Assembly (NCBI GenBank): GCA_031763025.1
Contig: JASSKH010000020.1
Location: 1,767,756 to 1,831,755 of the forward strand
DNA: 64,000 nt
Direction of reading: 5' to 3'
Origin: Macrocystis pyrifera
Lineage: Eukaryota; Sar; Phaeophyceae; Laminariales; Laminariaceae
Shown here: positions 1-64,000 of the stretch, piece after piece
Layout of the letters: each line of letters begins with the position of its first letter
Position numbering within the stretch: the first letter of the stretch is position 1
Translations under genes and position numbers: made by a program
Notes under the pieces: generated by a model
Told to the model about the DNA's origin: nothing
Databases searched by the model: none
Seen by the model: the letters and a program-made list of their open reading frames with translations, nothing else

Positions 1-279
1 ATGATACCTGCAGTAGAAGACAGCAAACGATGGCCTAGGCTATGGTACATTTTACTCTCCTTTTTTTTTACAATTTCTTGGGAGGCTACTCTTTTTTTAA
101 TGCTTGTATGTATGCACATATTTTTTACGAGAGGGCCGATACTGGTATTTCTTATACCTGCTGGGTCTTTTTGAGGACGTGCTCTACGATGCGGGTTGGA
201 CAGACAACACTTCTTTTTGGCCAATAATTTTTGTGACTGACAGGAGGGGCTCCTCAAGGGCACTGAGAAACTAACTCTC

Positions 280-660
280 CAACGAGGCATGCCTTATTGT
301 TTACGAAGGCATGCCTTGTGACTTTACAAAGTATTCTTGTTGTGTTAATAAGGCATGCCTTATTGCTTGACAATGTAATCCGAAGGATACCAACGGTACA
401 GGCCTGGAATAAGCGAGCCTTTTTTTTCTCCAGACACTTCCCTGATATCGTTGACTGATCCCACTTGGTTTTACAGCGCAATTCGAAGAATGCCGTCGAT
501 AGGCCAGGGTTGAAGCGTCCATCTCTTCTCAGGAATCTGATAAGCGTCGATTTATCCCAGTTTGTTTTACAACGCAATTCGAAGAATACCAAAGGTACAT
601 AGGCTGGGGTTATAACCCATGTAGGATTGCGGTCCCGTTCTGAACACATCTACTTAAAAA
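280..660 (+). repeat. Palindromic dodecamers and ~97-bp duplication
   Basis: AAGGCATGCCTT-type palindromes near 285, 308 and 349 (also 1316), then a duplication: GGTTTTACAGCGCAATTCGA near 468 and TGTTTTACAACGCAATTCGA near 562. Confidence 0.65.
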
Positions 661-1411
661 TTGACTGGTTTGTTCCCTAAACGGGACTGCAGTCCTGATA
701 GTCCATTTTGTAAGGAAGTCCCCCGTAAAAGACATGTCTTCTTTTTTTTGACATTATTTGAAAAAATGCCTGCGATAGGCCGGGGGTTAAAGCTTCCGTT
801 CGTTTGTCTTCAAATCAGGGTTTGGGTGAGGTACACTTTACAATAGTAGAGCTTCTACACTATAATCGAGTGAGGAGCCTCAGAAAACTCGGGTGCAGCA
901 ACCCATGCCGCCATAGGACGCGTCTGATACCTATATTGACATCGGTACTGCTGCACCTCGTACAATTAACCGTGCCGATGCTGTTGGACGTTGGTTTGAT
1001 CTTGAACCCTGATGGTGGTGCTGGTTGTTGCTGTTCTGCTTGCTGCCTTTTTACGTTGACGTTTTTGCCTTCTTGTTGCTCTTTGTCGATGCGTTGTCGC
1101 CGTTGGTGCCGGGTTTCTTTTCCATCGATTTTTTTTCTTGTATTTTGCTTTCTGTTGTCGTCTCGCTCAACCAATTACTCTAGGTCGCGGCGGGAGCGGC
1201 AGGAGTAGAAATTTCCACGAAAAGAGGCGGTGTGGCGAGGGGGGAGACCGCGAAGGTAAGACGGACCAGCTGTAGGCCTGTGAGTAATTAAGCTTGCTTT
1301 GGCTTGGCTTGAGTAAGGCATGCCTTGGCTGGACCCAAAGGCTATTTACATTGCTGTAGTTGGGTGTGGCGAGGTAGAGCCAACCGACTTCTGTTCGTAA
1401 TACGGCAGACC

Positions 1412-1510
1412 ATAGTAAACAGGACCAACTCTGCTTAGTAAAAAGACGGGAATATATACACCAGGTTTTTAATATGGGTCCTGATGATTGCGGTTCCCCG
1501 TCACACCAGT
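1412..1510. mobile_element. Decayed MITE-like copy
   Basis: Retains AGTAAACAGGACCAA, the central AGTAAAAAGACGGGAATATA and a right end GGTTCCCCGT of the 105-bp family; the left terminus is lost. Confidence 0.55.
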
Positions 1511-1863
1511 ATAACTTTTCTATAGTACCCAAACTTTCGAGTCACAAACGCGCCAACTCAAGATACAAAAGAAGTTGAGCTCCACAATCCCAACCCCCCA
1601 CGCTACTACCCGCAATACCCTTGCAGCCGACTAATAGTTAGTCGTCGGCGACTTACGGCCAATCGTTCAACTCAACTCACAGCCGTGCTATTAACAGGGA
1701 CTAGCGGTTTCCACCTTCCTAGTTTTCTCTCACAGTCTGTGACCACATAATTTGTTATCTCCCTTGGGATAAATAATCAGAACGGACACGGGATGTATTT
1801 TTTATGTGTATGGTTGGATAGAAATGTCGGTTTGATGTGGAAGACGACACGTACACACGTTGA

Positions 1864-2044
1864 AAGGAGGCAGTGCGTCGAGGGAGGGGGGGGGGGGTGC
1901 ACTCATTATCATGCATGACCGTAGTCGTATGACCGTAGACCCTCGCATCCCTACAATGCCGGGACGGAGCACGTCGGGTTTTCACCGACCAGGCAGACAT
2001 TGCTTGCAAGAAGTGCGTCGAGGGAGGGGGGGGGTACCTGGCGA
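1864..2044 (-). repeat. C-tailed dispersed element, copy 2
   Basis: Reverse orientation: G-run, GCACTCATTATCATGCATGA, CCGTAGTCGTATGACC, CATTGTAGG complement, ACCGACCAGGCAGACATTGC, then a second GTGCGTCGAGGGAGGGGGGG. Confidence 0.72.
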
Positions 2045-2099
2045 AGGTATTATTAATAGGACGGACCGGGGGTGGGGCTGTGAACAAGACACACGGCTT

Positions 2100-2660
2100 G
2101 GGCGGCTGGTTTTTGGTTGGAAGTGACGAGAGTAAGCCAACTACACTCTATCCGACTTATTAACCTATTCGATGACCCCGAGACTTCTTTCTAACTCCTA
2201 AGCAACAGCTGTGAGTATATCGAGGATTTCGTGGAAATTCATCTTTGCGAGCTGTGTGTGATACTAGTGATACTTCCACCGCGCCTACCACAAGTTATAT
2301 ATGGCCTAGGGTATACAGTCCGTATATGAAGAAGACCAGATCTGAAGCTGCAGAATTCACGGAGTGGGTGTGTCTATATTCGGGAAATAATAAACATAAA
2401 TATATAATTTTATAAACATTATAACAGATTGATGTCTTTTGGTTGTTATCAACCGTCTACGAGCAGCGCGAAGGAGGAGGCGGTTTTTGGTTCTGTGAGA
2501 CAAAAGTAAGCCAACTACATCCTGCCCGACTTATTAACCCCGTGAGGGCCCCGACAGAATATTACAGAGTCGTGTCTTTGGTTGTTGTCAACTGGTGTGC
2601 GGGAGGAGCGCCCGACAATCCGGGTACTACTGCTGTACGTAGGATCATGTAGGTGCACGC
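2100..2660 (+). repeat. Locally duplicated sequence
   Basis: AGTAAGCCAACTACACTCTA, CCGACTTATTAACC near 2132 recurs near 2506; TTTTGGTTGTTATCAACCGT near 2436 recurs as TTTGGTTGTTGTCAACTGG near 2576. No gene seen. Confidence 0.55.
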
Positions 2661-2937
2661 ACGTGCGGATGTTGGGGGTCACGGACCGTGGAGAGCCCCC
2701 AAGGTTCTTGTGGGTTTCCGTAGTTTATATAATGTGACGTCTATCTTCGGGACGTATAGTAATACCATTATTCGTTCGTTTTCAGAAAGGGAGGTCGGTA
2801 CGAGCGGAACCGTGGGACAGCTCTTCGTGACGAACGGCCCGACTTTTGATAGATGGGCCCTTCTGAACAGCCCAGCTCTTCAATTCAACAACTAACGCCC
2901 TGCTGACGTCTAAAGCACGGCAGAGAGCTGTTATATA

Positions 2938-3042
2938 CGGGTACCCATAGTATTCAGGACCCATTGTAAACACAATAACCTATATATTCCTTTTTCTTAT
3001 TGGGCATATTTGGCCCTGATTACAATTTTCCCCCGTCTGGGA
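2938..3042. mobile_element. Decayed MITE-like copy
   Basis: Starts TACGGGTACCCATAGTA, has the central AACCTATATATTCC and ends CCCCCGT. Length fits the family. Confidence 0.6.
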
Positions 3043-3379
3043 CGTATATGCACGTAACATCATCTCTACTGGCAGCATATACTGGCAGGCTCAATCAGTA
3101 GATAACTACTGTTTACTGGCGGTATACCGGTATACGCACACACACCGATGGACGGGCGATCGAAGGAATCACCACCACGAGCTTGCAACTGTAATGAGTT
3201 CTGAGGGGTTTTTTCGATCACAAGCTTGTTTTTTTTTTTTTTTTTCAAATGCTGCTGCTGTGCCAGTACACAGCTCGAAATAGTCGCTTGTTTTTACTGG
3301 TATATACGCACGTCTCCGAGGTTGATTCTTTTACGTGTTTTCGATTTGTCTCGCGGCTCCACACCCTGGAAAAATGCAG

Positions 3380-3472
3380 CAATGCGACAGCTACTTGCAC
3401 AAGTTTGGGATCAAACCGGGGGACTCGTGGGGAACTGCTCCGCTAAAGATCCAGGACTTCTGGATGAAAGTG
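3380..3472 (+). CDS. Candidate N-terminal exon, possibly of the GT10 gene
   Basis: Open 31-codon stretch in phase 0 at both ends, bounded by AG at 3378-3379 and GT (GTGAGC) at 3473. It reads QCDSYLHKFGIKPG followed by DSWGTAPLKIQDFWMKV, with a Cys and a PGxSWGxxP...Q..W pattern that I associate, from memory only, with N-terminal regions of algal glycosyltransferases. It is GC-richer than its surroundings and on the same strand as the GT10 exons. The weak polypyrimidine tract and the 13-kb distance to the next recognised exon lower confidence. It could belong to a separate gene or be a relic. Confidence 0.42.
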
Positions 3473-3492
3473 GTGAGCAAGAGTCGTCACTA

Positions 3493-3597
3493 TTACGCGG
3501 GGCCACAGTAAATAGGACCGAATATTGTCAGTAAAAATAGGTAAATATATAGGTTTGTGTATGTACCGTAGGTCCTATTTACTGTGGTCCCCCGTAG
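3493..3597 (+). mobile_element. MITE-like palindrome, copy A (~105 bp)
   Basis: Terminal inverted repeats about 28 bp long, of the type TTACGGGGG(T/A)CCATAGTAAA, flanked by TA on both sides. It has no coding capacity. The TA target suggests a Tc1/mariner-type source; that is inference. Confidence 0.82.
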
Positions 3598-4111
3598 TAG
3601 TATAAATTATTCTCCTAGTTGCGCTGCCAATACACTACCAGTATACTGCCAGTACTCCTGAAAACAAGTTGGATCGCCACAACAATGGTATACTGAAAAA
3701 ACAGATGAGTCCCACAACGATTTGTTTGTCTTTCTAGTTTCTTTCGGTTTTTCTCTCTTCCATATAATAGGTATGTCGTTCCTGTCGTGTCCATTATGAT
3801 GACATGGCATTGCATTGTCTACGCTGCTTACTGCGTACTGCGTACTGCATTTGCAAGGTAGTATCTCTGTGTCGAAGTTTTGTGACCGCAGACAGAGCTG
3901 TGTTTCTCTAGGATTGAAGAATCGGCACGGACAGTGGTTGTACTGGATGTCGACGGGTACGGTTTAAGGTGAAGAACACACCACAGTCAGGCATTCTACT
4001 AGTGCTCAGTGCTCCTTAAGAAACTGGTGAGCACAGGTCGTCATAGCAACAGTATCAAGTACACTCCCAGTGAATATCACGTATACTGCCAGTGCTCCCA
4101 GTACCTCGCCA

Positions 4112-4290
4112 TCGAAAAAGCGGATTTCCAAACGTTGGCAGGTGCCTCTATTAGGAGTAGGAACGGTGCTCCGTCTCGAAAGGGATGCTCGGTCATTGCC
4201 AAGTGAACATGGCAATCATCCAATGACCACGCCCCCCCCACCCCCCCCCCTCCTGTCTCCCTCCCCTCCTCCTTCCACATGTTGAAACCC
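4112..4290 (+). mobile_element. Short 5'-truncated copy of the same LINE's 3' end
   Basis: Encodes SIRSRNGAPSRKGCSVIAK and a stop, matching the last codons of the LINE at 22660-22750, followed by ACG and C-rich sequence. A short 3' remnant like this is expected from incomplete target-primed reverse transcription. As in the longer copy, the 3' tail is C-rich, not A-rich. Confidence 0.7.
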
Positions 4291-5093
4291 CCCACTTTAG
4301 GATTGCGATCGTGTCCTGGCGGAGGAGGGCTTCTCTCTTGACGATGCCCCTACTGGAGGAAGAGAACGAGCGGTGGTCATAGTCTGGAGCAAGATAGAGG
4401 TGATTACAGTATACTGTATCCCCTTGGGACCCCGAGATAGCGACCAAGTCAGTGATGAGTTTTGGTACTTAAGAAAACCGTTTTCGAGCAGTATGAGTGA
4501 GCGCCCAGCCAGCAGTACGGATACATACATGAAGGATCGTATTGCTTGCACGTGCCGGATGGTACCGCTCCAATCCGTGCATTGTAGCTCGAGTATGCCA
4601 ACAATTTGTATCCTCGCCCAAACCATGCAGTGGCCCGTTTGCTAGATAGCCGTCACTATTTTTCGCCAGTTTCCCCTGTGAGGCCCTAAGAGGGTTCATC
4701 TCTGTCTACCATGGGAGTACGGTAGGAATCCCTCAGTATGGCGGTGGTGTGCCAGGGCAATATGCCAGCCTCATTGATTCCAGGTTACGAGTGCAATTCT
4801 CCTGTCACGTCAAGCGACTTTGACCGCCTTACATCATGATGCTGCCTTAATCCGACCGCCTTGAGGGGGGACCCCTACTGTTCGGCCTGAGCTGCCTTTT
4901 ATAGACGCAACCTGCTGTATCGATGTTCGGCATTCGTCCCTTGCAAAAATTTGTTCAGGTTTTTTCGACCAACCACTATCAACCAAATTGACGGGAGCCG
5001 TCATTTTGAAAAAAACGTATAGCCGAACCATTTTAGGAAATTATTCAAAATACGTCAGCTTGAGCAAAAGTCCACTACAGAACAACATGCGCT

Positions 5094-5210
5094 ACAGGAT
5101 CATGCGGATGATGCGGCTCCCAACCGGCAACATGAGATAAATAGATCATTCAGATCAGGAATACATCTGCCCTGAAATATCTAGATCATCATGTGGGAAT
5201 GATGCGTAGG
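5094..5210 (+). repeat. GATCT-rich family, partial copy
   Basis: ATCATGCGGATGATGCGGCT, ACCGGCAACATGAGATAAAT, GAATACATCTGCCCTGAAAT and CATGTGGGAATGATG align to the second half of 18640-18870. Confidence 0.6.
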
Positions 5211-5774
5211 CGATGCCTGGTGAAAAAAAAAACAACGCTACCAGAGGCACGTGCTACAGTGCCTACAGTTAGCCTTTGAATTGAGGTACCTAACGACCAC
5301 AAAAATGAGGCAGATTCACTACTAATAGATAAATTTTCACCACACTCACCATTCGATAGACTGAAAAGTACTCAAGCCTTTTGGGCTGCCTTTTAGTCCC
5401 AAAATATCTTTGAAAATAGTATACCAGACAAACCGCATGCCATCAACCGTAGCTCGGGATACGCCATGAACTGATCATTTATATTACCTGCGGACCTGTA
5501 AAACGACCTTGTTCTGGTGTTTGACAGCATCCGGAATGTGTTGAATACCCGCGAAACAGACCGAAACGACTGATTTTCAATGTTTTCTGGATTTGGCAAG
5601 AGCGCGACATTGTTTCTGAATCGACATACGTACAAATGTAAAAGTGCAGCGGTGGAACAGAGTACGCCTGGAAATCCTCCGGGTGTAGTAGAACACTGCT
5701 CCGTCCTCGCCCATCTTGCTGTTGCGTACCACTACGCCCAATATCAGCAAAAGTTACGCAAGGAGTGCGAAGGC

Positions 5775-5912
5775 AGGCTGCGCCCCGAAGCAAAAAACGC
5801 CCGTAGCCCAACCGGCACAGAAAGCCGAGGAGGGGCTGCGGCGGACGGAAGAGGCGCGCGTGCAGAGGCTGGGGGAGATGCACGTGGCTACTCTCGCCTG
5901 TTCTAACGTGCT
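5775..5912 (+). CDS. Possible coding exon, coiled-coil-like, unrecognised
   Basis: GC-rich island in AT-richer surroundings. One frame is open across it and reads PVAQPAQKAEEGLRRTEEAR then VQRLGEMHVATLACSN, with heptad-like Glu/Leu/Arg spacing suggesting a short helix or coiled coil. Several AG acceptors (for example before 5786) and a GTG-type donor near 5910 exist, but none is decisive. It lies between the possible N-terminal GT10 exon and the certain exons, so it could be a stem-region exon, an exon of another gene, or a chance open frame. Confidence 0.3.
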
Positions 5913-6309
5913 CGGCCTGCGGTTCGGCATTCTTGCAAGCCCGACACGAACCTTGTTTCCACACGAACTTTGTTTTGTTGTTTTTTTCCTGGTCTTGATC
6001 TCCTGAAACTGAGCATCAAACGTTTAAGGGTTGGAGCCGACCCATCTGCGTGACCTATATATAGCACATAATGTACTGGGTTGGACCTTTACTGCTGTAC
6101 AGACCTACACTGCCTATCAATACGAAGGGTAGGCTCTAGATGATCCAGATTATCTGTCCGACGCGTGAGATATTTCTGACCCCGGGCTCCTGAACTTGAG
6201 GAACTGCCACTCTGTCCCGAAATATAAGCATGTTTTATATTACCTAGTAGTATACATAGGGACCTTGAGATATGGAACAGTGGTGGTATCTACATCGTGC
6301 AGAGATTCG

Positions 6310-6660
6310 AGCAAACGCCGAGATCACCTGCCTTTGTTGTGGTCTGGCGCCGCGAAGAGGCGCGCTGGGTGCGTTGCATTGCGCGTAGGACCGAAGCGTC
6401 CGAGCCAACGCTGACCGCCTTTGGTCTGGCGGCGAAGAGACGTGCCGAGTGCGCTAGAGCCCACCTATTGGTATTTTGTATTTCACATTGTGACTGACTG
6501 CTGCTGTAGTCTCTACGAGTACGTATCCACGGAGAGGTGCGCGCCGAGTGCGCTTTTGTTCGTCTCTAGGCCCGGGTCCGCGCCAGCCTACTGTAGGCTG
6601 GCCACGGAGAGACGCGCCGACCGCGCGTTGTGCGCGAAGCAACGTCGCTACAGGTATGCA
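6310..6660 (+). repeat. GC-rich degenerate tandem repeat
   Basis: About four units with TGGTCTGGCGGCGAAGAGAC or CCACGGAGAGGTGCGC, followed by GCCGAGTGCGC, 70-110 bases apart. Overlapping open frames disagree, so no gene is called. Confidence 0.5.
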
Positions 6661-7311
6661 TCAGGGTCACCATTTAAGTTATCGATCGTTCTGCTGCTGT
6701 TTGCTATCGCGGATAACATCTTGAATTCACAGAGCGTGCCATATTTCGATTTGAAAATATGACGACTTGGGTCATCGGATTCTCGAATCGAAAAAAATCT
6801 GGGCAGATTTTGCATATTCGGACTGCATAAACAGGGGGTTTATTTTTGAGATTGAAAAGTACATATTTGAAGATCGAAATCGAACCGCATAGGAAACAGC
6901 CTCAGATATAATGCTACATATGCCCTGTAGGTATCGAATATATATATACAAAGGGAGCTTCGCCATGTCGGGCTGACGCCCTCCTGCGGCTCTGCGCATG
7001 CCTGTAATGGTGAGGGCGTACCGGTATGCAACTCGAGACTGTTGGTGCAACAGTACTGCCAAGGGGTGCATTGAACGAAGTTAATCGTGGGTGAACAGAA
7101 AGAAAACGCTGCAAACACAAGAAAAACAAACATTGCCATCCGCCATCCGGCACAACAACGCATAACTCGTTCGTATGGCAGCAAGCAGCACTACGAAGTA
7201 TTGCGCACGAGACGCTTCTTATACAGATAAATACGAAACAGTCAATTGAGCAGCATTCGATCGAGTTAATCGGCAGTACGAAGCGCCGGCGAGTACTTTG
7301 GTGAAGCAAGC

Positions 7312-7370
7312 TCAGCAGTAGCAGGAAGCAGCAGCAGGAAGCAGCAGGAGCAGCAGTAGCAGCAGCATAA
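7312..7370 (+). repeat. CAG-rich triplet tract
   Basis: Imperfect AGCAG/GCAGCAG repeats, about 60 bases. Only low-complexity open frames. Confidence 0.8.
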
Positions 7371-7554
7371 CGTACAGGTACGTACCGTACGAAAGCTATG
7401 CTGGCACGAGACCTCCGCCGAGACGCCCAATAGATGTCAATTGCGAAACGGTACTCGTACGGCTTCGGAAGTAGATGGATCCGTCTTTCAGTTTGAAGAC
7501 GCGGAGACACATTACCGAAAGCGGTTAACTTGCATAATAATCATGCTGACGGGG

Positions 7555-8580
7555 GTCGCAGCAAAAACATATCGCAGACATAGCAACATCAGCAGCACCA
7601 GAGCATCGGCAGAACAGGGGCAGCAGCAGCAGTAGCACCTCATGCACGCCCGAGACTGCCCCGGGCACAACAGTCGGGGCAGGGGAACCCGGTGAGCCCG
7701 GTGGCGCACGAGGAGGAAAGGCATTAATATATATCAGGCCGACCTACTCCGTGAGGGAGGCTGCGTGAGCAGCAGTAGCAGCAGCAGCAGCAACAGCAGA
7801 ACAATACAGCAGCTGCAATTAGCGGCAGGAGCAGGGCAGCAGCACCAGCAGCAAAGCAGCGGCAGTAGCAGTGGCAGTGGTAGCACATCACGCACGCCCG
7901 AGGCCGGCCTGGCACAGCAGTCGAGGCAGGGGAGCACGGTGGGGCACGGCGAGGAAAGGTATAGTGGCGCCCCCGATGGAGTTACGTTGTATTAGTGGAT
8001 GGATCTCGTCTCCACTAAAGTCATGTTGTGAGTTCGAGTCTCACCGAGTGCGTGGTCGTGCTCGTAGGGACTTATTCTTGCGTAAACAAATGAATAACCG
8101 AAAGCGCGAGAGCGTGAGTTAACAAAATTCGAGTAATAATCGACGAGCGTTGGGGATGCGAAACCCTCTGCGTGATAAAAATGAAGGCACTTACCGGGGG
8201 GGGGGAAGGACGACACCTGTGACCACGGCTTGTCCAATAGCTGGAAAGTAAAAGTGAGATTGAAAAGAAATAAATACAAACAAAATAACCACACCCTCGA
8301 GGTTCAGCAATGAAACATCTCGCAGGCTGACCTACTCCATGAGGAGAGCTGCGTGAGCAGCAGCAGCAGCAGCAGCAGCAGAACTGCACAGCAGGGGTGG
8401 TACGTAGCAGCAGCAGAACAGCGGCAGCACCAGCAGCAAGCAGTACATTACGATGCCGGAGGCTTCCCGGGCAGGAGAGCACGGTGGGGGACGACGAGGA
8501 AAGGCATAATCACACCCTCGAGGGTCAGCAACGAAACATATGGCAGGCTGACTAACTCCGCGAGGGGAGCTGCGTGAGGG
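7555..8580 (+). repeat. Tandem array of ~200-bp units with (CAG)n cores
   Basis: Units share GGCTGACCTACTCC, GCTGCGTGAGCAGCAG, a variable (CAG)n/(CAGTAG)n core, then CACGCCCGAGGC, GGGGAGCACGGTGGG and GAGGAAAGGCAT. Copies begin near 7560, 7735, 8325 and a partial one near 8545. The SINE at 7967-8282 interrupts it. Confidence 0.75.
7967..8282 (+). mobile_element. tRNA-derived SINE, second copy, inserted in a CAG array
   Basis: Shares with 40942-41287 the start GGCGYCCCCG, box B (GAGTTCGAGTCTCAC), CGAAAGCGCGAGAGCGTGAG and CACCTGTGACCACGGCTTGTCC, and ends in an A-rich tail. It splits a tandem-array unit whose uninterrupted form is at about 8498-8550, giving an internal empty-site comparison. Box A is poorly kept. 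Confidence 0.72.
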
Positions 8581-8589
8581 TGAAAGAAA

Positions 8590-9820
8590 CACGACGTCGT
8601 CGTCGTACCTCGTCGTAACCCACACACGTACTCGTTCATAACTTGGATTTTTTTCTTGGCCGTTACATGAGAAAAAAAGAAACACACCTTTACAACACAA
8701 CCGAAACTCCACGCTTCATGTGGTATTGCCTGCTGCGTGTACAACAAAGTAGTAGACACCATTTGCACCTCCACAACCGTACCGCTCCTCCCGCGGCGTA
8801 GGCTCATCCGATTCGGTCGAAACCAAAGACCCCGTCGTTTTTGCCTCAAGGAGCCTGGTCGCTCGGTGTGCTCAGCAGCCGAAGAGGCTCGCGACGCTCG
8901 TTTCGCGACCATATGCTAGCCTACGAATGTCAACATTTTTGCGCTAAACTCTTGCTTTCACACGTACAATAGCCCGAATACTTAATTCGACACCCATTTC
9001 TGCAACGCCCAACCCTCAACGCACGCGCAACGGCGGGGCACGAGACCGGCCACCCCAGCCTACATTCCTCACACTCTTGCCGTCATGGGGTATCAAAAGC
9101 CGCGGAGGCTGCGGCCTCTCCCGTTTCGGCCAAAGGAGAAGAGGTCCAATCTGGGTGCTGGCATCGAAAACAGAAACAATTTTCCGTCACGAGCGAACAT
9201 AGATGTCGGTTGACGGCACATTTGCCCCTTGACGGACAGCTGTCAAGGACATCCCAATGCTAAAAATAATTATGTTTTTGAAGAGGGTTTGAGAGGGCAA
9301 AGGTAGGCCGTCAACCAAAATCTTTGGCCACGAGGCTGTGATGAATCAAGTTTCGACCACTCAACTGGTCCAACTCACAGCTGACGTAATTGAATTGTTT
9401 CTGTAAAAAAAGAACACAGCACACCTGGCTATTCCGTTAGTTATTGCAGTTATATGCTTCAATTGCGGTAATGGCCCAAAGAAAAAGGCAACAGTTGTAT
9501 GTTTAAGAAACGAAAATGTCATATTGGCAGCTATAATGTGACCGATGAGTGAGTGGCGTAAGAGTAAGGTTGAAGCGCGGCGAACAACAGGGTAATACCA
9601 GGTACTATTTAGTGCGGGGCAAGGGTTGAGTGGTGCATGGCATGGGGATGGTATTTTACGTACATAGGCTGCTGATTTGAGGGGGGATCGGTTCGAGGGG
9701 GAAGGCAGCAGTACCCGCAACAACGACGGTGATGGATTTGTCGCACAGTTGGTTGATGGGCGGCCGCGATTTCGATAGTAGAGTTCCTTCGGGGTCTTTG
9801 TGTTACAGCAATTAACGACT
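8590..9820. other. No gene or repeat recognised
   Basis: A GC-rich patch near 8800-8920 and another near 9005-9130 are open in short frames, but no motif or splice pattern stands out. Confidence 0.5.
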
Positions 9821-9823
9821 GCT

Positions 9824-10110
9824 GTGACGCAAGAAACAAGGCCCGAATCAATTGTGACTGAATAGTTGTATGCCTGGTATCTATCTATCTATTTGTACTC
9901 GGTTCGTGTAAAGACACGGTTCGCATCAATTATTACTATGAACAGTGGTAAGATGAAGTATGCCTGCAGCGACGGTGACACAAGAAATAAGGCCCAAATC
10001 AAAATGACCGAATACTTGTGTGACTGGTATCTATCTATCTGTATATGCGATATGCGTATTAGTACTTGTTTCTTGTAAAGACGCGGTTTACATTAGCTGC
10101 GAGTATTACA
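9824..10110 (+). repeat. ~151-bp tandem duplication
   Basis: GTGACGCAAGAAACAAGGCC at 9824 recurs as GTGACACAAGAAATAAGGCC at 9975, each followed by TGGTATCTATCTATCT and a TCGTGTAAAGACACGGTT-like segment. About two diverged units. Confidence 0.75.
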
Positions 10111-10429
10111 TGAGCAGTGGTACGCTGGAGTATGCCAGGGCCGGGCCGGCATAATAGCGGGCAACAATGATCACCCGAAAAATAACACTGACATGCACGA
10201 AGAGATGCATTCACCCACGTACACACCGACCGACCGACCCCCCCACCTACACACCCACCCACGGATCATCGAGAAACCCACCAACAAACCCACCCACCCA
10301 CAAATCTCTGCCCAAGCAGTGCTGTACGATGAAACACGTAATACTCAAACCCATACAATGACTGTAAACAAAACGAAAGAAAAAATAGCACTCAGACACT
10401 ATATACCAAGATACGAATTACCCACCCGA

Positions 10430-10512
10430 CGAAGAAAACGCAGTATTTGCAAGTGGGATTCGAACTCACGTACCGCGGAGCATCTCTAGTTGTACGTCCT
10501 GCACGAAAACAC
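10430..10512 (-). other. tRNA-like relic
   Basis: On the - strand GTGAGTTCGAATCCCAC resembles a T-arm (box B). No convincing D-arm or acceptor stem, so a working tRNA is unlikely. Confidence 0.27.
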
Positions 10513-10950
10513 CCATTTACGTTTTTTATTATCATGTTTCTTGTTCGTGATTTCGATCTCTTTTCACTTTTAATCTTTGATTTAGCGTATAAATAAGCGG
10601 CTCTCTCGCTCAGTTTCGAGTGTTTTTCGATTCTGACTGGAGGCTTGGGGATCTGAATTTTGGATTTTTTGTTGGACTTTCTGCAAACAACATTTTTATT
10701 CCAGTGTGGAAAAATTGCCGTGGAATTAGTGTGGCAACTGTTGTCTTGAAAATGGTGTGGAAATATTATCTTCAAATTACCATGGTAGTGTGGATCTGAT
10801 CACGATCCAGTACCGGGGGGATGCGCCCCCGCTCCCGGGTAGAGAGCGAGCCGTCCCCGCGAGAGTGCCTCTCCACGCCCTCCGCTCGCCGAGTTCGTCG
10901 TCGGCGCCCGTTCTTTCGTCGGGGTCACCGAGGGCGTTGTTGCAGGCAGA

Positions 10951-12858
10951 TGTGAAGTGATGGCCGACGTAGGGCAAGCGTAGGGGACGCAGGTGTATCT
11001 GGCAGCTTGGAAGCAATGCGTCGCTTCTTCTGGTTTAGATATTATTTATTGATGGCGAGAGCTGAGTAGGTGCTTTGGCAGAGAAGTGAGAGGTAGGGGG
11101 GGGGGGCTCGATACCCAGATATACTCGTCCCACCCCACGCCACAACTCTCCTAAATTCCTCTTATCTGATGTACTCTCAAATAAATTTCCCATGGCTACC
11201 TGTCGTTCTTCTGCTAATATAAGAACTTCTCATTTTATGGTCGTATCTCCCTTAAGAAACATTATTCTCGTCTAATGGGCTATCCGCCTTAGAGAACACT
11301 CCTAGAAGGGCGTTACTCTCGACTAACGGAATGTCCGCCGGTTTAATCCATTCTTTGGATTATTCTCGTACTCCTGAGACTACAATACTGCAAACTATAT
11401 TATCTATTTCTATAGCCCATGAGTACTTCACTCATATCATTTTAGCCCACCCTGAATAGTCATATATGCAGACCACAAGATGGTCGAAGGATGATGACCA
11501 AGCTCATCCCAAAACGACCAGGAAAAGGTGGCCGAAGATGCGGCTATTCGAAAGAAAAGAAATGAGGCTATAGATTCCCCCACACCTCGTAGTAAGACCC
11601 AAACACCACGAAGGCGGGAGTGTTTACGTCGAACAACCGCTAAAAGGCAGACCAAAGGACAGGAAGACATATCTCAAAGCTGAAGTGAAAGGAGAAATCA
11701 GCGGAAGCGAAAACAAAGAGAGACGAAAGAAAAAGGAGACAGACGCCGGAGCGAAGGCTGAAGAAGATACCGAAGTGAAGGCAAAAGAAGGACGCAGACG
11801 TATTACTGGAGCCAATGTCTGGGGCCCAAGGAGGTACGAACGGGGGTTGTTCGCTGAGCCGGGTTGGCGAACGAAGAAACTCTCAAAAGGAGAGCGATCA
11901 CAATTCAAAAACATAAATATCCGGTAGGCGTCATGCCTTGTCTTGTGGCGAAGGTCCTAAAACATAGTAGACATCACGCGAGATAGAAGGAACACAGGTG
12001 CAGTGCTAGGAGGGCTGCGTACACCAGGGGCTGCTAAAACCAAGAAACGGAGCGAACAACGCGGCGTCTTGGAGACCTGCTCGTGGTGTGAACGATACCA
12101 GCATACGTAGCAAGGTAGTTAACTCAACAAGGACAGACTCAAAGACGGTATCGGCAAGAAGATCTGCGAGAAGATCGGCCTATTGCGCGCAGTTCAAGGT
12201 GGTAGAGAGCGCGGGGCTAGAGCAATATTACGGGGGTCCATAGTTAACACGACCTGTGGTGTACATAAAAACCTATATATTTACCTATTTTTACTAACAA
12301 AATTTGGTCCCGTTAACTTTGGACCCCCGTAATAGTGTTTGCAACTCGCCCAACGTGGGCGACACGGCAGGTGTGAAGTGATGGCCGAGATAGGGTAAGG
12401 GTAAGGGACGCAGGTGTATCTGGCAGCTGGGAAGCAGTGCTTCGCTTCTTCTGATTTTGATCTTCATTGATGGTGAGAGCTGAGGAGGTGCTCTGGTAGA
12501 GAAGTGAGAGGTAGGGGGGGGGGACTCGACACCCAGATATACTCGTCCCACCCCACGCCACAAGCTGTTCTAAATTCCTCTTATCTGATGTGCTCCTATC
12601 GAACTTTCCTATGGCTACCAGTCGGTCTTCTGCTAATGTAAGAACTGCTCATTTTATGGTCCTATCTCCGTTAAGGAACATTACTCTCGTCTAACGGGCT
12701 ATCAGCCCTAGACAACATTCCTAAAAGAACGTTACTCTCGACTAACGGAATGTCTGCCGGGTTAATCCATTGTTTGGATCATTCTCGTATTCCTGAGACT
12801 GCAAAACTGCAGACTATATTATCTATATCTATAGCCCATGAGTACTTGACTCATATCA
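10951..12858. mobile_element. LTR-type element fossil: two ~488-bp direct repeats around ~930 bp
   Basis: Direct repeats at 10951-11439 and 12372-12858 both begin TGTGAAGTGATGGCC and end ATATCA, with collinear similarity throughout, including GATACCCAGATATACTCGTC. The interior is short with no recognisable gag or pol, which fits a non-autonomous LTR element. A MITE (12228-12332) sits inside. No clear target duplication is seen. The repeats differ by perhaps 12-15% by eye, so it is old and broken. A simple segmental duplication is the alternative. Confidence 0.6.
12228..12332 (-). mobile_element. MITE-like palindrome, copy B
   Basis: 105 bp, same inverted repeats and TA flanks as 3493-3597, opposite internal orientation. 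It lies about 40 bases before the right direct repeat of the LTR-type fossil, so it inserted inside that element. Confidence 0.85.
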
Positions 12859-13117
12859 CACAGAGCACAGCAACAACAGCACACCAGCAGTGTCGAAAAC
12901 GTAGTTAACCGCTAGTAAAAGACTCGAAAAACTACTCGCCAAGTTGGAGCCGGAACGCATTCGTATATCATACAGGTAACACAGCAGCCTGCGAAGCAGC
13001 CTGTCGAGAAAATATGTCAGGAGATATGTCAAGCAAAAGGCAAAACGTGCCCTGTCGGAGGCCCGAGAATTCCACACTAACACGTAGTAAAGCGTCCGAG
13101 GGGATCTGTTGTCGTGC

Positions 13118-13205
13118 AGGTCATACGGGTATGCTCGGTAAAAATACTGGGAAGGTTTTGTGTTTTTTTTTTATTGGGTCCTGATTTTTTTTATCCCCCG
13201 CAACA
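13118..13205. mobile_element. Decayed MITE-like copy
   Basis: Contains CGGTAAAAATACTGGGAAGG, ATTGGGTCCTGATT and a CCCCCG end, in the order of the 105-bp family, about 125 bases before an intact copy. Confidence 0.45.
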
Positions 13206-13329
13206 GGTGCTACCCTCAGACCCTTGCAGTAGCGTGCACCTTTGTGTGTGTTTTGTTTGCCCATACGCAATGTATGTGTCTTTTTTTTTTTTAAGAGATT
13301 GATTGAGAAATATTTTCGTCGTTAAGCTA

Positions 13330-13434
13330 TTACGGGGGAACATAGTAAATGGGACCTACGGTACACACAAAACCTTATATATTTCCCTAATTTTACCAAC
13401 AATATTTGGTCCGATTAACTATGGTCCCCCGTAA
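13330..13434 (-). mobile_element. MITE-like palindrome, copy C
   Basis: 105 bp; both ends TTACGGGGG / CCCCCGTAA with TA on each side. One of the best-kept copies. Confidence 0.87.
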
Positions 13435-14699
13435 TAATGTCTTTAGCAAGCTGCGCGTCGTGCGTGCTACGTCTGATAAGAATACGTACGGAGTGTGTGA
13501 CCTTATTATGGTCTCATTTTTTTTTTTTCGCAAATCTTGGAAGAGTCGCTGTTGCTCGCTTTTTTTTGTGTAGCTTAATGTAGTATGAAACGGGAATAAA
13601 CGGCAGCCGCCGACTCAAGAGTTGATTAGCTGAAGGTTTCGTTTTTTTTTTTTTGTCCGTCGATCGCCCGCAACGACGCCGCCACCAGATCTTTGGTGGG
13701 GATTCAAAACCAAGAACAAAACGAACACGTCGGCATTTTCGACTCCCAAAATTAAATATGCCTGCATGTGACTCATTTAAACTCCCGTCCAAATGCTGTT
13801 TCGCCCTCTTCATACCTGGTATCGAGATGTATATCCTGCATGAGGCCATATAAAACCCGCAGTACGCGCCGCGATCAAAGTATCACGCACAGCTTGCAAA
13901 TATGAGTTTCGACGAATTCCTCGATATCTCAGCTGGCTTTTTTTTTATACATGCAGCAGTAGTAGTGGTAGTGGCAGCGGTGGCAGCCGTAGTACACGAT
14001 CGTAGACGTGGCCCACGGTCGACCCAGGTTCATGAACGATAACCGCAGCGTGAGAGTACAATTTTCTGAATTAGTATTTATTTACCGCTGAAAAAAACGC
14101 GAGATGATTTCACCTGCGAGGAGTTGCAAGGAGGTGGTGTAGTCGATTAGCACAGAGGCTTGAAATGGCGATCGATGCGAACGTATGTGCCTGAAGAGCT
14201 TACCCATTTTGGCTGCTACGGCCACTGCTCCCGACCTCAAAACACCGCGAGGTCATCTATCTAGAAACTTGCGCTCGATCACAGCTTCTAAAAAATTCTA
14301 GCTACTGTAGTTGGCACGCAGGTGGGTAGAGCGGCTCGTCATGTGGCGAGCTTCCTGTCCAGCTTTTGCTTGTTGAAGTAACGCTCGCTCGTAATTCTCC
14401 GCTCAAAGCTGATTTGTGAAAATATATATAAATATGCACGTGCGACCGTTTTTTCTCGCAATATTTTCTCTTTTTCTCCTTTTCTTTTTTCCTCCTTCCT
14501 TTTTTTGTGTGTGTGTGTTGTTGTGTTTCGTGTCTGTGTTTTCGTGCTTTCGCGTCTTTGTGTTCTTTGGTTTTGTGTTATCGTGTTTCGTTTTTTCATC
14601 TCTGTCGCCCCTTTTTCGTTCTTCGCTATCTTGTTTGTTTTTTGTGTAATCACTTGCGCTCTCCTTTTCGTTTTCCCGGCTTGATTTGCTGTTGTACGT

Positions 14700-14870
14700 A
14701 AGAGGTTGTGCAGGATATACATATTAATAGTAAAGATCCAACCCAGGAAATTATGTGCTTTTATAGGTGCTGGAGATTATACGGGTTGCACCCGGCAAAC
14801 ATGGCCTGTATATCATACATACAAGATCGGGACAGTATCTGTCTTGAAAGATTTGGCTCGTGAAATCGTT
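14700..14870 (+). repeat. GATCT-rich family, partial copy
   Basis: AGAGGTTGTGCAGGATATAC, CCAACCCAGG, CACCCGGCAAACATGGCCTG and CAAGATCGGGACAGTATCTG follow the order of the family. Confidence 0.65.
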
Positions 14871-15159
14871 TTTTTTTTTTTTTAATGTGTTTTGTCTCGT
14901 TTTGGTTGTGTGTTCTTGACGAAAAGGGATGGCTGGAGTACCTGCGACCGGAGTTCGTGAGAGGGGCGAGGGAGACGTGTCCGACGGAATGCGTTTTCAC
15001 GACTGACCGGGTGAGCAATAAATATACGCGAAGCGCGGGGGGGTAGGTATCGTTTCGTAGACTTGAGCGGGAAAAAACATGTCGAAAATCGAGCATTGAA
15101 GACTGTTCCAGAATCGGTAGCAACGCACGTCAAGGTAAAGGTGTTACGAGATCGAGATA

Positions 15160-15480
15160 TGCGCACCGCACCGTATGGTACTGAGAGACCCGCACCGCTC
15201 TGCACCGCACCGGGCCGCACGGTACGGTTACCACAACTCAAAACAGCCGCGCCGAATCGAACCGTGCCGCACCTGTCCACTTTCGCGAAAAGAATCACCG
15301 TGCAAGGCCTCAGTATCCCTTTCAGAACTGCAGTGCCGCTTCGGGCACAAAGGAGGAGGAGGAGGAGGAGGAGCAAACGGCCCCGCACCGTACGATTCCG
15401 AACTATACCCTACCGGGCCCCATCGCACCTTGTGATGATCCAAACCCTAATTATCCGCACCGCACCACTCGATACTGCAC
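15160..15480 (+). repeat. CGCACCG/CCGTACCG-type degenerate short repeat
   Basis: Frequent GCACCGCACCG, CCGCACGG and ACCGTACG units on a background of open but mutually inconsistent frames, including a 203-codon + frame (15063-15674) that is Arg/Thr/Pro-rich. I do not call a gene. Confidence 0.5.
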
Positions 15481-16527
15481 ACCGTGTGATTGGACTATGT
15501 AATATCAAACATGAAAATCCGCACCTCACCGCACCGCATCATACTATCCTGCACCCAGAAAAAAAACAGAACACACAACTGTTCGCTCTTTACTGGATTA
15601 GTGCCAAGCTTCGCTTTTTTGTGTGTTACCCACATCTCCGTCATGAACAAAATCCACGTTTTTGCTGTATTTGATATTTTCGCTCGCGTGCTGTTTACGT
15701 CTTTTGGGAAGGCAAAACCTGCGCCCTGTTCGAAGTTCGCTCGAGCACCTCTTGCGTGCCTCCATCTCCTTTTGATTATGCTAGAATTGTGCACTTTTGG
15801 AATCCACAGCCTTTGTGCGTCACCCGCATCCCCGCGATAAATAAGAAAACCTGCATGTTTTGTGCTCTTACGGTATGTGTAGGTCGCCCGCGCGCTGTTG
15901 TCATCTCTTGCGGTGAGAATGAACCCTGCACGCAGTAGGCACGTCGGTGTTCGAGTTCGCTCGAGCATCTACCTCCCTCGTTATTCTGGTTTGTCTTGGC
16001 GCTGTCCGAATCAATTGTGATGATGAAGGCCGCGCACACTACAGTAGTACGTACGGATAGTGATCGAGTTCGCTCGAGCGTCTATGTTGTTTCGTCCAGC
16101 GGCTAGGACACATCTCTATTGTTTCGCTCGCTCGCTCGCTCTCTTGCATGGCCGTTTCATCACGGCATGCGTGCTTGCCTTGTAGGGGTGACGCGTAGTG
16201 TTTTCTGGAGCTCCTCGCTAGAAGAGCTCCATACACCTCCATCTAAGACGGATTTTCGAGAAGATATGGTAGGCGTACCCTCGGTAAAAACAATAAATTC
16301 CGCCGCCTCTAGGGGATTTTAACGAACAGTGCTGTGCCTATGCAAGTGATGCTTGTAAATATTCCCGGTGAACATTGGGTAGTTCCTCGGTTAAGGAGCT
16401 ACCTCAGTCAGAAACGCCTCTGCCAAAATAGCGCAGCACGCATCTAAAAAACTCGCTTGATTAAAAACGCGCTTGTTCGTTCGTCCGTCCGGCTGTTCGC
16501 TCGCTCGCGCAGAGCCTTCTCCCAAAG

Positions 16528-16668
16528 GCGGACGGCGTTTTTTTTCACGGCGCCACCCACGACATACGCGAGGGCTTCCCCGTCAAGCCGAAGGGCGTCA
16601 AGTTCGTTTTCGTCAACTTGGAGCCCACTACGTTCAGGCCTATTCAGATTATCCTCAGGAACAAAGAG
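16528..16668 (+). CDS. GT10 exon A (N-terminal catalytic half)
   Basis: 47 codons, phase 0 at both ends. Acceptor AG at 16526-16527 follows a C/T-rich tract; donor is GAG|GTGACA. The peptide ADGVFFHGATHDIREGFPVK then PKGVKFVFVNLEP matches the GT10 pattern of a hydrophobic strand ending in F-H, followed by a lysine/proline-rich loop and the strand that ends in a SLESP-type motif, here NLEP. The region is GC-rich compared with the flanking introns. Confidence 0.77.
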
Positions 16669-19600
16669 GTGACAACGCAAACCTCCGCTCTCGTCTACGC
16701 TCGTCGCTGTTTGTCGGATGGGCGTTGTGTGACGCGGTTCGTTAGTCCAGGTTGTTTCGAATTCCTTTTTTGTTTGACAACGAATGCGCCCTTTCCCGAT
16801 AGGATACAAACACGTTTTTGTTTCGAAATCAAGTTAAAATTCATTGACATTGAAAGTTTATTTGCAAATAACTTTTTTTAGCTTTCCCGGTTAATATGGG
16901 CCCTTACATCCCCGCCTAGCAGCACAAGCAGCAGCAGGCAACACCACGCGCGTGTCGCATGTCCGTGGTGTACTGCTTTGGCTAGTTGCTTTATTGGACG
17001 CTGCGGTCCGTAGTCGGTCATCGCCACCTCTTTCTCTCCTGCCGTGCCGCTGTGCATGCGTGTGCGGTGTGTCGTGTGCGCCACGAAAAGTAATAATGTG
17101 GACATGTGGTAATATGTATGGTAGAATTTTCACGATGGCAGATTATGGAGTTGAAGGCGCGAGTTCGACCCTCGCAGAGATCTTTTTCTTCTTTTTTTTT
17201 TTTCACTTTTTTGTTTGTATCATGTACGTAACCCAGACAGCACAGACAACAGACAGCACATGACTAGTGCAGGGCTCGTGCTACAACCAGCTGTGGCTAC
17301 AACGTCGGGCACGCCCGCTGCCCGCCAGCAGAGCAGGAATCAACATCACCCGTGTGCAGGTCCGGGCTGTAGTGCTGTGGCTTCCAATGAACACGTACGA
17401 ACCGTTGCTTTTTTCTCTGACTCTGCGATCTGTAAGGCTGGGGGTCTCTGTTGTAATAGTGTGTGATACATGCATGCTGCCACAGACAGGTACACAACAC
17501 TGCTGCTGCATTGCGGTCTTCGGAGGCAGCCGAGTTTAGCCGACAGTTCCAGCCCCACCTTCGGTGCACCCTTTTCTATTTCTGTAAATATTGTCCCACT
17601 GCTGCGCTGCGGTGTTCCTAGCGTCACGCGTGTGTGTGCGGTGTGCGCCGGGTGTTGTGCGTGGAGTGCTTTCAAACCTTTTGTTTCTATCGGCAGCCCT
17701 TGGGTTTGTGCGCGAGAGGCCTTCTTCGCCGTGAGCGCCCCAACAGAGTCATGCATCAGCATCCCGACAAATACCAATGTTTGGCGGAATCGTTCAGAAA
17801 ATCTACAAAAAGCATTCAATGTCAACAGTTCCGCACTCTTTCCAGGTATGCTTTGCCCCCGAAAACGCAGGCGCATTTCTAGAAGGGTATATTAATAGTG
17901 CGTATGTCTGTATGTACAGCAGTAGCGTGCAGATATTTCGTAACGTTGCACTATTACATCATGTGCGTATGATGCAACATCGCATGCTGTTTGGCTTTCA
18001 ATTCGTTCTTGCGCCACTCCCCTATGCACGTCCCGGAGAACCTTGCACGAAGTATGGATCCCCCATATTGAGAGGAGCAAAGTCTGCTGCTGCGGAACTC
18101 AAGGAGAGTGCGTGTATATATGTGTATTGAAATGTTTCTGTTCTTTCATGGGTAGGGTTTTGTTGCCCATATAGAAAGAACTAAGAACTCGTAGATGCTG
18201 GTATATCCTAGGATTTCCAGGCATGCCCAATATGCGTTCTTCCGAGTGAAATTGGATTTGAAGATTGCACCCCCGTCCGTCCGTCCGTCCGTCGGTAACA
18301 CGTACGTGGTGTGTTTTGAGCACCCCCGCCTCATATTGAACCCTAAACGTTTCAATCACAAGCAGATCATGGCTGGAAAGCTGGAGTCAACGACTTTCAG
18401 CAGAGCCTCTAGCCGACTGGTGCCCCTCTGTACCTATGTAGGGCGCTGAGTCGTGGAAATGGATATACGTTTCTTGATGAAATGGAGAGACGGCTGCTGT
18501 TACGGAAGCGGAGATGTTTTTTTCTTTACGTCCTTTTGCTTCGGTCGCTCAGAACCACTCGGCAGTGGTGACCGCTCCACTCATTGCTTTACAGTCTTAC
18601 CGGTACGCTGGGGCCGACCATTATTTCACACCTCTTGCTAGATCATGATCTATCTGTGCGTCTAGATCATCTAGTTCATCACCTGCCGTTGCGAGAGGTT
18701 GTGCAGGATCTGCCTTATAGGGCAGATCATCCAACCCAGAACACATTCGCTACATAGATCGTGCAGATTCTTTTGGGTCCTACCCGGCAACATGAGCTAC
18801 ATCACACGAAAGACCGGCAACACATCTGCCTTGTGTGGGGGATCTAGGTTACTAACTGTGGGAATCGATGGCCTGTCTGAGATGTGTGAATTATTTTCAT
18901 GTTCGTTTCTTGAGTGCAACTTCAGAGCCACTTACTGGAGTATTTGCGATTTTTTTTTTTTTTTTTTTTCTGCTCCAAAGACTCTCCCGAGGTAACTTTG
19001 TGAGGTAAATTCTTGAAAAAAGGCAAAAAAGTACTTGAGCGTAGTCAGGATTTCAGCAAAGCAAAAGTTGCGGTAACTTTTGGCTCTCTGTTTGATTGGC
19101 CTACACGCACCGAGCATTATCCCGATACAAGACGCATCTCAAATCTCGAAGGATCAAAACACCGAGCATCTTCCATGCCACCATGCTGCTTGCCGTACGT
19201 GTCACGACAACCGCTGGGAGCACAGAGGCTCGAAATCTGTAGCTTGGGTATAACGCGCACGAGCGACGTTGGATTGTGCCAGCGGGCCGCCATCGCTGCT
19301 ACGATATACGCTTTCGCACGCTTGGTGACGACGTGGAGGATGCGTCGTCCCAAAAAAGGACTCGTACTCACACTCGTATTCGTACTCGTGCTCGTAGAGA
19401 GCGCGACAGCATGACAGCTCGTGTATCATTTCGATTTCACCATACCGCGACTGCAGCAACAGCAGCAGTAGCAGCAGCAGCAGCGGCGGCGTCGGCGGCG
19501 GCGGAGCGGAGCGCGCCGGCGCTGTGGCGTGCGTAGGCCGAGCGCAGCAGCAGCAGCAGCAGCGGCGGCAGCAGCAGCAGCAGCAACAATCCAAAAATAG

Positions 19601-22600
19601 AAGCTGGGTGGCGCTGGTGCTGGTGCTTGCTGGTGCTGGTGCTGGCGCTGACGCTGTTTATTTTGGTGCTCAAGCTGCCCCTAGCTGAGGCTAACGCTAG
19701 CTAGCTGCCGCTTGCTGTGCTGCTGCTTGTAGTCGTGGGGTGGCAGTGGTGGCACCGCGGTCAACTCTGCCGCCGAAACGTTGATGGGCTGCCGTTGCTA
19801 CTTGCACGCTGTTTTTTTTTTGTTTTTCGTTTTTTTTTTTTTGTTTGCCACGTTGCCTCACCTCCCCACTTCCCTTCATTTGGTTTACCTCACTCGCGAA
19901 CACACTACAATCAGGAAGGGCAGAAAATTCACTTTTTTTAGTGAAAGTAAAGTTTTTTTTTTTTTTTTACTTCTGTCTTCTATCGCCAACACTCTACTTG
20001 CTCATAGTGGCCTAAACGCGGCAGTCATATTACTGGTATCATACCCCCCCGCTGTGGTACATATAGCTTGGGTTGGCGTCGGTTGACGACGACGCTATAA
20101 AACACGCCTCTCACTGCGTGAGTTTGGCAGCCAGGGTACCGTTTGTTTTTTTTTGGCGGTTACCACGACTGGCGGTCGAGTTATGTCATTTTTGTACGGA
20201 GAGAAGCTTTACTCCGCACAAGGGAGTTGATCGTATCACGCAGGGTGTCACCCACGAACCAGTTACATAGTACACCCATTTACTGTCTCGGGAAGTGGCC
20301 ACACCGGAAATCAAATGACTTCATTGACGCTGTCATCCATATGAAAGCAAATCCGCCTCAAAAGCGGTTCTTGGTAGGATGCAGCTCACCCATCATGTGA
20401 CTCGCCCAACACCTCACGGCGCTTCACGCTTGGTGCAAGCAATGTCTGCCTGGTCGGTGAAAACCCGACGTGCTCCGTCCCGGCATTGTAGGGATTCAAT
20501 GGTCTATGGTCATACGACTGCGGCCATGCATGACAATGAGTACCCCCCCCCCCCCCCCCCTCCCCCCTCCGCTACCATAGCGCCGCTTAGGAAACTATGA
20601 GATAAGAGTGAGTGCCCTGACATTTAGTTGGCAACAGTTGCAGGAAGGAGGACGACTCTCAAAACCTAAACTGCGCCTCCGTCCCCCCCCCCCCCCCCCC
20701 CCCCCCCCCGCTCCGTGTTTTTTTTAATCAGTGCATGTCTCACTTTGATCTGACCATGACGTACGAGAGAAGCAGCGATGTCCCCCTAGGCTACGTGGGC
20801 AGCACATCCACCTCCAAGTACTTCAATTCGCGTAAGGCGACCTTCGAGGTATGTGAACCTTTTCTACCGTATGATTTGTTTTTGCTCCCACCTCCCCTCC
20901 TCTCTCTCCCCTCCCTTCTCCTCCCTACCCTCCTCCGTCCCCGCCTCTCTCCCCATTTCGCTCCCCCATCCCCTCTCTTTCTCTCTCTCCGCCTCCCCCC
21001 TCTCCCCCCCCCCCGTCGAAGGGCAAGCAGGGTTTAGGGCAAACGTAGCTGCGTAGACCATGTGTACACCTTAGGTAAAAGATAATCCAATGTAGGAAAG
21101 ACGCGGGACTGATAACGTACTGTTTCTTTGTAGATGCACGGAAAGCCTACGACACAGTATGGAGAAATATATTGTGGAAAAAACTGTGGGAAATAGGGAT
21201 CAGAGGAAAGATGTGGAGAAGAATGAAAAATATGATGGAATGTGCGAGGAGTGCTGTGATGCTGGACGTGGAAATATCGAAGCATGTTGACATTTTACAA
21301 GGAGTTGCACAGGGATGTACAGTATCACCTAGTATATTGAAAATATATATATATATATATAAACGACCTGATAGTAGCAGACGAAGCAGCAAAGCAGGGG
21401 GTCACGGTGGGGGAAGATACGGTGTCGGAATTGATGTTTTCGGATGTCTTCGTAAGGGTTTCAGAAACACACGAAGGATTGCAGAAGCGAATAGAGAAGG
21501 CGCTAGAATACACTAGGAAATGGAGGGTGACGGCGAACGTCAAGAAATACGCAGTAGTTGTTTGTAACGAAGATAAGGTGAACCCGATGAATTTCAGTTG
21601 GAAGTAGAAAGAAGATGAATTGCCGATCGTAGACCAGTATGCATACCTTGGCGTAGATATCTCAAAATACTGCTCTTGGGATACACATATAGAGCAAGTA
21701 ATAGGAAAGGGTAAAACACGTGTAAGCAAGATGGATGCGATCCTAACAGACTCGCACCTTGACACAAGAGATGTATCGTGATGAATGTGATAGTACCAAA
21801 GCTAGATCATGGAGAAGTATGGGAAGGGAACGCGAAACTCGTAAAACAGTTGGAAACAGTACAAATGACAGCAGCTAAAAAAATCCCAAGATGCTCAAGT
21901 ACGACTAGTAACACAGTATTAAGAGCAGAACTGGATATGCACCCACTCAAGACAAATACAAACATGAGAAAGTCGAAATGACATTATAAAGTAAGGAACA
22001 CGCAAAAAAAGGAGTTGCCAGCCGTGGTTGATAGAGAGCTGTACGGGAGAAAGTAACAAAAGGGCCAGCTGGAATATGGTGGGATGGCGTAGTTGAGAAA
22101 GTATGGACAGATATAGGGGGAAACCAAGAGGTGATGTTCGCCGGGAAGTTTGGGAGGTACAAGGCAGAAGTAGGAGAAAGGATAGAAAGAAGAGAAAGTC
22201 TAGCGCTAAGAAACAAGGTGGAATCGGAAAAACACTCGGAGATATACGGGGGATTGAGGGAAGGAATAGGAATGAAAACGTATTTGCATGGCCCAATGGA
22301 CTTCGCGAAAACGCTGGAACTGAGCTTTCGTGTAGGTGACCTGAGACCTGCCAGAAAGGAGAAAGAGGCATACCAGTAGACGGCAGGAGGAAGTAGATGC
22401 ACAGATGTGCCCGTGTGGCGAAGCAATAGAGTAGAACTCACACAGTAGGAGAATGTGAAATATCCGAGGAGGAACGGGATGCGTTAGAAGAGATGAGGGA
22501 AACAGACGAATGTGACATGAAGGAGTTTGATACACTAGATAGCAACGAGAAAACGATCGCTATCCTAGGAGATAGATGGTGGCCACAGGCGGCCAAAGAG

Positions 22601-22765
22601 GAAGGGGATAAGATTAGGAAAAAAAAAACCATGTAACGTATGGAAATAACGTAGTGAGCGCCCAATTGTTGGAGGTGTCCCTATTGGGAGTAGGAACGGT
22701 GCTCCGTCTCAAAAGGGATGCGTGGTCAATGGTCAAGTGACTAAGGCAAGCAACAAATGAGTACG

Positions 22766-22796
<31 letters not shown>

Positions 22797-23001
22797 TCCC
22801 TCCCCCCATCCGCCCCCTCTCCCCCCCCCCCCCCCCCCCAACTTATTCTCTCTCGTCTGCCTCTCTTCCCTCTTCACTTTTCCCCTCTCCCCTCTCCCCT
22901 TCATTCTCCCACTCCGCCTCCCACCCCCCCCCCCCCCCCCCCCCCCCCCCCCGTTTTCCGTCCTTCCTTCTCTCCCCCCCCCGTCGCCCCTCCCTGTGTC
23001 T

Positions 23002-23036
<35 letters not shown>

Positions 23037-26000
23037 CTCTTCCCATAATCACGGCCTCACTTTGACACAGTGGATTCGTGCGGTGTACTCTGTGACGAGT
23101 AGCTAGCTACCGGTAACAACGTAATGTAGGTGTATTGGGATATCCTGTCGAAAAATTCGCTGCATCGAAATCTCGAGCTTTCGATGTTGTCGTATAAAAC
23201 GTGGTTTTTGCCCCCCATCCCCAGTCGCATCCCACGTGTTTTTTCATGCTGAACCTGCACGAAAGCTTCGATGTACCAAATATCGAAATAGTATCGAATA
23301 CGTCTTTTTTCGCGTTTGTCGGTACAGTGTCGAACTCGATTATCGTTCGAAATCTGATATCTGCTCGATATCCGACATCCAACACTGATTAAGGTATGCT
23401 ACATCCCTGTTTTTTGTTTTTGGTGCCCCCGAGAACCCATATGCAGCCACCTTATTAGTGATCAAAACTACGGTAACTTTGGTGGTATCAAACCGTCTAG
23501 GAGCGGTGTGAGCGCCCAGATGGACTTGTAGGAAGGATCACGTTTGCGCCCCGTGCCTGTGCCGTACAACTCCTGGCATCAACCATTGCAACTCGGACAG
23601 CAATTATGTTTCACCCCTCGATCACGCAGTTAGCGTTGCTGAAATCGGGTGTCACTTTTTAGCTACGATTTACTACTCCTCGGATTTCACAAGAGAATTA
23701 CTCGGTTGATGTGCTTTGGGTGCTGTACGGGTACGAGTATATGTCGGTCTTGTTCCTTCCTGCTCAAGTTTTTCTCTCCACGTTGTTTTTTTTGTTTTTT
23801 GTTTTCGCTTTGTCTTTGTCTGGTTTGCTTTGACCGATCTGATTGGTTATACCTGAACCACACACTCTGCTCTGGTACGGTATAGATATTTTTTTGGTTT
23901 GATTTGGTTGGTTTATTCGTTTTTGTGTTCAAATTGGTTGGGATCTGTTTAGTTTTGTTCGTTGGGTGTGTGTTTTCATCTGTTTTGTTTCTTAATGTTT
24001 TTTGTTTTTTGTTTTTGTTTTACGTGGTTTTCGTTAGCTTTCTTTTTTTTCATTCGGTTTGTTCCGTTATGCTTCGTTTTATTTCGTTGCATCTTTCGTT
24101 CGGTTCGGTTCGGTTCCACTTTTGTTTGTACTGGCTTAGGTTCGTTTCGTTCTGTTCCAGTTTGCCTTTCTTTTTGTTTTATTCCATGTCGTTTCGTTTC
24201 GTTTGCTTCGTTTTGTTGTGTTTTTTGTTATTGATATGTTCAAAAGGCAAAGGACGGGTTCGGGTCTCCAGACGCCACAGCGGCGTTCGTGTCCAACTGC
24301 GAAGCGGCAGGCGCCACGAAGCGGGTTGAGTACATGAAGCAGCTCATGAAGCACGCCACGGTGCATTCCTTCGGCGGCTGCCTTCACAACAGGTTAGTGC
24401 TATTATAGCTGTTGATATTTACTATGCCTAACTGGGCTTGACATGTGCAAATATGCCAGGGCACGGTAGTTCAAACCGTCCACGGCCGGCAGTCTAGGTG
24501 TGGTATACTATTTTTAGTGTGGCAACTCCTGAAGGTACGAGACGTTCTATGGGCTTAACATACTACAGTAGTTTTAGCGTGGGAGTTCTTGAAAGTTTTG
24601 AGGCGGTCTATCAATAGGATTAATGCACTAGTTTTAGTGTGGAAGCTCCTAAAGTTATGAGGCTGTCTACTACTGGGCTCAGTGTACTATTTTTAGTGTG
24701 GGAGCTCCTAAAGTTACGAAGCCTGAAGTTACGAAGCCTGCACAGCAGGTTTGTGCTATCAATAGCTATTGATATGTACTATGCCTAGCCGGGCTTGACC
24801 TGTGCAAATATGCCAGGACACGGTAGTTCAGACCGGCGACGGACGGCGATCTAGGGTGAGTCCACTAATTTTAGTGTGGGAACTCCTAAAGTTATCAGGC
24901 GTTCTATGAGCTTAGTGTACTACGGTAGTTCTAGCGCGGAAGTGCTTTACAGTTATGAGGCGGTCTATCAATGGGGTTAGTGCACTAGACTTGGTGTGGG
25001 AGTTAGTAAGGTTATGAGGCGGTCTTGTAATAGGCTTCGTACTACAGTAGTTTTAAGGTGGGGCTTCCTAAAGTCGCGAATGACGACGCTCCAAACTTCC
25101 GTCTCGTTGACATTCATGGTTTCACCGTCTCTTGTAGCGCAGCGCCATGTTTTTCTTCCGGCTAGAGCTTGGACTACGCCTTAGCTCTCTCCCGTCCCAG
25201 GATTGATGTACTTACTACAACCCCGGTTCATGCCAGGCGTTTTTTTTTTTTTAAATCGCTCGTCGGGTGTACGTGTTTGTGTGTATGGGCTATATGTATT
25301 GCGTGGTGCTGTATGTGCTGCAAATGTTTCATCACTGTTCGCGCTTCATGTGCTTGATGTACTGTAGATCGGTGTGCCGCAGCAGCTGGATGCATTGTGT
25401 TAGCCTTGTGTGCTGTCTGTGCTGTATGTGCTGCATGTACTGTACTACATCTGGGAGCTGTATGCTCTGTATGCTCTGTTTGCACTATACCATACGCACT
25501 GTATGTGATACGTGCAGCTTGTGATGTGTGCTGTGCGTGTTGTATATACTGCTGTGCCTGGTCTGTGCTGTGTTAGTATTCGTGCTTCGTGTGTGCTGTA
25601 TGCGCTTTGTGTGCTGTGCGTTCTGCATGTACTCTAGGCACCACTGTATGCACTACTTGTATGCGTCGTATTTGCTAATGGTATGCGTATTGTATCTGTA
25701 TGTGCTTTTGCTGTATGTATTGTATGCGCTGTATTTTCTTCGTGCACTGCATGCACTGCATTTGTTGTGGTCGTGTATTCTTTCGATACAACGCGGCATG
25801 CAGTGGTTGTGCTGTAGGGACTGTGTGCATGGAATGCGTGTACGTGCTGTGCGAATATAACGAGTCGACATTTTAAACCCGATAGATGAGCGACTACAGA
25901 GAGGGAGACAGCACCACCACACCACGACAAGTAGCTGCTGTCGTCGCGATCACAGACGACTGGCCGAGATTACCTGGTACCTACTACTGGCACGATGGTG

Positions 26001-29000
26001 ATAGCTTCCGACAGACCGACTGAAGTGTATGACGTTTGCTTCATACTTCAAAGACAATTCTGACCTACGATTAATAGGCAGACTTGAAAGAGTCAGAATA
26101 ACTATTTTCAAGAAAAAAAAGGCCGACTGCGACAAAAGAGTTGAACGGCCCACGACAACAACGGCCTACAACAACAAAGGACGACAGACAAGCTACCCTT
26201 CTACACCAGGTCGAAACAAGACAACAGTGACACTACTGACTTCTCCATACCTACAACCCGCCGTACCTTTTTTTCATCCAAGCACAGGTCACCCCATATC
26301 GTTCGGGTCGGGTGGTCAGCGTCTACTGTATAAAAATGCCTGGTGTCTCCTGCTGCTATCACTGCTTTCTTCTGAAAACCCCCGCAATGAACAATAAATA
26401 GCGGCAACAGCAGCATCTTCAAACAAGTAAAATTCTACCTAGCAAGTATCTATGTCGCGAGAGAATTTCCATACCCCAGTCCAACCTTGTATTAAATTGT
26501 AACACCTAGGGAACAGCAGGACCACCCTTGCACTGCTCTGCAATAAAACGTGTCGACGTTAAAAACATTCCCGACCTTTGTCGTCATTTTTTTGGCCAAC
26601 AGGGAAGAACCGATATTGGTGAAGGGCTCCGGAGCGACGAACCGGCAGACAAACAAGATCGAAGTTCTCGGGCGTTACAAGTTCCTCTTGGCATTCGAGA
26701 ACAACGACCAGTGAGTGAAGAAAGCTTCACACGTCGGAACCACAATCGATCCCCTCATCATTCTCTAAGAGAAATGCCTGCTCTGTATGACCGACCGGCT
26801 TTTATCACGCTCATGTTGCCAGACGGGGGCCCTAACATGTTCACATTTTATCTATTATACACACTAGCTTCCTGGGTTGGACCTGCATGCGCTCTACAGA
26901 TCCTGCACTACACATCTCAACGGCAGTTTATCGCTCTTGAGAAATCAGAGGTGGAAAACACGGACGACATTTGCAACGTCCTCTCCGTGGCTGAGGGGTG
27001 ATACATTGGTTGGTGCCCGAGTTGTAATGGTTGATGCAAGAGGTCGTACGGTACGGGCGCAACATGACCCCACGCGTACTGCGGGGCGCTCTATCTGCTC
27101 GTATACGGATGAAGACACCAAATGAATTAGTTTATTGCTCGCTATCTTGGGGTCCCGGGGGGGGTTGAAATTTCGATGGTATAGATCGATCGTGCTCTTT
27201 CCGATGTGTACTGTTTGATTGTGATATCCATATGCGTGTTATATATACCAGTCTGGTGGTGCATATTGGGCTGTTACGTGAAGTCGTCTGAAAGTAGAAG
27301 GTATGCAGTCGGATGTGTAGAACATGATATTCCCGTTTAAACTACACTATATACTTGTTCAAGCTTTATGTTTCAGGTAATATCAGGTACCAGTTGTGCA
27401 CTCTCCCTTTTTTAGCGTGTTTTTCAGGGCGGAGACAAGTTTTCTCGTTTTCACCAACAGCAGCAGCAACGACAACAACACCACGGCCGCCAACATAGTC
27501 AGCAGCACACCACCTTCACCAACAACCACCACCACCAGCAAATAACAGCAACAGCACCACCACGAATATCAACAGCAACACCAACACCACCACCACCACC
27601 ACTATCGAAAGCAATAGCAGCATCAACAACGCCAACAGCAACAACAGCAACAACAGCAACAGCAAGACCATCACGACCACGACCAATACCATCACCACCA
27701 GCAGCAACAACAGCAACTACAACTACAACAACAGCAGTGCCACCACCACCACCATGGCCACCGCCACCAACCACAACATCAAACTTACCGCCGCCTCCTT
27801 CCGATCTTTATGGTGCAGGTTGAACGACTACGTGACGGAGAAGGTGTACAACGGCCTCCAGTCGGGAACCCTCCCTGTGTATTGGGGGGCCAATAACGTC
27901 GACCAGTACGTGCCAAAGGGCTCCATTGTAAAGGCAAGAAACAACACACCTGACGGATGACGATCTAAACTACGACATCTATTCGTATTTGCTGGTTTCG
28001 TGCCATATCGATCTGATTTTGTCTAGGACGTCGACCGATTGTTTATAGGTTTTATGTAGGTTTTAGTGTGGAAGAGCACACCATGTGCGAGGACGATACA
28101 GAGCACAGCAAACAACAGGGTCTACGGCATAGGCTTGACTGCTGTGTCGCCGTTGACTGTCGTTGCGTTTGTTACGACGATCGAAAGTCCGTGTCGACGA
28201 TGGTCGCGAAAGTCTCTCTGTGCCCTCGGGGCCTGTCCGTTGTGTGAAGGTGTGGATGTTCGGTTTGATTTATTCCATCTCACTGTCAAACATCTAAATT
28301 TATTTATTTATTTGCGGTCGAACATGATCGTGTTGTGCTTGAATGGCGATCAACCCAAACCGTAACCTACGGTCAGAATGACCAGCAATGTAAATTAAGT
28401 CAATAGTGCCGCAGGACGGCAGCAACATCTAATATATATGTGTAGTGGGATCACAACCTTACGACAACATCTCTACAGGAACCTAATATCGGCGAGTGTT
28501 GTACATAGCAGATACCTCGGTAGGTCGGGGCGTGCCAACGGTAGATTTGCATGCAAACATGAATGAAAGCAAGTCTGAAAAGTCCGACATCGGCAACATT
28601 TACGAATACTGGTCATTGTAGGTACTTACGTATACCACCACTTGACGTACAACGAACAATACCTGCGGGTGTGTCACAGGAGTACTCGTTGTGCGTTTCA
28701 CCCTCGTGGGGACTTCAAAAGAGAAACTTGACAACTGACCAAGTCTGTTACAACAGCGGCCACTGCGTGATTTGGGTGGGGGATGATACAATGGTTGGTG
28801 TCGGGGTTACAATGGTTGATGCGCAAGGAGTCGTGTGGCACGGGCGCAACATGATGCTATCCGTACTTTTGGGTACTCACGCTGCTCGTATTGGATACGA
28901 TTTGATTATAACACCAAAGTTATCAACCATTGGTTCAGTCGCTATCCCGGTGTCCGAAAAGGTTTGATAACGTTTTCTACGACCTCCCGACTGACGAGCG

Positions 29001-32000
29001 CCACCGAGTTATGCGTGAAGAGCATCACCTATTGCGTACCGGTACAATATATGATACGAGGAAGGACCCTCTGTCCGTGCTGCCGTGCCCTCCAAACCCA
29101 AACATGTGCAAAACCATACTTCTCAAATCCTCTGTCCGTGCTGCCGTGCCCTCCAAACCCAAACATGTGCAAAACCATACTTCTCAAATACGTATGACAA
29201 CGTCGTCCTAGACTGCTGTCCAATACGTATGACGACGTTGTCCTATAGACTGCTGTATGGCAATATCAAGATTACTGCAAATGCTTTTCCTGCTCTTTTG
29301 CAGCAGTCCGTAGTCGTCTACTTCGAGTGTTGAGTTTTTTTTCCATATGCCTGGTAGAGCACAGGAGGCAGCAGGCAGAACGAAGAAACACGTCGCCCAT
29401 AAAGTAGACGGTGAAAGACATTCTTTTTTTCCGCCAAGAATCCCGATGTCCCACTACAATAAACCCTTATCTAGTATATGAAGTCCACAATATCTCCAAC
29501 CGCCGTCGCACCTGTATACTATTACAAGCACGATCAACATCCTCCCTGCTCTGTGTTCGATACTCCGCGACACTATACACTTCTGGTGCTGTTCACTCAG
29601 ACAAACGGAGCTACAGTAGCTCAAAATCCGATCGACCAATATCCCCCCTGCATAATGAACGACGTGGCAACAAAGCATCACAATATATCAGCATCATCAC
29701 TTCAAAACCACTCCTGACACCAAGCTTCATATTCAACATAACAAATATCAAATTCACAAATACCAAAATCCAGAATCTCGAGTCTCAAAATTAAAAGCAT
29801 CCTAATCACAAATACGAAATAAAAGACCGCAAACCAACAAGCTTCTGCTGGAAAGTTATCAATTTCCTCTCGCAATTTCATTATTCTGCTTTGCCAGGGT
29901 AAGAGGTCATCAATCACTGATATCGACTCGACGGTTTTCCCTAATCTGAATCTCTGTCAAGATATAAATCCTCCCAACTCGAAAGACAATAAATTTTTCA
30001 TAATAGAGTCCGGTGACGGGCAAAAACCTCGCTGCTGATTGGCCTTGCCAGGAAGTCCGCATATATCGGGCAGATCATGATCTATCTATCTACAGATAGA
30101 TGATCTAGTTCCTCTCCTGCTGTTGTGAGAGGTTGGTTGGGCAGGATCTGCCTTGTAGGGCAGATCCAATCCAGGTACATGTGCAATTAATAGAGCATGC
30201 AGATTGTATGGGTCCCACCCGGCAACATGAGCTAGATAATGCAAGATCGGGAAAAGATCTGCCTTGATGGATTTAGATCACGAACTGTGGGAATCGATTG
30301 TGTGTTGGAGGTGTGGAAGTCTGCATGTTGCTCCTCGGTCGGTACACGGACAAAAAAGGCGCAAAATATCTCCGAGGAAAACGGCCGTCCCTCAAAAGGT
30401 ATCGCACGTCGATGTGCTTCGAGTTCGGAGCACACGCTGGGTTTTGCGCCCGATGTCTCGCCCCCCTCGTAATCCTCGAAAACTTTGGTGCACGTCATAC
30501 GGCAATCCAGACAGGTAAACTACCCCCCCACACGTTTCGCGAAAGCATTGGCTCCTTTTGGTGTTGTCATTCAGTGCTCTGTAGGCACTCACTCCGCTTC
30601 AGTGGTGGTACAAAGCGTGACGCATTTCTGTGTATTCGAAAAACCAGCGTACGCTCGCGCCTGCACACATCACAGCCGCACCAGAAACCGAACCTCCTGT
30701 CGGTGGCCCTGCTATTAACAGCAGAGTTTGCGCGTGCAAACGCTACCAGGCCGAGTCCATCGCCCCGTCTAGACGTGATATTACGGGGGGGCATAGTAAA
30801 TAGGACCAAATATTGTTCGTAAGAATAGCGAAAAGTATAGGTTTTTTGTGTGTACCGTAGGTCCTATTTACTATGGTCCCCCGTGATCGTGTATCACAGG
30901 CGGTACGTGCAGACAGCAGTACTCGTACATACACTGCTGTCGTATTCGTATTCACTACCTGATACCTGGTACGTATTTATCCCTATTTACTCAACATCCG
31001 ATTTTGATGAAAATAGTACCACCGTAGGTGGAAGCTAAGCCCCGCATGGCCTACTGTAGGTATCTATCGACCTCATGGGTTGGGTACCTCACGAATACTA
31101 CGATGTAGTAAAACACAATCCCATGGGTTGGGCACCCCACTAATACTGTTAACACTGTCGAACAATGTAGTTAACACACAATCTCACGAATGCTGTGAAA
31201 AAAAGCAACGTCGAACCCGACCGTATTCGGGTAGGTGAACGTGGGATCCGACTGTATTCGAGTAGGTGATGTGTTGACGGGTTCCGTCAGTGGCCTAAAG
31301 GTGCAACCCGTACCGTAGCGCGGTTCTTACGGCATTTTTTTTGCATTGCGGTGTAGGCCCACGAGATGAGAAACAACCCACCTACAGTAAGAAGAATATA
31401 AGGCCCACTTTTGTTTGGACGCCAAGAGAATTGGATGTGACAATCATAATCAGCAGCGAGCGGTACACTGAATAAACGCTGAATAATAGCGTATGGTCAA
31501 AGGTCAAACAAGGATGGTACATTAAGGTTCTATGGCTTGCTCGGGTTACGAACGTTTGTTGTTGGCGGGCCCATACTGCAGCCGAGTATTAATATAATTG
31601 TTTGCGAGTAAACCCTTTCAAGACCGCAATCTCATTTAGGGGACAAACTACACAAAGTATGAGCAATTTGTCCCCGAAACGGGACTACGGTCCTACAAAG
31701 GATTATAACCCGTTTTAGGACTAGATGCCCATTTCATTGACAAGCTACTTCGAATTTGACCGAGATGTACGTTCCTGCTGTCCAATGCAGTCAGAGGTAC
31801 GCGAAAAAAAGGGAGAGAAAACAGAGCCACACTCGCCGCCATGTCGGAATTGAAAACAAACTAGTGGGTTGGTATTATTGTCACACATTATATAGAACAT
31901 GTTTTTTTTCGGTTTTGTTTTACGTGACTTTCGGACCCCCCCAGCCCCCTCCCTTGCCTGGAACTCGAAAAGAAAAGTGACACATCGATTTTTTCTTTTT

Positions 32001-35000
32001 TCGTTACCCCTGGGTGAGAGTGTGAATAACCTGTTCGTGGCTAATGGTCCTCCCCTCCCCCTCCCCGTCTCTACTCCCCCTCCTTCTTATAGGCGGCAGA
32101 TTTCTCTGGCCCGGAAGCCCTCGCCAAACACCTGAAGTTTCTCGCGGGAAATAAGGACGCGTACGAGGCATACTTCGCGTGGAGAGACGACCCCGAGGAG
32201 GAAGAACGTTTCCAAAATGTAAGACTATATATGTCACGTCATACGACCGACCAGAAGGGATGCTGCATGTTCGTCTTTGTTTTTCACTTGTGCAGGCGTC
32301 CTTAATTATCGTACGAGCGACTACCATGGTGTGCGATACGCAAGTTTTTCTTCCAAGGGCATTTTCGGTAGGGTATAAACCGGTCCCCGGGGTATTGGTG
32401 GGGCTAACCGGAATAGCGGAGGTGTCGGGTACATGTGGCGAGCTCGTACCGAACGTTAACGGAGTGTGGCAGTAGGGTATTGCTGAAGCCGTGCCGAACC
32501 TTTTACCGAAGACTTGGGTAGGGAATTTTTCTTGAGGAAATACCTCCGGTTTCCTTTGGTACAGGCGGAATTCTTCTTGAGATAAAAAAGGAAGGCCACG
32601 GATCGTACTTTCGGGGGGGGGGGGGGGGGGCAGGAGAGCCTACTGTGTGACCCCGGGTCTGAGCTATGACTATTGATCGGCGAGGGAGAGAGAAACAAGG
32701 GGCGAAGATAAAAAAAATATGTGATGGTAGGAAAAAGACGGAGTGCAAAGAAGCCCTTGCCGAGCATGCTTCTGGAAATTACTCTTGTTAGTGCCCAGGT
32801 GTTGGGACCGCAAATATGAGAAGTGCAGCCCTGTGTCAACCGTTCATTCTTGCCCGCCGGGTGGTCCAGCGGTACCATCCAATGCCGCTAGAGTTGATTG
32901 TCCGGAGCACTTACTGATATGATGGGCCGAGCCTGAGTCGGTCCGTAGACGGGCACTCATGAAGTATAGAAGCCCCGCAGGGTATGTGTACATGTGTATT
33001 ATCCACGTAGAACACACAAGAAAAGGAAGGTCAAGTCGAGCAAGAAAGTCAAGTAGCGGACATACCAAGTCACGACCCGTTAGATGGTCCACACAGAAAC
33101 ACTCATATTTCCTGTGTGGAACTCCCAAATACCATGTTTTCCTGCACCGAGTACGTGAGCACTCCGAACAGCTCCTTTTCTCTCTACTTGGTGAATGGGA
33201 TAACAAAACATCGCTCAGGATAAGATCCAATGTGATAAGCCAAGCATCACCAAAATCCACACCTAAGTTGTTATACTCATCATGATGAGTCAAGATCACC
33301 AACGCCTCCAACCAAACTCTCAGGCCTCAAAATCTTGACTTGAAATTCGAAAATAATAAAATGAGTCTTTCGAATGTCAGCTTCATACTTGAAACGGCAA
33401 AACTTGGCCTTGGGTTAAAGCAACCCCCAACTAAAACCCCTCAAGCTCAATCGCATAATTGTATTACGGGGGTCCATAGTTAGTAGGACCTATGGTATGT
33501 ATAAAAAGCTACCTGGTATATATTTGCGTATTTTTACTAACAATATTTGGTCCTATTTGCTATGGTCCCCCGTAATAGTAACATATCGAATTCAGAACTA
33601 AAAAAAATCACACATCATACAGATATGGAAACCAGCTCGCCAAGTCTCGAAAGTATGAGTAACAAAGTCTCAAATCTCAGATAGGTGGAAAATTAAACCT
33701 CATATATAAAAAATCAGAAGTCAGAGCTTCAAATTCTCAGAACATCGAACAACAGCGGCTTAAACGTCGAGGGAAGAAAGGCCCTACTGTAAGCCCTGTT
33801 GCGATAGAAATGAAAGCGCAAAGCGTAGTGGGGAGGGGGGAGGTAAGCCTGCGGTATGACCCCGGATCTGAGTTACGACTGAAAGTTGGAGGGAGAGAAA
33901 AGAAGGGCGAAGAAAAAGAATGGGAACAAAACACGCAAACAAAAAAACGTGGAGCAGATCAGATCAAATCAGATCCCCACGTCATGATCTAGATCTTCCA
34001 TAGCAGTTCTATTCCTGGTCTGTACGATCTGATGCTGTACACCCCTCGCAGAGCTCGTCTTGCCGGGGGTGTGTGAGCCATTCATATACTCTGCTCGATC
34101 GACTGCTGCAATATACACCACGTCTTCCTGAGTCGGATGTTGTGCTGTAGATATCCTTCACCGCATCTCATACTGGCGAGGGGAATATCTAGATGATCTG
34201 CTGCTGTAACGCGTTTCCTCTCCGAGGGGTGCAACATTCGGCCGTGCGCCAGCAGCGTAAGTATTAGGCTTCGTTTTTTTTTACCTCTGATTTCATGCGC
34301 GGTGTTCCACCGCCCCTTCGCCCCCGCTCTCCTTATCCTGGTATATCTTTCGACTCCCCCCTCCCCCCCAACTGGTTTGCGCCCGCCGCTTGTTGTTGTG
34401 TTCCGCTTTCTTTTTCTCGCGCCCCCCCCCATCTGCCTCTGCAGCTTGTTTTCGTGTTCCCCTATCTTTTCTATGCACGTCCGCCTGCCGACTGCGCCTA
34501 CCGTTTTGTGTTTGCCCGTTTTTCTTCCGTTGACTCCCCGTCCCACCCCCCACCGCCGCCTCCGGACGATTTGTCTGCCACTTGTTATTTGGCTCTTGCC
34601 CCTCCCTTCCCTTTTGTGTACGGCCTTCGCTGTTTGTGCCGCGTAATTTTTGTTCCCCTTCTTTGGTTCCCGCCCCCCTCCCAACCCGCTGACTGCGTCT
34701 GTCTTTTGCTGTGTTGCAATCTCTTTCCTTTCTTTGCCTTCCGTTCCTTGCCGCCCCGCCAACCCCCCGCCCCCCGACTGTCTCCGCCGCTTTTTCTCTG
34801 TGTTCCCCTTTCTTTTCCTTCCCCCCCCCCTCTCGGCTGCCTCTGCCGTTTGTTCCCCTTCTTTGGTTCCCGCCCCCCTCCCAACCCGCTGACTGCGTCT
34901 GTCTTTTGCTGTGTTGCAATCTCTTTCCTTTCTTTGCCTTCCGTTCCTTGCCGCCCCGCCAACCCCCCGCCCCCCGACTGTCTCCGCCGCTTTTTCTCTG

Positions 35001-35267
35001 TGTTCCCCTCTCTTTTCCTTCCCCTCCCCCCCTCGGCTGCCGCTGCCGTTTGTTTTTGTGTACGACCGGCTGCGTCTACCATTTGTTTTCTTACTCCCAT
35101 TTCTTTCCTTTTGTTCCTCGCCCCCCCCTCCCCCCCGCCCTCCACTGGCCGGCTACGTTTATTTTGTGGTGTTCCTTTGTCGGGTCTTAAAGGAAGTGAT
35201 TTCGCGCTCGGCTTATGGTGTGAACGCTATGTGCCGTTTGTGCGATCGCGTGCTGCAACAGCGTTGA
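16528..35267 (+). CDS. GT10 alpha-1,3-type fucosyltransferase gene, 7 exons (3' part of gene through stop codon)
   Basis: Exons 16528-16668, 20732-20848, 24247-24392, 26603-26710, 27819-27933, 32093-32218 and 35193-35267 join in phase to 828 nt (275 codons plus TGA). Motifs appear in GT10 order: ADGVFFHG, FVFVNLEP, FDLTMTYERSSDVP, FVSNC, HSFGGCLHN, RYKFLLAFENND, DYVTEKVYNG, SGTLPVYWGA, ADFSGPEAL, and a Cys-containing C-terminus AMCRLCDRV. The family (CAZy GT10, GT-B fold, inverting) transfers L-fucose from GDP-fucose to glycan acceptors, normally as a type II Golgi membrane protein; the YVTEK/PVYWG block binds the donor. The seven exons match the catalytic domain; the signal anchor and stem must lie in 5' exons, one of which may be 3380-3472. 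Introns hold a LINE, minisatellites and MITEs. Acceptor sugar and exact linkage cannot be told from sequence. Confidence 0.9.
17107..17185 (+). other. tRNA-like relic followed by T-run
   Basis: Contains TGGTAGAATTTTCACG (box A-like) and GCGAG-TTCGACC-CTCGC, a perfect 5-bp T-arm, then a T-rich run that could act as a pol III terminator. No matching acceptor stem or normal anticodon arm could be drawn. Confidence 0.3.
17346..17876 (-). CDS. Unrecognised 176-codon open frame
   Basis: Longest open frame in the window that is not low complexity or a motif shadow. Contains AFCRFSERFRQTLVFVGMLM, KKASRAQTQGLPIETKGLKA and TEIEKGAPKVGLELSAKLG. Overlaps a 141-codon + frame (17470-17895). No start context, splice pattern or domain is convincing. 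It lies in the GT10 intron between exons A and B. It may be a fragment of a repeat or a nested gene, or chance. Confidence 0.22.
   Translation of the reverse strand: MRLRFRGQSIPGKSAELLTLNAFCRFSERFRQTLVFVGMLMHDSVGALTAKKASRAQTQGLPIETKGLKALHAQHPAHTAHTRVTLGTPQRSSGTIFTEIEKGAPKVGLELSAKLGCLRRPQCSSSVVYLSVAACMYHTLLQQRPPALQIAESEKKATVRTCSLEATALQPGPAHG
18640..18870 (+). repeat. Dispersed GATCT-rich family, best copy
   Basis: About 230 bases: GATCATGATCTATCTG, TTGCGAGAGGTTGTGCAGGA, TCTGCCTTATAGGGCAGATC, CCAACCCAG, GCAGATTC, GGGTCCTACCCGGCAACATG, AGCTAGAT, ATCTGCCTTG, GATCTAGGT, CTGTGGGAATCGATGG. Others lie at 5094-5210, 14700-14870, 26820-26930, 30050-30330, 56930-57130, 60720-60905 and 62240-62350. No coding frame or tail; family unknown. 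Confidence 0.75.
19437..19600 (+). repeat. CAG/GCG triplet tract
   Basis: (CAG)n then (GGCGGC)n then (CAG)n, about 160 bases, followed by a TGGTGCTGG-type tract (19610-19670). In the GT10 intron between exons A and B. Confidence 0.85.
20315..20560 (+). repeat. C-tailed dispersed element, copy 1
   Basis: About 230 bases: AAAAGCGGTTCTTGGTAGGA, GCGCTTCACGCTTGGTGCAA, TGCCTGGTCGGTGAAAACCC, CTCCGTCCCGGCATTGTAGG, GGTCATACGACTGCGGCCAT, ending ATGAGTAC and a C run. Related copies are at 1864-2044, 37370-37830 and 59700-60140. Confidence 0.75.
20732..20848 (+). CDS. GT10 exon B (FDLTMTYxxSSDVP motif)
   Basis: 39 codons, phase 0 at both ends. The acceptor follows a T-run (TTTTTTTTAATCAG) and the donor is GAG|GTATGT. 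The peptide contains FDLTMTYERSSDVPLGYVG, the family hallmark usually written FNWTMTYRxDSDxxxPYG. It sits 20 bases downstream of a 30-base poly-C run and about 160 bases upstream of an intronic LINE. Confidence 0.87.
21018..22760 (+). mobile_element. LINE (non-LTR retrotransposon), 5'-truncated, reverse transcriptase relic
   Basis: Spread over several frames are reverse-transcriptase pieces: GQAGFR, RSCVDHVYTLGK, FVDARKAYDTVW, LQGVAQGCTVSPS, then LMFSDVFVRVSETHEGLQ where the catalytic F/Y-A-D-D has become F-S-D-V, and YAYLGVDIS. Further on are a CPCGEAIE...VGECEI segment like the C-terminal zinc-knuckle region and SRNGAPSQKGCVVNGQ near the stop. At least two frameshifts precede FVDARK and a (TA)n tract interrupts the block after SPS. 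The 5' end stops at a C-rich tract; the 3' end is TGA, GTACG, then a long C run. It lies in the GT10 intron between exons B and C, same strand. Inactive. Confidence 0.85.
22763..23036 (+). repeat. Poly-C / C+T-rich tract after the LINE
   Basis: Several runs of 14-32 C separated by CT-rich sequence, starting immediately after the LINE's GAGTACG. Open frames here are proline/glycine repeats and not genes. Confidence 0.9.
23640..24235 (+). other. T-rich intron end before exon C
   Basis: From about 23770 the sequence is mostly T with G/C (GTTTCG, GTTTTG) repeats up to the exon C acceptor. The same composition, reversed, begins at 63912 in the right arm. Two overlapping hydrophobic open frames are by-products. 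Confidence 0.7.
24247..24392 (+). CDS. GT10 exon C (FVSNC...SFGGC motif)
   Basis: 146 nt; starts in phase 0 after CAAAAG, ends in phase 2 at canonical AG|GTTAGT. Encodes AKDGFGSPDATAAFVSNCEA, then an Ala/Lys-rich helix, then HATVHSFGGCLHN. This corresponds to the GT10 segment with FVSNC and a downstream V-x-SFGxC, whose cysteines are conserved in the family. Preceded by about 480 bases of T-rich intron built on GTTTC/GTTTT units. The paralogous exon is at 63762-63906. Confidence 0.93.
24430..25130 (+). repeat. ~60-bp minisatellite in GT10 intron (left arm)
   Basis: Diverged units read TTTTAGTGTGGGAGCTCCTA, then AAGTTATGAGGCGGTCTATC, then AATAGGCTTAGTGCACTA. About 10 units, interrupted near 24742-24855 by a duplicate of the sequence just after exon C. 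Mirrored at 63240-63690. Confidence 0.85.
25150..25240 (+). other. tRNA-like relic, left arm
   Basis: Matches 63098-63178 in reverse complement. Retains ACGCCTTAGCTCTCTCCCGT and CAACCCCGGTTC; the box B is damaged here. Confidence 0.28.
25260..25860 (+). repeat. Degenerate TGTATGTGCTG-type short tandem repeat, left arm
   Basis: Roughly 600 bases of 8-12-base units built from TGTATG, TGTGCTG and TGCACTG, in the GT10 intron between exons C and D. Open frames are Cys/Tyr/Leu low complexity, so not coding. Confidence 0.82.
26603..26710 (+). CDS. GT10 exon D (YKFLLAFENN motif)
   Basis: 108 nt; enters in phase 2 (completing an Arg codon), exits at CA|GTGAGT. Acceptor TTTTTTTGGCCAACAG. Encodes a variable basic stretch (KGSGATNRQTNKIEVLG) followed by RYKFLLAFENND, the GT10 motif just upstream of the donor-binding block. 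The right-arm copy (62460-62567) has the same length and keeps the FENN end but differs strongly in the first half. Confidence 0.93.
26985..27120 (+). repeat. Dispersed GGTTGATGCAAG family
   Basis: ATTGGTTGGTGCCCGAGTTG, AATGGTTGATGCAAGAGGTC, CGGGCGCAACATGA. Related segments are at 28740-28890 (+), 62040-62170 (-, arm partner), 23500-23620 (-) and 4490-4630 (-). Confidence 0.7.
27456..27765 (+). repeat. CAN-triplet tract in intron before exon E (left arm)
   Basis: About 300 bases of CAA/CAC/CAG/AAC triplets. The frame of exon E is stop-free from about 27497, giving an Asn/Thr/Ser-rich stretch that ends ASFRSLWCR just before the exon. Confidence 0.88.
27819..27933 (+). CDS. GT10 exon E (donor-binding YVTEK / PVYWG block)
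   Basis: 115 nt, completing a Gln codon from exon D. Encodes LNDYVTEKVYNG, LQSGTLPVYWGA, NNVDQYVPKGSIVK: the most conserved GT10 stretch, with the Glu and Lys of YVTEK that contact GDP-fucose. The acceptor follows a 300-base CAN-triplet tract. The best 5' splice site is a GC donor, AAG|GCAAGA, because it restores SIVKAADF across the junction in phase 0; a GT (ATT|GTAAAG) six bases earlier is also phase 0 and would drop Val-Lys. Both sites are identical in the second copy. Confidence 0.95.
28930..29211 (+). CDS. Unrecognised protein-like fragment with 61-bp duplication
   Basis: Open frame of 93 codons, with RFDNVFYDLPTDERHRVMRE, then HHLLRTGTIYDTRKDP, then LSVLPCPPNPNMCKTILLK. Composition looks protein-like, not low complexity. 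A perfect 61-bp tandem duplication (29068-29128 and 29129-29189) follows. It lies in the left-arm-only segment inside the GT10 intron, so a mobile-element origin is more likely than a host exon. Family unknown. Confidence 0.3.
   Translation: MVQSLSRCPKRFDNVFYDLPTDERHRVMREEHHLLRTGTIYDTRKDPLSVLPCPPNPNMCKTILLKSSVRAAVPSKPKHVQNHTSQIRMTTSS
29190..29260 (+). repeat. Tandem ~32-bp duplication
   Basis: ATACGTATGACAACGTCGTC and ATACGTATGACGACGTTGTC, each followed by CTA(TA)GACTGCTGT, directly after the 61-bp duplication. Confidence 0.75.
30050..30330 (+). repeat. GATCT-rich family, near-complete copy in left arm
   Basis: Same module order as 18640-18870, with GATCTATCTATCTACAGAT at its 5' end. The right-arm partner is 60720-60905. 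Confidence 0.72.
30781..30886 (+). mobile_element. MITE-like palindrome, copy D
   Basis: 106 bp, in the GT10 intron between exons E and F. Left flank TA present; right end is slightly decayed (CCCCCGTGA). Confidence 0.83.
32093..32218 (+). CDS. GT10 exon F (ADF...YFAWR)
   Basis: 42 codons, phase 0 at both ends. Acceptor CTTCTTATAG follows a C/T-rich tract; donor AAT|GTAAGA. Encodes AADFSGPEALAKHLKFLAG, NKDAYEAYFAWRDD and an acidic EEEERFQN end, matching the GT10 C-terminal pattern DF-x-SP-xx-LA-xx-L...Y-xx-Y-xx-W. The equivalent part of the right-arm copy would fall in the 60308-60407 gap. Confidence 0.92.
32605..33930 (+). repeat. Two copies of a G-run element ~1.2 kb apart
   Basis: 32605-32720 and 33825-33925 share a G run, AAGCCT/GAGCCT, TGACCCCGG(G/A)TCTGAG and GGGAGAGA...AAGGGGCGAAGA. 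Both lie in the intron between exons F and G. Confidence 0.6.
33464..33575 (-). mobile_element. MITE-like palindrome, copy E
   Basis: 112 bp with TA flanks, in the GT10 intron between exons F and G. A few extra bases lie in its centre. Confidence 0.85.
34651..35050 (+). repeat. 200-bp tandem duplication in last GT10 intron
   Basis: 34651-34850 and 34851-35050 are nearly identical at a period of exactly 200 (CTTTGGTTCC at 34661 and 34861), pyrimidine-rich, ending about 140 bases before exon G. Very few differences, so recent. Confidence 0.92.
35193..35267 (+). CDS. GT10 terminal exon G with stop codon
   Basis: 25 codons including TGA, entering in phase 0 after GTCTTAAAG. Encodes EVISRSAYGVNAMCRLCDRV then LQQR. 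A C-x-x-C near the C-terminus (here CRLC) is common in eukaryotic GT10 enzymes. Its acceptor is preceded by about 900 bases of pyrimidine-rich intron that includes a 200-bp tandem duplication. A 79-bp tandem array starts about 100 bases past the stop. Confidence 0.82.
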   Translation, partial: EVISRSAYGVNAMCRLCDRVLQQR

Positions 35268-35367
35268 CGGCTCTGACGGGTATAACATATTAGGGTATGC
35301 TTACTAGATCATTCATCTATTAATGGATGATCCTTGGAATCCTCTACATTATGCCGTTGTCATGTTG

Positions 35368-35745
35368 TGTAAAGGGTTGTATCGTACAAACCGTCCCACA
35401 TACCCACCGGGCAAGCTGTGTACATCACTATGATTCCGTTGGAAGATGTTGCGCACAAGCTGTACCATACAGATCCCCACCCGGCATTTTGTTGTTCCGC
35501 TGTAAAATTTTACATAGGAGCCGTACAGACCCCCAAGCGGCAAACGTTGTTGCGCGACTGTTGGAAATATGTTGCATAGGAGCTGTGCCATGCAGATCCA
35601 CATGCGGCAAATAATGTTACGCCAATAGTTTCCGTTGTGCGATGTTGCCTAGGATCTGTGCCGTACAGATCCCCACCCGGCAAGCAAAGGTAACGCCAAT
35701 GTTTTCCTTTGTAGGATGTTGCATAGGGGCTGTACCATACACGGT
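35368..35745 (+). repeat. ~79-bp tandem repeat just downstream of the GT10 stop
   Basis: About five units with GATGTTGCATAGGAGCTGTA, CCATACAGATCCCCACCCGG, CAA and a spacer with GTTACGCCAATGTTTTCC. It begins about 100 bases after the stop and may lie in the 3' UTR. Confidence 0.82.
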
Positions 35746-35899
35746 GAAGAAGCATGTTCGCAAAAGAGCCGCGTTACAAAGAGTATAGCAAAATTGTATC
35801 TGATCGTTCAGCAGATAGTACATACCAGGCGGATCTATCTACCCCGAAGGATCTAGGTCATGAGCTGAGGATCTGTCTGATCTTTATGATATTTTCCAT

Positions 35900-37210
35900 A
35901 TATGGAAAGCTCTGCCGGGTAGAACGATGGAAATGTCGATATCTTGTTTTCTTTGTACACGTAGTATACGACAATTTTACTTTACGCCCCTTTTGAGAAC
36001 CGCACAACTGCACCCATTCATGTTTGGAGAGCAGCGTACGTACTATTCTTTAGTTTCTTGTGGGATTGGTTTTTGCGGCAATAAGAAAGGTTAAGGGTTG
36101 AACGAATAGCATGCCCTCGTGTTCGCGCTGTGTCTGGCGGAAGCGGGGCGATGAGTTGGAGAAAAACTGGTGAACACTTCGTGTCTCGCGTGTGTGTGGA
36201 GATGTGCCCACCTTTCCACGTACGAGTTGTTGGAACCGACGCGATTTGTCAAGTTTTGTTTTGTGGTTTGTGCGCGTGTGTGTGTTTTTTCATTGTTTCT
36301 TCGCTGTGGAGAAATGTTGACCCCTAGCTGGTGGAAGCGATGCTGGAGACGTGTTAACCTCTATTACTTGCTGTGGAGAGCGATGCACGGAACGCTTGGT
36401 TCATTGGGAGGTGAACGCATGCCCCCCCCCCCTCGCCCTCCCTCTAGCTTTCGGAAGGTGTGCGACGTGTGGAGGTTGTGGTCTATTTTTGCGGTGGATA
36501 TATATGATATATTGTGCGTATAAACGCTGAGCTCCAGGTGACGAGTTGCTGGTTGATATATCCTTGCCCTGTACGGCTAGCGAAGCCGATGCCGGAGATA
36601 TTTTCGCTCACCTGTGGTTGTTGGAATCGGTGCAATGCGGCGGGCAGTGCTTAGGTTGTGCGGGCGGCAGCACAAGCTTCTCTGCGAGTTGGTGGTGCAA
36701 GCCGAAGCGATACGACGCCCGAACCATCCGTCCAAGGGTCTGTAGGGTATGACCAAAAGGTACCCGGATACAGAGCCTGGTAGCGTTTTGGCACACCATG
36801 GTAACTATCCGGGTAAGTATCTGGGTAAGTACGCAGGTACATCAAAGGTTCATGCCCCACTCGGCGTACCCTCGGAACGCTTGATGTATGCCGGTCGAGG
36901 AATAATACTCTCTCTGAATACATGGTGGAAACGATGTGTCGCGACGCGTGCGTCCGATGACTTGTGCTCGAAAGAATGTTTGCTGCCGGAAGAGATGCGT
37001 GACCTGCATGATCTGTCCGCCTGTCGTTTTTGAGTGCGATGATCTGTAGGGTGTGCATGATCTGCACATCCACGCCCCAATCCACTGTTCTGTCCCTGTT
37101 TCGTTCAAAGTTGTCAGTGCAGATCATGACGTGGATTTTTTGTATATTTTTGTGTGTGTTCCCCACGGGTGGAAACATGCTGTTGGAAAAACGACGAGCG
37201 ATACGTGTGA
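35900..37210 (+). other. Left-arm sequence without recognised gene
   Basis: Loose repeats of GTTG(G)TGGAA(G/C)CGATGC occur at 36230-36720. A 208-codon - frame (36651-37277) overlaps several others, lacks motifs and looks like chance. This stretch corresponds to the right-arm gap. Confidence 0.5.
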
Positions 37211-37369
37211 TCGTTGTACACATTGCTCTACGTGATGATTTGTAAGTTGTGCCTGACTTATACAAACGTTTCTTCACCCCGCTGATCTGTATGATTCAGG
37301 TCGCAGGCAGATTATGTTCTGAACTGTCCGATGTGGGGTATGTATGCTTGATGAAGGCCGTAGAAATTT

Positions 37370-37830
37370 GCGGGAGTCCCCCCTCTCCCCCCCCCCACCT
37401 GGACTCATTGAAACTGTCATCCATTTGCGAGGAAGTCCGCCTCACAAGCGGTTCTTAGTAGGATGCGACTCGCCCATCACCTTTACGGCGCTTCGTGCTT
37501 ATTGCAAGGGATGCCTGCCTGGTTGGTGATAACCTGACCTGCTCTGTCCCGGCATCGTAGGGATACGAGGGTCTATGGTCATACGACTGAGGCCATGCAA
37601 AATACCCCTCCTCCCCCTCCCTCCCCCCCCCTCCCTCCCCCCCCACCCATGGTCTATGGTCATACGACTACGGCCATGCATGGTGCTGAATACCCCCCCC
37701 TCCCCCCCCCCCATGGTCATAGACTACAGCCTTGCGGAATATCGAGTACCCCTCCCCCCCTGGCGAAGGTCTATGGTCATACGGCTAGGGCCATGCCTGA
37801 TATTGAGCCCCCCCCCCCCGACCCCTAACC
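37370..37830 (+). repeat. C-tailed element with four tail-like tandem copies, left arm
   Basis: Contains the element body (37400-37600) followed by four repeats of TCTATGGTCATACGACTACG, GCCATGC, AATA or GAGTA and a C-rich run. Mirrored at 59700-60140. Confidence 0.78.
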
Positions 37831-38159
37831 CCGCCCGTCTAGTGAGAGCAACTTGTCCACAATCGAGGGCGTTGGGTGCATCAGACGCCATAGGGTTTGT
37901 TTGTCTATTTTTGTTTCCGGCAGGCGTAGAAATATCGGCGGCGGACCCTACGAGTATGGTTATGTTTTTCGCCCGGCACAGTGAGCAGTGGCAGTATAGG
38001 ATACCTTCGTACGGGCTAAGAAACGGATCCAAGAGGGGTAAGGCTGGGTTTTTTACTTTGTGAAACGGGTGAATTCGGAGCTTGTTTCGATTCGGTATGT
38101 CGGGTCCCGAATTTCTTGTTTTTGTTCTAAACCTCAGCCCGGCATTTTTGAGCGCTCGT

Positions 38160-39520
38160 CATCTTGGGATGGGTAGATGGGTTTCCTGTACTGCTGTTCC
38201 AGCTAGGGTTCCGAAGTATTAGATTTTCGCGTTGCACTGAGGAGGGTTTTGTGTCAACCGCGTGGTATGCCCGACATCGTTTTCGTCTGTGGCGTTGCTT
38301 TTTTACATTTGGGATAGCTAGGATGGATTCGAATTTTGGACAGTTATCTGGTCTATTGTACGTTGCGCCAAGCTATTACTAGAACATGAGGGCATTTTGG
38401 ACGTACGTCGGGTCTATTCTGTATGGGGGTAGCTATATAGCATTTTCGGCCTATGCTGTATCGGGTCTATAACGTGCGCTAGCCAGGATAGCGAAGCATT
38501 TTGGACAATTTTGAGTTTATTATCGTAGCACGGGGTAGGACAGCAAGGCACAAGACAGTACATGCGTGTCTGCTTTGTGTGGTGCAGCCTAAGATACCAA
38601 TACGGTAATGAATGGTCGATCTATCATAGTGCCGGTATGCACAAAGCCAGCAATACCGGGACACTGCTACAGCGGCAACCGGCACTACTCCACACACTGC
38701 CGCACTGGTTAGTCCCATCTGTGCCAAGCAATTGCACAGGCGCTATAGCGGGCAGCCGTCACTACTCGACCAACACTATATGGGGATCACTACTGCAGCG
38801 AAGCATGTTTGGATGTATGTCGGGTGGATGGCAGAGTAGTTTGCACTGATATCGAGTCGAAGAGTGGTGCTACCGCATCTCGGATTCTGGACAGGATCGG
38901 GCCAATGAGAGACGCTATGCTTGCTAGGAGAGCCACATACAGTTTGGACAAGTATCGGGTCTATATATGTGGAGCTAAAGTATAAAGGACCGCGAAGCTT
39001 GCAGTTGGTGCTACTGCGGTTACGAAACTAAATAATTCTGGACGAGATCGGATCTAAAAGCTAGCTATTAATTGGATCGCGGAACATACGTTTGGTTGTA
39101 TTATAGCCGAGATTCCAATCATACTGGACAGGGTCGGGTCTATAGTCGGAGCTACAGTAACTTGGAAATGAAGCAATCGTCTGGATAGTATTGCGTCGAC
39201 AAGATCGGGTCAGAAGTATGCGACGCTACAGTAGCTAGGGTAGCAACGAGGGTTGAGCAATATTGGATGTGCGTTTCGTATGTAGGATACGAGAGAGTTT
39301 TTGGACAATGTCGTGTCGGGTCTACAATACAGGTGCAGGATTCCTAAGCCTTTAAAAACAATCTCGGGTCCGTAAGTGGAGCTGCAATATAGCTAGTATC
39401 GCAACATGCTCTGGACAGCAGCACCGGGTCAAACCTGTGGCGTCAGCCAGGACAACAACGGGCGTACCTGGTATTTATTTGGACAAACGTCGGGGTAATT
39501 TTCGTCGAGTGCGCCGCACA
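38160..39520 (+). repeat. Degenerate minisatellite, 60-80-bp unit, left arm
   Basis: Repeated theme: ATTTTGGACAAGATCGGGTC, TATA, then GGAGCTACAGTAGCTAGGAT, AGCGAAGCAT. At least 14 diverged units. No coding signal. Confidence 0.83.
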
Positions 39521-39599
39521 ATCGGGTACTTCCTACGGGTGTATATCGCTCAGTCCTTGGTCCCTCAATACAATGACCTTTTTCGCTGTAGAAAAATAG

Positions 39600-40340
39600 T
39601 CGGAAGTGCTGTGTTGCGGAACTATCAAGAAACCCCGCTGTAGAAAATACCTCGGAAATGCTGTTGCGAAACTAGTGGCGTGTTGGGGATCACGACCCCC
39701 TCCTCGTGCACTTATATTTCGCGGTACAGAGATGACTTGTCGATCTGTCGTGTACTTTGTAGTAATCATATCGTAACAGTCAGAACAGTAGCACAGCAGG
39801 GCTGGCCCTCTACCATACACCGTGCTTCACATGTTTTTCATTGCACAACCGACGCCGCAGCCGCAGTATCAACTTCAAGACGAGAAGTGATTCGCTTTTG
39901 TGTTGCGATCCTCTGCGTGGTACATACGTGTTCTGTCTATTCGTCTGTCGATTACTTGGTAACCGTCGTGCGTACCAGCGCAATATCAAGAATCCCCACT
40001 GTAGAAAATTGTCGGAGATGCTGTGTTGGCCATCTGGACACCCCGCTGTAGAAAATACTCAATTTGGGTTCATGTCAGTTACATGTCGACTTCGTCCATC
40101 TCATCCGCCCAAGATACGCCCCCCCGCATGAAACCCTCGACACCGAACTCGAAGCCGAAATGTTGTAGGATGTTGAATGCCCTTTACGAGCCGAGAAGAG
40201 TACCCCATATCCCCGCACAGTACGACCACAAGTAGTACCGATAGCCAGCACGTCGGTTGTTTGTCACAACAAGTAAACGACAGATTAACAAGAGATCTCT
40301 GTGCCGCGAAATAGTTGTTGGCGAAATGAGAACTGGTGGA
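39600..40340 (+). repeat. Spacer mosaic: CCCCGCTGTAGAAAAT modules
   Basis: Repeats of ATCAAGAAACCCCGCTGTAG, AAAATACGTCGGAAATGCTG, plus GGGGATCACGACCCCCTCCT and GACTTGTCGATCTGTCGTGT. The same modules recur at 43960-44290, 46195-46290, 46670-46880 and 47690-47780. No gene seen. Confidence 0.65.
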
Positions 40341-42240
40341 TGCATGCTCTAGGGGGCAAGAGCTTGCCGCCGGCGTCCTACGGTATCCTCCCAAACCTGA
40401 AAAAAGCCCATTTTTTGTTGTGTGTTGTTACACATTCAACAGATTGACGCATTTTCAACTGCCGGGTTGTTTTTGCGAGTACCGAAACATACGATGAGGA
40501 TCTCAAAATACCAATAAAGGCGAAAGGTAGAAGGTAATCAACTAACTGCTGTTGTAAAAGACTTACGATAGTATGCAATTTTGGGTCATTCTCTCTGCGA
40601 GTACCGAAACATACGACAAGGATCGCAAAATACAAGTAAAGGCGAAAAGTAGAACGTAATCAACTAACTGCTGTTGTTGTAAAACACCTACGATAGTCCG
40701 TATGCAATTTTTTAGTAGTATGCAATTTTTTAGTAGTACTCGTAGATAATTTTGTTGTGGCACAAGAAGTATTCCACTCCTGTTGTTACGTAAAATACCT
40801 GCTTGTGCTATCGTATGCGAAGTTGTTGTTGACCAAATAAATGAGAAATGAGGTGGATGCATGCTCTAGGGGTAAAAAAACATGACTTCGTAAGTACTCG
40901 TAATTTATGGAAATATCATATCGTATAGGGGGTATATATAGCCGGCGTCCCCGGTGGCTTGGTAGGTGGTCCGCGTGTCTATCAAGATCAATTTCGTGGG
41001 TTCAAGTCTCACCGAGTGCATATGCTCGTAGGGGCTGTTTCTTGCATAAAAGAAATTGATTAGCGGAAAGCGCGAGAGCGTGAGTTAGCTACATTCGATG
41101 AAAATCGACGAGCAGTGGTGCTGAACCCTATGCGCGATACAAATAAAGGCACGTGCCTGGGGGGGAGAAGGGAAGACACCTGTGACCACGGCTTGTCCAG
41201 AAGGTCGTCGAGGGTAAAACCTCTTACCAATTAGGCTGGAAAGTGAAAGTGAAGAGTAAAAAAAATAAAAAAAAAAAAAAAAAAAATAGGCTAGCCCTAT
41301 ACTTTTACCAGGCTCTACTGGTATAGTATGCGAATGACGACGCTTTGTTGGCCAATATAAATCATTTTGTGAGTTGTTACACATTCGACGGGTTGACATG
41401 TATTTTCAACCGGCGGGTTATTATTTGCGAGTACCGAAACGTACGATAAGGATCGCAAACAAATAAAGGCGAAAAGTAGAAAGCAATCCACTGCTGCCGG
41501 CGGCGTCCTACGGTATCCTCCCAAACCTGAAAAAGGCCCATTTTTTGCCGTTCACTGCCGTAAAAGACTTGCGACAGTTTGCATTTTTTTTTCCATTCGA
41601 GACGGATACAGCACTACAGCAGTATATTCGTAGATAATTTTTCTGTGGCACAAAAAGTAACCCACTCCTGTTGTACTGTAAAATACCTGCTATAGTATGC
41701 GAATGGAAACGCGAAGTACACCGAAAAAGTATTATTTCAGCTGGTGCGACGATACACGATAGACGCTCGATCTCGACAAAGACTCAGCCCACGGGAAACC
41801 CGTGCGGTGGCGGGCAAGATCAACTAGTATATATGGCGAGCTCGAAGAAATGAGGTGGATGCATGCTCTACGGGGCAAGAGCTTGCCGGCGGCGTCCAAC
41901 GGTATCTTCCCAAATCTGAAAAGAAGCCCATTTGTTGCCATTCGACACGTTTGTTGTACTGTTGTTGTAAAATACCCGCTCGTGCGACGATAGACGATAT
42001 ACGTTTGTTGTAACTGTAAAAGACTTGCTCGCGCGACGATAGACGATAGACGCTCGATCTCGACAGAGACTCAGCCCACGGGCAACCCGCTCGGGGACGG
42101 GAAAGAGCAACTAGCATAGATGACGGGCTCGAAGAAATGAGGTGGATGCATGCTCTGGGGGGCAAGAGATTGCCGGCGGCGTCCTACGGTATCCTCCCAA
42201 ACCTAAAATAAAACCCATTTTTTGCCATTCGAGACGGATA
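40335..42240 (+). repeat. Spacer mosaic: GGTGGATGCATGCTCTAG modules
   Basis: AAATGAGGTGGATGCATGCT, CTAGGGGGCAAGAGCTTGCC, GGCGGCGTCCTACGGTATCC, TCCCAAACCTGAAAAA recurs complete or partial near 40335, 40855, 41490, 41850 and 42135, alternating with GACGATAGACGATAGACGCT segments. The SINE at 40942-41287 interrupts it. Confidence 0.7.
40942..41287 (+). mobile_element. tRNA-derived SINE with A-tail
   Basis: The 5' part holds a pol III box A-like TGGCTTGGTAGGTGG and box B-like GGTTCAAGTCTCAC, about 40 bases apart, followed by an unrelated body (CGCGAGAGCGTGAGTTAG, then ACACCTGTGACCACGGCTTG) and a long A-rich tail ending near 41287. A related copy is at 7967-8282. Possible short target duplication: ATAGCC before, ATAGGC after. 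Inactive or active status cannot be judged. Confidence 0.75.
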
Positions 42241-42339
42241 CAGCAGTAGTAGTACTCGTACGAGTCGACGACACGAGGAAAGTGCATGGCTTGAGCTGTT
42301 TGCTGCTGCTTTAACAGTTGCTGTTGTTGCCTGTTTGAT

Positions 42340-42870
42340 AATGACTATTTACTCCGATTTCCTGTAGAGCAGGAAGCGACCCTGTCGAAAAACGCAACAT
42401 AATATATTGCAAACTCCATGGGATCAAGACCTTGCAGCCAGAAGCGCCCTTGCACGACCGTTTGCGAGCGGCAGGCAACGACCTTATCAGCACCGTTAAC
42501 CAAACGCGCTGAGCGAACAATGCTTCTGCAAGGTGATCCCACTTTTGTTATGATCGATGCGCTGTAGCCAATTTGCGAAAGATTTCGCTGCTCGTGCCGA
42601 CTCTGGCACAAGCGATTGTCCACAAGTGGTTGGCCCCCCGGTGAGGCTGGGTCGCGTAGCTCAAGGCACAGGGTTCCGTTGAATCCGAAATTTGGTCCAG
42701 GCTGCTTGTATTTGTGTCCGCTATCGATTCGCGCGGTATACAGCTCAACGTCGGGGGCGGTTTGGGATCAGATTTTGCGAGGATTGGAGTTTCCTTGTGA
42801 CTGCGGACAGACAGACAGACCGCCAGACAGACAGACAAGATTGCAATTACCGCAGCTTAGACTCAGTTTT
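42340..42870 (-). repeat. Inner inverted repeat, left member
   Basis: Reverse complement of 48750-49200, about 80-85% by eye. Two frames are partly open in both members: CIPRESI.D..TSSL and SSEIFRKLAT; then VNG..VVA.RSQT and GR.WLQGLDP. Followed by a (GACA)n tract. Protein-like but unrecognised; possibly a mobile element. Confidence 0.65.
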
Positions 42871-42879
42871 ACAAACTGA

Positions 42880-43150
42880 GAATTCGTTACGGATGATATT
42901 CGTACGACGCATTCGACTTTTACGGACCTTATATACTGAAACATACCATACCACCAGGCAATATTTAGCAATACAATACATCCCGCACACGGTATCATCA
43001 TACCATATCACATACATGCGGTGATTTTTCCATATAGCATATCAAATCGTGCCATATACCATGGCGACATACGATATCACAAATCATGTTACACCGTACA
43101 CCATGCCAAACCGTACCGTACCACGTACCATCCCATACCCATAGTGTACT
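42880..43150 (+). repeat. CATACCATAC-type pentamer tract with conserved head
   Basis: Head GATATTCGTACGACGCATTC, GACTTTTACGGACCTTATAT, then a degenerate CCATA/CCGTA tract. Related segments are at 45320-45600 (same strand) and 56410-56690 (reversed). Confidence 0.72.
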
Positions 43151-43500
43151 ATCACCACCCGAGGGGCTCAACCATACGGGGACTGAACGAGTATAGATAC
43201 CATAATACTGCTGTACCAACGAACACTACAACAGTAAGTGAACGAGAGCATGCCTTCAGGGCGACAGAGCAGGAGGAGCGAGCATAGATACCGTACTGCT
43301 GTACCAGCACCACAAGTACACAAGAGCATGCGAGCGCTCGATGAGCGATGACAGAGCGTCAGCTCTCTGACCACATACTGCTGTTGCAACCAACAGCACC
43401 ACACGTAGACAAGAGCACGCCTTAAGGGCGACAGGGCAGGAAGGGCAAGCGCGCGATCCCAAAACGGGGTGACGGGCAGAGCAGCAGTAATCGCTCGCCC
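43140..43500 (+). repeat. Tandem module: AGGGGCTCAACCATACGAGG
   Basis: Units with CACCCGAGGGGCTCAACCAT, GAACGAGTATAGATACCATA, CTGCTGTACCAAC, ACAAGAGCATGC and GCGACAGAGCAGGAG. Same modules at 45600-46050, 51510-51620 and 55750-56030. Confidence 0.7.
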
Positions 43501-43599
43501 GAGGCCATTTATTTATCTACTCAATTTTCAAGTGGAATAAGATGAGTACCGCTTGTGGAACTGGAACTGTGCTATGAGCGATCAGCGGCATGCAGTGGC

Positions 43600-43770
43600 A
43601 AAGGCTTCCCTCCCTCCTCCCCGCTTCTCTCCGTCCCTCTCTCCGTCCCTCCCCTCTCTCTATCCCTCCCTTCCCCCTCTCTCCCTCACCCCCCTCCCCC
43701 CTCCCCCCCTCCCTCCCTCCCTCCTTTTTCTCCTCCCTCCCTGCCTGCAGCCCCCCCATCCTTGATTTCT
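43600..43770 (+). repeat. C/T-rich CCCTCC tract
   Basis: About 170 bases of CCCTCCCT and CTCTCCGTC repeats; open frames are Pro/Ser/Leu low complexity. Confidence 0.85.
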
Positions 43771-44699
43771 TGTACCCTCCATGGTACCTGGTACCTGGTA
43801 CGTCGTACGTACGAAGATAGGAAAAATTGTTGGTCAACTCTATTTGAGACATTGCGATACATACGGCTCTATAATGTCAATTTTTCGATGGCCTTAGTCT
43901 TCCTTTTGGACGGACATGACGCATGAGCGGAGAGTCTTAATTGTGTCCAACAAACAGAAAACACGTCGGGAATACTGTTGTTGCGGGTCTGCTTGTTGGG
44001 GATCACAAAATTTCTCTTCTTGCATTAATTTGATCAAGAAAATCACCGACTCTAATTCCAAGTGATGAATCATTTATCGATTTTTCTGCTCAATACAACT
44101 ACCGTGCCGAGGTTTAGACATTGCGATACGTGTGGCTCAATTATGTCAAATATTCGATGGCATTAGTCTTTCTTTTGGAAGTCTTTACTGTGTCTGAGAA
44201 ACAGAAAATACGTCGGAAATGTTGTTGTTGGGGATCACGACCCCGACCGATACGCCGCGGCCGCAGTATCAAGAAACCGCGCAGTATTGGTGTGCAATCG
44301 ATTGGGGACCACGATTCTTAACGACGCACGACGCCCCATTTCGTTTTTTCGATCCTCTGTATGATACAGATATCTCCTCTCGTCGTCTGTCGATGACGTT
44401 GTAAACGTCGTGTGTGTGACATATTTTTCGTTGCACAACAACCGACAGCGCAACCGGCGTATCGACAAACAGAAAGTACGACCACGACAACTAGTACCGA
44501 CAGCCAGCACGCAGTCTTTCAGTTTCAGCCAAACCCCGCCGTCTGGGTGCCGTCTACGTGATGGTGCCGACTGGTCTCTCTCATCTCTCTCACCAACTCC
44601 AAATTCGACAAAAAACGACAAAAAAACTGATAACAGCGCTCGAATGCATTTCATCGAGGGCAATAGCAATAACAATATGATGACCTTTTTTTCATGTTA

Positions 44700-45040
44700 A
44701 TACTTGATCCTAAACGGTAGGTACATTTCGGGACCGAGTGATATATTTAATATTTTCTAAATGTGACCAGGGTCCAATCCATTGCAGTTGTCATTCGCGA
44801 AGCGAAGCGGAGGTACTCGATGCATGACGGCATTCTGCTTTGTTTCAGATGCGCCCGATAGCTATGATTTTGACGTTCTTTGATGGCGCACTTGAGATGA
44901 CATCGACTGAGTTGTATTTGTCGCGCCTCTTCTTGCGCAGAGCCAGCCCATTCTCGCATTTTTGTGGGGCGTGACGCCCGATATTGAAGTTGATACAGGT
45001 TTCTCAGTGTGCAAAGCTGAGCCTCTAACTTGGAAAATGC
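44700..45040 (-). repeat. Spacer inverted repeat with conserved YRAHL frame, left member
   Basis: About 85% like 57200-57570 in reverse complement by eye. A shared frame reads NSYRAHL, AIEYLRFA.R.TTA, WTLV, SVPK.TYR. Unrecognised. Confidence 0.6.
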
Positions 45041-45049
45041 AGATCTGCC

Positions 45050-45280
45050 TGTCTGTCTGCCTGTCTGTCTGTCCGCATCCATTATTTTTTTTAATTCTGA
45101 GTTTTTGAACTGAGTCTTTATTTAGGAAATTGCAGATCTGTCTGTCTGTCTATCTGTCTGTCTGTGTGTCCGCATCCCTTACACGCTTAGTTTGTATAAC
45201 TGAGTATCTGTTTTGGTGATTGCAGATTTATCTGTGTGTCTGTCTGGATGCCTGAATCCCTGTTTTTTTCGAAGTTATAG
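45050..45280 (+). repeat. (GTCT)n tracts in three related units
   Basis: CTGTCTGTCTGTC tracts at 45050, 45138 and 45230 separated by related text (TTGTATAACTGAGT, GATTGCAGAT). Others at 42805-42838 and 48618-48655. Confidence 0.85.
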
Positions 45281-45599
45281 TAATAATAGTACGTTTCAAT
45301 GATCGATATATAAGGTCGTTACAGATGATGTTCATACGACGAATTCGACTGTTACAGACTTTATATACTGAGACATATCATACCAGGAGGCTATATGTAG
45401 CCATATAATACATCCACCACACCGTACCATCATATCATACCACCAACATACCATATCACATTCCGCGATTTTTCCATATAGTATATCAAACCGTACCATC
45501 ATACCATACCAACATTCGATGTCAACATACCGTGCCACACCGCACTCCATGCCACACCGTACCGTAACACATATACAGTCTATACCATACCCATGCTGC

Positions 45600-46050
45600 A
45601 CCAACACCACCCGAGGGGCTCAACTGTACGAGGACTGAACGAGTATATATACCATAGTACTGCTGTACTAACAAACACTACAAGTAAGTGCACAAGAGCA
45701 TGCCTTCAGGGTGAGAGAGCCGGAGCGAGTATAGACACCATCATACTGCTGTACCAACACCTCAAGTGCCAACACCACAAATAAATGCACAAGAGCACGT
45801 GAGCACGCGACGAGCGAGCAGGAACGAGTATAGATATCATACTGCTGTATCAACACCACCGGTACGTAAGAGCATGCGAGCGCGCGACGAGCGATGGCAG
45901 AGCGTCAAGTGCACAAAAGCATGCATTCAGGGCAACAGAGCAAAAGGAGCGAGTATATATACCATACTGCTGTACCAACAACACGACAAGTACACAAGAG
46001 CATGCGAGCTCGCGACAAGCGATGGTAGAGGGTCAGCTCTCTGACAGTGG
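45600..46050 (+). repeat. Tandem module array, second cluster
   Basis: Several units of the 43140-43500 module (GAACGAGTATAGATA, CATACTGCTGTACCAACACC, GAGCATGCGAGCGCGCGACG). Confidence 0.7.
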
Positions 46051-46983
46051 TATCAACTTTAAGACGAAGAGTAATTTGCTTTTACGTAGCCACCCTCTGT
46101 GTGGTACAGACATATTCTTTCTGTCTATTTGTCTGTAGATTACTTTTTTTTGAAGTAGGAAATGCACGTCAGCTCTATAACTGTCTTGCGTACAAGCGCA
46201 ATATGAAGAGACCCCGCGGTATAGGAAGTAGTCGGAAATGCTGTTGTTGTGGAATTATCAAGAAACCCCGCTGTAGAAAATGAGTCAAAACTATGAAGAC
46301 AGGACGTTGAAGAGTGGCGCTCGCGTTCAGTTTTAGCTCTGGTTGCATCTTCTTGGCCTCGTGTGCAGGGCGAGCTTCGGATCCAGCTTTCGTGACCGAA
46401 ATCAATTGGAAATCAAGCCTGGAAGTAGTATCGTCTCGTCGACCCTGGTAGCAACCAGGCGAGTCACCGGCGAGTAGCCAATCGCGGGCGAAATATGTAA
46501 TAAACAATGCTTGTTGTACCAACGTCACACGAGCGAGTGTACATGTTGGACCAAGATACCAAACTGCTGTTGTTTCTGCAATATAAACAGAGAAACTACC
46601 GAATGCGACATCAATGGATATTTTTGAACATTCCCATTGTGACATCATGACATATATTTGATCAAAATTCCCCCAGAGATCTCTTGTCAATTTGTCGTTT
46701 ACTTTGTAGTAGGCGCCGTGCGTGTTCCTTGGCACAACTGACATTTTTTCCATTGGACAACCGACATACAACCGACGGCAGGCAGGTTGGTGCATGCCGC
46801 TGCCGCAGTATCAAGAAACCCCGCTGTAGGAAATACGTCGGAAATACTGTTGTTGCGGCACTGCTTGTTGGGGATCAAGACCCCCTCCTGGTGGACTCTT
46901 ATATTTCTTGTGACATGAGATTTGACCGCTGCATTCTGTTCGCCTAAAACGCTCCGGATACTTTGGATTGGCCAAGCTTGCCC

Positions 46984-47600
46984 CGAGAGTGGCCTTGGAT
47001 CATGTCTGCTACCGGTGGGGTATTGCGAGAAGAATTGCTGCCGCTGTGCTGGTGCATGCCTCTGCTACCTGCTGCTGCAGCAGATGGGTGCTGCTTCAGC
47101 TGCTGCTGCACGTCGCTAACTACTGCTACTGCATGTAGTGTGCTGCTGCCGTTGCTGCCTCCGCTGCTGCTAGCTAGTATGCTTGCTGTAGTGCTGTTGC
47201 TGCAAGCGTTGCGAGAAGCAAGCACTGCGGTCAGCAAGCACGGCTGCAAACGAGCGCTGCTGCAAGCAAGCGCTGCTGCTGCTGCTGCTGCTGCTGCAAG
47301 CGCGTGCACCCTTGCCGACACGCTCCTCCTGATCTTGGCCGCTACGACCCCTTTCCAGGTGCAGAGGACAACGAAGAAAAAAAAGGGCGATCTTCTCGTT
47401 CTGGTGCCGTTGCTTGCAAAACGAGTGTCGAGGAGCACAAGATAGACAGCACTTCTGTCTGTTGGTGCTTGCTGCTGCTTACCGCTTCTGCTGCTTGCTC
47501 TTACTGCTGCTCGCCGCTGCAGGTAGGAACTGCTGCTTGGACTACTTCTGTTCTGCATGTTTGGTCCTGCAAGTGCTGCCGCTACTGCAAAAATAAGAAT
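46984..47600 (+). repeat. CTG/GCTGCTG triplet-rich region
   Basis: About 600 bases rich in GCTGCTG, CTGCTGC and GCTTGCTG. The - strand frame (46944-47804, 286 codons) is open but Ala/Ser low complexity; one end matches a dispersed module (CCCATGAAAAACATG-type) also found at 46750. Not called as a gene. Confidence 0.75.
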
Positions 47601-48369
47601 CCAATGCTTAGCTTTGCGCATGCCGGAACGACTTCGATTATGACTATCTTTCCGACGGAAATCTGTGAACAAAAATATTATGCGCAGACATTCTAATCTG
47701 TCATATACTTTGTAGTAGCCGCCGTGCGTATTTCTTGGCGTAACCGACATGTTTTTCATTGGACAACGGACATACAACCGACGAAAGGCAGAAATCGATC
47801 CCAAAGTTATAGTACTCGTGTGTTCATGCCGCTGTGGAAGTTGGAGTAGTTGTACATGGTTTCTGTGCTATGACGGGCAACGCTTAAGTGATGTTTTCAG
47901 CACTGCGAAACCGAGTATCTCAGTGAAATCGATCCTATGATGTTGTACTTGTGCGTGGCTCGTACCGCTGTGGTGCGCTGCGGCTAGTGGCACTACATTT
48001 GAAACCAAATTGTTGTCCCTGTGTCCCCGCGCTCGTCCTTGGTTGGCTGCGTGCCCGGGGTCTCTGCCGACTGGCAGCACCTGTCGCCTTTGCGGTCAAG
48101 CCGGCGGGACATATGTCGTTAGCACTGCTCTATATGAACAGGCTCAAAACGACAACAAGACAGTCATAACAGTACAATAACCGCCAACACAGTAGCTTCG
48201 TGTAGTTGGGAGTTTGACTACTGCCGTCGCCGTATATCTGTCACGTTCGTCATTCCCATTCTTCTAGAAAAAATAGGCTGTAAGAGAGTCTGGCGCATCA
48301 ATCTTAATACAAGCAACACGAAGCAGAAATATTTGTAGCATGTCGAGCGCTCTTTACAAACCATGACGA

Positions 48370-48600
48370 ATATCCCATGTCCCCACCCAGTACGACCACG
48401 AGTAGTACATATAGCCAGCACGCAGATGTTCATTCCGAGCCAAAACCCGCCCGCTTGGGTGCCGTCTGTACCCATGCCGACTGGTCTCTGCCGTCACTCT
48501 CACCAACTCCAACTGCGACTTCACAAAAAAGGCAAGCAAATTCAGAACAGCGATCGAATGCATTTCATCGAGGGCAATATAATGTTGAACTGAGTCTCTA
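48370..48600 (+). repeat. Dispersed segment repeated at 44480-44670
   Basis: CCCGCC, GGGTGCCGTCT, TGCCGACTGGTCTCT, CTCTCACCAACTCCAA and GCATTTCATCGAGGGCAATA are shared with 44480-44670; a partial inverted copy is at 54520-54650. Confidence 0.7.
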
Positions 48601-48616
48601 TTTCGGAAATTGCAGA

Positions 48617-48655
<39 letters not shown>

Positions 48656-48749
48656 TGTCGGTCTGCCTGTCTATCCCCATGCCTTATATTTTCAAAGACT
48701 AAGTTTGTAAAACTGAGTCTCTATTTTGATAATTGCCAATCTGTCTGTC

Positions 48750-49200
48750 AGGTGGCAGTCACAAGGAATTCAAATCCTCGCAAAATCTGGTCCAAAACTG
48801 CTCCCGATGTTGACGTGTATACCGCGCGAATCAATAACGGACAGACATACAAGCAGTCTGGGCCAATGTTCGGATTCAATGGAGTCCTGCGCCTGCTGCG
48901 CGACCCAGCTTTACCGGGAGGAAATTCGCTTGTAGACAATCGCTTGTGCCAGAGCCGGTGCACGAGTAGCGAAATCTTTCGCAAATTGGCTACGTAGAGA
49001 GCGTCGATGGTAGCAAAAATGGGATTACCTTATGAAAGCATGGCTCGCTCAGTGCGGTTGGCTAACGGCGTTAATGCGGTCGTTGCTCGTCGCTCGCAGA
49101 CGGCCGCGCAAGGTCGCCTCTGGCTGCAAGGGCTTGATCCCATCGGGTTTGCAATATATTCTGTGGGATTTTCGGCAGGGTCGCTTCCTGATCTACAGTA
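48750..49200 (+). repeat. Inner inverted repeat, right member, with coding-like frame
   Basis: Partner of 42340-42870. 48750-48997 is open (TRNSNPRKIWSKTAPDVDVY, SSEIFRKLAT, stop) and 49007-49201 is open (SVRLANGVNAVVARRSQT, AAQGRLWLQGLDPIGFAIY). Preceded by a (GTCT)n tract. I do not recognise the family. Confidence 0.55.
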
Positions 49201-49929
49201 AATCGGAGGAATCATCAAACAGGCAACGAAAGCAGCGGCAGCAGCAAACAGCTCGAACCATGTGCTTTTTCTCGTGTCGTCGACTCGTACGAGTACCGAA
49301 TCGTTGTATGTGCCATCCGTTGTGTTCACGAGGTCAACAAAAATAGGGCTAGCTGACACCCGACACCGCCTGGTATACGGTGTGGGTCTGTGTGTCCTTC
49401 ACACTAAACTGCTGTTTCCACCCGTGAACATCCAGGACATCCAGTGTCCATGTCTTCGGGCCGTTCCTAACAAACAAAAAAAAATCACGATTCATGACTG
49501 CCCTTTTTCAACTTTCCCCTAAAAAAAAAAAAGTCTCGATTCGTGACATTTGTCGTGTCTCGAAATACGCCTGGTCAAGGCACTACGCAACCCACGCGCA
49601 CCAACGGCAACCGAAGGCCAGTATAGGGGCATAGCAGAATCTGCTTCTTACGCCGCTTTGTTAAGAACAAGCTTGCGGGACACTTTGTATCCCTGGACAG
49701 GTCTGCCTTTTAAGTCGATAACCGTTGGTACTCACATGTGCTGTTTGCTTAGCTATAGAAGGGAACAGTTTTATTCTTTTCGTGCACACGGAGACTGAGA
49801 CCAAGCTCGTGCGCAAATGGAAAACCCCTGGTTTTCCATCTAAGATACGCCTTCCAAGTACTACACATACGTTCCCAGTGACTGAACCCAGGTAGTTACC
49901 GGGCTTTCAACCTCATACAAGGCAGTATC

Positions 49930-50820
49930 ATAACACTAGCCCACTCTGATGAGCCGTATATTCAGAATTATGGGAAATTCGTGGAAACCCCGATTCCACG
50001 AACTAGAACATGAGTCGAAGATGCGGCTCCTCAAAACCCACTCCCACACCTCTGAACGGCGAGGCAACGAAGCCGGCAAAGTACGTAAAAAAAAATAAAG
50101 GGAAGACCTAGCCTTAAGGGGCAGGAGGAAATCGTCGATGAAAGCCATCGCCATGCCGCCCGTACGGGGGGGGAGGCGAAATCGGCCCCTCTGAAGACTT
50201 CGACGAGTGTGCGCCGGAGCGTCCAATTTTTTCGAGAAAATGAGCCTACTTGCTCCCTCGCAGTTTGGGCCTGCGTGGTCCCCCCCTCAGTGATGCAGCA
50301 TGCTGTTCTATTGAGACGTGACAGCTGGATGCGTTTTAATAGCCGCTCCTACCGCTCTCTGCCACCTCGGCCGTCTGATCAACGCGTTTTAGGTGAGCTG
50401 GAGGTAGTTCACCACGCCCCGACAGGCATGTCAGCGTACGCCATCGACTCCGCCGGACTTTCAACCTCGCACAAGGCAGTGTCACAACAGCTTGTGGATA
50501 ACGGGTGGCTACCCGAAGACACCGCTGGGCGCGGGCTAACGAGCATGTTGTGGCCTCCAAATTTCGAGGAGGAGAAGCCACAGATCGAAATTATCACAGA
50601 ATGTCACAGGCCAGGCCGCGCAGACGGCCTGCGAGATATAATCTCGCGGACCGGGCTTGGCCGACGGTCGGTGAGATTGGAATCTCGTAGACTGGGTCAG
50701 GCTTCGGCCCGTGATTCGAACATATCACGGGCCGGGCCAGGCGCGGTAGGCCCGGCCCGGCCTGGCCGTGCCCCACACGCGAGAGTTGGTTCCACCCGCA
50801 AAAATCGTTTGGATTGAATA
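49930..50820 (+). mobile_element. Probable LTR-retrotransposon pol fragment (fossil)
   Basis: A 202-codon open stretch at 50209-50817 contains LLRRDSWMRFNSRSYRSLPP and RVLGELEVVHHAPTG. I recall similar text from aspartic-protease-adjacent regions of algal LTR retrotransposons; this is memory, not a search. No RT, integrase or flanking LTRs are visible. Treat it as a broken, old fragment of uncertain clade. Confidence 0.4.
50631..50733. repeat. Array of three short perfect hairpins at ~40-bp spacing
   Basis: GCGAGAT-ATA-ATCTCGC (50631-50647), GAGATT-GG-AATCTC (50673-50686) and GGCCCGTGAT with ATCACGGGCC around an 8-base loop (50706-50733). The spacers are related GC-rich text (GGGCTTGGCC, GGGTCAGGCTTCGGCC, GGGCCAGGCGCGG). 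More GGCC-rich sequence follows to about 50775. Confidence 0.7.
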
Positions 50821-52343
50821 ATCGGTATTTTTTCAAAATTACATATAAAACACGCGCGAACGACTTATCACACAACTTGTAAAATTCAGTAAAGATGAGG
50901 TATAGACGAGACGTATTACGCAGCTTGCAAAGTTGAGTATCAACTATTTAATCAGTCGAACTCACAGCTGACGCATTTCATAATTTTATAAAATATAATA
51001 CGATTAAAAATATCACGAAACGTGACACTTTTCGGCTATTTTTGTTCGAACTGCAAGTTCATGAATCGTGATCTTTTCTCATGCCAAAAAGTCACGAATC
51101 GTGTTTTTTTCGGTTCGTTAGGAACGGCCCTTACTCTAGACGGAGACAAGCTCGCACGACAGGAAGTTGTAGTTGTTGTACAAAATATTTCTTGACTGGG
51201 ACGCACATCGCTTTACCCTTTCAGGACTGCAGTTTCTTTAGAACAGTTAGGGGGACAAGCGACTTAGCCTTTGACTGGTTTGTTCCCAAAACAGGACTGC
51301 AGTTCTAAAAGGGTTTTAATGTATCTAGGATTGCAGCAACCGAATATCTCAATGAAATCGATTCCAATGCTATAGTACTGGTGCAGGTGCTCGTGCCGCT
51401 GTGGTGCCCTGCGGCTGGTAGCACTACACTTGGTATCACATACCGTGCCACACCACACACCATGCCCACACCGTACCGTGCCATCTACCATGCCATAACC
51501 ACACTGTATCTAGACCACCGAAGGGGCTCAACCATACGAGGACACGAGAAGAGCATCCCCGATATCAAGGACAATGCTGTTGAACAGAGGCGCTCAACCA
51601 TACGAGCACAGCTCTGCAGCAGGAGCGCAAATATAGCGCCACTATACAATCCAAACCCCCAACCCATGTACATCCCGTTTCTCGGTGTAGTATGAACTCG
51701 CAGCCATCACCCTGCAACATTACTAGCCGCAATGTCGGCGGCGTTGAGCCTCAGCATGGAAGTCTGAACAGTGATCAGGCTGCGCAGGCTGAACAAGAGG
51801 GCAGTCACGCGACGATCGTCTCAGGTCTCTAGAACTATAGAGTTCACCGGGCGGGTCACCATCGTGTGAACGCTTACTATTCACCACTTGACCTTGAGTT
51901 GGGTAGGGCGTTGGAACTACGGACTGTGTGCCGGGTTGTGCTGTGCGGTGTGGTGTTTGTTGTGCTGCGTGTTCTTGATATAGTCTGGAAAATATTGTCG
52001 TCAATCACTCCCAGTTTCTACGAGAGGCTGTCGGTTGAATCACGCGTGTTAGATACCCTTCAACGCCGCCGACATTGCTGCGGTTGCAGGGTGATGGCTG
52101 CGTATTCATACTACCTGAAGAATGCTATTCCTAGTATATTTTTTTCCCGGTATGATTGTTATTTGTTTCCTTTGTCATGGCAAATGGCCCGAGCTACGTA
52201 CTGCGGTGCGCAACTTCATACTGCCTCCCGCACGAACACCTACATATAAATCCGAGCGCGGGAGGCGCCGCACCGCCGTCGGCCTACCGGTTTCCGGCTG
52301 GGAAAGTACCTTGCTGTAGTGCGTTCGGGTTTCCGCCAGAGTT

Positions 52344-52655
52344 ATGGGCGGCGCCGTAGCGGATACCAAAGGCGGGAACAGCAGCGGAAACGACGGGCAA
52401 GGGCAGGGCACCACCATGGTGGCCAGCCCCAGACTGCTAGTAACTTGTTTCGAGCGGTTTGAAGCCGTCGTTGTGTCTGGTTCGCTGACCTTGGCCGTAA
52501 CGACTATTGTTTTTCTTCTGATTGTCTTGGGTTGGTCGGGGCGTGAGGGTTGTCCTTACGGCGGAATCGAATGGTGCGTGCTTACCCATGTCAGTAAATG
52601 GACGTTGGAGAAACACCAACCTAACCAACCAAAAAGAGTTCCCAACGGCAAATAA
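52344..52655 (+). CDS. Weak candidate 5' exon / open frame, unrecognised
   Basis: 103-codon frame with ATG: MGGAVADTKGGNSSGNDGQG, then VVVSGSLTLAVTTIVFLLIV, which looks like one membrane segment. The first 35 codons are GC-rich and less repetitive than the surroundings. No domain; the tail is poor. It could be the first exon of a gene whose rest I cannot find, or chance. Confidence 0.25.
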   Translation: MGGAVADTKGGNSSGNDGQGQGTTMVASPRLLVTCFERFEAVVVSGSLTLAVTTIVFLLIVLGWSGREGCPYGGIEWCVLTHVSKWTLEKHQPNQPKRVPNGK

Positions 52656-53208
52656 CTGCTGTGTGTGATGGGTTACGAAGCTCACATACACTCGGGATCC
52701 ATCTCTCTTGCCTCCTCCCGGGGGCATAGAACTACTTACTTAGATCTCGATCTCTGAGCGTGCTCGGTTGGTACATCCCTGGCCTCTCAGGGCTCCCACT
52801 TCGAAATCACCGCCTTTTATTACTTGCCGGACCTTTCCAGCGGGTCTTTGTTTTCTCTATTTCTGGTCGTACTTTCAGTCCTTCTTTCCTTTTTTCTTAT
52901 TTCGTTTCGTGTGCGTGCGTGTACTCCGAGCACGGTTGCGCGGGCAAACCCGGCACCGTCGCGGGTGTCAGCGGATGCTGGCAGGTAGAGGGGGAGTTGC
53001 AAGGAGCGCGGTCGCCGCTTTCGTGCCTAGGCGTCGCGTGTGCCTCGAGACACGAGGGATGCATCAATAGGCTCTGTCTGGCCTCCATTTGTGATTTTTG
53101 ATAGAGTACGTACGAGTATTTAAGGGTCGTTCAGGATTGTAAGATGATATTCAAGCGGTGCTTATTTTTGCGACCGGGCTGAAAGTCACAAGAGGGAGGT
53201 ACCCCGAA

Positions 53209-53394
53209 TGAGCACCAACAACGTCGAGCTTGCATTGAAGTCCACGGCGAGCACCGGGCTTCACGCGAGGCGGGCGACGGGGCTCACTGTGGAAGAGAGG
53301 CAGGAAAGCTTTACCCGGACTGAATCGGTGGCGAGATGGTTGCCAGAGGGGCGGGCGGCGTACGAGGCTGAGAGAGAAGCTCTGCTGTTTGATT
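53209..53394 (+). CDS. Weak candidate exon, unrecognised
   Basis: Starts ATGAGCACCAACAACGTC; the first 60 codons read MSTNNVELALKSTASTGLHA, RRATGLTVEERQESFTRTES, VARWLPEGRAAYEAEREALL, a balanced, Glu/Arg-rich composition. It then runs into a Phe-rich frame over T-rich DNA, typical of reading into an intron. No clear donor is seen. Function unknown. Confidence 0.35.
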
Positions 53395-53819
53395 TTTTCT
53401 TTTTTTCATTTCTTCTTTTTGACTGGTGTAATCCGGTAGTAAATTATTATACTCGTACGAAAGGGGACGGGGATTTTTTTTCTTTCAGAAATTGTCGGTT
53501 TCATTTTCATTGTTTTTACTGTGTTGCTGTGCCGTGCTGTGCTTTATATTTCGTACATACGAGTACAGACACAGAGCATGTCGAAATAAGAAAATAAGTA
53601 ACCTACCTGGGGTATGTACGTATGTACGACATGTGAGCAAGCTCAGCGAAAAACCGCCCGCGACGCGAAGCATATGTGGCGTCCGAGCTGTTTTCTCCTG
53701 AAGCATGGCGGCGGGACTCTTGGCATTATCAAATTGCTAGTTTGCAACTACTCATGAAAGAAACAATATTCGATCATGGACCTGTGTCCGCGTCGCATAA
53801 TTTGATGTACTTTTCCTTC

Positions 53820-53873
53820 CTGAGCGAGCGTAGCGGGCGGCGTAGGCCGCCTGCGGAGCGAAGCGCCTTGTAA
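53820..53873. other. GC-rich inverted repeat
   Basis: GAGCGAGCGTAGCGGGCGGC, GTAG, GCCGCCTGCGGAGCGAAGCG form an imperfect hairpin. No T-run follows. Confidence 0.5.
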
Positions 53874-55349
53874 GATACTTACTGTGCTCGAAGGCCTATC
53901 TCTCCTCGGAAAGTCTTCCAACCAATGAGGAACTACCCAGTATTTTTGTCGGAATCTTATTTGTGTATTTTAGAATGACATTCGTAAATAAGCTTACAGT
54001 ATACCAGGTAGGTCGTGGGACTGTTTTGCTGTACAAATATGTTTTTAGACAGACAGTTTTGGGTGATGTTGTATAGGGCTCTTCGAGTGAAGAGTCTGAG
54101 AAACAAATAGGGGCAACACAAACACCGTACGTTTACGTGGCATGCGTCCAGTATAAGCACGGCCTGCACAACAAACAATTAGTAGGGGGGGGGAGAGATG
54201 TACCAGGTGTATCCGGATCATCAGCCTATTATAGGCAGGCACTGGGGGGTGAACGTGTAATAACTGCTGGCGTGTGAGAAGAAAACAAACGCCCGCGAAA
54301 AAGCTCGTGATGGAGCTCAACCAAGCGGATAACTCGCTGCAAATAATAAAACAAACAAAACGTGTATAGCGCCTAGAATGCACCCACTCAACCAAGCGAA
54401 ACACGATGTGGCTTGTTTCGTCGCCTCGACTATTAACAAGTTGAAATCTACCACCTACCCTGTCCGCAATTTCGAGGACCGTGTTATGTTGTTTTTGCCG
54501 GCATAATATTTTAGTATTGTTATTGCCCTCGAAGAAAGGCATTCGAGCGCTGTTGTCAGTCTGCTTGTTGTCTTTTTTTGTTGTGAAGTCGAAGTCGGAG
54601 TTGATGAGAGTGACGAGAGAGACCACGTTGTAATATTATTTGGTAGCAAGCTTCTAGGCATTTTATTTTCATACTTTTCGTGTCTCCGAATTCGCAAAAT
54701 ATATACTTCGAAGTAATCACCTCTATTTCCAGTACGACGTTTATGCGTCCCACCAGGTCCCACCAAAGCCTCATCGCTCCAGCGTGTACGTACATGTATC
54801 AAGGTATCAGGTATCCATTTTACTTGTATATACTTACGTACAAATTACGAGTTTATTTATTTACTTGAGGAAGACTGCCGATGGAAGAGAAGGGGGAAGG
54901 AGGGAGAGGACACTCGCTCGCATGTCATATATATTACACATTATCAATATCGGAACTAATAAGCGTGAAGCATGCTGTAGTGCATAGTATTCATATCAAT
55001 ATCATACGCCTGCGGATTGCCTGCCGAGAATCGAACAGCATCATGTCTGCTAAATGGTCTCTGCGGTCTTCAGTCTCGAGTTTCGAATCTTGAGCAGCAG
55101 CAGTGTACGGCGGTAGCTGCGGTATTTCTGCAAACGAGCATCTTTCGGGATTGGTTCTGCGTTCTCCGGTTTGTTTTGTTATTTTTATTGTTGCACATCC
55201 TGACTCAGCAAAAACGCACAGCACACCGCACAGCTCTGCAGCAGCATGCAGCAGGACCAGCCGCACAGCTCCGCAGCAACAATCCGAACCTTCAACCCAA
55301 GTACAACCCGTCTCACGGTGGCACTCAACATGAACGGGGATAAGAGATC

Positions 55350-56030
55350 CCCAACAACCGGTCAGAGGGCTGAAGACTCTCTGTTGGCCAATGAAAAACA
55401 TGTCGGTATAGGTAAACGACAGGCTGGCAAGAGATCTCTGTACCGCGAAGTCAGGAATATTTGAGATACCCAACAAGCAGTTGTTCCGCAACGACAGTCC
55501 GATCTGTTTTCAACAGCGGAGTTATTATTTTAGTATCGAAATATGCGATGAGGATCGCGAAACGAAGAAAACATTACACAATAAGGAGGCACACAAACAT
55601 GAACGGTAATTAGAGATCCGCAACATGGTCAGAGAGCTGACGACGCTCTGTTGGCCAATGAAGAGCATGTCGTCGGTTGTTTACTACAAGGTAGTAAACG
55701 ACAGATTGACAAGAGATCGCTGTACCCCGAAATAATAGAGATCCCTCAAGGAATGCTCTTCTCGTTTTGGAACAGCAGTATGGTATCTATGCTCGTTCCT
55801 GCTCTGTCGCCCTGAAGGCATATATTCTATATACTCTTGTGCCCTTGACGAATTTTCAACAGCGGGGTTATTAGAGTTGGTACAGCAGCATCAATACCCG
55901 CTCCTGCTGTGTCGCCCTGAAGGTATAATATGCTCTCCTTGTTGTGCCCTTGACACTCTGCCATCGCTCGTCACATAAGACATCCCCAACAAACTTTTTG
56001 GTACTACAACAGTATTATATCTAACGAGCG
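55350..56030 (+). repeat. Spacer mosaic: GACAAGAGATC / CTCTTGTGCC modules
   Basis: Repeated GTAAACGACAGATTGACAAG, AGATCTCTGTACCGCGAA, GGTCAGAGAGCTGACGACGC and CGCCCTGAAGGCATA, each 2-3 times, matching reversed segments at 40285 and 46675. No gene seen. Confidence 0.65.
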
Positions 56031-56094
56031 ATAGCATGCTCTTGTACAATTGTTGCTGTTCTTCGGGGCGATCGTCACAAGAGCTTAGCGGGCC

Positions 56095-56410
56095 CACTTG
56101 GCCCTGCTGCTGTTGCCTTTGCGGCAGCTGCTGCTCCCTGGTGCCATCGCTCTCCCTTTGCACTTCACTCCATAGATCACCTCATCACCTTGCACCTTCA
56201 CCTCACCTAATACCTTGCACCTTCAACATATACAAGCTCTTGTTGTGGTCCTGCGTGTCTGCTGGAGCTGCTGATGCCGTTGCGGCTGCTGCCGCTCCCT
56301 GGTGTCATCGCTCCCCCTTTGCACCTTCACCTCATCATATACTTGTATCACCTCATCACTTTGCACCTTCACCTCACGTATCACCTCATCACATCGCACC
56401 TTCAACGTGT
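56095..56410 (+). repeat. ~170-bp tandem repeat with CACCTCATCA units
   Basis: TTGCGGCAGCTGCTGCTCCC near 56128 recurs as TTGCGGCTGCTGCCGCTCCC near 56278; between and after are short TTGCACCTTCACCTCAT units. Confidence 0.75.
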
Positions 56411-56690
56411 GCTCGTCTTGTGTACTTGATGTGATACCGTATGTTGGTATATGGTACATGGTATGATGGACGGTTTGAGATACTATATGGGAAAAGCCCG
56501 GTGTGGGATACGGGACATGGTATGGTATATGGGAAAGACACAAGTATGTGGTATGGTATGTTCACGGTATGGTACGTTGGTTGTATGGTACGATGTCGTG
56601 GATATATTTTATGGCTAAATTCGCCGGTGGTATGGTGTGTTGCAGTATATAAGGTCCGTAAGGGTCGAATACGTCGTACGAATATCATCT
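56410..56690 (-). repeat. GTATGGTATG pentamer tract with conserved head
   Basis: Reverse-complement partner of 42880-43150: TATATAAGGTCCGTAAGGGT, CGAATACGTCGTACGAATAT at its end. Confidence 0.72.
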
Positions 56691-56929
56691 GTTACGACCA
56701 TAATATATATCGACCATTGGAAAGTGTTCGAAAATATGAGCCCTGCGGATAGACAGAGACAGACCCAGTTTTACAAATTGAGAACAACAAATGTTTCCTG
56801 TATTGATGGTGATGGTGGCGACCTTGTCGGTCTTGCCCACGACACTCCAACGCAGAGCGCGAGAAGCAAATGGCGCAAAAAGAAAAAAAACGACAAACGG
56901 TCCCATACCTCGGACAGAATAACATCGAT

Positions 56930-57130
56930 TCCCGCGTCATGATCTACCCTAGATCTCCCAAGGTAGGTACGTTCCCGAATTGTGTTGAATCATGTTGCCG
57001 CGTGGAATGCGTCCAAAACAACGCATATTTCCTGGGTTGGAGCTGCACCAAGCATATGTTACACAACCTCTCACAACGGCAGCCTAGGCAGTATAGATGG
57101 TCTACTGCACTGTAGATCATGATCTGTGCA
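56930..57130 (-). repeat. GATCT-rich family, spacer copy
   Basis: Reverse orientation: TCATGATCTACCCTAGATCT, TGGGTTGGAGCTGCACC, ACAACCTCTCACAACGGCAG. Confidence 0.65.
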
Positions 57131-57199
57131 TGGCGTGAAAATGATTAGGCGAATGGAAGGTACGGCAATCACGAGTCAACCCGGGCTCTTTCAGGCGCG

Positions 57200-57570
57200 C
57201 CGTCAACGACTGCTCGTACTTATACCGCATCATACCTGTATCAAATTCAATATCGGGTGCCACTCCCCGCAAATATGCGAGTATGGGCTGGCTCTGCGCA
57301 AAACGAGGCAATCACAACTCAGTCAATGTCACCTAACGTGCGCCTTTGAAGAACGTCCAAAAAAATAGCTATCGGGCGCATCTAAACAACAAAGCAACCT
57401 GCCACCATGCCATTGAGTACCTCCGCTTCGCTTTGCGAACGACAACTGCAATTTATTGGACCCTGGTCGAACTGAAAAAATATAATATCTACCACTCTGT
57501 CCCGAAATATACCTACCGTTTTGGATCAATCACTCATATAAAAAAGGTCATTATATTCACCCGGGGCTAA
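57200..57570 (+). repeat. Spacer inverted repeat with conserved YRAHL frame, right member
   Basis: Partner of 44700-45040. 57346-57570 is open: NSYRAHLNNKATCHHAIEYL, RFALRTTTAIYWTLVELKKY. A short similar end (CTCTGTCCCGAAATATA) also occurs near 6210. Confidence 0.6.
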
Positions 57571-57599
57571 GGACTGGTGAAAATACACCATTAGGAAGT

Positions 57600-59340
57600 A
57601 CCCGATTTTGCCTAGCGTGATGCACTAATACTACCCCGATATCCATCCCCCAGGTACTGCTGTAGCGCAACGTACAGACCTCAGGTTTGACCGACATGCA
57701 TTCATACACCCGATAGTTGTTAAAGTATAACACGTACTGTAGATCCGATCTCGTCCAGAACAGACCCGATATATCCACAGCAATTCGCTATCCTGCAGTG
57801 CTAGCGCAGAATTTAATAGACCCCGGAGAAAGTTATACCCTCGAGTACTTCGCAATCTTGGCTACAGCAGGAATTTCCGTGCTCTAGACCCTATATTGTC
57901 CAGGACGCGTTGCTGTGTTTTGCATAGCTGCCTGTCGATCCGAGTTTCCCTAGAACGCCTCGCGGCTCAAGTAACATACAGTCGACTTCTTGCAGACCCG
58001 ACACTGCCTACTGTAGGATGCCCTGGCTATATCGTAAGTAGCGCGCCACTCACAGACCTGCGGTGAGTTTCAAAAAATCGTATCTTGTATATTATAATTA
58101 GCGTTAAAAAAAAATGGTATCTTACCTCTTTGCAGCTATTTCCACATGCGAACACCCGATACGTCGCTCCCACACTATCGTAGCTACTGTAAAGCACACC
58201 CGATGTCTGTCCAAAACATACCACAGGTATATCGGTTGCTGCCCCCCTAACGACACAAAATATTTGATCCGGTGCTGCTGTCCAGAGCTCGTTGCGATAC
58301 TAGCTACATAGCAGTTCCACCGAGATTGCCTAAAATTCTTCGCTATCCTAGCTATACTGCAACATTCGACCAAAAATGCTCTCGCATCCTACATAGCTAC
58401 TAAACGCACACGCAATGTTTCTCAAACCTCGTTGCTACCCTAGCTACTAACTGTAACGTCAAATGCATCTGACCCGATCTTGTCAACGCAACATACAACA
58501 ACTGCGTCATTCCCAAGCTAGCTCCGCCTACGTATAGACCCGATCTTGTCCAGTATTATTTGGAATCTTAGCTATAAATATAACCAAAAGTGTGTTTTGA
58601 TATCCTTAGCTAGCTCCTGTAGGTCTGATCTCGTCCAGAATGAATTGGCTTCGTAGTTACTGCTGTAGCACCAATTGTAAGTTTTGCGCTCCTTCTTACA
58701 GTAGCTCGACATATAGACCCGATACTTGTCCAAACTGTAGGTGGCTCTCTTAGCTATTATAGCGTCCCTCATTGGCCCGATCCTGCCCAGAATTCGAACC
58801 ACTTGTCGACTCGATATCAGTGCAAACTACTCTGCCATCCACCCGATATATCCAAACATGCTTCGCTGTAGTAGCGATCCCCGTATAGTGTCGGTCGAGT
58901 AGTGACGGCTGCCCGCTATAGCGCCTCCACAATCGCTTGACACAGATGGGATTAACCAGTGTGGCAGTGTGTGGAGTAGTGCCGGTTGCCGCTGTGGCAG
59001 AGTTCCGGTATTATTGCTGGCTGGTGCATACCGGCACTACGATAGACGACCATTACGGTATTGGTATCTTAGGTAGCGCCACACAAAGCAGACATGCATG
59101 TACTGTCTATGCCTAGCTCTGTCCTACCCCTACTTATAATAAACTCAACTTTGTCCAGAATGCTTCGCTATCCTGGCTAGAGCACTTCATAGACCCGATA
59201 CGGCATTGGGTTAAAACGCTACACAGCTAGCCCCACATTGAATATACCCGATGTACGTCCAAAATGCTCTGATGCTCTAGTAACAGCTGGGCGTCACGTA
59301 CAACAGGCCCCATACCTGTCCATAATTCGAATCCATCCTA
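57600..59340 (-). repeat. Degenerate minisatellite, right arm
   Basis: Reverse-complement partner of 38160-39520 (TAGACCCGATCTTGTCCAGA, GCTATCCTAGCTACTGTAGC), extending about 500 bases past the end of arm homology with more units. Confidence 0.83.
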
Positions 59341-59699
59341 GCCACTCCCAGGTGTATAAAATCAACTTCACAGACGAGAATGACGTCCGGCTTACCACAC
59401 GGTTGAGAGAAAACCCTGTTCAGCACAACGCGGAAACCTTGACCTTCGGAACGCCTAGCTGGTACAGCAGCACAGGAAACCCAACTATCCATGCCAAGTC
59501 AAACGAGCGCTAAAAAATGCTGGGCTCAGATTAAAGCAAGAAAAAAAAAAAAAAAATCGGGAGCCGTCATACTGAATCGACCAAAGAGCAGAACTCACCC
59601 GTTCCACAAAGTAAAAAAACCGAGCCTCACCCCCCAGGATCCTGTTTCTCAGCCCGTACGTAGGTGTCTTATACTGCCACTACTCAATATATGGCCGTA

Positions 59700-59752
59700 G
59701 TCGTGAGATCACGGACGCTCTAATCCCTACAATGCTGCAATGCCAGTGAGGT

Positions 59753-59818
<66 letters not shown>

Positions 59819-60095
59819 GGGGGTACTCGAACTCGATATAATGCAAGGCCGTAGTCTATGACCATTGGGGGGGGGGGCATCATGCATGGCCTCAGTCGTA
59901 TGGCCATAGGCCCTCGCATCCCTGCGATGCCGGGACGGAGAAGGTCGGGTTTTAACCGACCAGGCAGGCATTCCTTGCATCAAGTGCGAAGCGCCATGAG
60001 GTGTTGGGCAAGTCGCATGAAGGGTGAGCTGCATCCTACTAAGAGCCGCTTGCGAGGCGTACTTTCTTGCATATGGATGACTTAGAATAGTAAAA

Positions 60096-60135
<40 letters not shown>

Positions 60136-60140
60136 GGAGA
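59700..60140 (-). repeat. C-tailed element, right arm, with 65- and 39-G runs
   Basis: Reverse complement of the 37370-37830 structure. Homopolymers of 65 G (59753-59817) and 39 G (60096-60134) replace the mixed C/CT tracts of the left arm. Confidence 0.82.
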
Positions 60141-60307
60141 CTTCCGCAAATTTCTACGGCCATCATTAATCATACATTCCCCATATCGGACAGTTCAGAA
60201 CATGATCTGCCTGTGACCTGAATCATACAGATCAGCGGGGTGATGAAACGTTTGTATAAGTCGTGCACGACTTACAGATGATCACGTAGAGCACTGTGTA
60301 CAACGAT

Positions 60308-60407
60308 NNNNNNNNNNNNNNNNNNNNNNNNNNNNNNNNNNNNNNNNNNNNNNNNNNNNNNNNNNNNNNNNNNNNNNNNNNNNNNNNNNNNNNNNNNNNN
60401 NNNNNNN
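60308..60407. other. Assembly gap of exactly 100 N
   Basis: The base before the gap aligns to left-arm 37211 and the base after to about 30595, so roughly 6.6 kb of left-arm sequence has no counterpart. A fixed 100-N block is a usual placeholder for a gap of unknown size. Exons F and G of the second GT10 copy should lie here if the arm is complete. Confidence 0.95.
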
Positions 60408-60719
60408 GGAAGTAGTGCCTATAGAGCACTGGCGGACAACATCAAGGAGCCGATGCTTTGGCGATACGTGTGTGTGTGGGGGGGGGGGGGTTACCTGTCT
60501 GGATTTCTGTATGAAGTGCATCATAGTTTTCGAGGATAACGAGGGGGGCGAGACGTCGGGCGCAGAACCCAGCGTGTTCTCCGAAACCCAAGTACATCGA
60601 CGCGTTACTCCACGTTTTGAGGGACGGCCGTTTCCCGCGGAGGCTTTGTCATTGTCCGTGTACCGACGGAGGAGCACCATGCATAGTCCCACACCTCCAA
60701 CAGATTATCTGCAGGTCGT

Positions 60720-60905
60720 CGATTCCCGCAGTTCATGATCTAGATCCTTCAAGGCAGATATATTTCGGATACATCTTGTATGATCTAGCTCATGTTGCTG
60801 CGTGGGGCCCGTATAATCTGCATTCTCTATTAATTGTACATGTACCTGGATTGGATCTGCTCTACAAGGTAGATGTTGCGCAACCTCTCACAACGGCAGT
60901 ATCAT
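60720..60905 (-). repeat. GATCT-rich family, right-arm copy
   Basis: Partner of 30050-30330: TCATGATCTAGATCCTTCAA, GCTGCGTGGGGCCC, AACCTCTCACAACGGCAG. It ends at the MITE at 60910. Confidence 0.7.
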
Positions 60906-60909
60906 ACTA

Positions 60910-61020
60910 CTACGGGGGACCATACTAAATGGAACCAATTTTTGATAGTAAAAATAGGGAAAAAATGTAGGTTTTGGTGTATACCGTAGGTGCTATTTAC
61001 TATGATCCCCTGCTCCGTAA
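60910..61020 (+). mobile_element. MITE-like palindrome, copy F (right arm only)
   Basis: 111 bp with TA flanks. The matching left-arm position near 28255-30100 has no MITE, so this copy probably inserted after the arms were made. It abuts the junction of the arm's 1.8-kb length difference. Confidence 0.8.
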
Positions 61021-61356
61021 TAGATGATCTCCACAACTCCACACAACGGATGGACCCCGAGGGCACAGAAATACAGGCGCGACCATCGCCGACACGGCCT
61101 TTCGGTCGTCGAAACAAAGGCAACGATAGTCGACGGCGACACAGCAGTCGAGCCTAATACCGTAGACCCTGTTGATTGCCGTGCCTTGCGTCGCCCTCGC
61201 ACGTGGTGTGTCATTCCACACAAAAAAAACTGCGTAAAACCTCCAAATACCCTCGTCGGCATCCTAGACATAATCAGACTGGTATGGTATAAAACCAGCA
61301 AATACGGATATGTGTCTTTGTCGACATCGTCATCTGTCAGGTGTGTTGTTGCTTGC

Positions 61357-61471
61357 CTTTACAATGGAGCCCTTTGGCACGTAGTGGTCGACGTCTTTGG
61401 CCCCCCAGTACACAGGGAGGGTTCCCGACAGGAGGCCGTTGTACACCTTCTCCGTCACGTAGTCGTCCAAC
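61357..61471 (-). CDS. Exon E-like segment of second GT10 copy
   Basis: 115 nt, six differences from 27819-27933, five changing the amino acid (Asn-Asp, Gln-Leu, Asn-Lys, Asn-Asp, Gln-His). YVTEK and PVYWG are kept, as is the GC-type donor AAG|GCAAGC. A stop-free triplet-repeat frame runs into it from upstream. Confidence 0.9.
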
Positions 61472-61519
61472 CTGCACCACAAAGATCGGAAAGAAGTGGC
61501 GGATATTTTTGGTGTCATT

Positions 61520-61800
61520 GTGATTGGTGGCAGTGGTGGTGATGGTGGTACTGCTGTTGTTGCTGGTGGTGATGGTGATGGTACTGGTGGTGATGGCGGT
61601 GTTGCTGCTGCTAGTGGTGGTGATACTGCTGTTGTTGCTGTTGGCGCTAGTGGTGGTGGTGGCGCTATTGCTGTTGCTGCTGTTGCTGTCTGTTGTGGTA
61701 GTTGTGGTGGTGGTGGTGGTGTTGCTGTTAATTGCTGGTGGTGGCGATTGTTGGTGGAGGCGGTGTGTTGCTCATGATGTTGGCGGCCGCGGTGTTGTTG
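61520..61800 (-). repeat. CAN-triplet tract before exon E-like segment (right arm)
   Basis: Mirrored partner of 27456-27765. The exon frame is stop-free to about 61881 on the - strand, here Pro/Thr/Ala-rich, and again ends TSFRSLWCR. Confidence 0.88.
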
Positions 61801-62459
61801 TCGCTGCTGCTTGCTGTTGACGAAAAACGAGAAAACTTGTCTCGACCCTGAAAAAAAACGGGCTGAAAAAAGGGTGTACACAACTGGTACTTAACAGTGC
61901 CTGAAGTATCAAGCATACGTATCATGGACATCACAATCAAACAGTACACATGGGAAAGAGCACGATCGATCTATACCATCGAAACTTCAACCCCCCCTGG
62001 GACCCCGAGGTAGATGGCAAAAAAAATAATTAATTTGGTGTCTTCAACCGCATATGAGCAGATTGAGCGCCCAGCAGTACGCGTGGGGTCATGTTGCGCC
62101 CGTGCCCGGACGGCTCCCTTGCATCAATCACTATAACTCGAGCACCAACCATTGTATCGTCCCTCAACCCTGGAGAGGACGTTGCTAGTGTCGTCCGTGT
62201 TCCCCTTCTGATTTCTCAAGAGCGATAAACTGCCGTTGAGATGTGTAGTGCAGGATCTGTAGAGTGCATGCAGGTCCAACCCAGGAAGCATTTGCTTCTG
62301 CTAGAAAAAATGTGAACATGTTAGGGATCCAGTCCGGCAACATGAGCTCAATAAAAGTAGGTCGGTCATACAGAGCAGGCGTACCTCTGCGCTAAAATAC
62401 ATAAGAGCATGACGTGGGGATCTATTGTAGTTCCGACGTGTGAAGCTTTCTCCACTCAC

Positions 62460-62567
62460 TGGTTGTTGTTCTCGAATGCCAAGAGGAACTTGTAACGCCT
62501 GCTGACTTCGATCTTGTTCTGCCGCCGTTCCGTCGCTATGGCGCCCGGCACCGCTTTCGGTTCTTCC
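62460..62567 (-). CDS. Exon D-like segment of second GT10 copy
   Basis: 108 nt, same phases as its left-arm partner: acceptor CGCCAACAG, donor CA|GTGAGT. Encodes an altered basic stretch, then NKIEVSRRYKFLLAFENNNQ. Changes cluster in the first half; the FENN end is unchanged. Confidence 0.87.
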
Positions 62568-62649
62568 CTGTTGGCGACAAAATGGCGACAAAGGTCGGGA
62601 AATGTTCCCAAACGTCGACACGTACAACATGCACAGCATGAACACGCAT

Positions 62650-63090
62650 TCCGTGCACAGTCCCTACAGCACTATCACTGCATGCAGCAGAGTATAGAAA
62701 ACATACACCAACACAATGAAAGCAGTGTATCCAGCGCATGAAGCACATACAGCGCATACCATACATACAGCAAATGCGCATTCAGTGCATACATTATGTC
62801 TAGCAAATACGACGCATGTGGTACATACAGTGGTGCCTAGAGTACATGCAGCGCGTAGAGCACACAGAGCGCATGGTATAGTGCATACGTAACATATAGC
62901 ACATTGGGCTGTTACAATACACCTAGATGTAGAACAGTACATGCAGCAAATACAGCAATACAACACATGGCTAATACAAAGCATCCAGCAATTGCGGCAC
63001 ACAGAGCACACGCAATGCATACAGCAGCATACAATACGAGCAGCACATCCATACAAACACATAGACCCGACGCGCGATGAACAAAAACAA
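62650..63090 (-). repeat. Degenerate CATACAGCACA-type repeat, right arm
   Basis: Reverse complement of the 25260-25860 array, shorter and reshuffled. Confidence 0.82.
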
Positions 63091-63097
63091 AGACAGG

Positions 63098-63178
63098 AAG
63101 GAACCGGGGTTGAACCAAGTACATGAATCCTGGGACGGGAGAGAGCTAACGCGTTGGCTAACCTCTAGACGGAAAAAG
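63098..63178 (-). other. tRNA-like relic or SINE head, right arm
   Basis: On the - strand: box A-like TTAGCCAACGCGTTAGC and box B-like GGTTCAACCCC about 40 bases apart. I could not pair a convincing acceptor stem, so it is probably a relic and not a working tRNA. Confidence 0.32.
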
Positions 63179-63239
63179 AAAACATGGCGCTGCGCTACAA
63201 GAGACGGCTAAATCACGGATGTCACGGGTAACGGCAATT

Positions 63240-63690
63240 TTCGGCGGCGTCCTCCCGACTTTAGGCACTCCCACACTAAAACTAGTACAATAAGCCTATT
63301 ACAAGACCGCCTTATAACTTCAAGAACTCACACGCTATCAATAGAACCAATACATGAAGCCTATAGTAGAACGCCTCATAAATTTATGAACTCCCACACT
63401 AGAACTACAGTATTAATAGTACATTACGCCTGTAGACCGCCTCATAACATTTGGAGCTCCCACACTCAAGACTAGCACACTGAGCCTATTAGTAGGCTAC
63501 CTCAGAGCTTTAGGAGCCCTCACAACAAAACTTGTGCGGTAGCCCTATTAATAGATCGCCTCATAAATTTAAGAACTCCCACGCTAGAACTACTGCAGTA
63601 CATTGATTCGATAGAACGTCTCCAAACTTTAGGAGCTCCCACACTGAAAATAGTACCCTAATCCTAGACCGCCGTCTGTCACCGGTCTGA
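63240..63690 (-). repeat. ~60-bp minisatellite in second GT10 copy (right arm)
   Basis: Reverse-complement units of the 24430-25130 array (AACTCCCACACTAGAACTAC, GACCGCCTCATAA), about 7 units. The duplicated exon-flank segment found in the left arm is present once here. Confidence 0.85.
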
Positions 63691-63761
63691 ACTACGTGTC
63701 CTGGTATGTTTGCACAGGTCAAGCCGGCTAGGCATAATAAATATCAATAGCTAGCACGAAC

Positions 63762-63906
63762 ATGTTGTGCAGGCAGCCGCCGAAGGAATGCACCGTGGCG
63801 TGCTTCATGAGCTGCTCCATGTACTCCATCCGCTTCGTGGCGCCTGCCTCGTCGCAGTTGGACACGAACGCCGCTGCGGCGTCTGGAGACCCGAACCGTC
63901 CTTTTC
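63762..63906 (-). pseudogene. Exon C-like segment of second GT10 copy
   Basis: Encodes GSPDAAAAFVSNCDEAG and HATVHSFGGCLHN on the - strand. About 11 of 146 positions differ from 24247-24392, including the missing G near the start. The donor is weaker than in the left copy. Confidence 0.85.
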
Positions 63907-64000
63907 CTTTTGAAAAAAAACAAACAACAACGCAGGGCGCACAAAAACGAAGCATACGAAACGAACGAAGCGACGTGAAATGAAAAGAAAAGACAGGCAA

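Follow-up and report, generated by a model that had tools for sequence, protein, structure and literature searches.

A probable old segmental triplication around a GT10 fucosyltransferase gene in giant kelp

Old local segmental duplications with an inverted member are common in eukaryotic genomes, and an identity of at least 90% is the usual threshold for recent ones. A recombinogenic long inverted repeat combines long, nearly identical arms with a short spacer. In the ODIRA model of inverted triplication the inverted copy lies in the middle, giving the order +, -, +. The locus described here lies on scaffold C201 of Macrocystis pyrifera, in and around a window of 64,000 nucleotides (the whole stretch analysed), and it shares features with several such systems. 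It resembles old segmental duplications in its one-scaffold copies, mixed orientation, inclusion of introns and flanks, indels and repeat insertions; it is older than the recent duplications usually catalogued and otherwise not essentially different from them. Like the inverted interstitial triplications treated in PMC4689423, it has three adjoining copies with an inversion, but its order is +, -, -. With solved GT10 alpha-1,3-fucosyltransferases (PDB 9s6a, 7yro, 8d0o, 5zoi, 2nzw) its genes share PF00852 and the Y-x-x-E-K donor-site motif, the difference being that the kelp GT10 genes stand as three linked copies.

Self-comparison of 244 kb of C201, the test that the initial annotation had proposed, revealed three long collinear copies of one block. 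In window coordinates, where negative numbers lie upstream of the window start, copy A occupies -13521 to 45488 on the + strand, copy B 56518-99833 on the - strand and copy C 149531-192842 on the - strand; B and C share one orientation and match directly at an offset of about 92 kb. The window holds positions 1..45488 of A (+), which are collinear with B and C and whose block starts outside it, and positions 56518..64000 of B (-), which match A in inverted and C in direct orientation. GT10 alpha-1,3-fucosyltransferase-type exons are present in every copy, and the copies, all longer than 1 kb, include introns and non-coding flanks as segmental duplications do. The structure is very probably an ancient local segmental triplication in the nuclear genome, of an ordinary kind. 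A block of about 43-59 kb with one intron-rich GT10 fucosyltransferase gene would have been copied, leaving A inverted beside B and C. Since then the copies would have accumulated substitutions (about 16% at gap-free sites), indels and inserted repeats, whereas their GT10 exons keep an identity of 88-90%, with frames still open and splice sites in agreement. The palindrome seen in the window represents the junction of A with B within this three-copy cluster, and we discern no separate role for it. The initial annotation had recognized an old inverted duplication with tail-to-tail GT10 genes, and this stands; its picture of two copies does not, given the third at 149.5-192.8 kb.

Within the window, the reverse-complement match of the arms is real. 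Its eight main collinear blocks are 70-84% identical (best block, E = 0.0) and span 24162-24722/64000-63439 through 37982-39494/59686-58199 (left/right). Comparison of the left with the right arm yielded minus-strand matches totalling 7208 bp, in 19 pieces of which some overlap, against 932, 0, 233 and 177 bp for four other stretches and 0 bp for a right arm reversed without complementing. One minisatellite, of 59 bp at 24569-24716, matches the right arm on several diagonals, and the two GT10 genes are indeed arranged tail to tail, with their 3' ends facing. The arms had been drawn at 24040-39520 and 58130-64000+; they match there, but their true ends lie at -13521 on the left and 99833 on the right. 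The right arm does pass the window end, but it is broken by a scaffold gap of 100 N at 60308..60407. The proposed spacer of 18.6 kb shrinks as well: collinear homology enters it at 44674-45000/57557-57234 and 45291-45488/56725-56518, so that the unmatched loop measures only about 11 kb (45489..56517), with no collinear A-B match and only scattered repeat matches.

Long inverted repeats of this kind had been expected to be unstable, an expectation that finds no support in arms of 84% gap-free identity whose longest exact match is 167 bp and whose loop is about 11 kb. Arms so diverged are known to recombine little. With low-complexity matches dropped, eight exact inverted A-B matches reach 50 bp and one of these reaches 100 bp (the 167-bp match, at 2948/88550, outside the arms as first drawn).

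The three pairs are about equally divergent. A and B align over 20.5 kb in 36 collinear blocks at 84.3% gap-free identity, A and C over 25.1 kb in 34 blocks at 84.3%, and B and C over 21.2 kb in 34 blocks at 84.4%; with gaps counted, all three pairs fall to 77-78%. It is because these values lie below 90% that the triplication is called old. That B and C should be the closest pair, as their common orientation might suggest, is unsupported by the gap-free identities. Of the 15916 sites compared three ways, 1237 are shared by A and C only, 1189 by A and B only and 1004 by B and C only, and without an outgroup the order of duplication events is unreadable from the three copies.

The scaffold gap lies inside copy B, where exon D of its GT10 gene would be. 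The A-B match ends at 60307 (left 37210) and restarts at 60414 (left 30589), leaving 6.6 kb of the left arm without counterpart; the gap accounts for about 6 kb, in which exon D, the fourth known exon of B, would lie, and no B exon D is among the eight matches of a genome-wide GT10 exon search. A wrong join at this point, by which the 2.1 kb that precede the gap would belong to one copy and what follows it to another, B as drawn would be unreal and a further copy would be hidden, is unlikely. The join is indeed a 100-N gap in a Hi-C scaffolded assembly, and a redundant contig seemingly misplaced on another scaffold, C221, indicates that contigs can be misplaced in this assembly. The sequences flanking the gap are nevertheless collinear, non-overlapping and on the same strand with respect to both A (37210 then 30589) and C (152365 then 158196), and no further 3' flank or exon D was found (3' flank: 40 of 1696 candidates scored). 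We infer that both sides belong to one copy B. The redundant contig itself is the first 41 kb of C221, which repeats window positions 19308-60307 almost without substitutions (23 mismatches and 60 short indels in 37.6 kb); as a result, gene A appears twice in the assembly. Both the number of genes and their structure are thus distorted here in the current assembly, by the gap that interrupts gene B and by the contig duplicated on a different scaffold.

The presence of that duplicate invites the thought that the arms themselves are a pair of alleles, or an assembly duplicate, joined head to head. The published assembly (35 scaffolds and 188 contigs, 537 Mb, Hi-C scaffolded) derives from one haploid gametophyte, and this source, together with arms only 84% identical at gap-free sites, rules out a haplotig or allelic origin. 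The true duplicate, on C221, has just 23 mismatches in 37.6 kb, and the contiguous A-spacer-B contig suggests separate positions for the arms, so that such an origin has next to no probability and the initial annotation was right to set an assembly duplicate aside. It is also highly improbable that the match reflects nothing more than transposable elements common to both arms and inserted in opposite directions. The arms do contain dispersed repeats, such as one at about 38621-38796 that has related copies on many scaffolds, and a 110-bp repeat family, but the collinear blocks extend over more than 40 kb and take in GT10 exons whose splice sites are conserved, and among the matches scored (40 of 1696 candidates) the 3' flank occurs in full nowhere else. 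On these scored matches and the control comparisons, a chance or repeat-only match is rejected. Of the 42 matches listed, those that span the 1.5-kb 3' flank entirely are confined to A, B and C (C's in two pieces) and to two on the redundant contig; the remaining 36 cover only about 110-210 bp, within a dispersed repeat inside the flank.

The triplicated genes are recognizable from several exons. In copy A (+), exon A (24271..24392) has a reading frame and a GT donor, with PF00852 detected on its B equivalent; 24271 is where the frame common to the three copies was taken up, not a mapped exon start. Exon B (26603..26710) has an AG acceptor and a GTGAGT donor, both also present in B and C, exon C (27819..27933) carries PF00852, the DYVTEK donor-site motif and splice sites with a probable GC-AG donor, and exon D (32093..32218) covers PF00852 positions 103-142 between splice sites. 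Copy B (-) has exon A at 63762..63883 (PF00852, common frame), exon B at 62460..62567 (splice sites matching A and C) and exon C at 61357..61471 (PF00852, splice sites). The joined exons score 128.1 (A), 80.9 (B) and 119.1 bits (C) against PF00852, all above the curated cut-off of 23.9 bits, and their best solved relative is the glycoprotein 3-alpha-L-fucosyltransferase 9s6a (E = 2.8e-21). Genome-wide (223 sequences, 537,376,219 bases), seven of the eight GT10 exon matches (12 of 12 candidates scored) fall in the three copies or the redundant contig. DYVTEK occurs in all three copies and aligns with YVTEK of the solved fucosyltransferase 5zoi; by the residue numbering of PMC11468063, where a legend names Tyr246, Glu249 and Lys250 as conserved donor-site residues in 2NZW, all three have the donor-site Tyr, Glu and Lys. 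Each gene would probably encode a Golgi alpha-1,3-fucosyltransferase acting on glycoprotein N-glycans, activity and location being predicted from sequence.

All GT10 exons found have open frames. The difference between exons, first put at 5-8%, is larger: the three exons common to A and B differ by 9.6% of nucleotides and 19% of amino acids. Just upstream of exon A, copy B has one base fewer than A and C, and should this loss fall within the exon, gene B may be broken; short indels, however, are also frequent between two assemblies of this same DNA (60 in 37.6 kb). The raw dN/dS ratios (1.86, 0.58 and 0.71 on 115-157 codons) are not clearly below 1. The gene models are partial since neither their N-terminal nor their last exons came to light: three + frames of copy A gave no N-terminal Pfam match at 14300-24200 or 24001-30000, a motif scan of the three copies for N-terminal exons was empty, and a search for upstream exons via the C223 flank gave only GT1-type matches below cut-off.

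Elsewhere in the block, no Pfam match rose above cut-off at -3600 to -2599 (six frames) or 2400-5100 (three + frames), and the window contains no tRNA by ARAGORN and no Rfam match at gathering score. EsV-1-7 domains have at least 150 matches in the genome (150 of 150 scored, of 1586 candidates), in keeping with a giant kelp source. The main text of the published kelp genome paper has no word starting with fucos or fucoidan, that of PMC11468063 does not mention Macrocystis, and the three-copy cluster is not described in the titles and abstract openings listed on Macrocystis GT10 and on brown-algal or inverted duplications.

As a palindrome, the A-B structure is ordinary and its significance modest. 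The genes it carries might conceivably mean more, in that local amplification to three GT10 genes could have let one or more paralogues take a new acceptor, possibly cell-wall fucans. A new acceptor would explain why, in the domain exons, the amino acids of the paralogues differ at about 20% of positions while dS is only 0.06-0.20, though we regard this as quite improbable, slightly more so because Sargassum horneri has three GT10 genes (PMC10606923; S. fusiforme has one). If true, it would be relevant to the published view of GT10 as an improbable fucan synthase on the ground that it is not multi-copy.

The inverted duplication proposed in the initial annotation, with arms at 24040-39520 and from 58130 to beyond 64000, was borne out by minus-strand self-BLAST, in which eight main collinear blocks, each 70-84% identical, join left 24162-39494 to right 64000-58199. 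Minus-strand matches amounted to 7208 bp for the right arm versus 932, 0, 233 and 177 bp for four other genome stretches, and a control comparison using the right arm reversed without complementing gave zero match. Because these controls return little or nothing, the inverted match is genuine and beyond chance. The arms are only the inner parts of a larger pair. The window itself lies at 1767756-1831755 of scaffold C201. Sequence was compared as 27 pieces of 10 kb, namely 18 of scaffold C201, six of C221 (1-60000) and three of C223 from the same assembly; with the window, the C201 pieces cover 244 kb, from -39999 to 204000 in coordinates that count from the first base of the window. Self-comparison of C201 yielded three copies of one block: copy A on the plus strand (-13521 to 45488), and copies B (56518 to 99833) and C (149531 to 192842, plus an island at 137745-138588) on the minus strand. 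The supposed 18.6-kb spacer contains collinear A-B islands (44674-45000/57557-57234 and 45291-45488/56725-56518), so that only some 11 kb remain as an unmatched loop. The structure is an old segmental triplication, genuine but ordinary and initially under-described; events in which a block is duplicated locally and one copy is inverted are common.

The three pairs of copies are about equally diverged. The A-B chain (36 blocks, 20.5 kb) has 77.9% identity with gap columns and 84.3% at gap-free sites, the A-C chain (34 blocks, 25.1 kb) 78.0% and 84.3%, and the B-C chain (34 blocks, 21.2 kb) 76.7% and 84.4%. Some tracts are more alike than the overall 77-78%, at 90% between A and B (2484-3492/C201 89011-87992) and 93% between B and C (59051-59690/C201 150977-151611), and either later gene conversion or constraint may explain them. 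Three pieces of A (6296-9428) recur in C at 167272-171670, in an orientation contrary to the rest of C and an order unlike that in A; they are either dispersed repeats or the product of a local rearrangement that came later. The 3' flank holds a repeat of about 170 bp (about 38621-38796) with relatives on many scaffolds (36/42 matches listed; best 40 of 1696 candidates scored), and a PF00078 reverse-transcriptase fragment lies at 21079-21516, upstream of the fucosyltransferase gene of copy A. EsV-1-7 domains, whose abundance is typical of brown algae, are plentiful in the genome, with at least 150 matches (150 scored of 1586 candidates).

Long perfect palindromes are usually unstable. Low-complexity matches excluded, A and B share 33 exact inverted matches of at least 30 bp, of which eight reach 50 bp and only one, of 167 bp (2948/88550), reaches 100 bp. 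Given this divergence and the loop of roughly 11 kb, the instability initially suggested would not be expected here.

Each copy carries GT10 fucosyltransferase-type domain exons, lettered A to D from 5' to 3'. Comparison of the copies places them at 24271-24392, 26603-26710, 27819-27933 and 32093-32218 (plus strand) in copy A and at 63883-63762, 62567-62460 and 61471-61357 (minus strand) in copy B, where 24271 and its counterpart 63883 are points from which the frame common to the three copies is read, rather than mapped exon starts; copy C has four on the minus strand. Frames are open and splice phases match in the exons found. Joined, they score 128.1 (A), 80.9 (B) and 119.1 (C) bits against PF00852 (cut-off 23.9 bits), and among solved structures a glycoprotein 3-alpha-L-fucosyltransferase matches best (9s6a, E = 2.8e-21). 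N-terminal and last GT10 exons were looked for and not found, so the exon sets fall short of complete genes. The third donor reads AAAG/GCAAG in all three copies (27933/27934, 61357/61356 and 160708/160707) and is likely a GC, not a GT, donor of a GC-AG intron, since GC gives the spacing found in other GT10 proteins. Immediately 5' of the first exon, copy B has one base fewer than A and C. Within the intron that separates exon B from exon C, 45-bp windows at 26870-26970 reach 100% (A-B) and 98% (A-C) identity. A genome-wide search of 223 sequences (537,376,219 bases) found one TAG in each of three exon-D matches, located in A and C in the splice acceptor immediately before the exon. It also found a diverged GT10-like exon at C223:12007678-12007887 (44.4 bits), near which lie GT1-type matches, all below cut-off.

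Nucleotide and amino-acid identities of the exons are 90.4% and 80.9% for A-B (115 codons), 87.9% and 79.6% for A-C (157 codons) and 88.4% and 78.3% for B-C (115 codons). The exons are somewhat better conserved than the whole block (10-12% versus 16% differences at gap-free sites). The corresponding dS/dN values, 0.061/0.114, 0.197/0.115 and 0.164/0.116, rest on small counts, and across these 115-157 codons in three copy pairs they show no clear sign of purifying selection on the protein.

A survey of carbohydrate enzymes in brown algae reports an average of just one GT10 gene per genome, uses this low copy number to argue against GT10 as the fucan maker, and places brown algal GT10s close to the plant GT10s that act in protein glycosylation (PMC11468063). 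Sargassum horneri is listed with three GT10 genes and S. fusiforme with one (PMC10606923), which speaks against three copies being special. A 2026 review states that biochemical characterisation is lacking for every brown algal member of these families (PMC13380512).

Copy B is interrupted by 100 Ns at 60308-60407, the sole N run in the 244 kb of C201. The A-B match ends at 60307 (left 37210) and restarts at 60414 (left 30589). Since copy C keeps about 5.8 kb at the same interval (152365-158196), the gap probably conceals about 6 kb, and the fourth GT10 exon of copy B would fall inside it. Very long G runs occur at 59753-59817 (65 bases), 60096-60134 (39) and 196870-196939 (70); the first two, both less than 600 bp from the contig end, may have caused assembly to stop.

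A near-identical copy of window 19308-60307, reversed, opens C221 (1-41175), with 30 mismatches in two aligned pieces. C221:17-37582 matches 60307-22766 (37.6 kb, 23 mismatches, 60 indels), and C221:37553-41175 carries the match on to 19308 (7 mismatches, 67 indels). Most of the 23, namely 17, fall within G-rich simple sequence at 22812-23013; another five are inside or next to other homopolymer runs, and the last adjoins a one-base indel (25119). The duplicate ends at a 100-N gap (41176-41275). The published giant kelp assembly is described as 35 scaffolds and 188 contigs (537 Mb; PacBio with Hi-C scaffolding) from one haploid female gametophyte (PMC10498591); provided that the published haploidy holds for the source, the stretch cannot be an allele. 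A redundant contig joined to the start of C221, and so a probable assembly error, is the best reading, with a very recent duplication as a less likely one. The stretch carries A and the spacer, together with the beginning of B, on a single contig free of gaps, presumably derived from the same read set as C201, and owing to it the GT10 gene of copy A was counted twice in the genome search. Both the scaffold gap and the misplaced duplicate contig need to be allowed for when reading the C201 locus.
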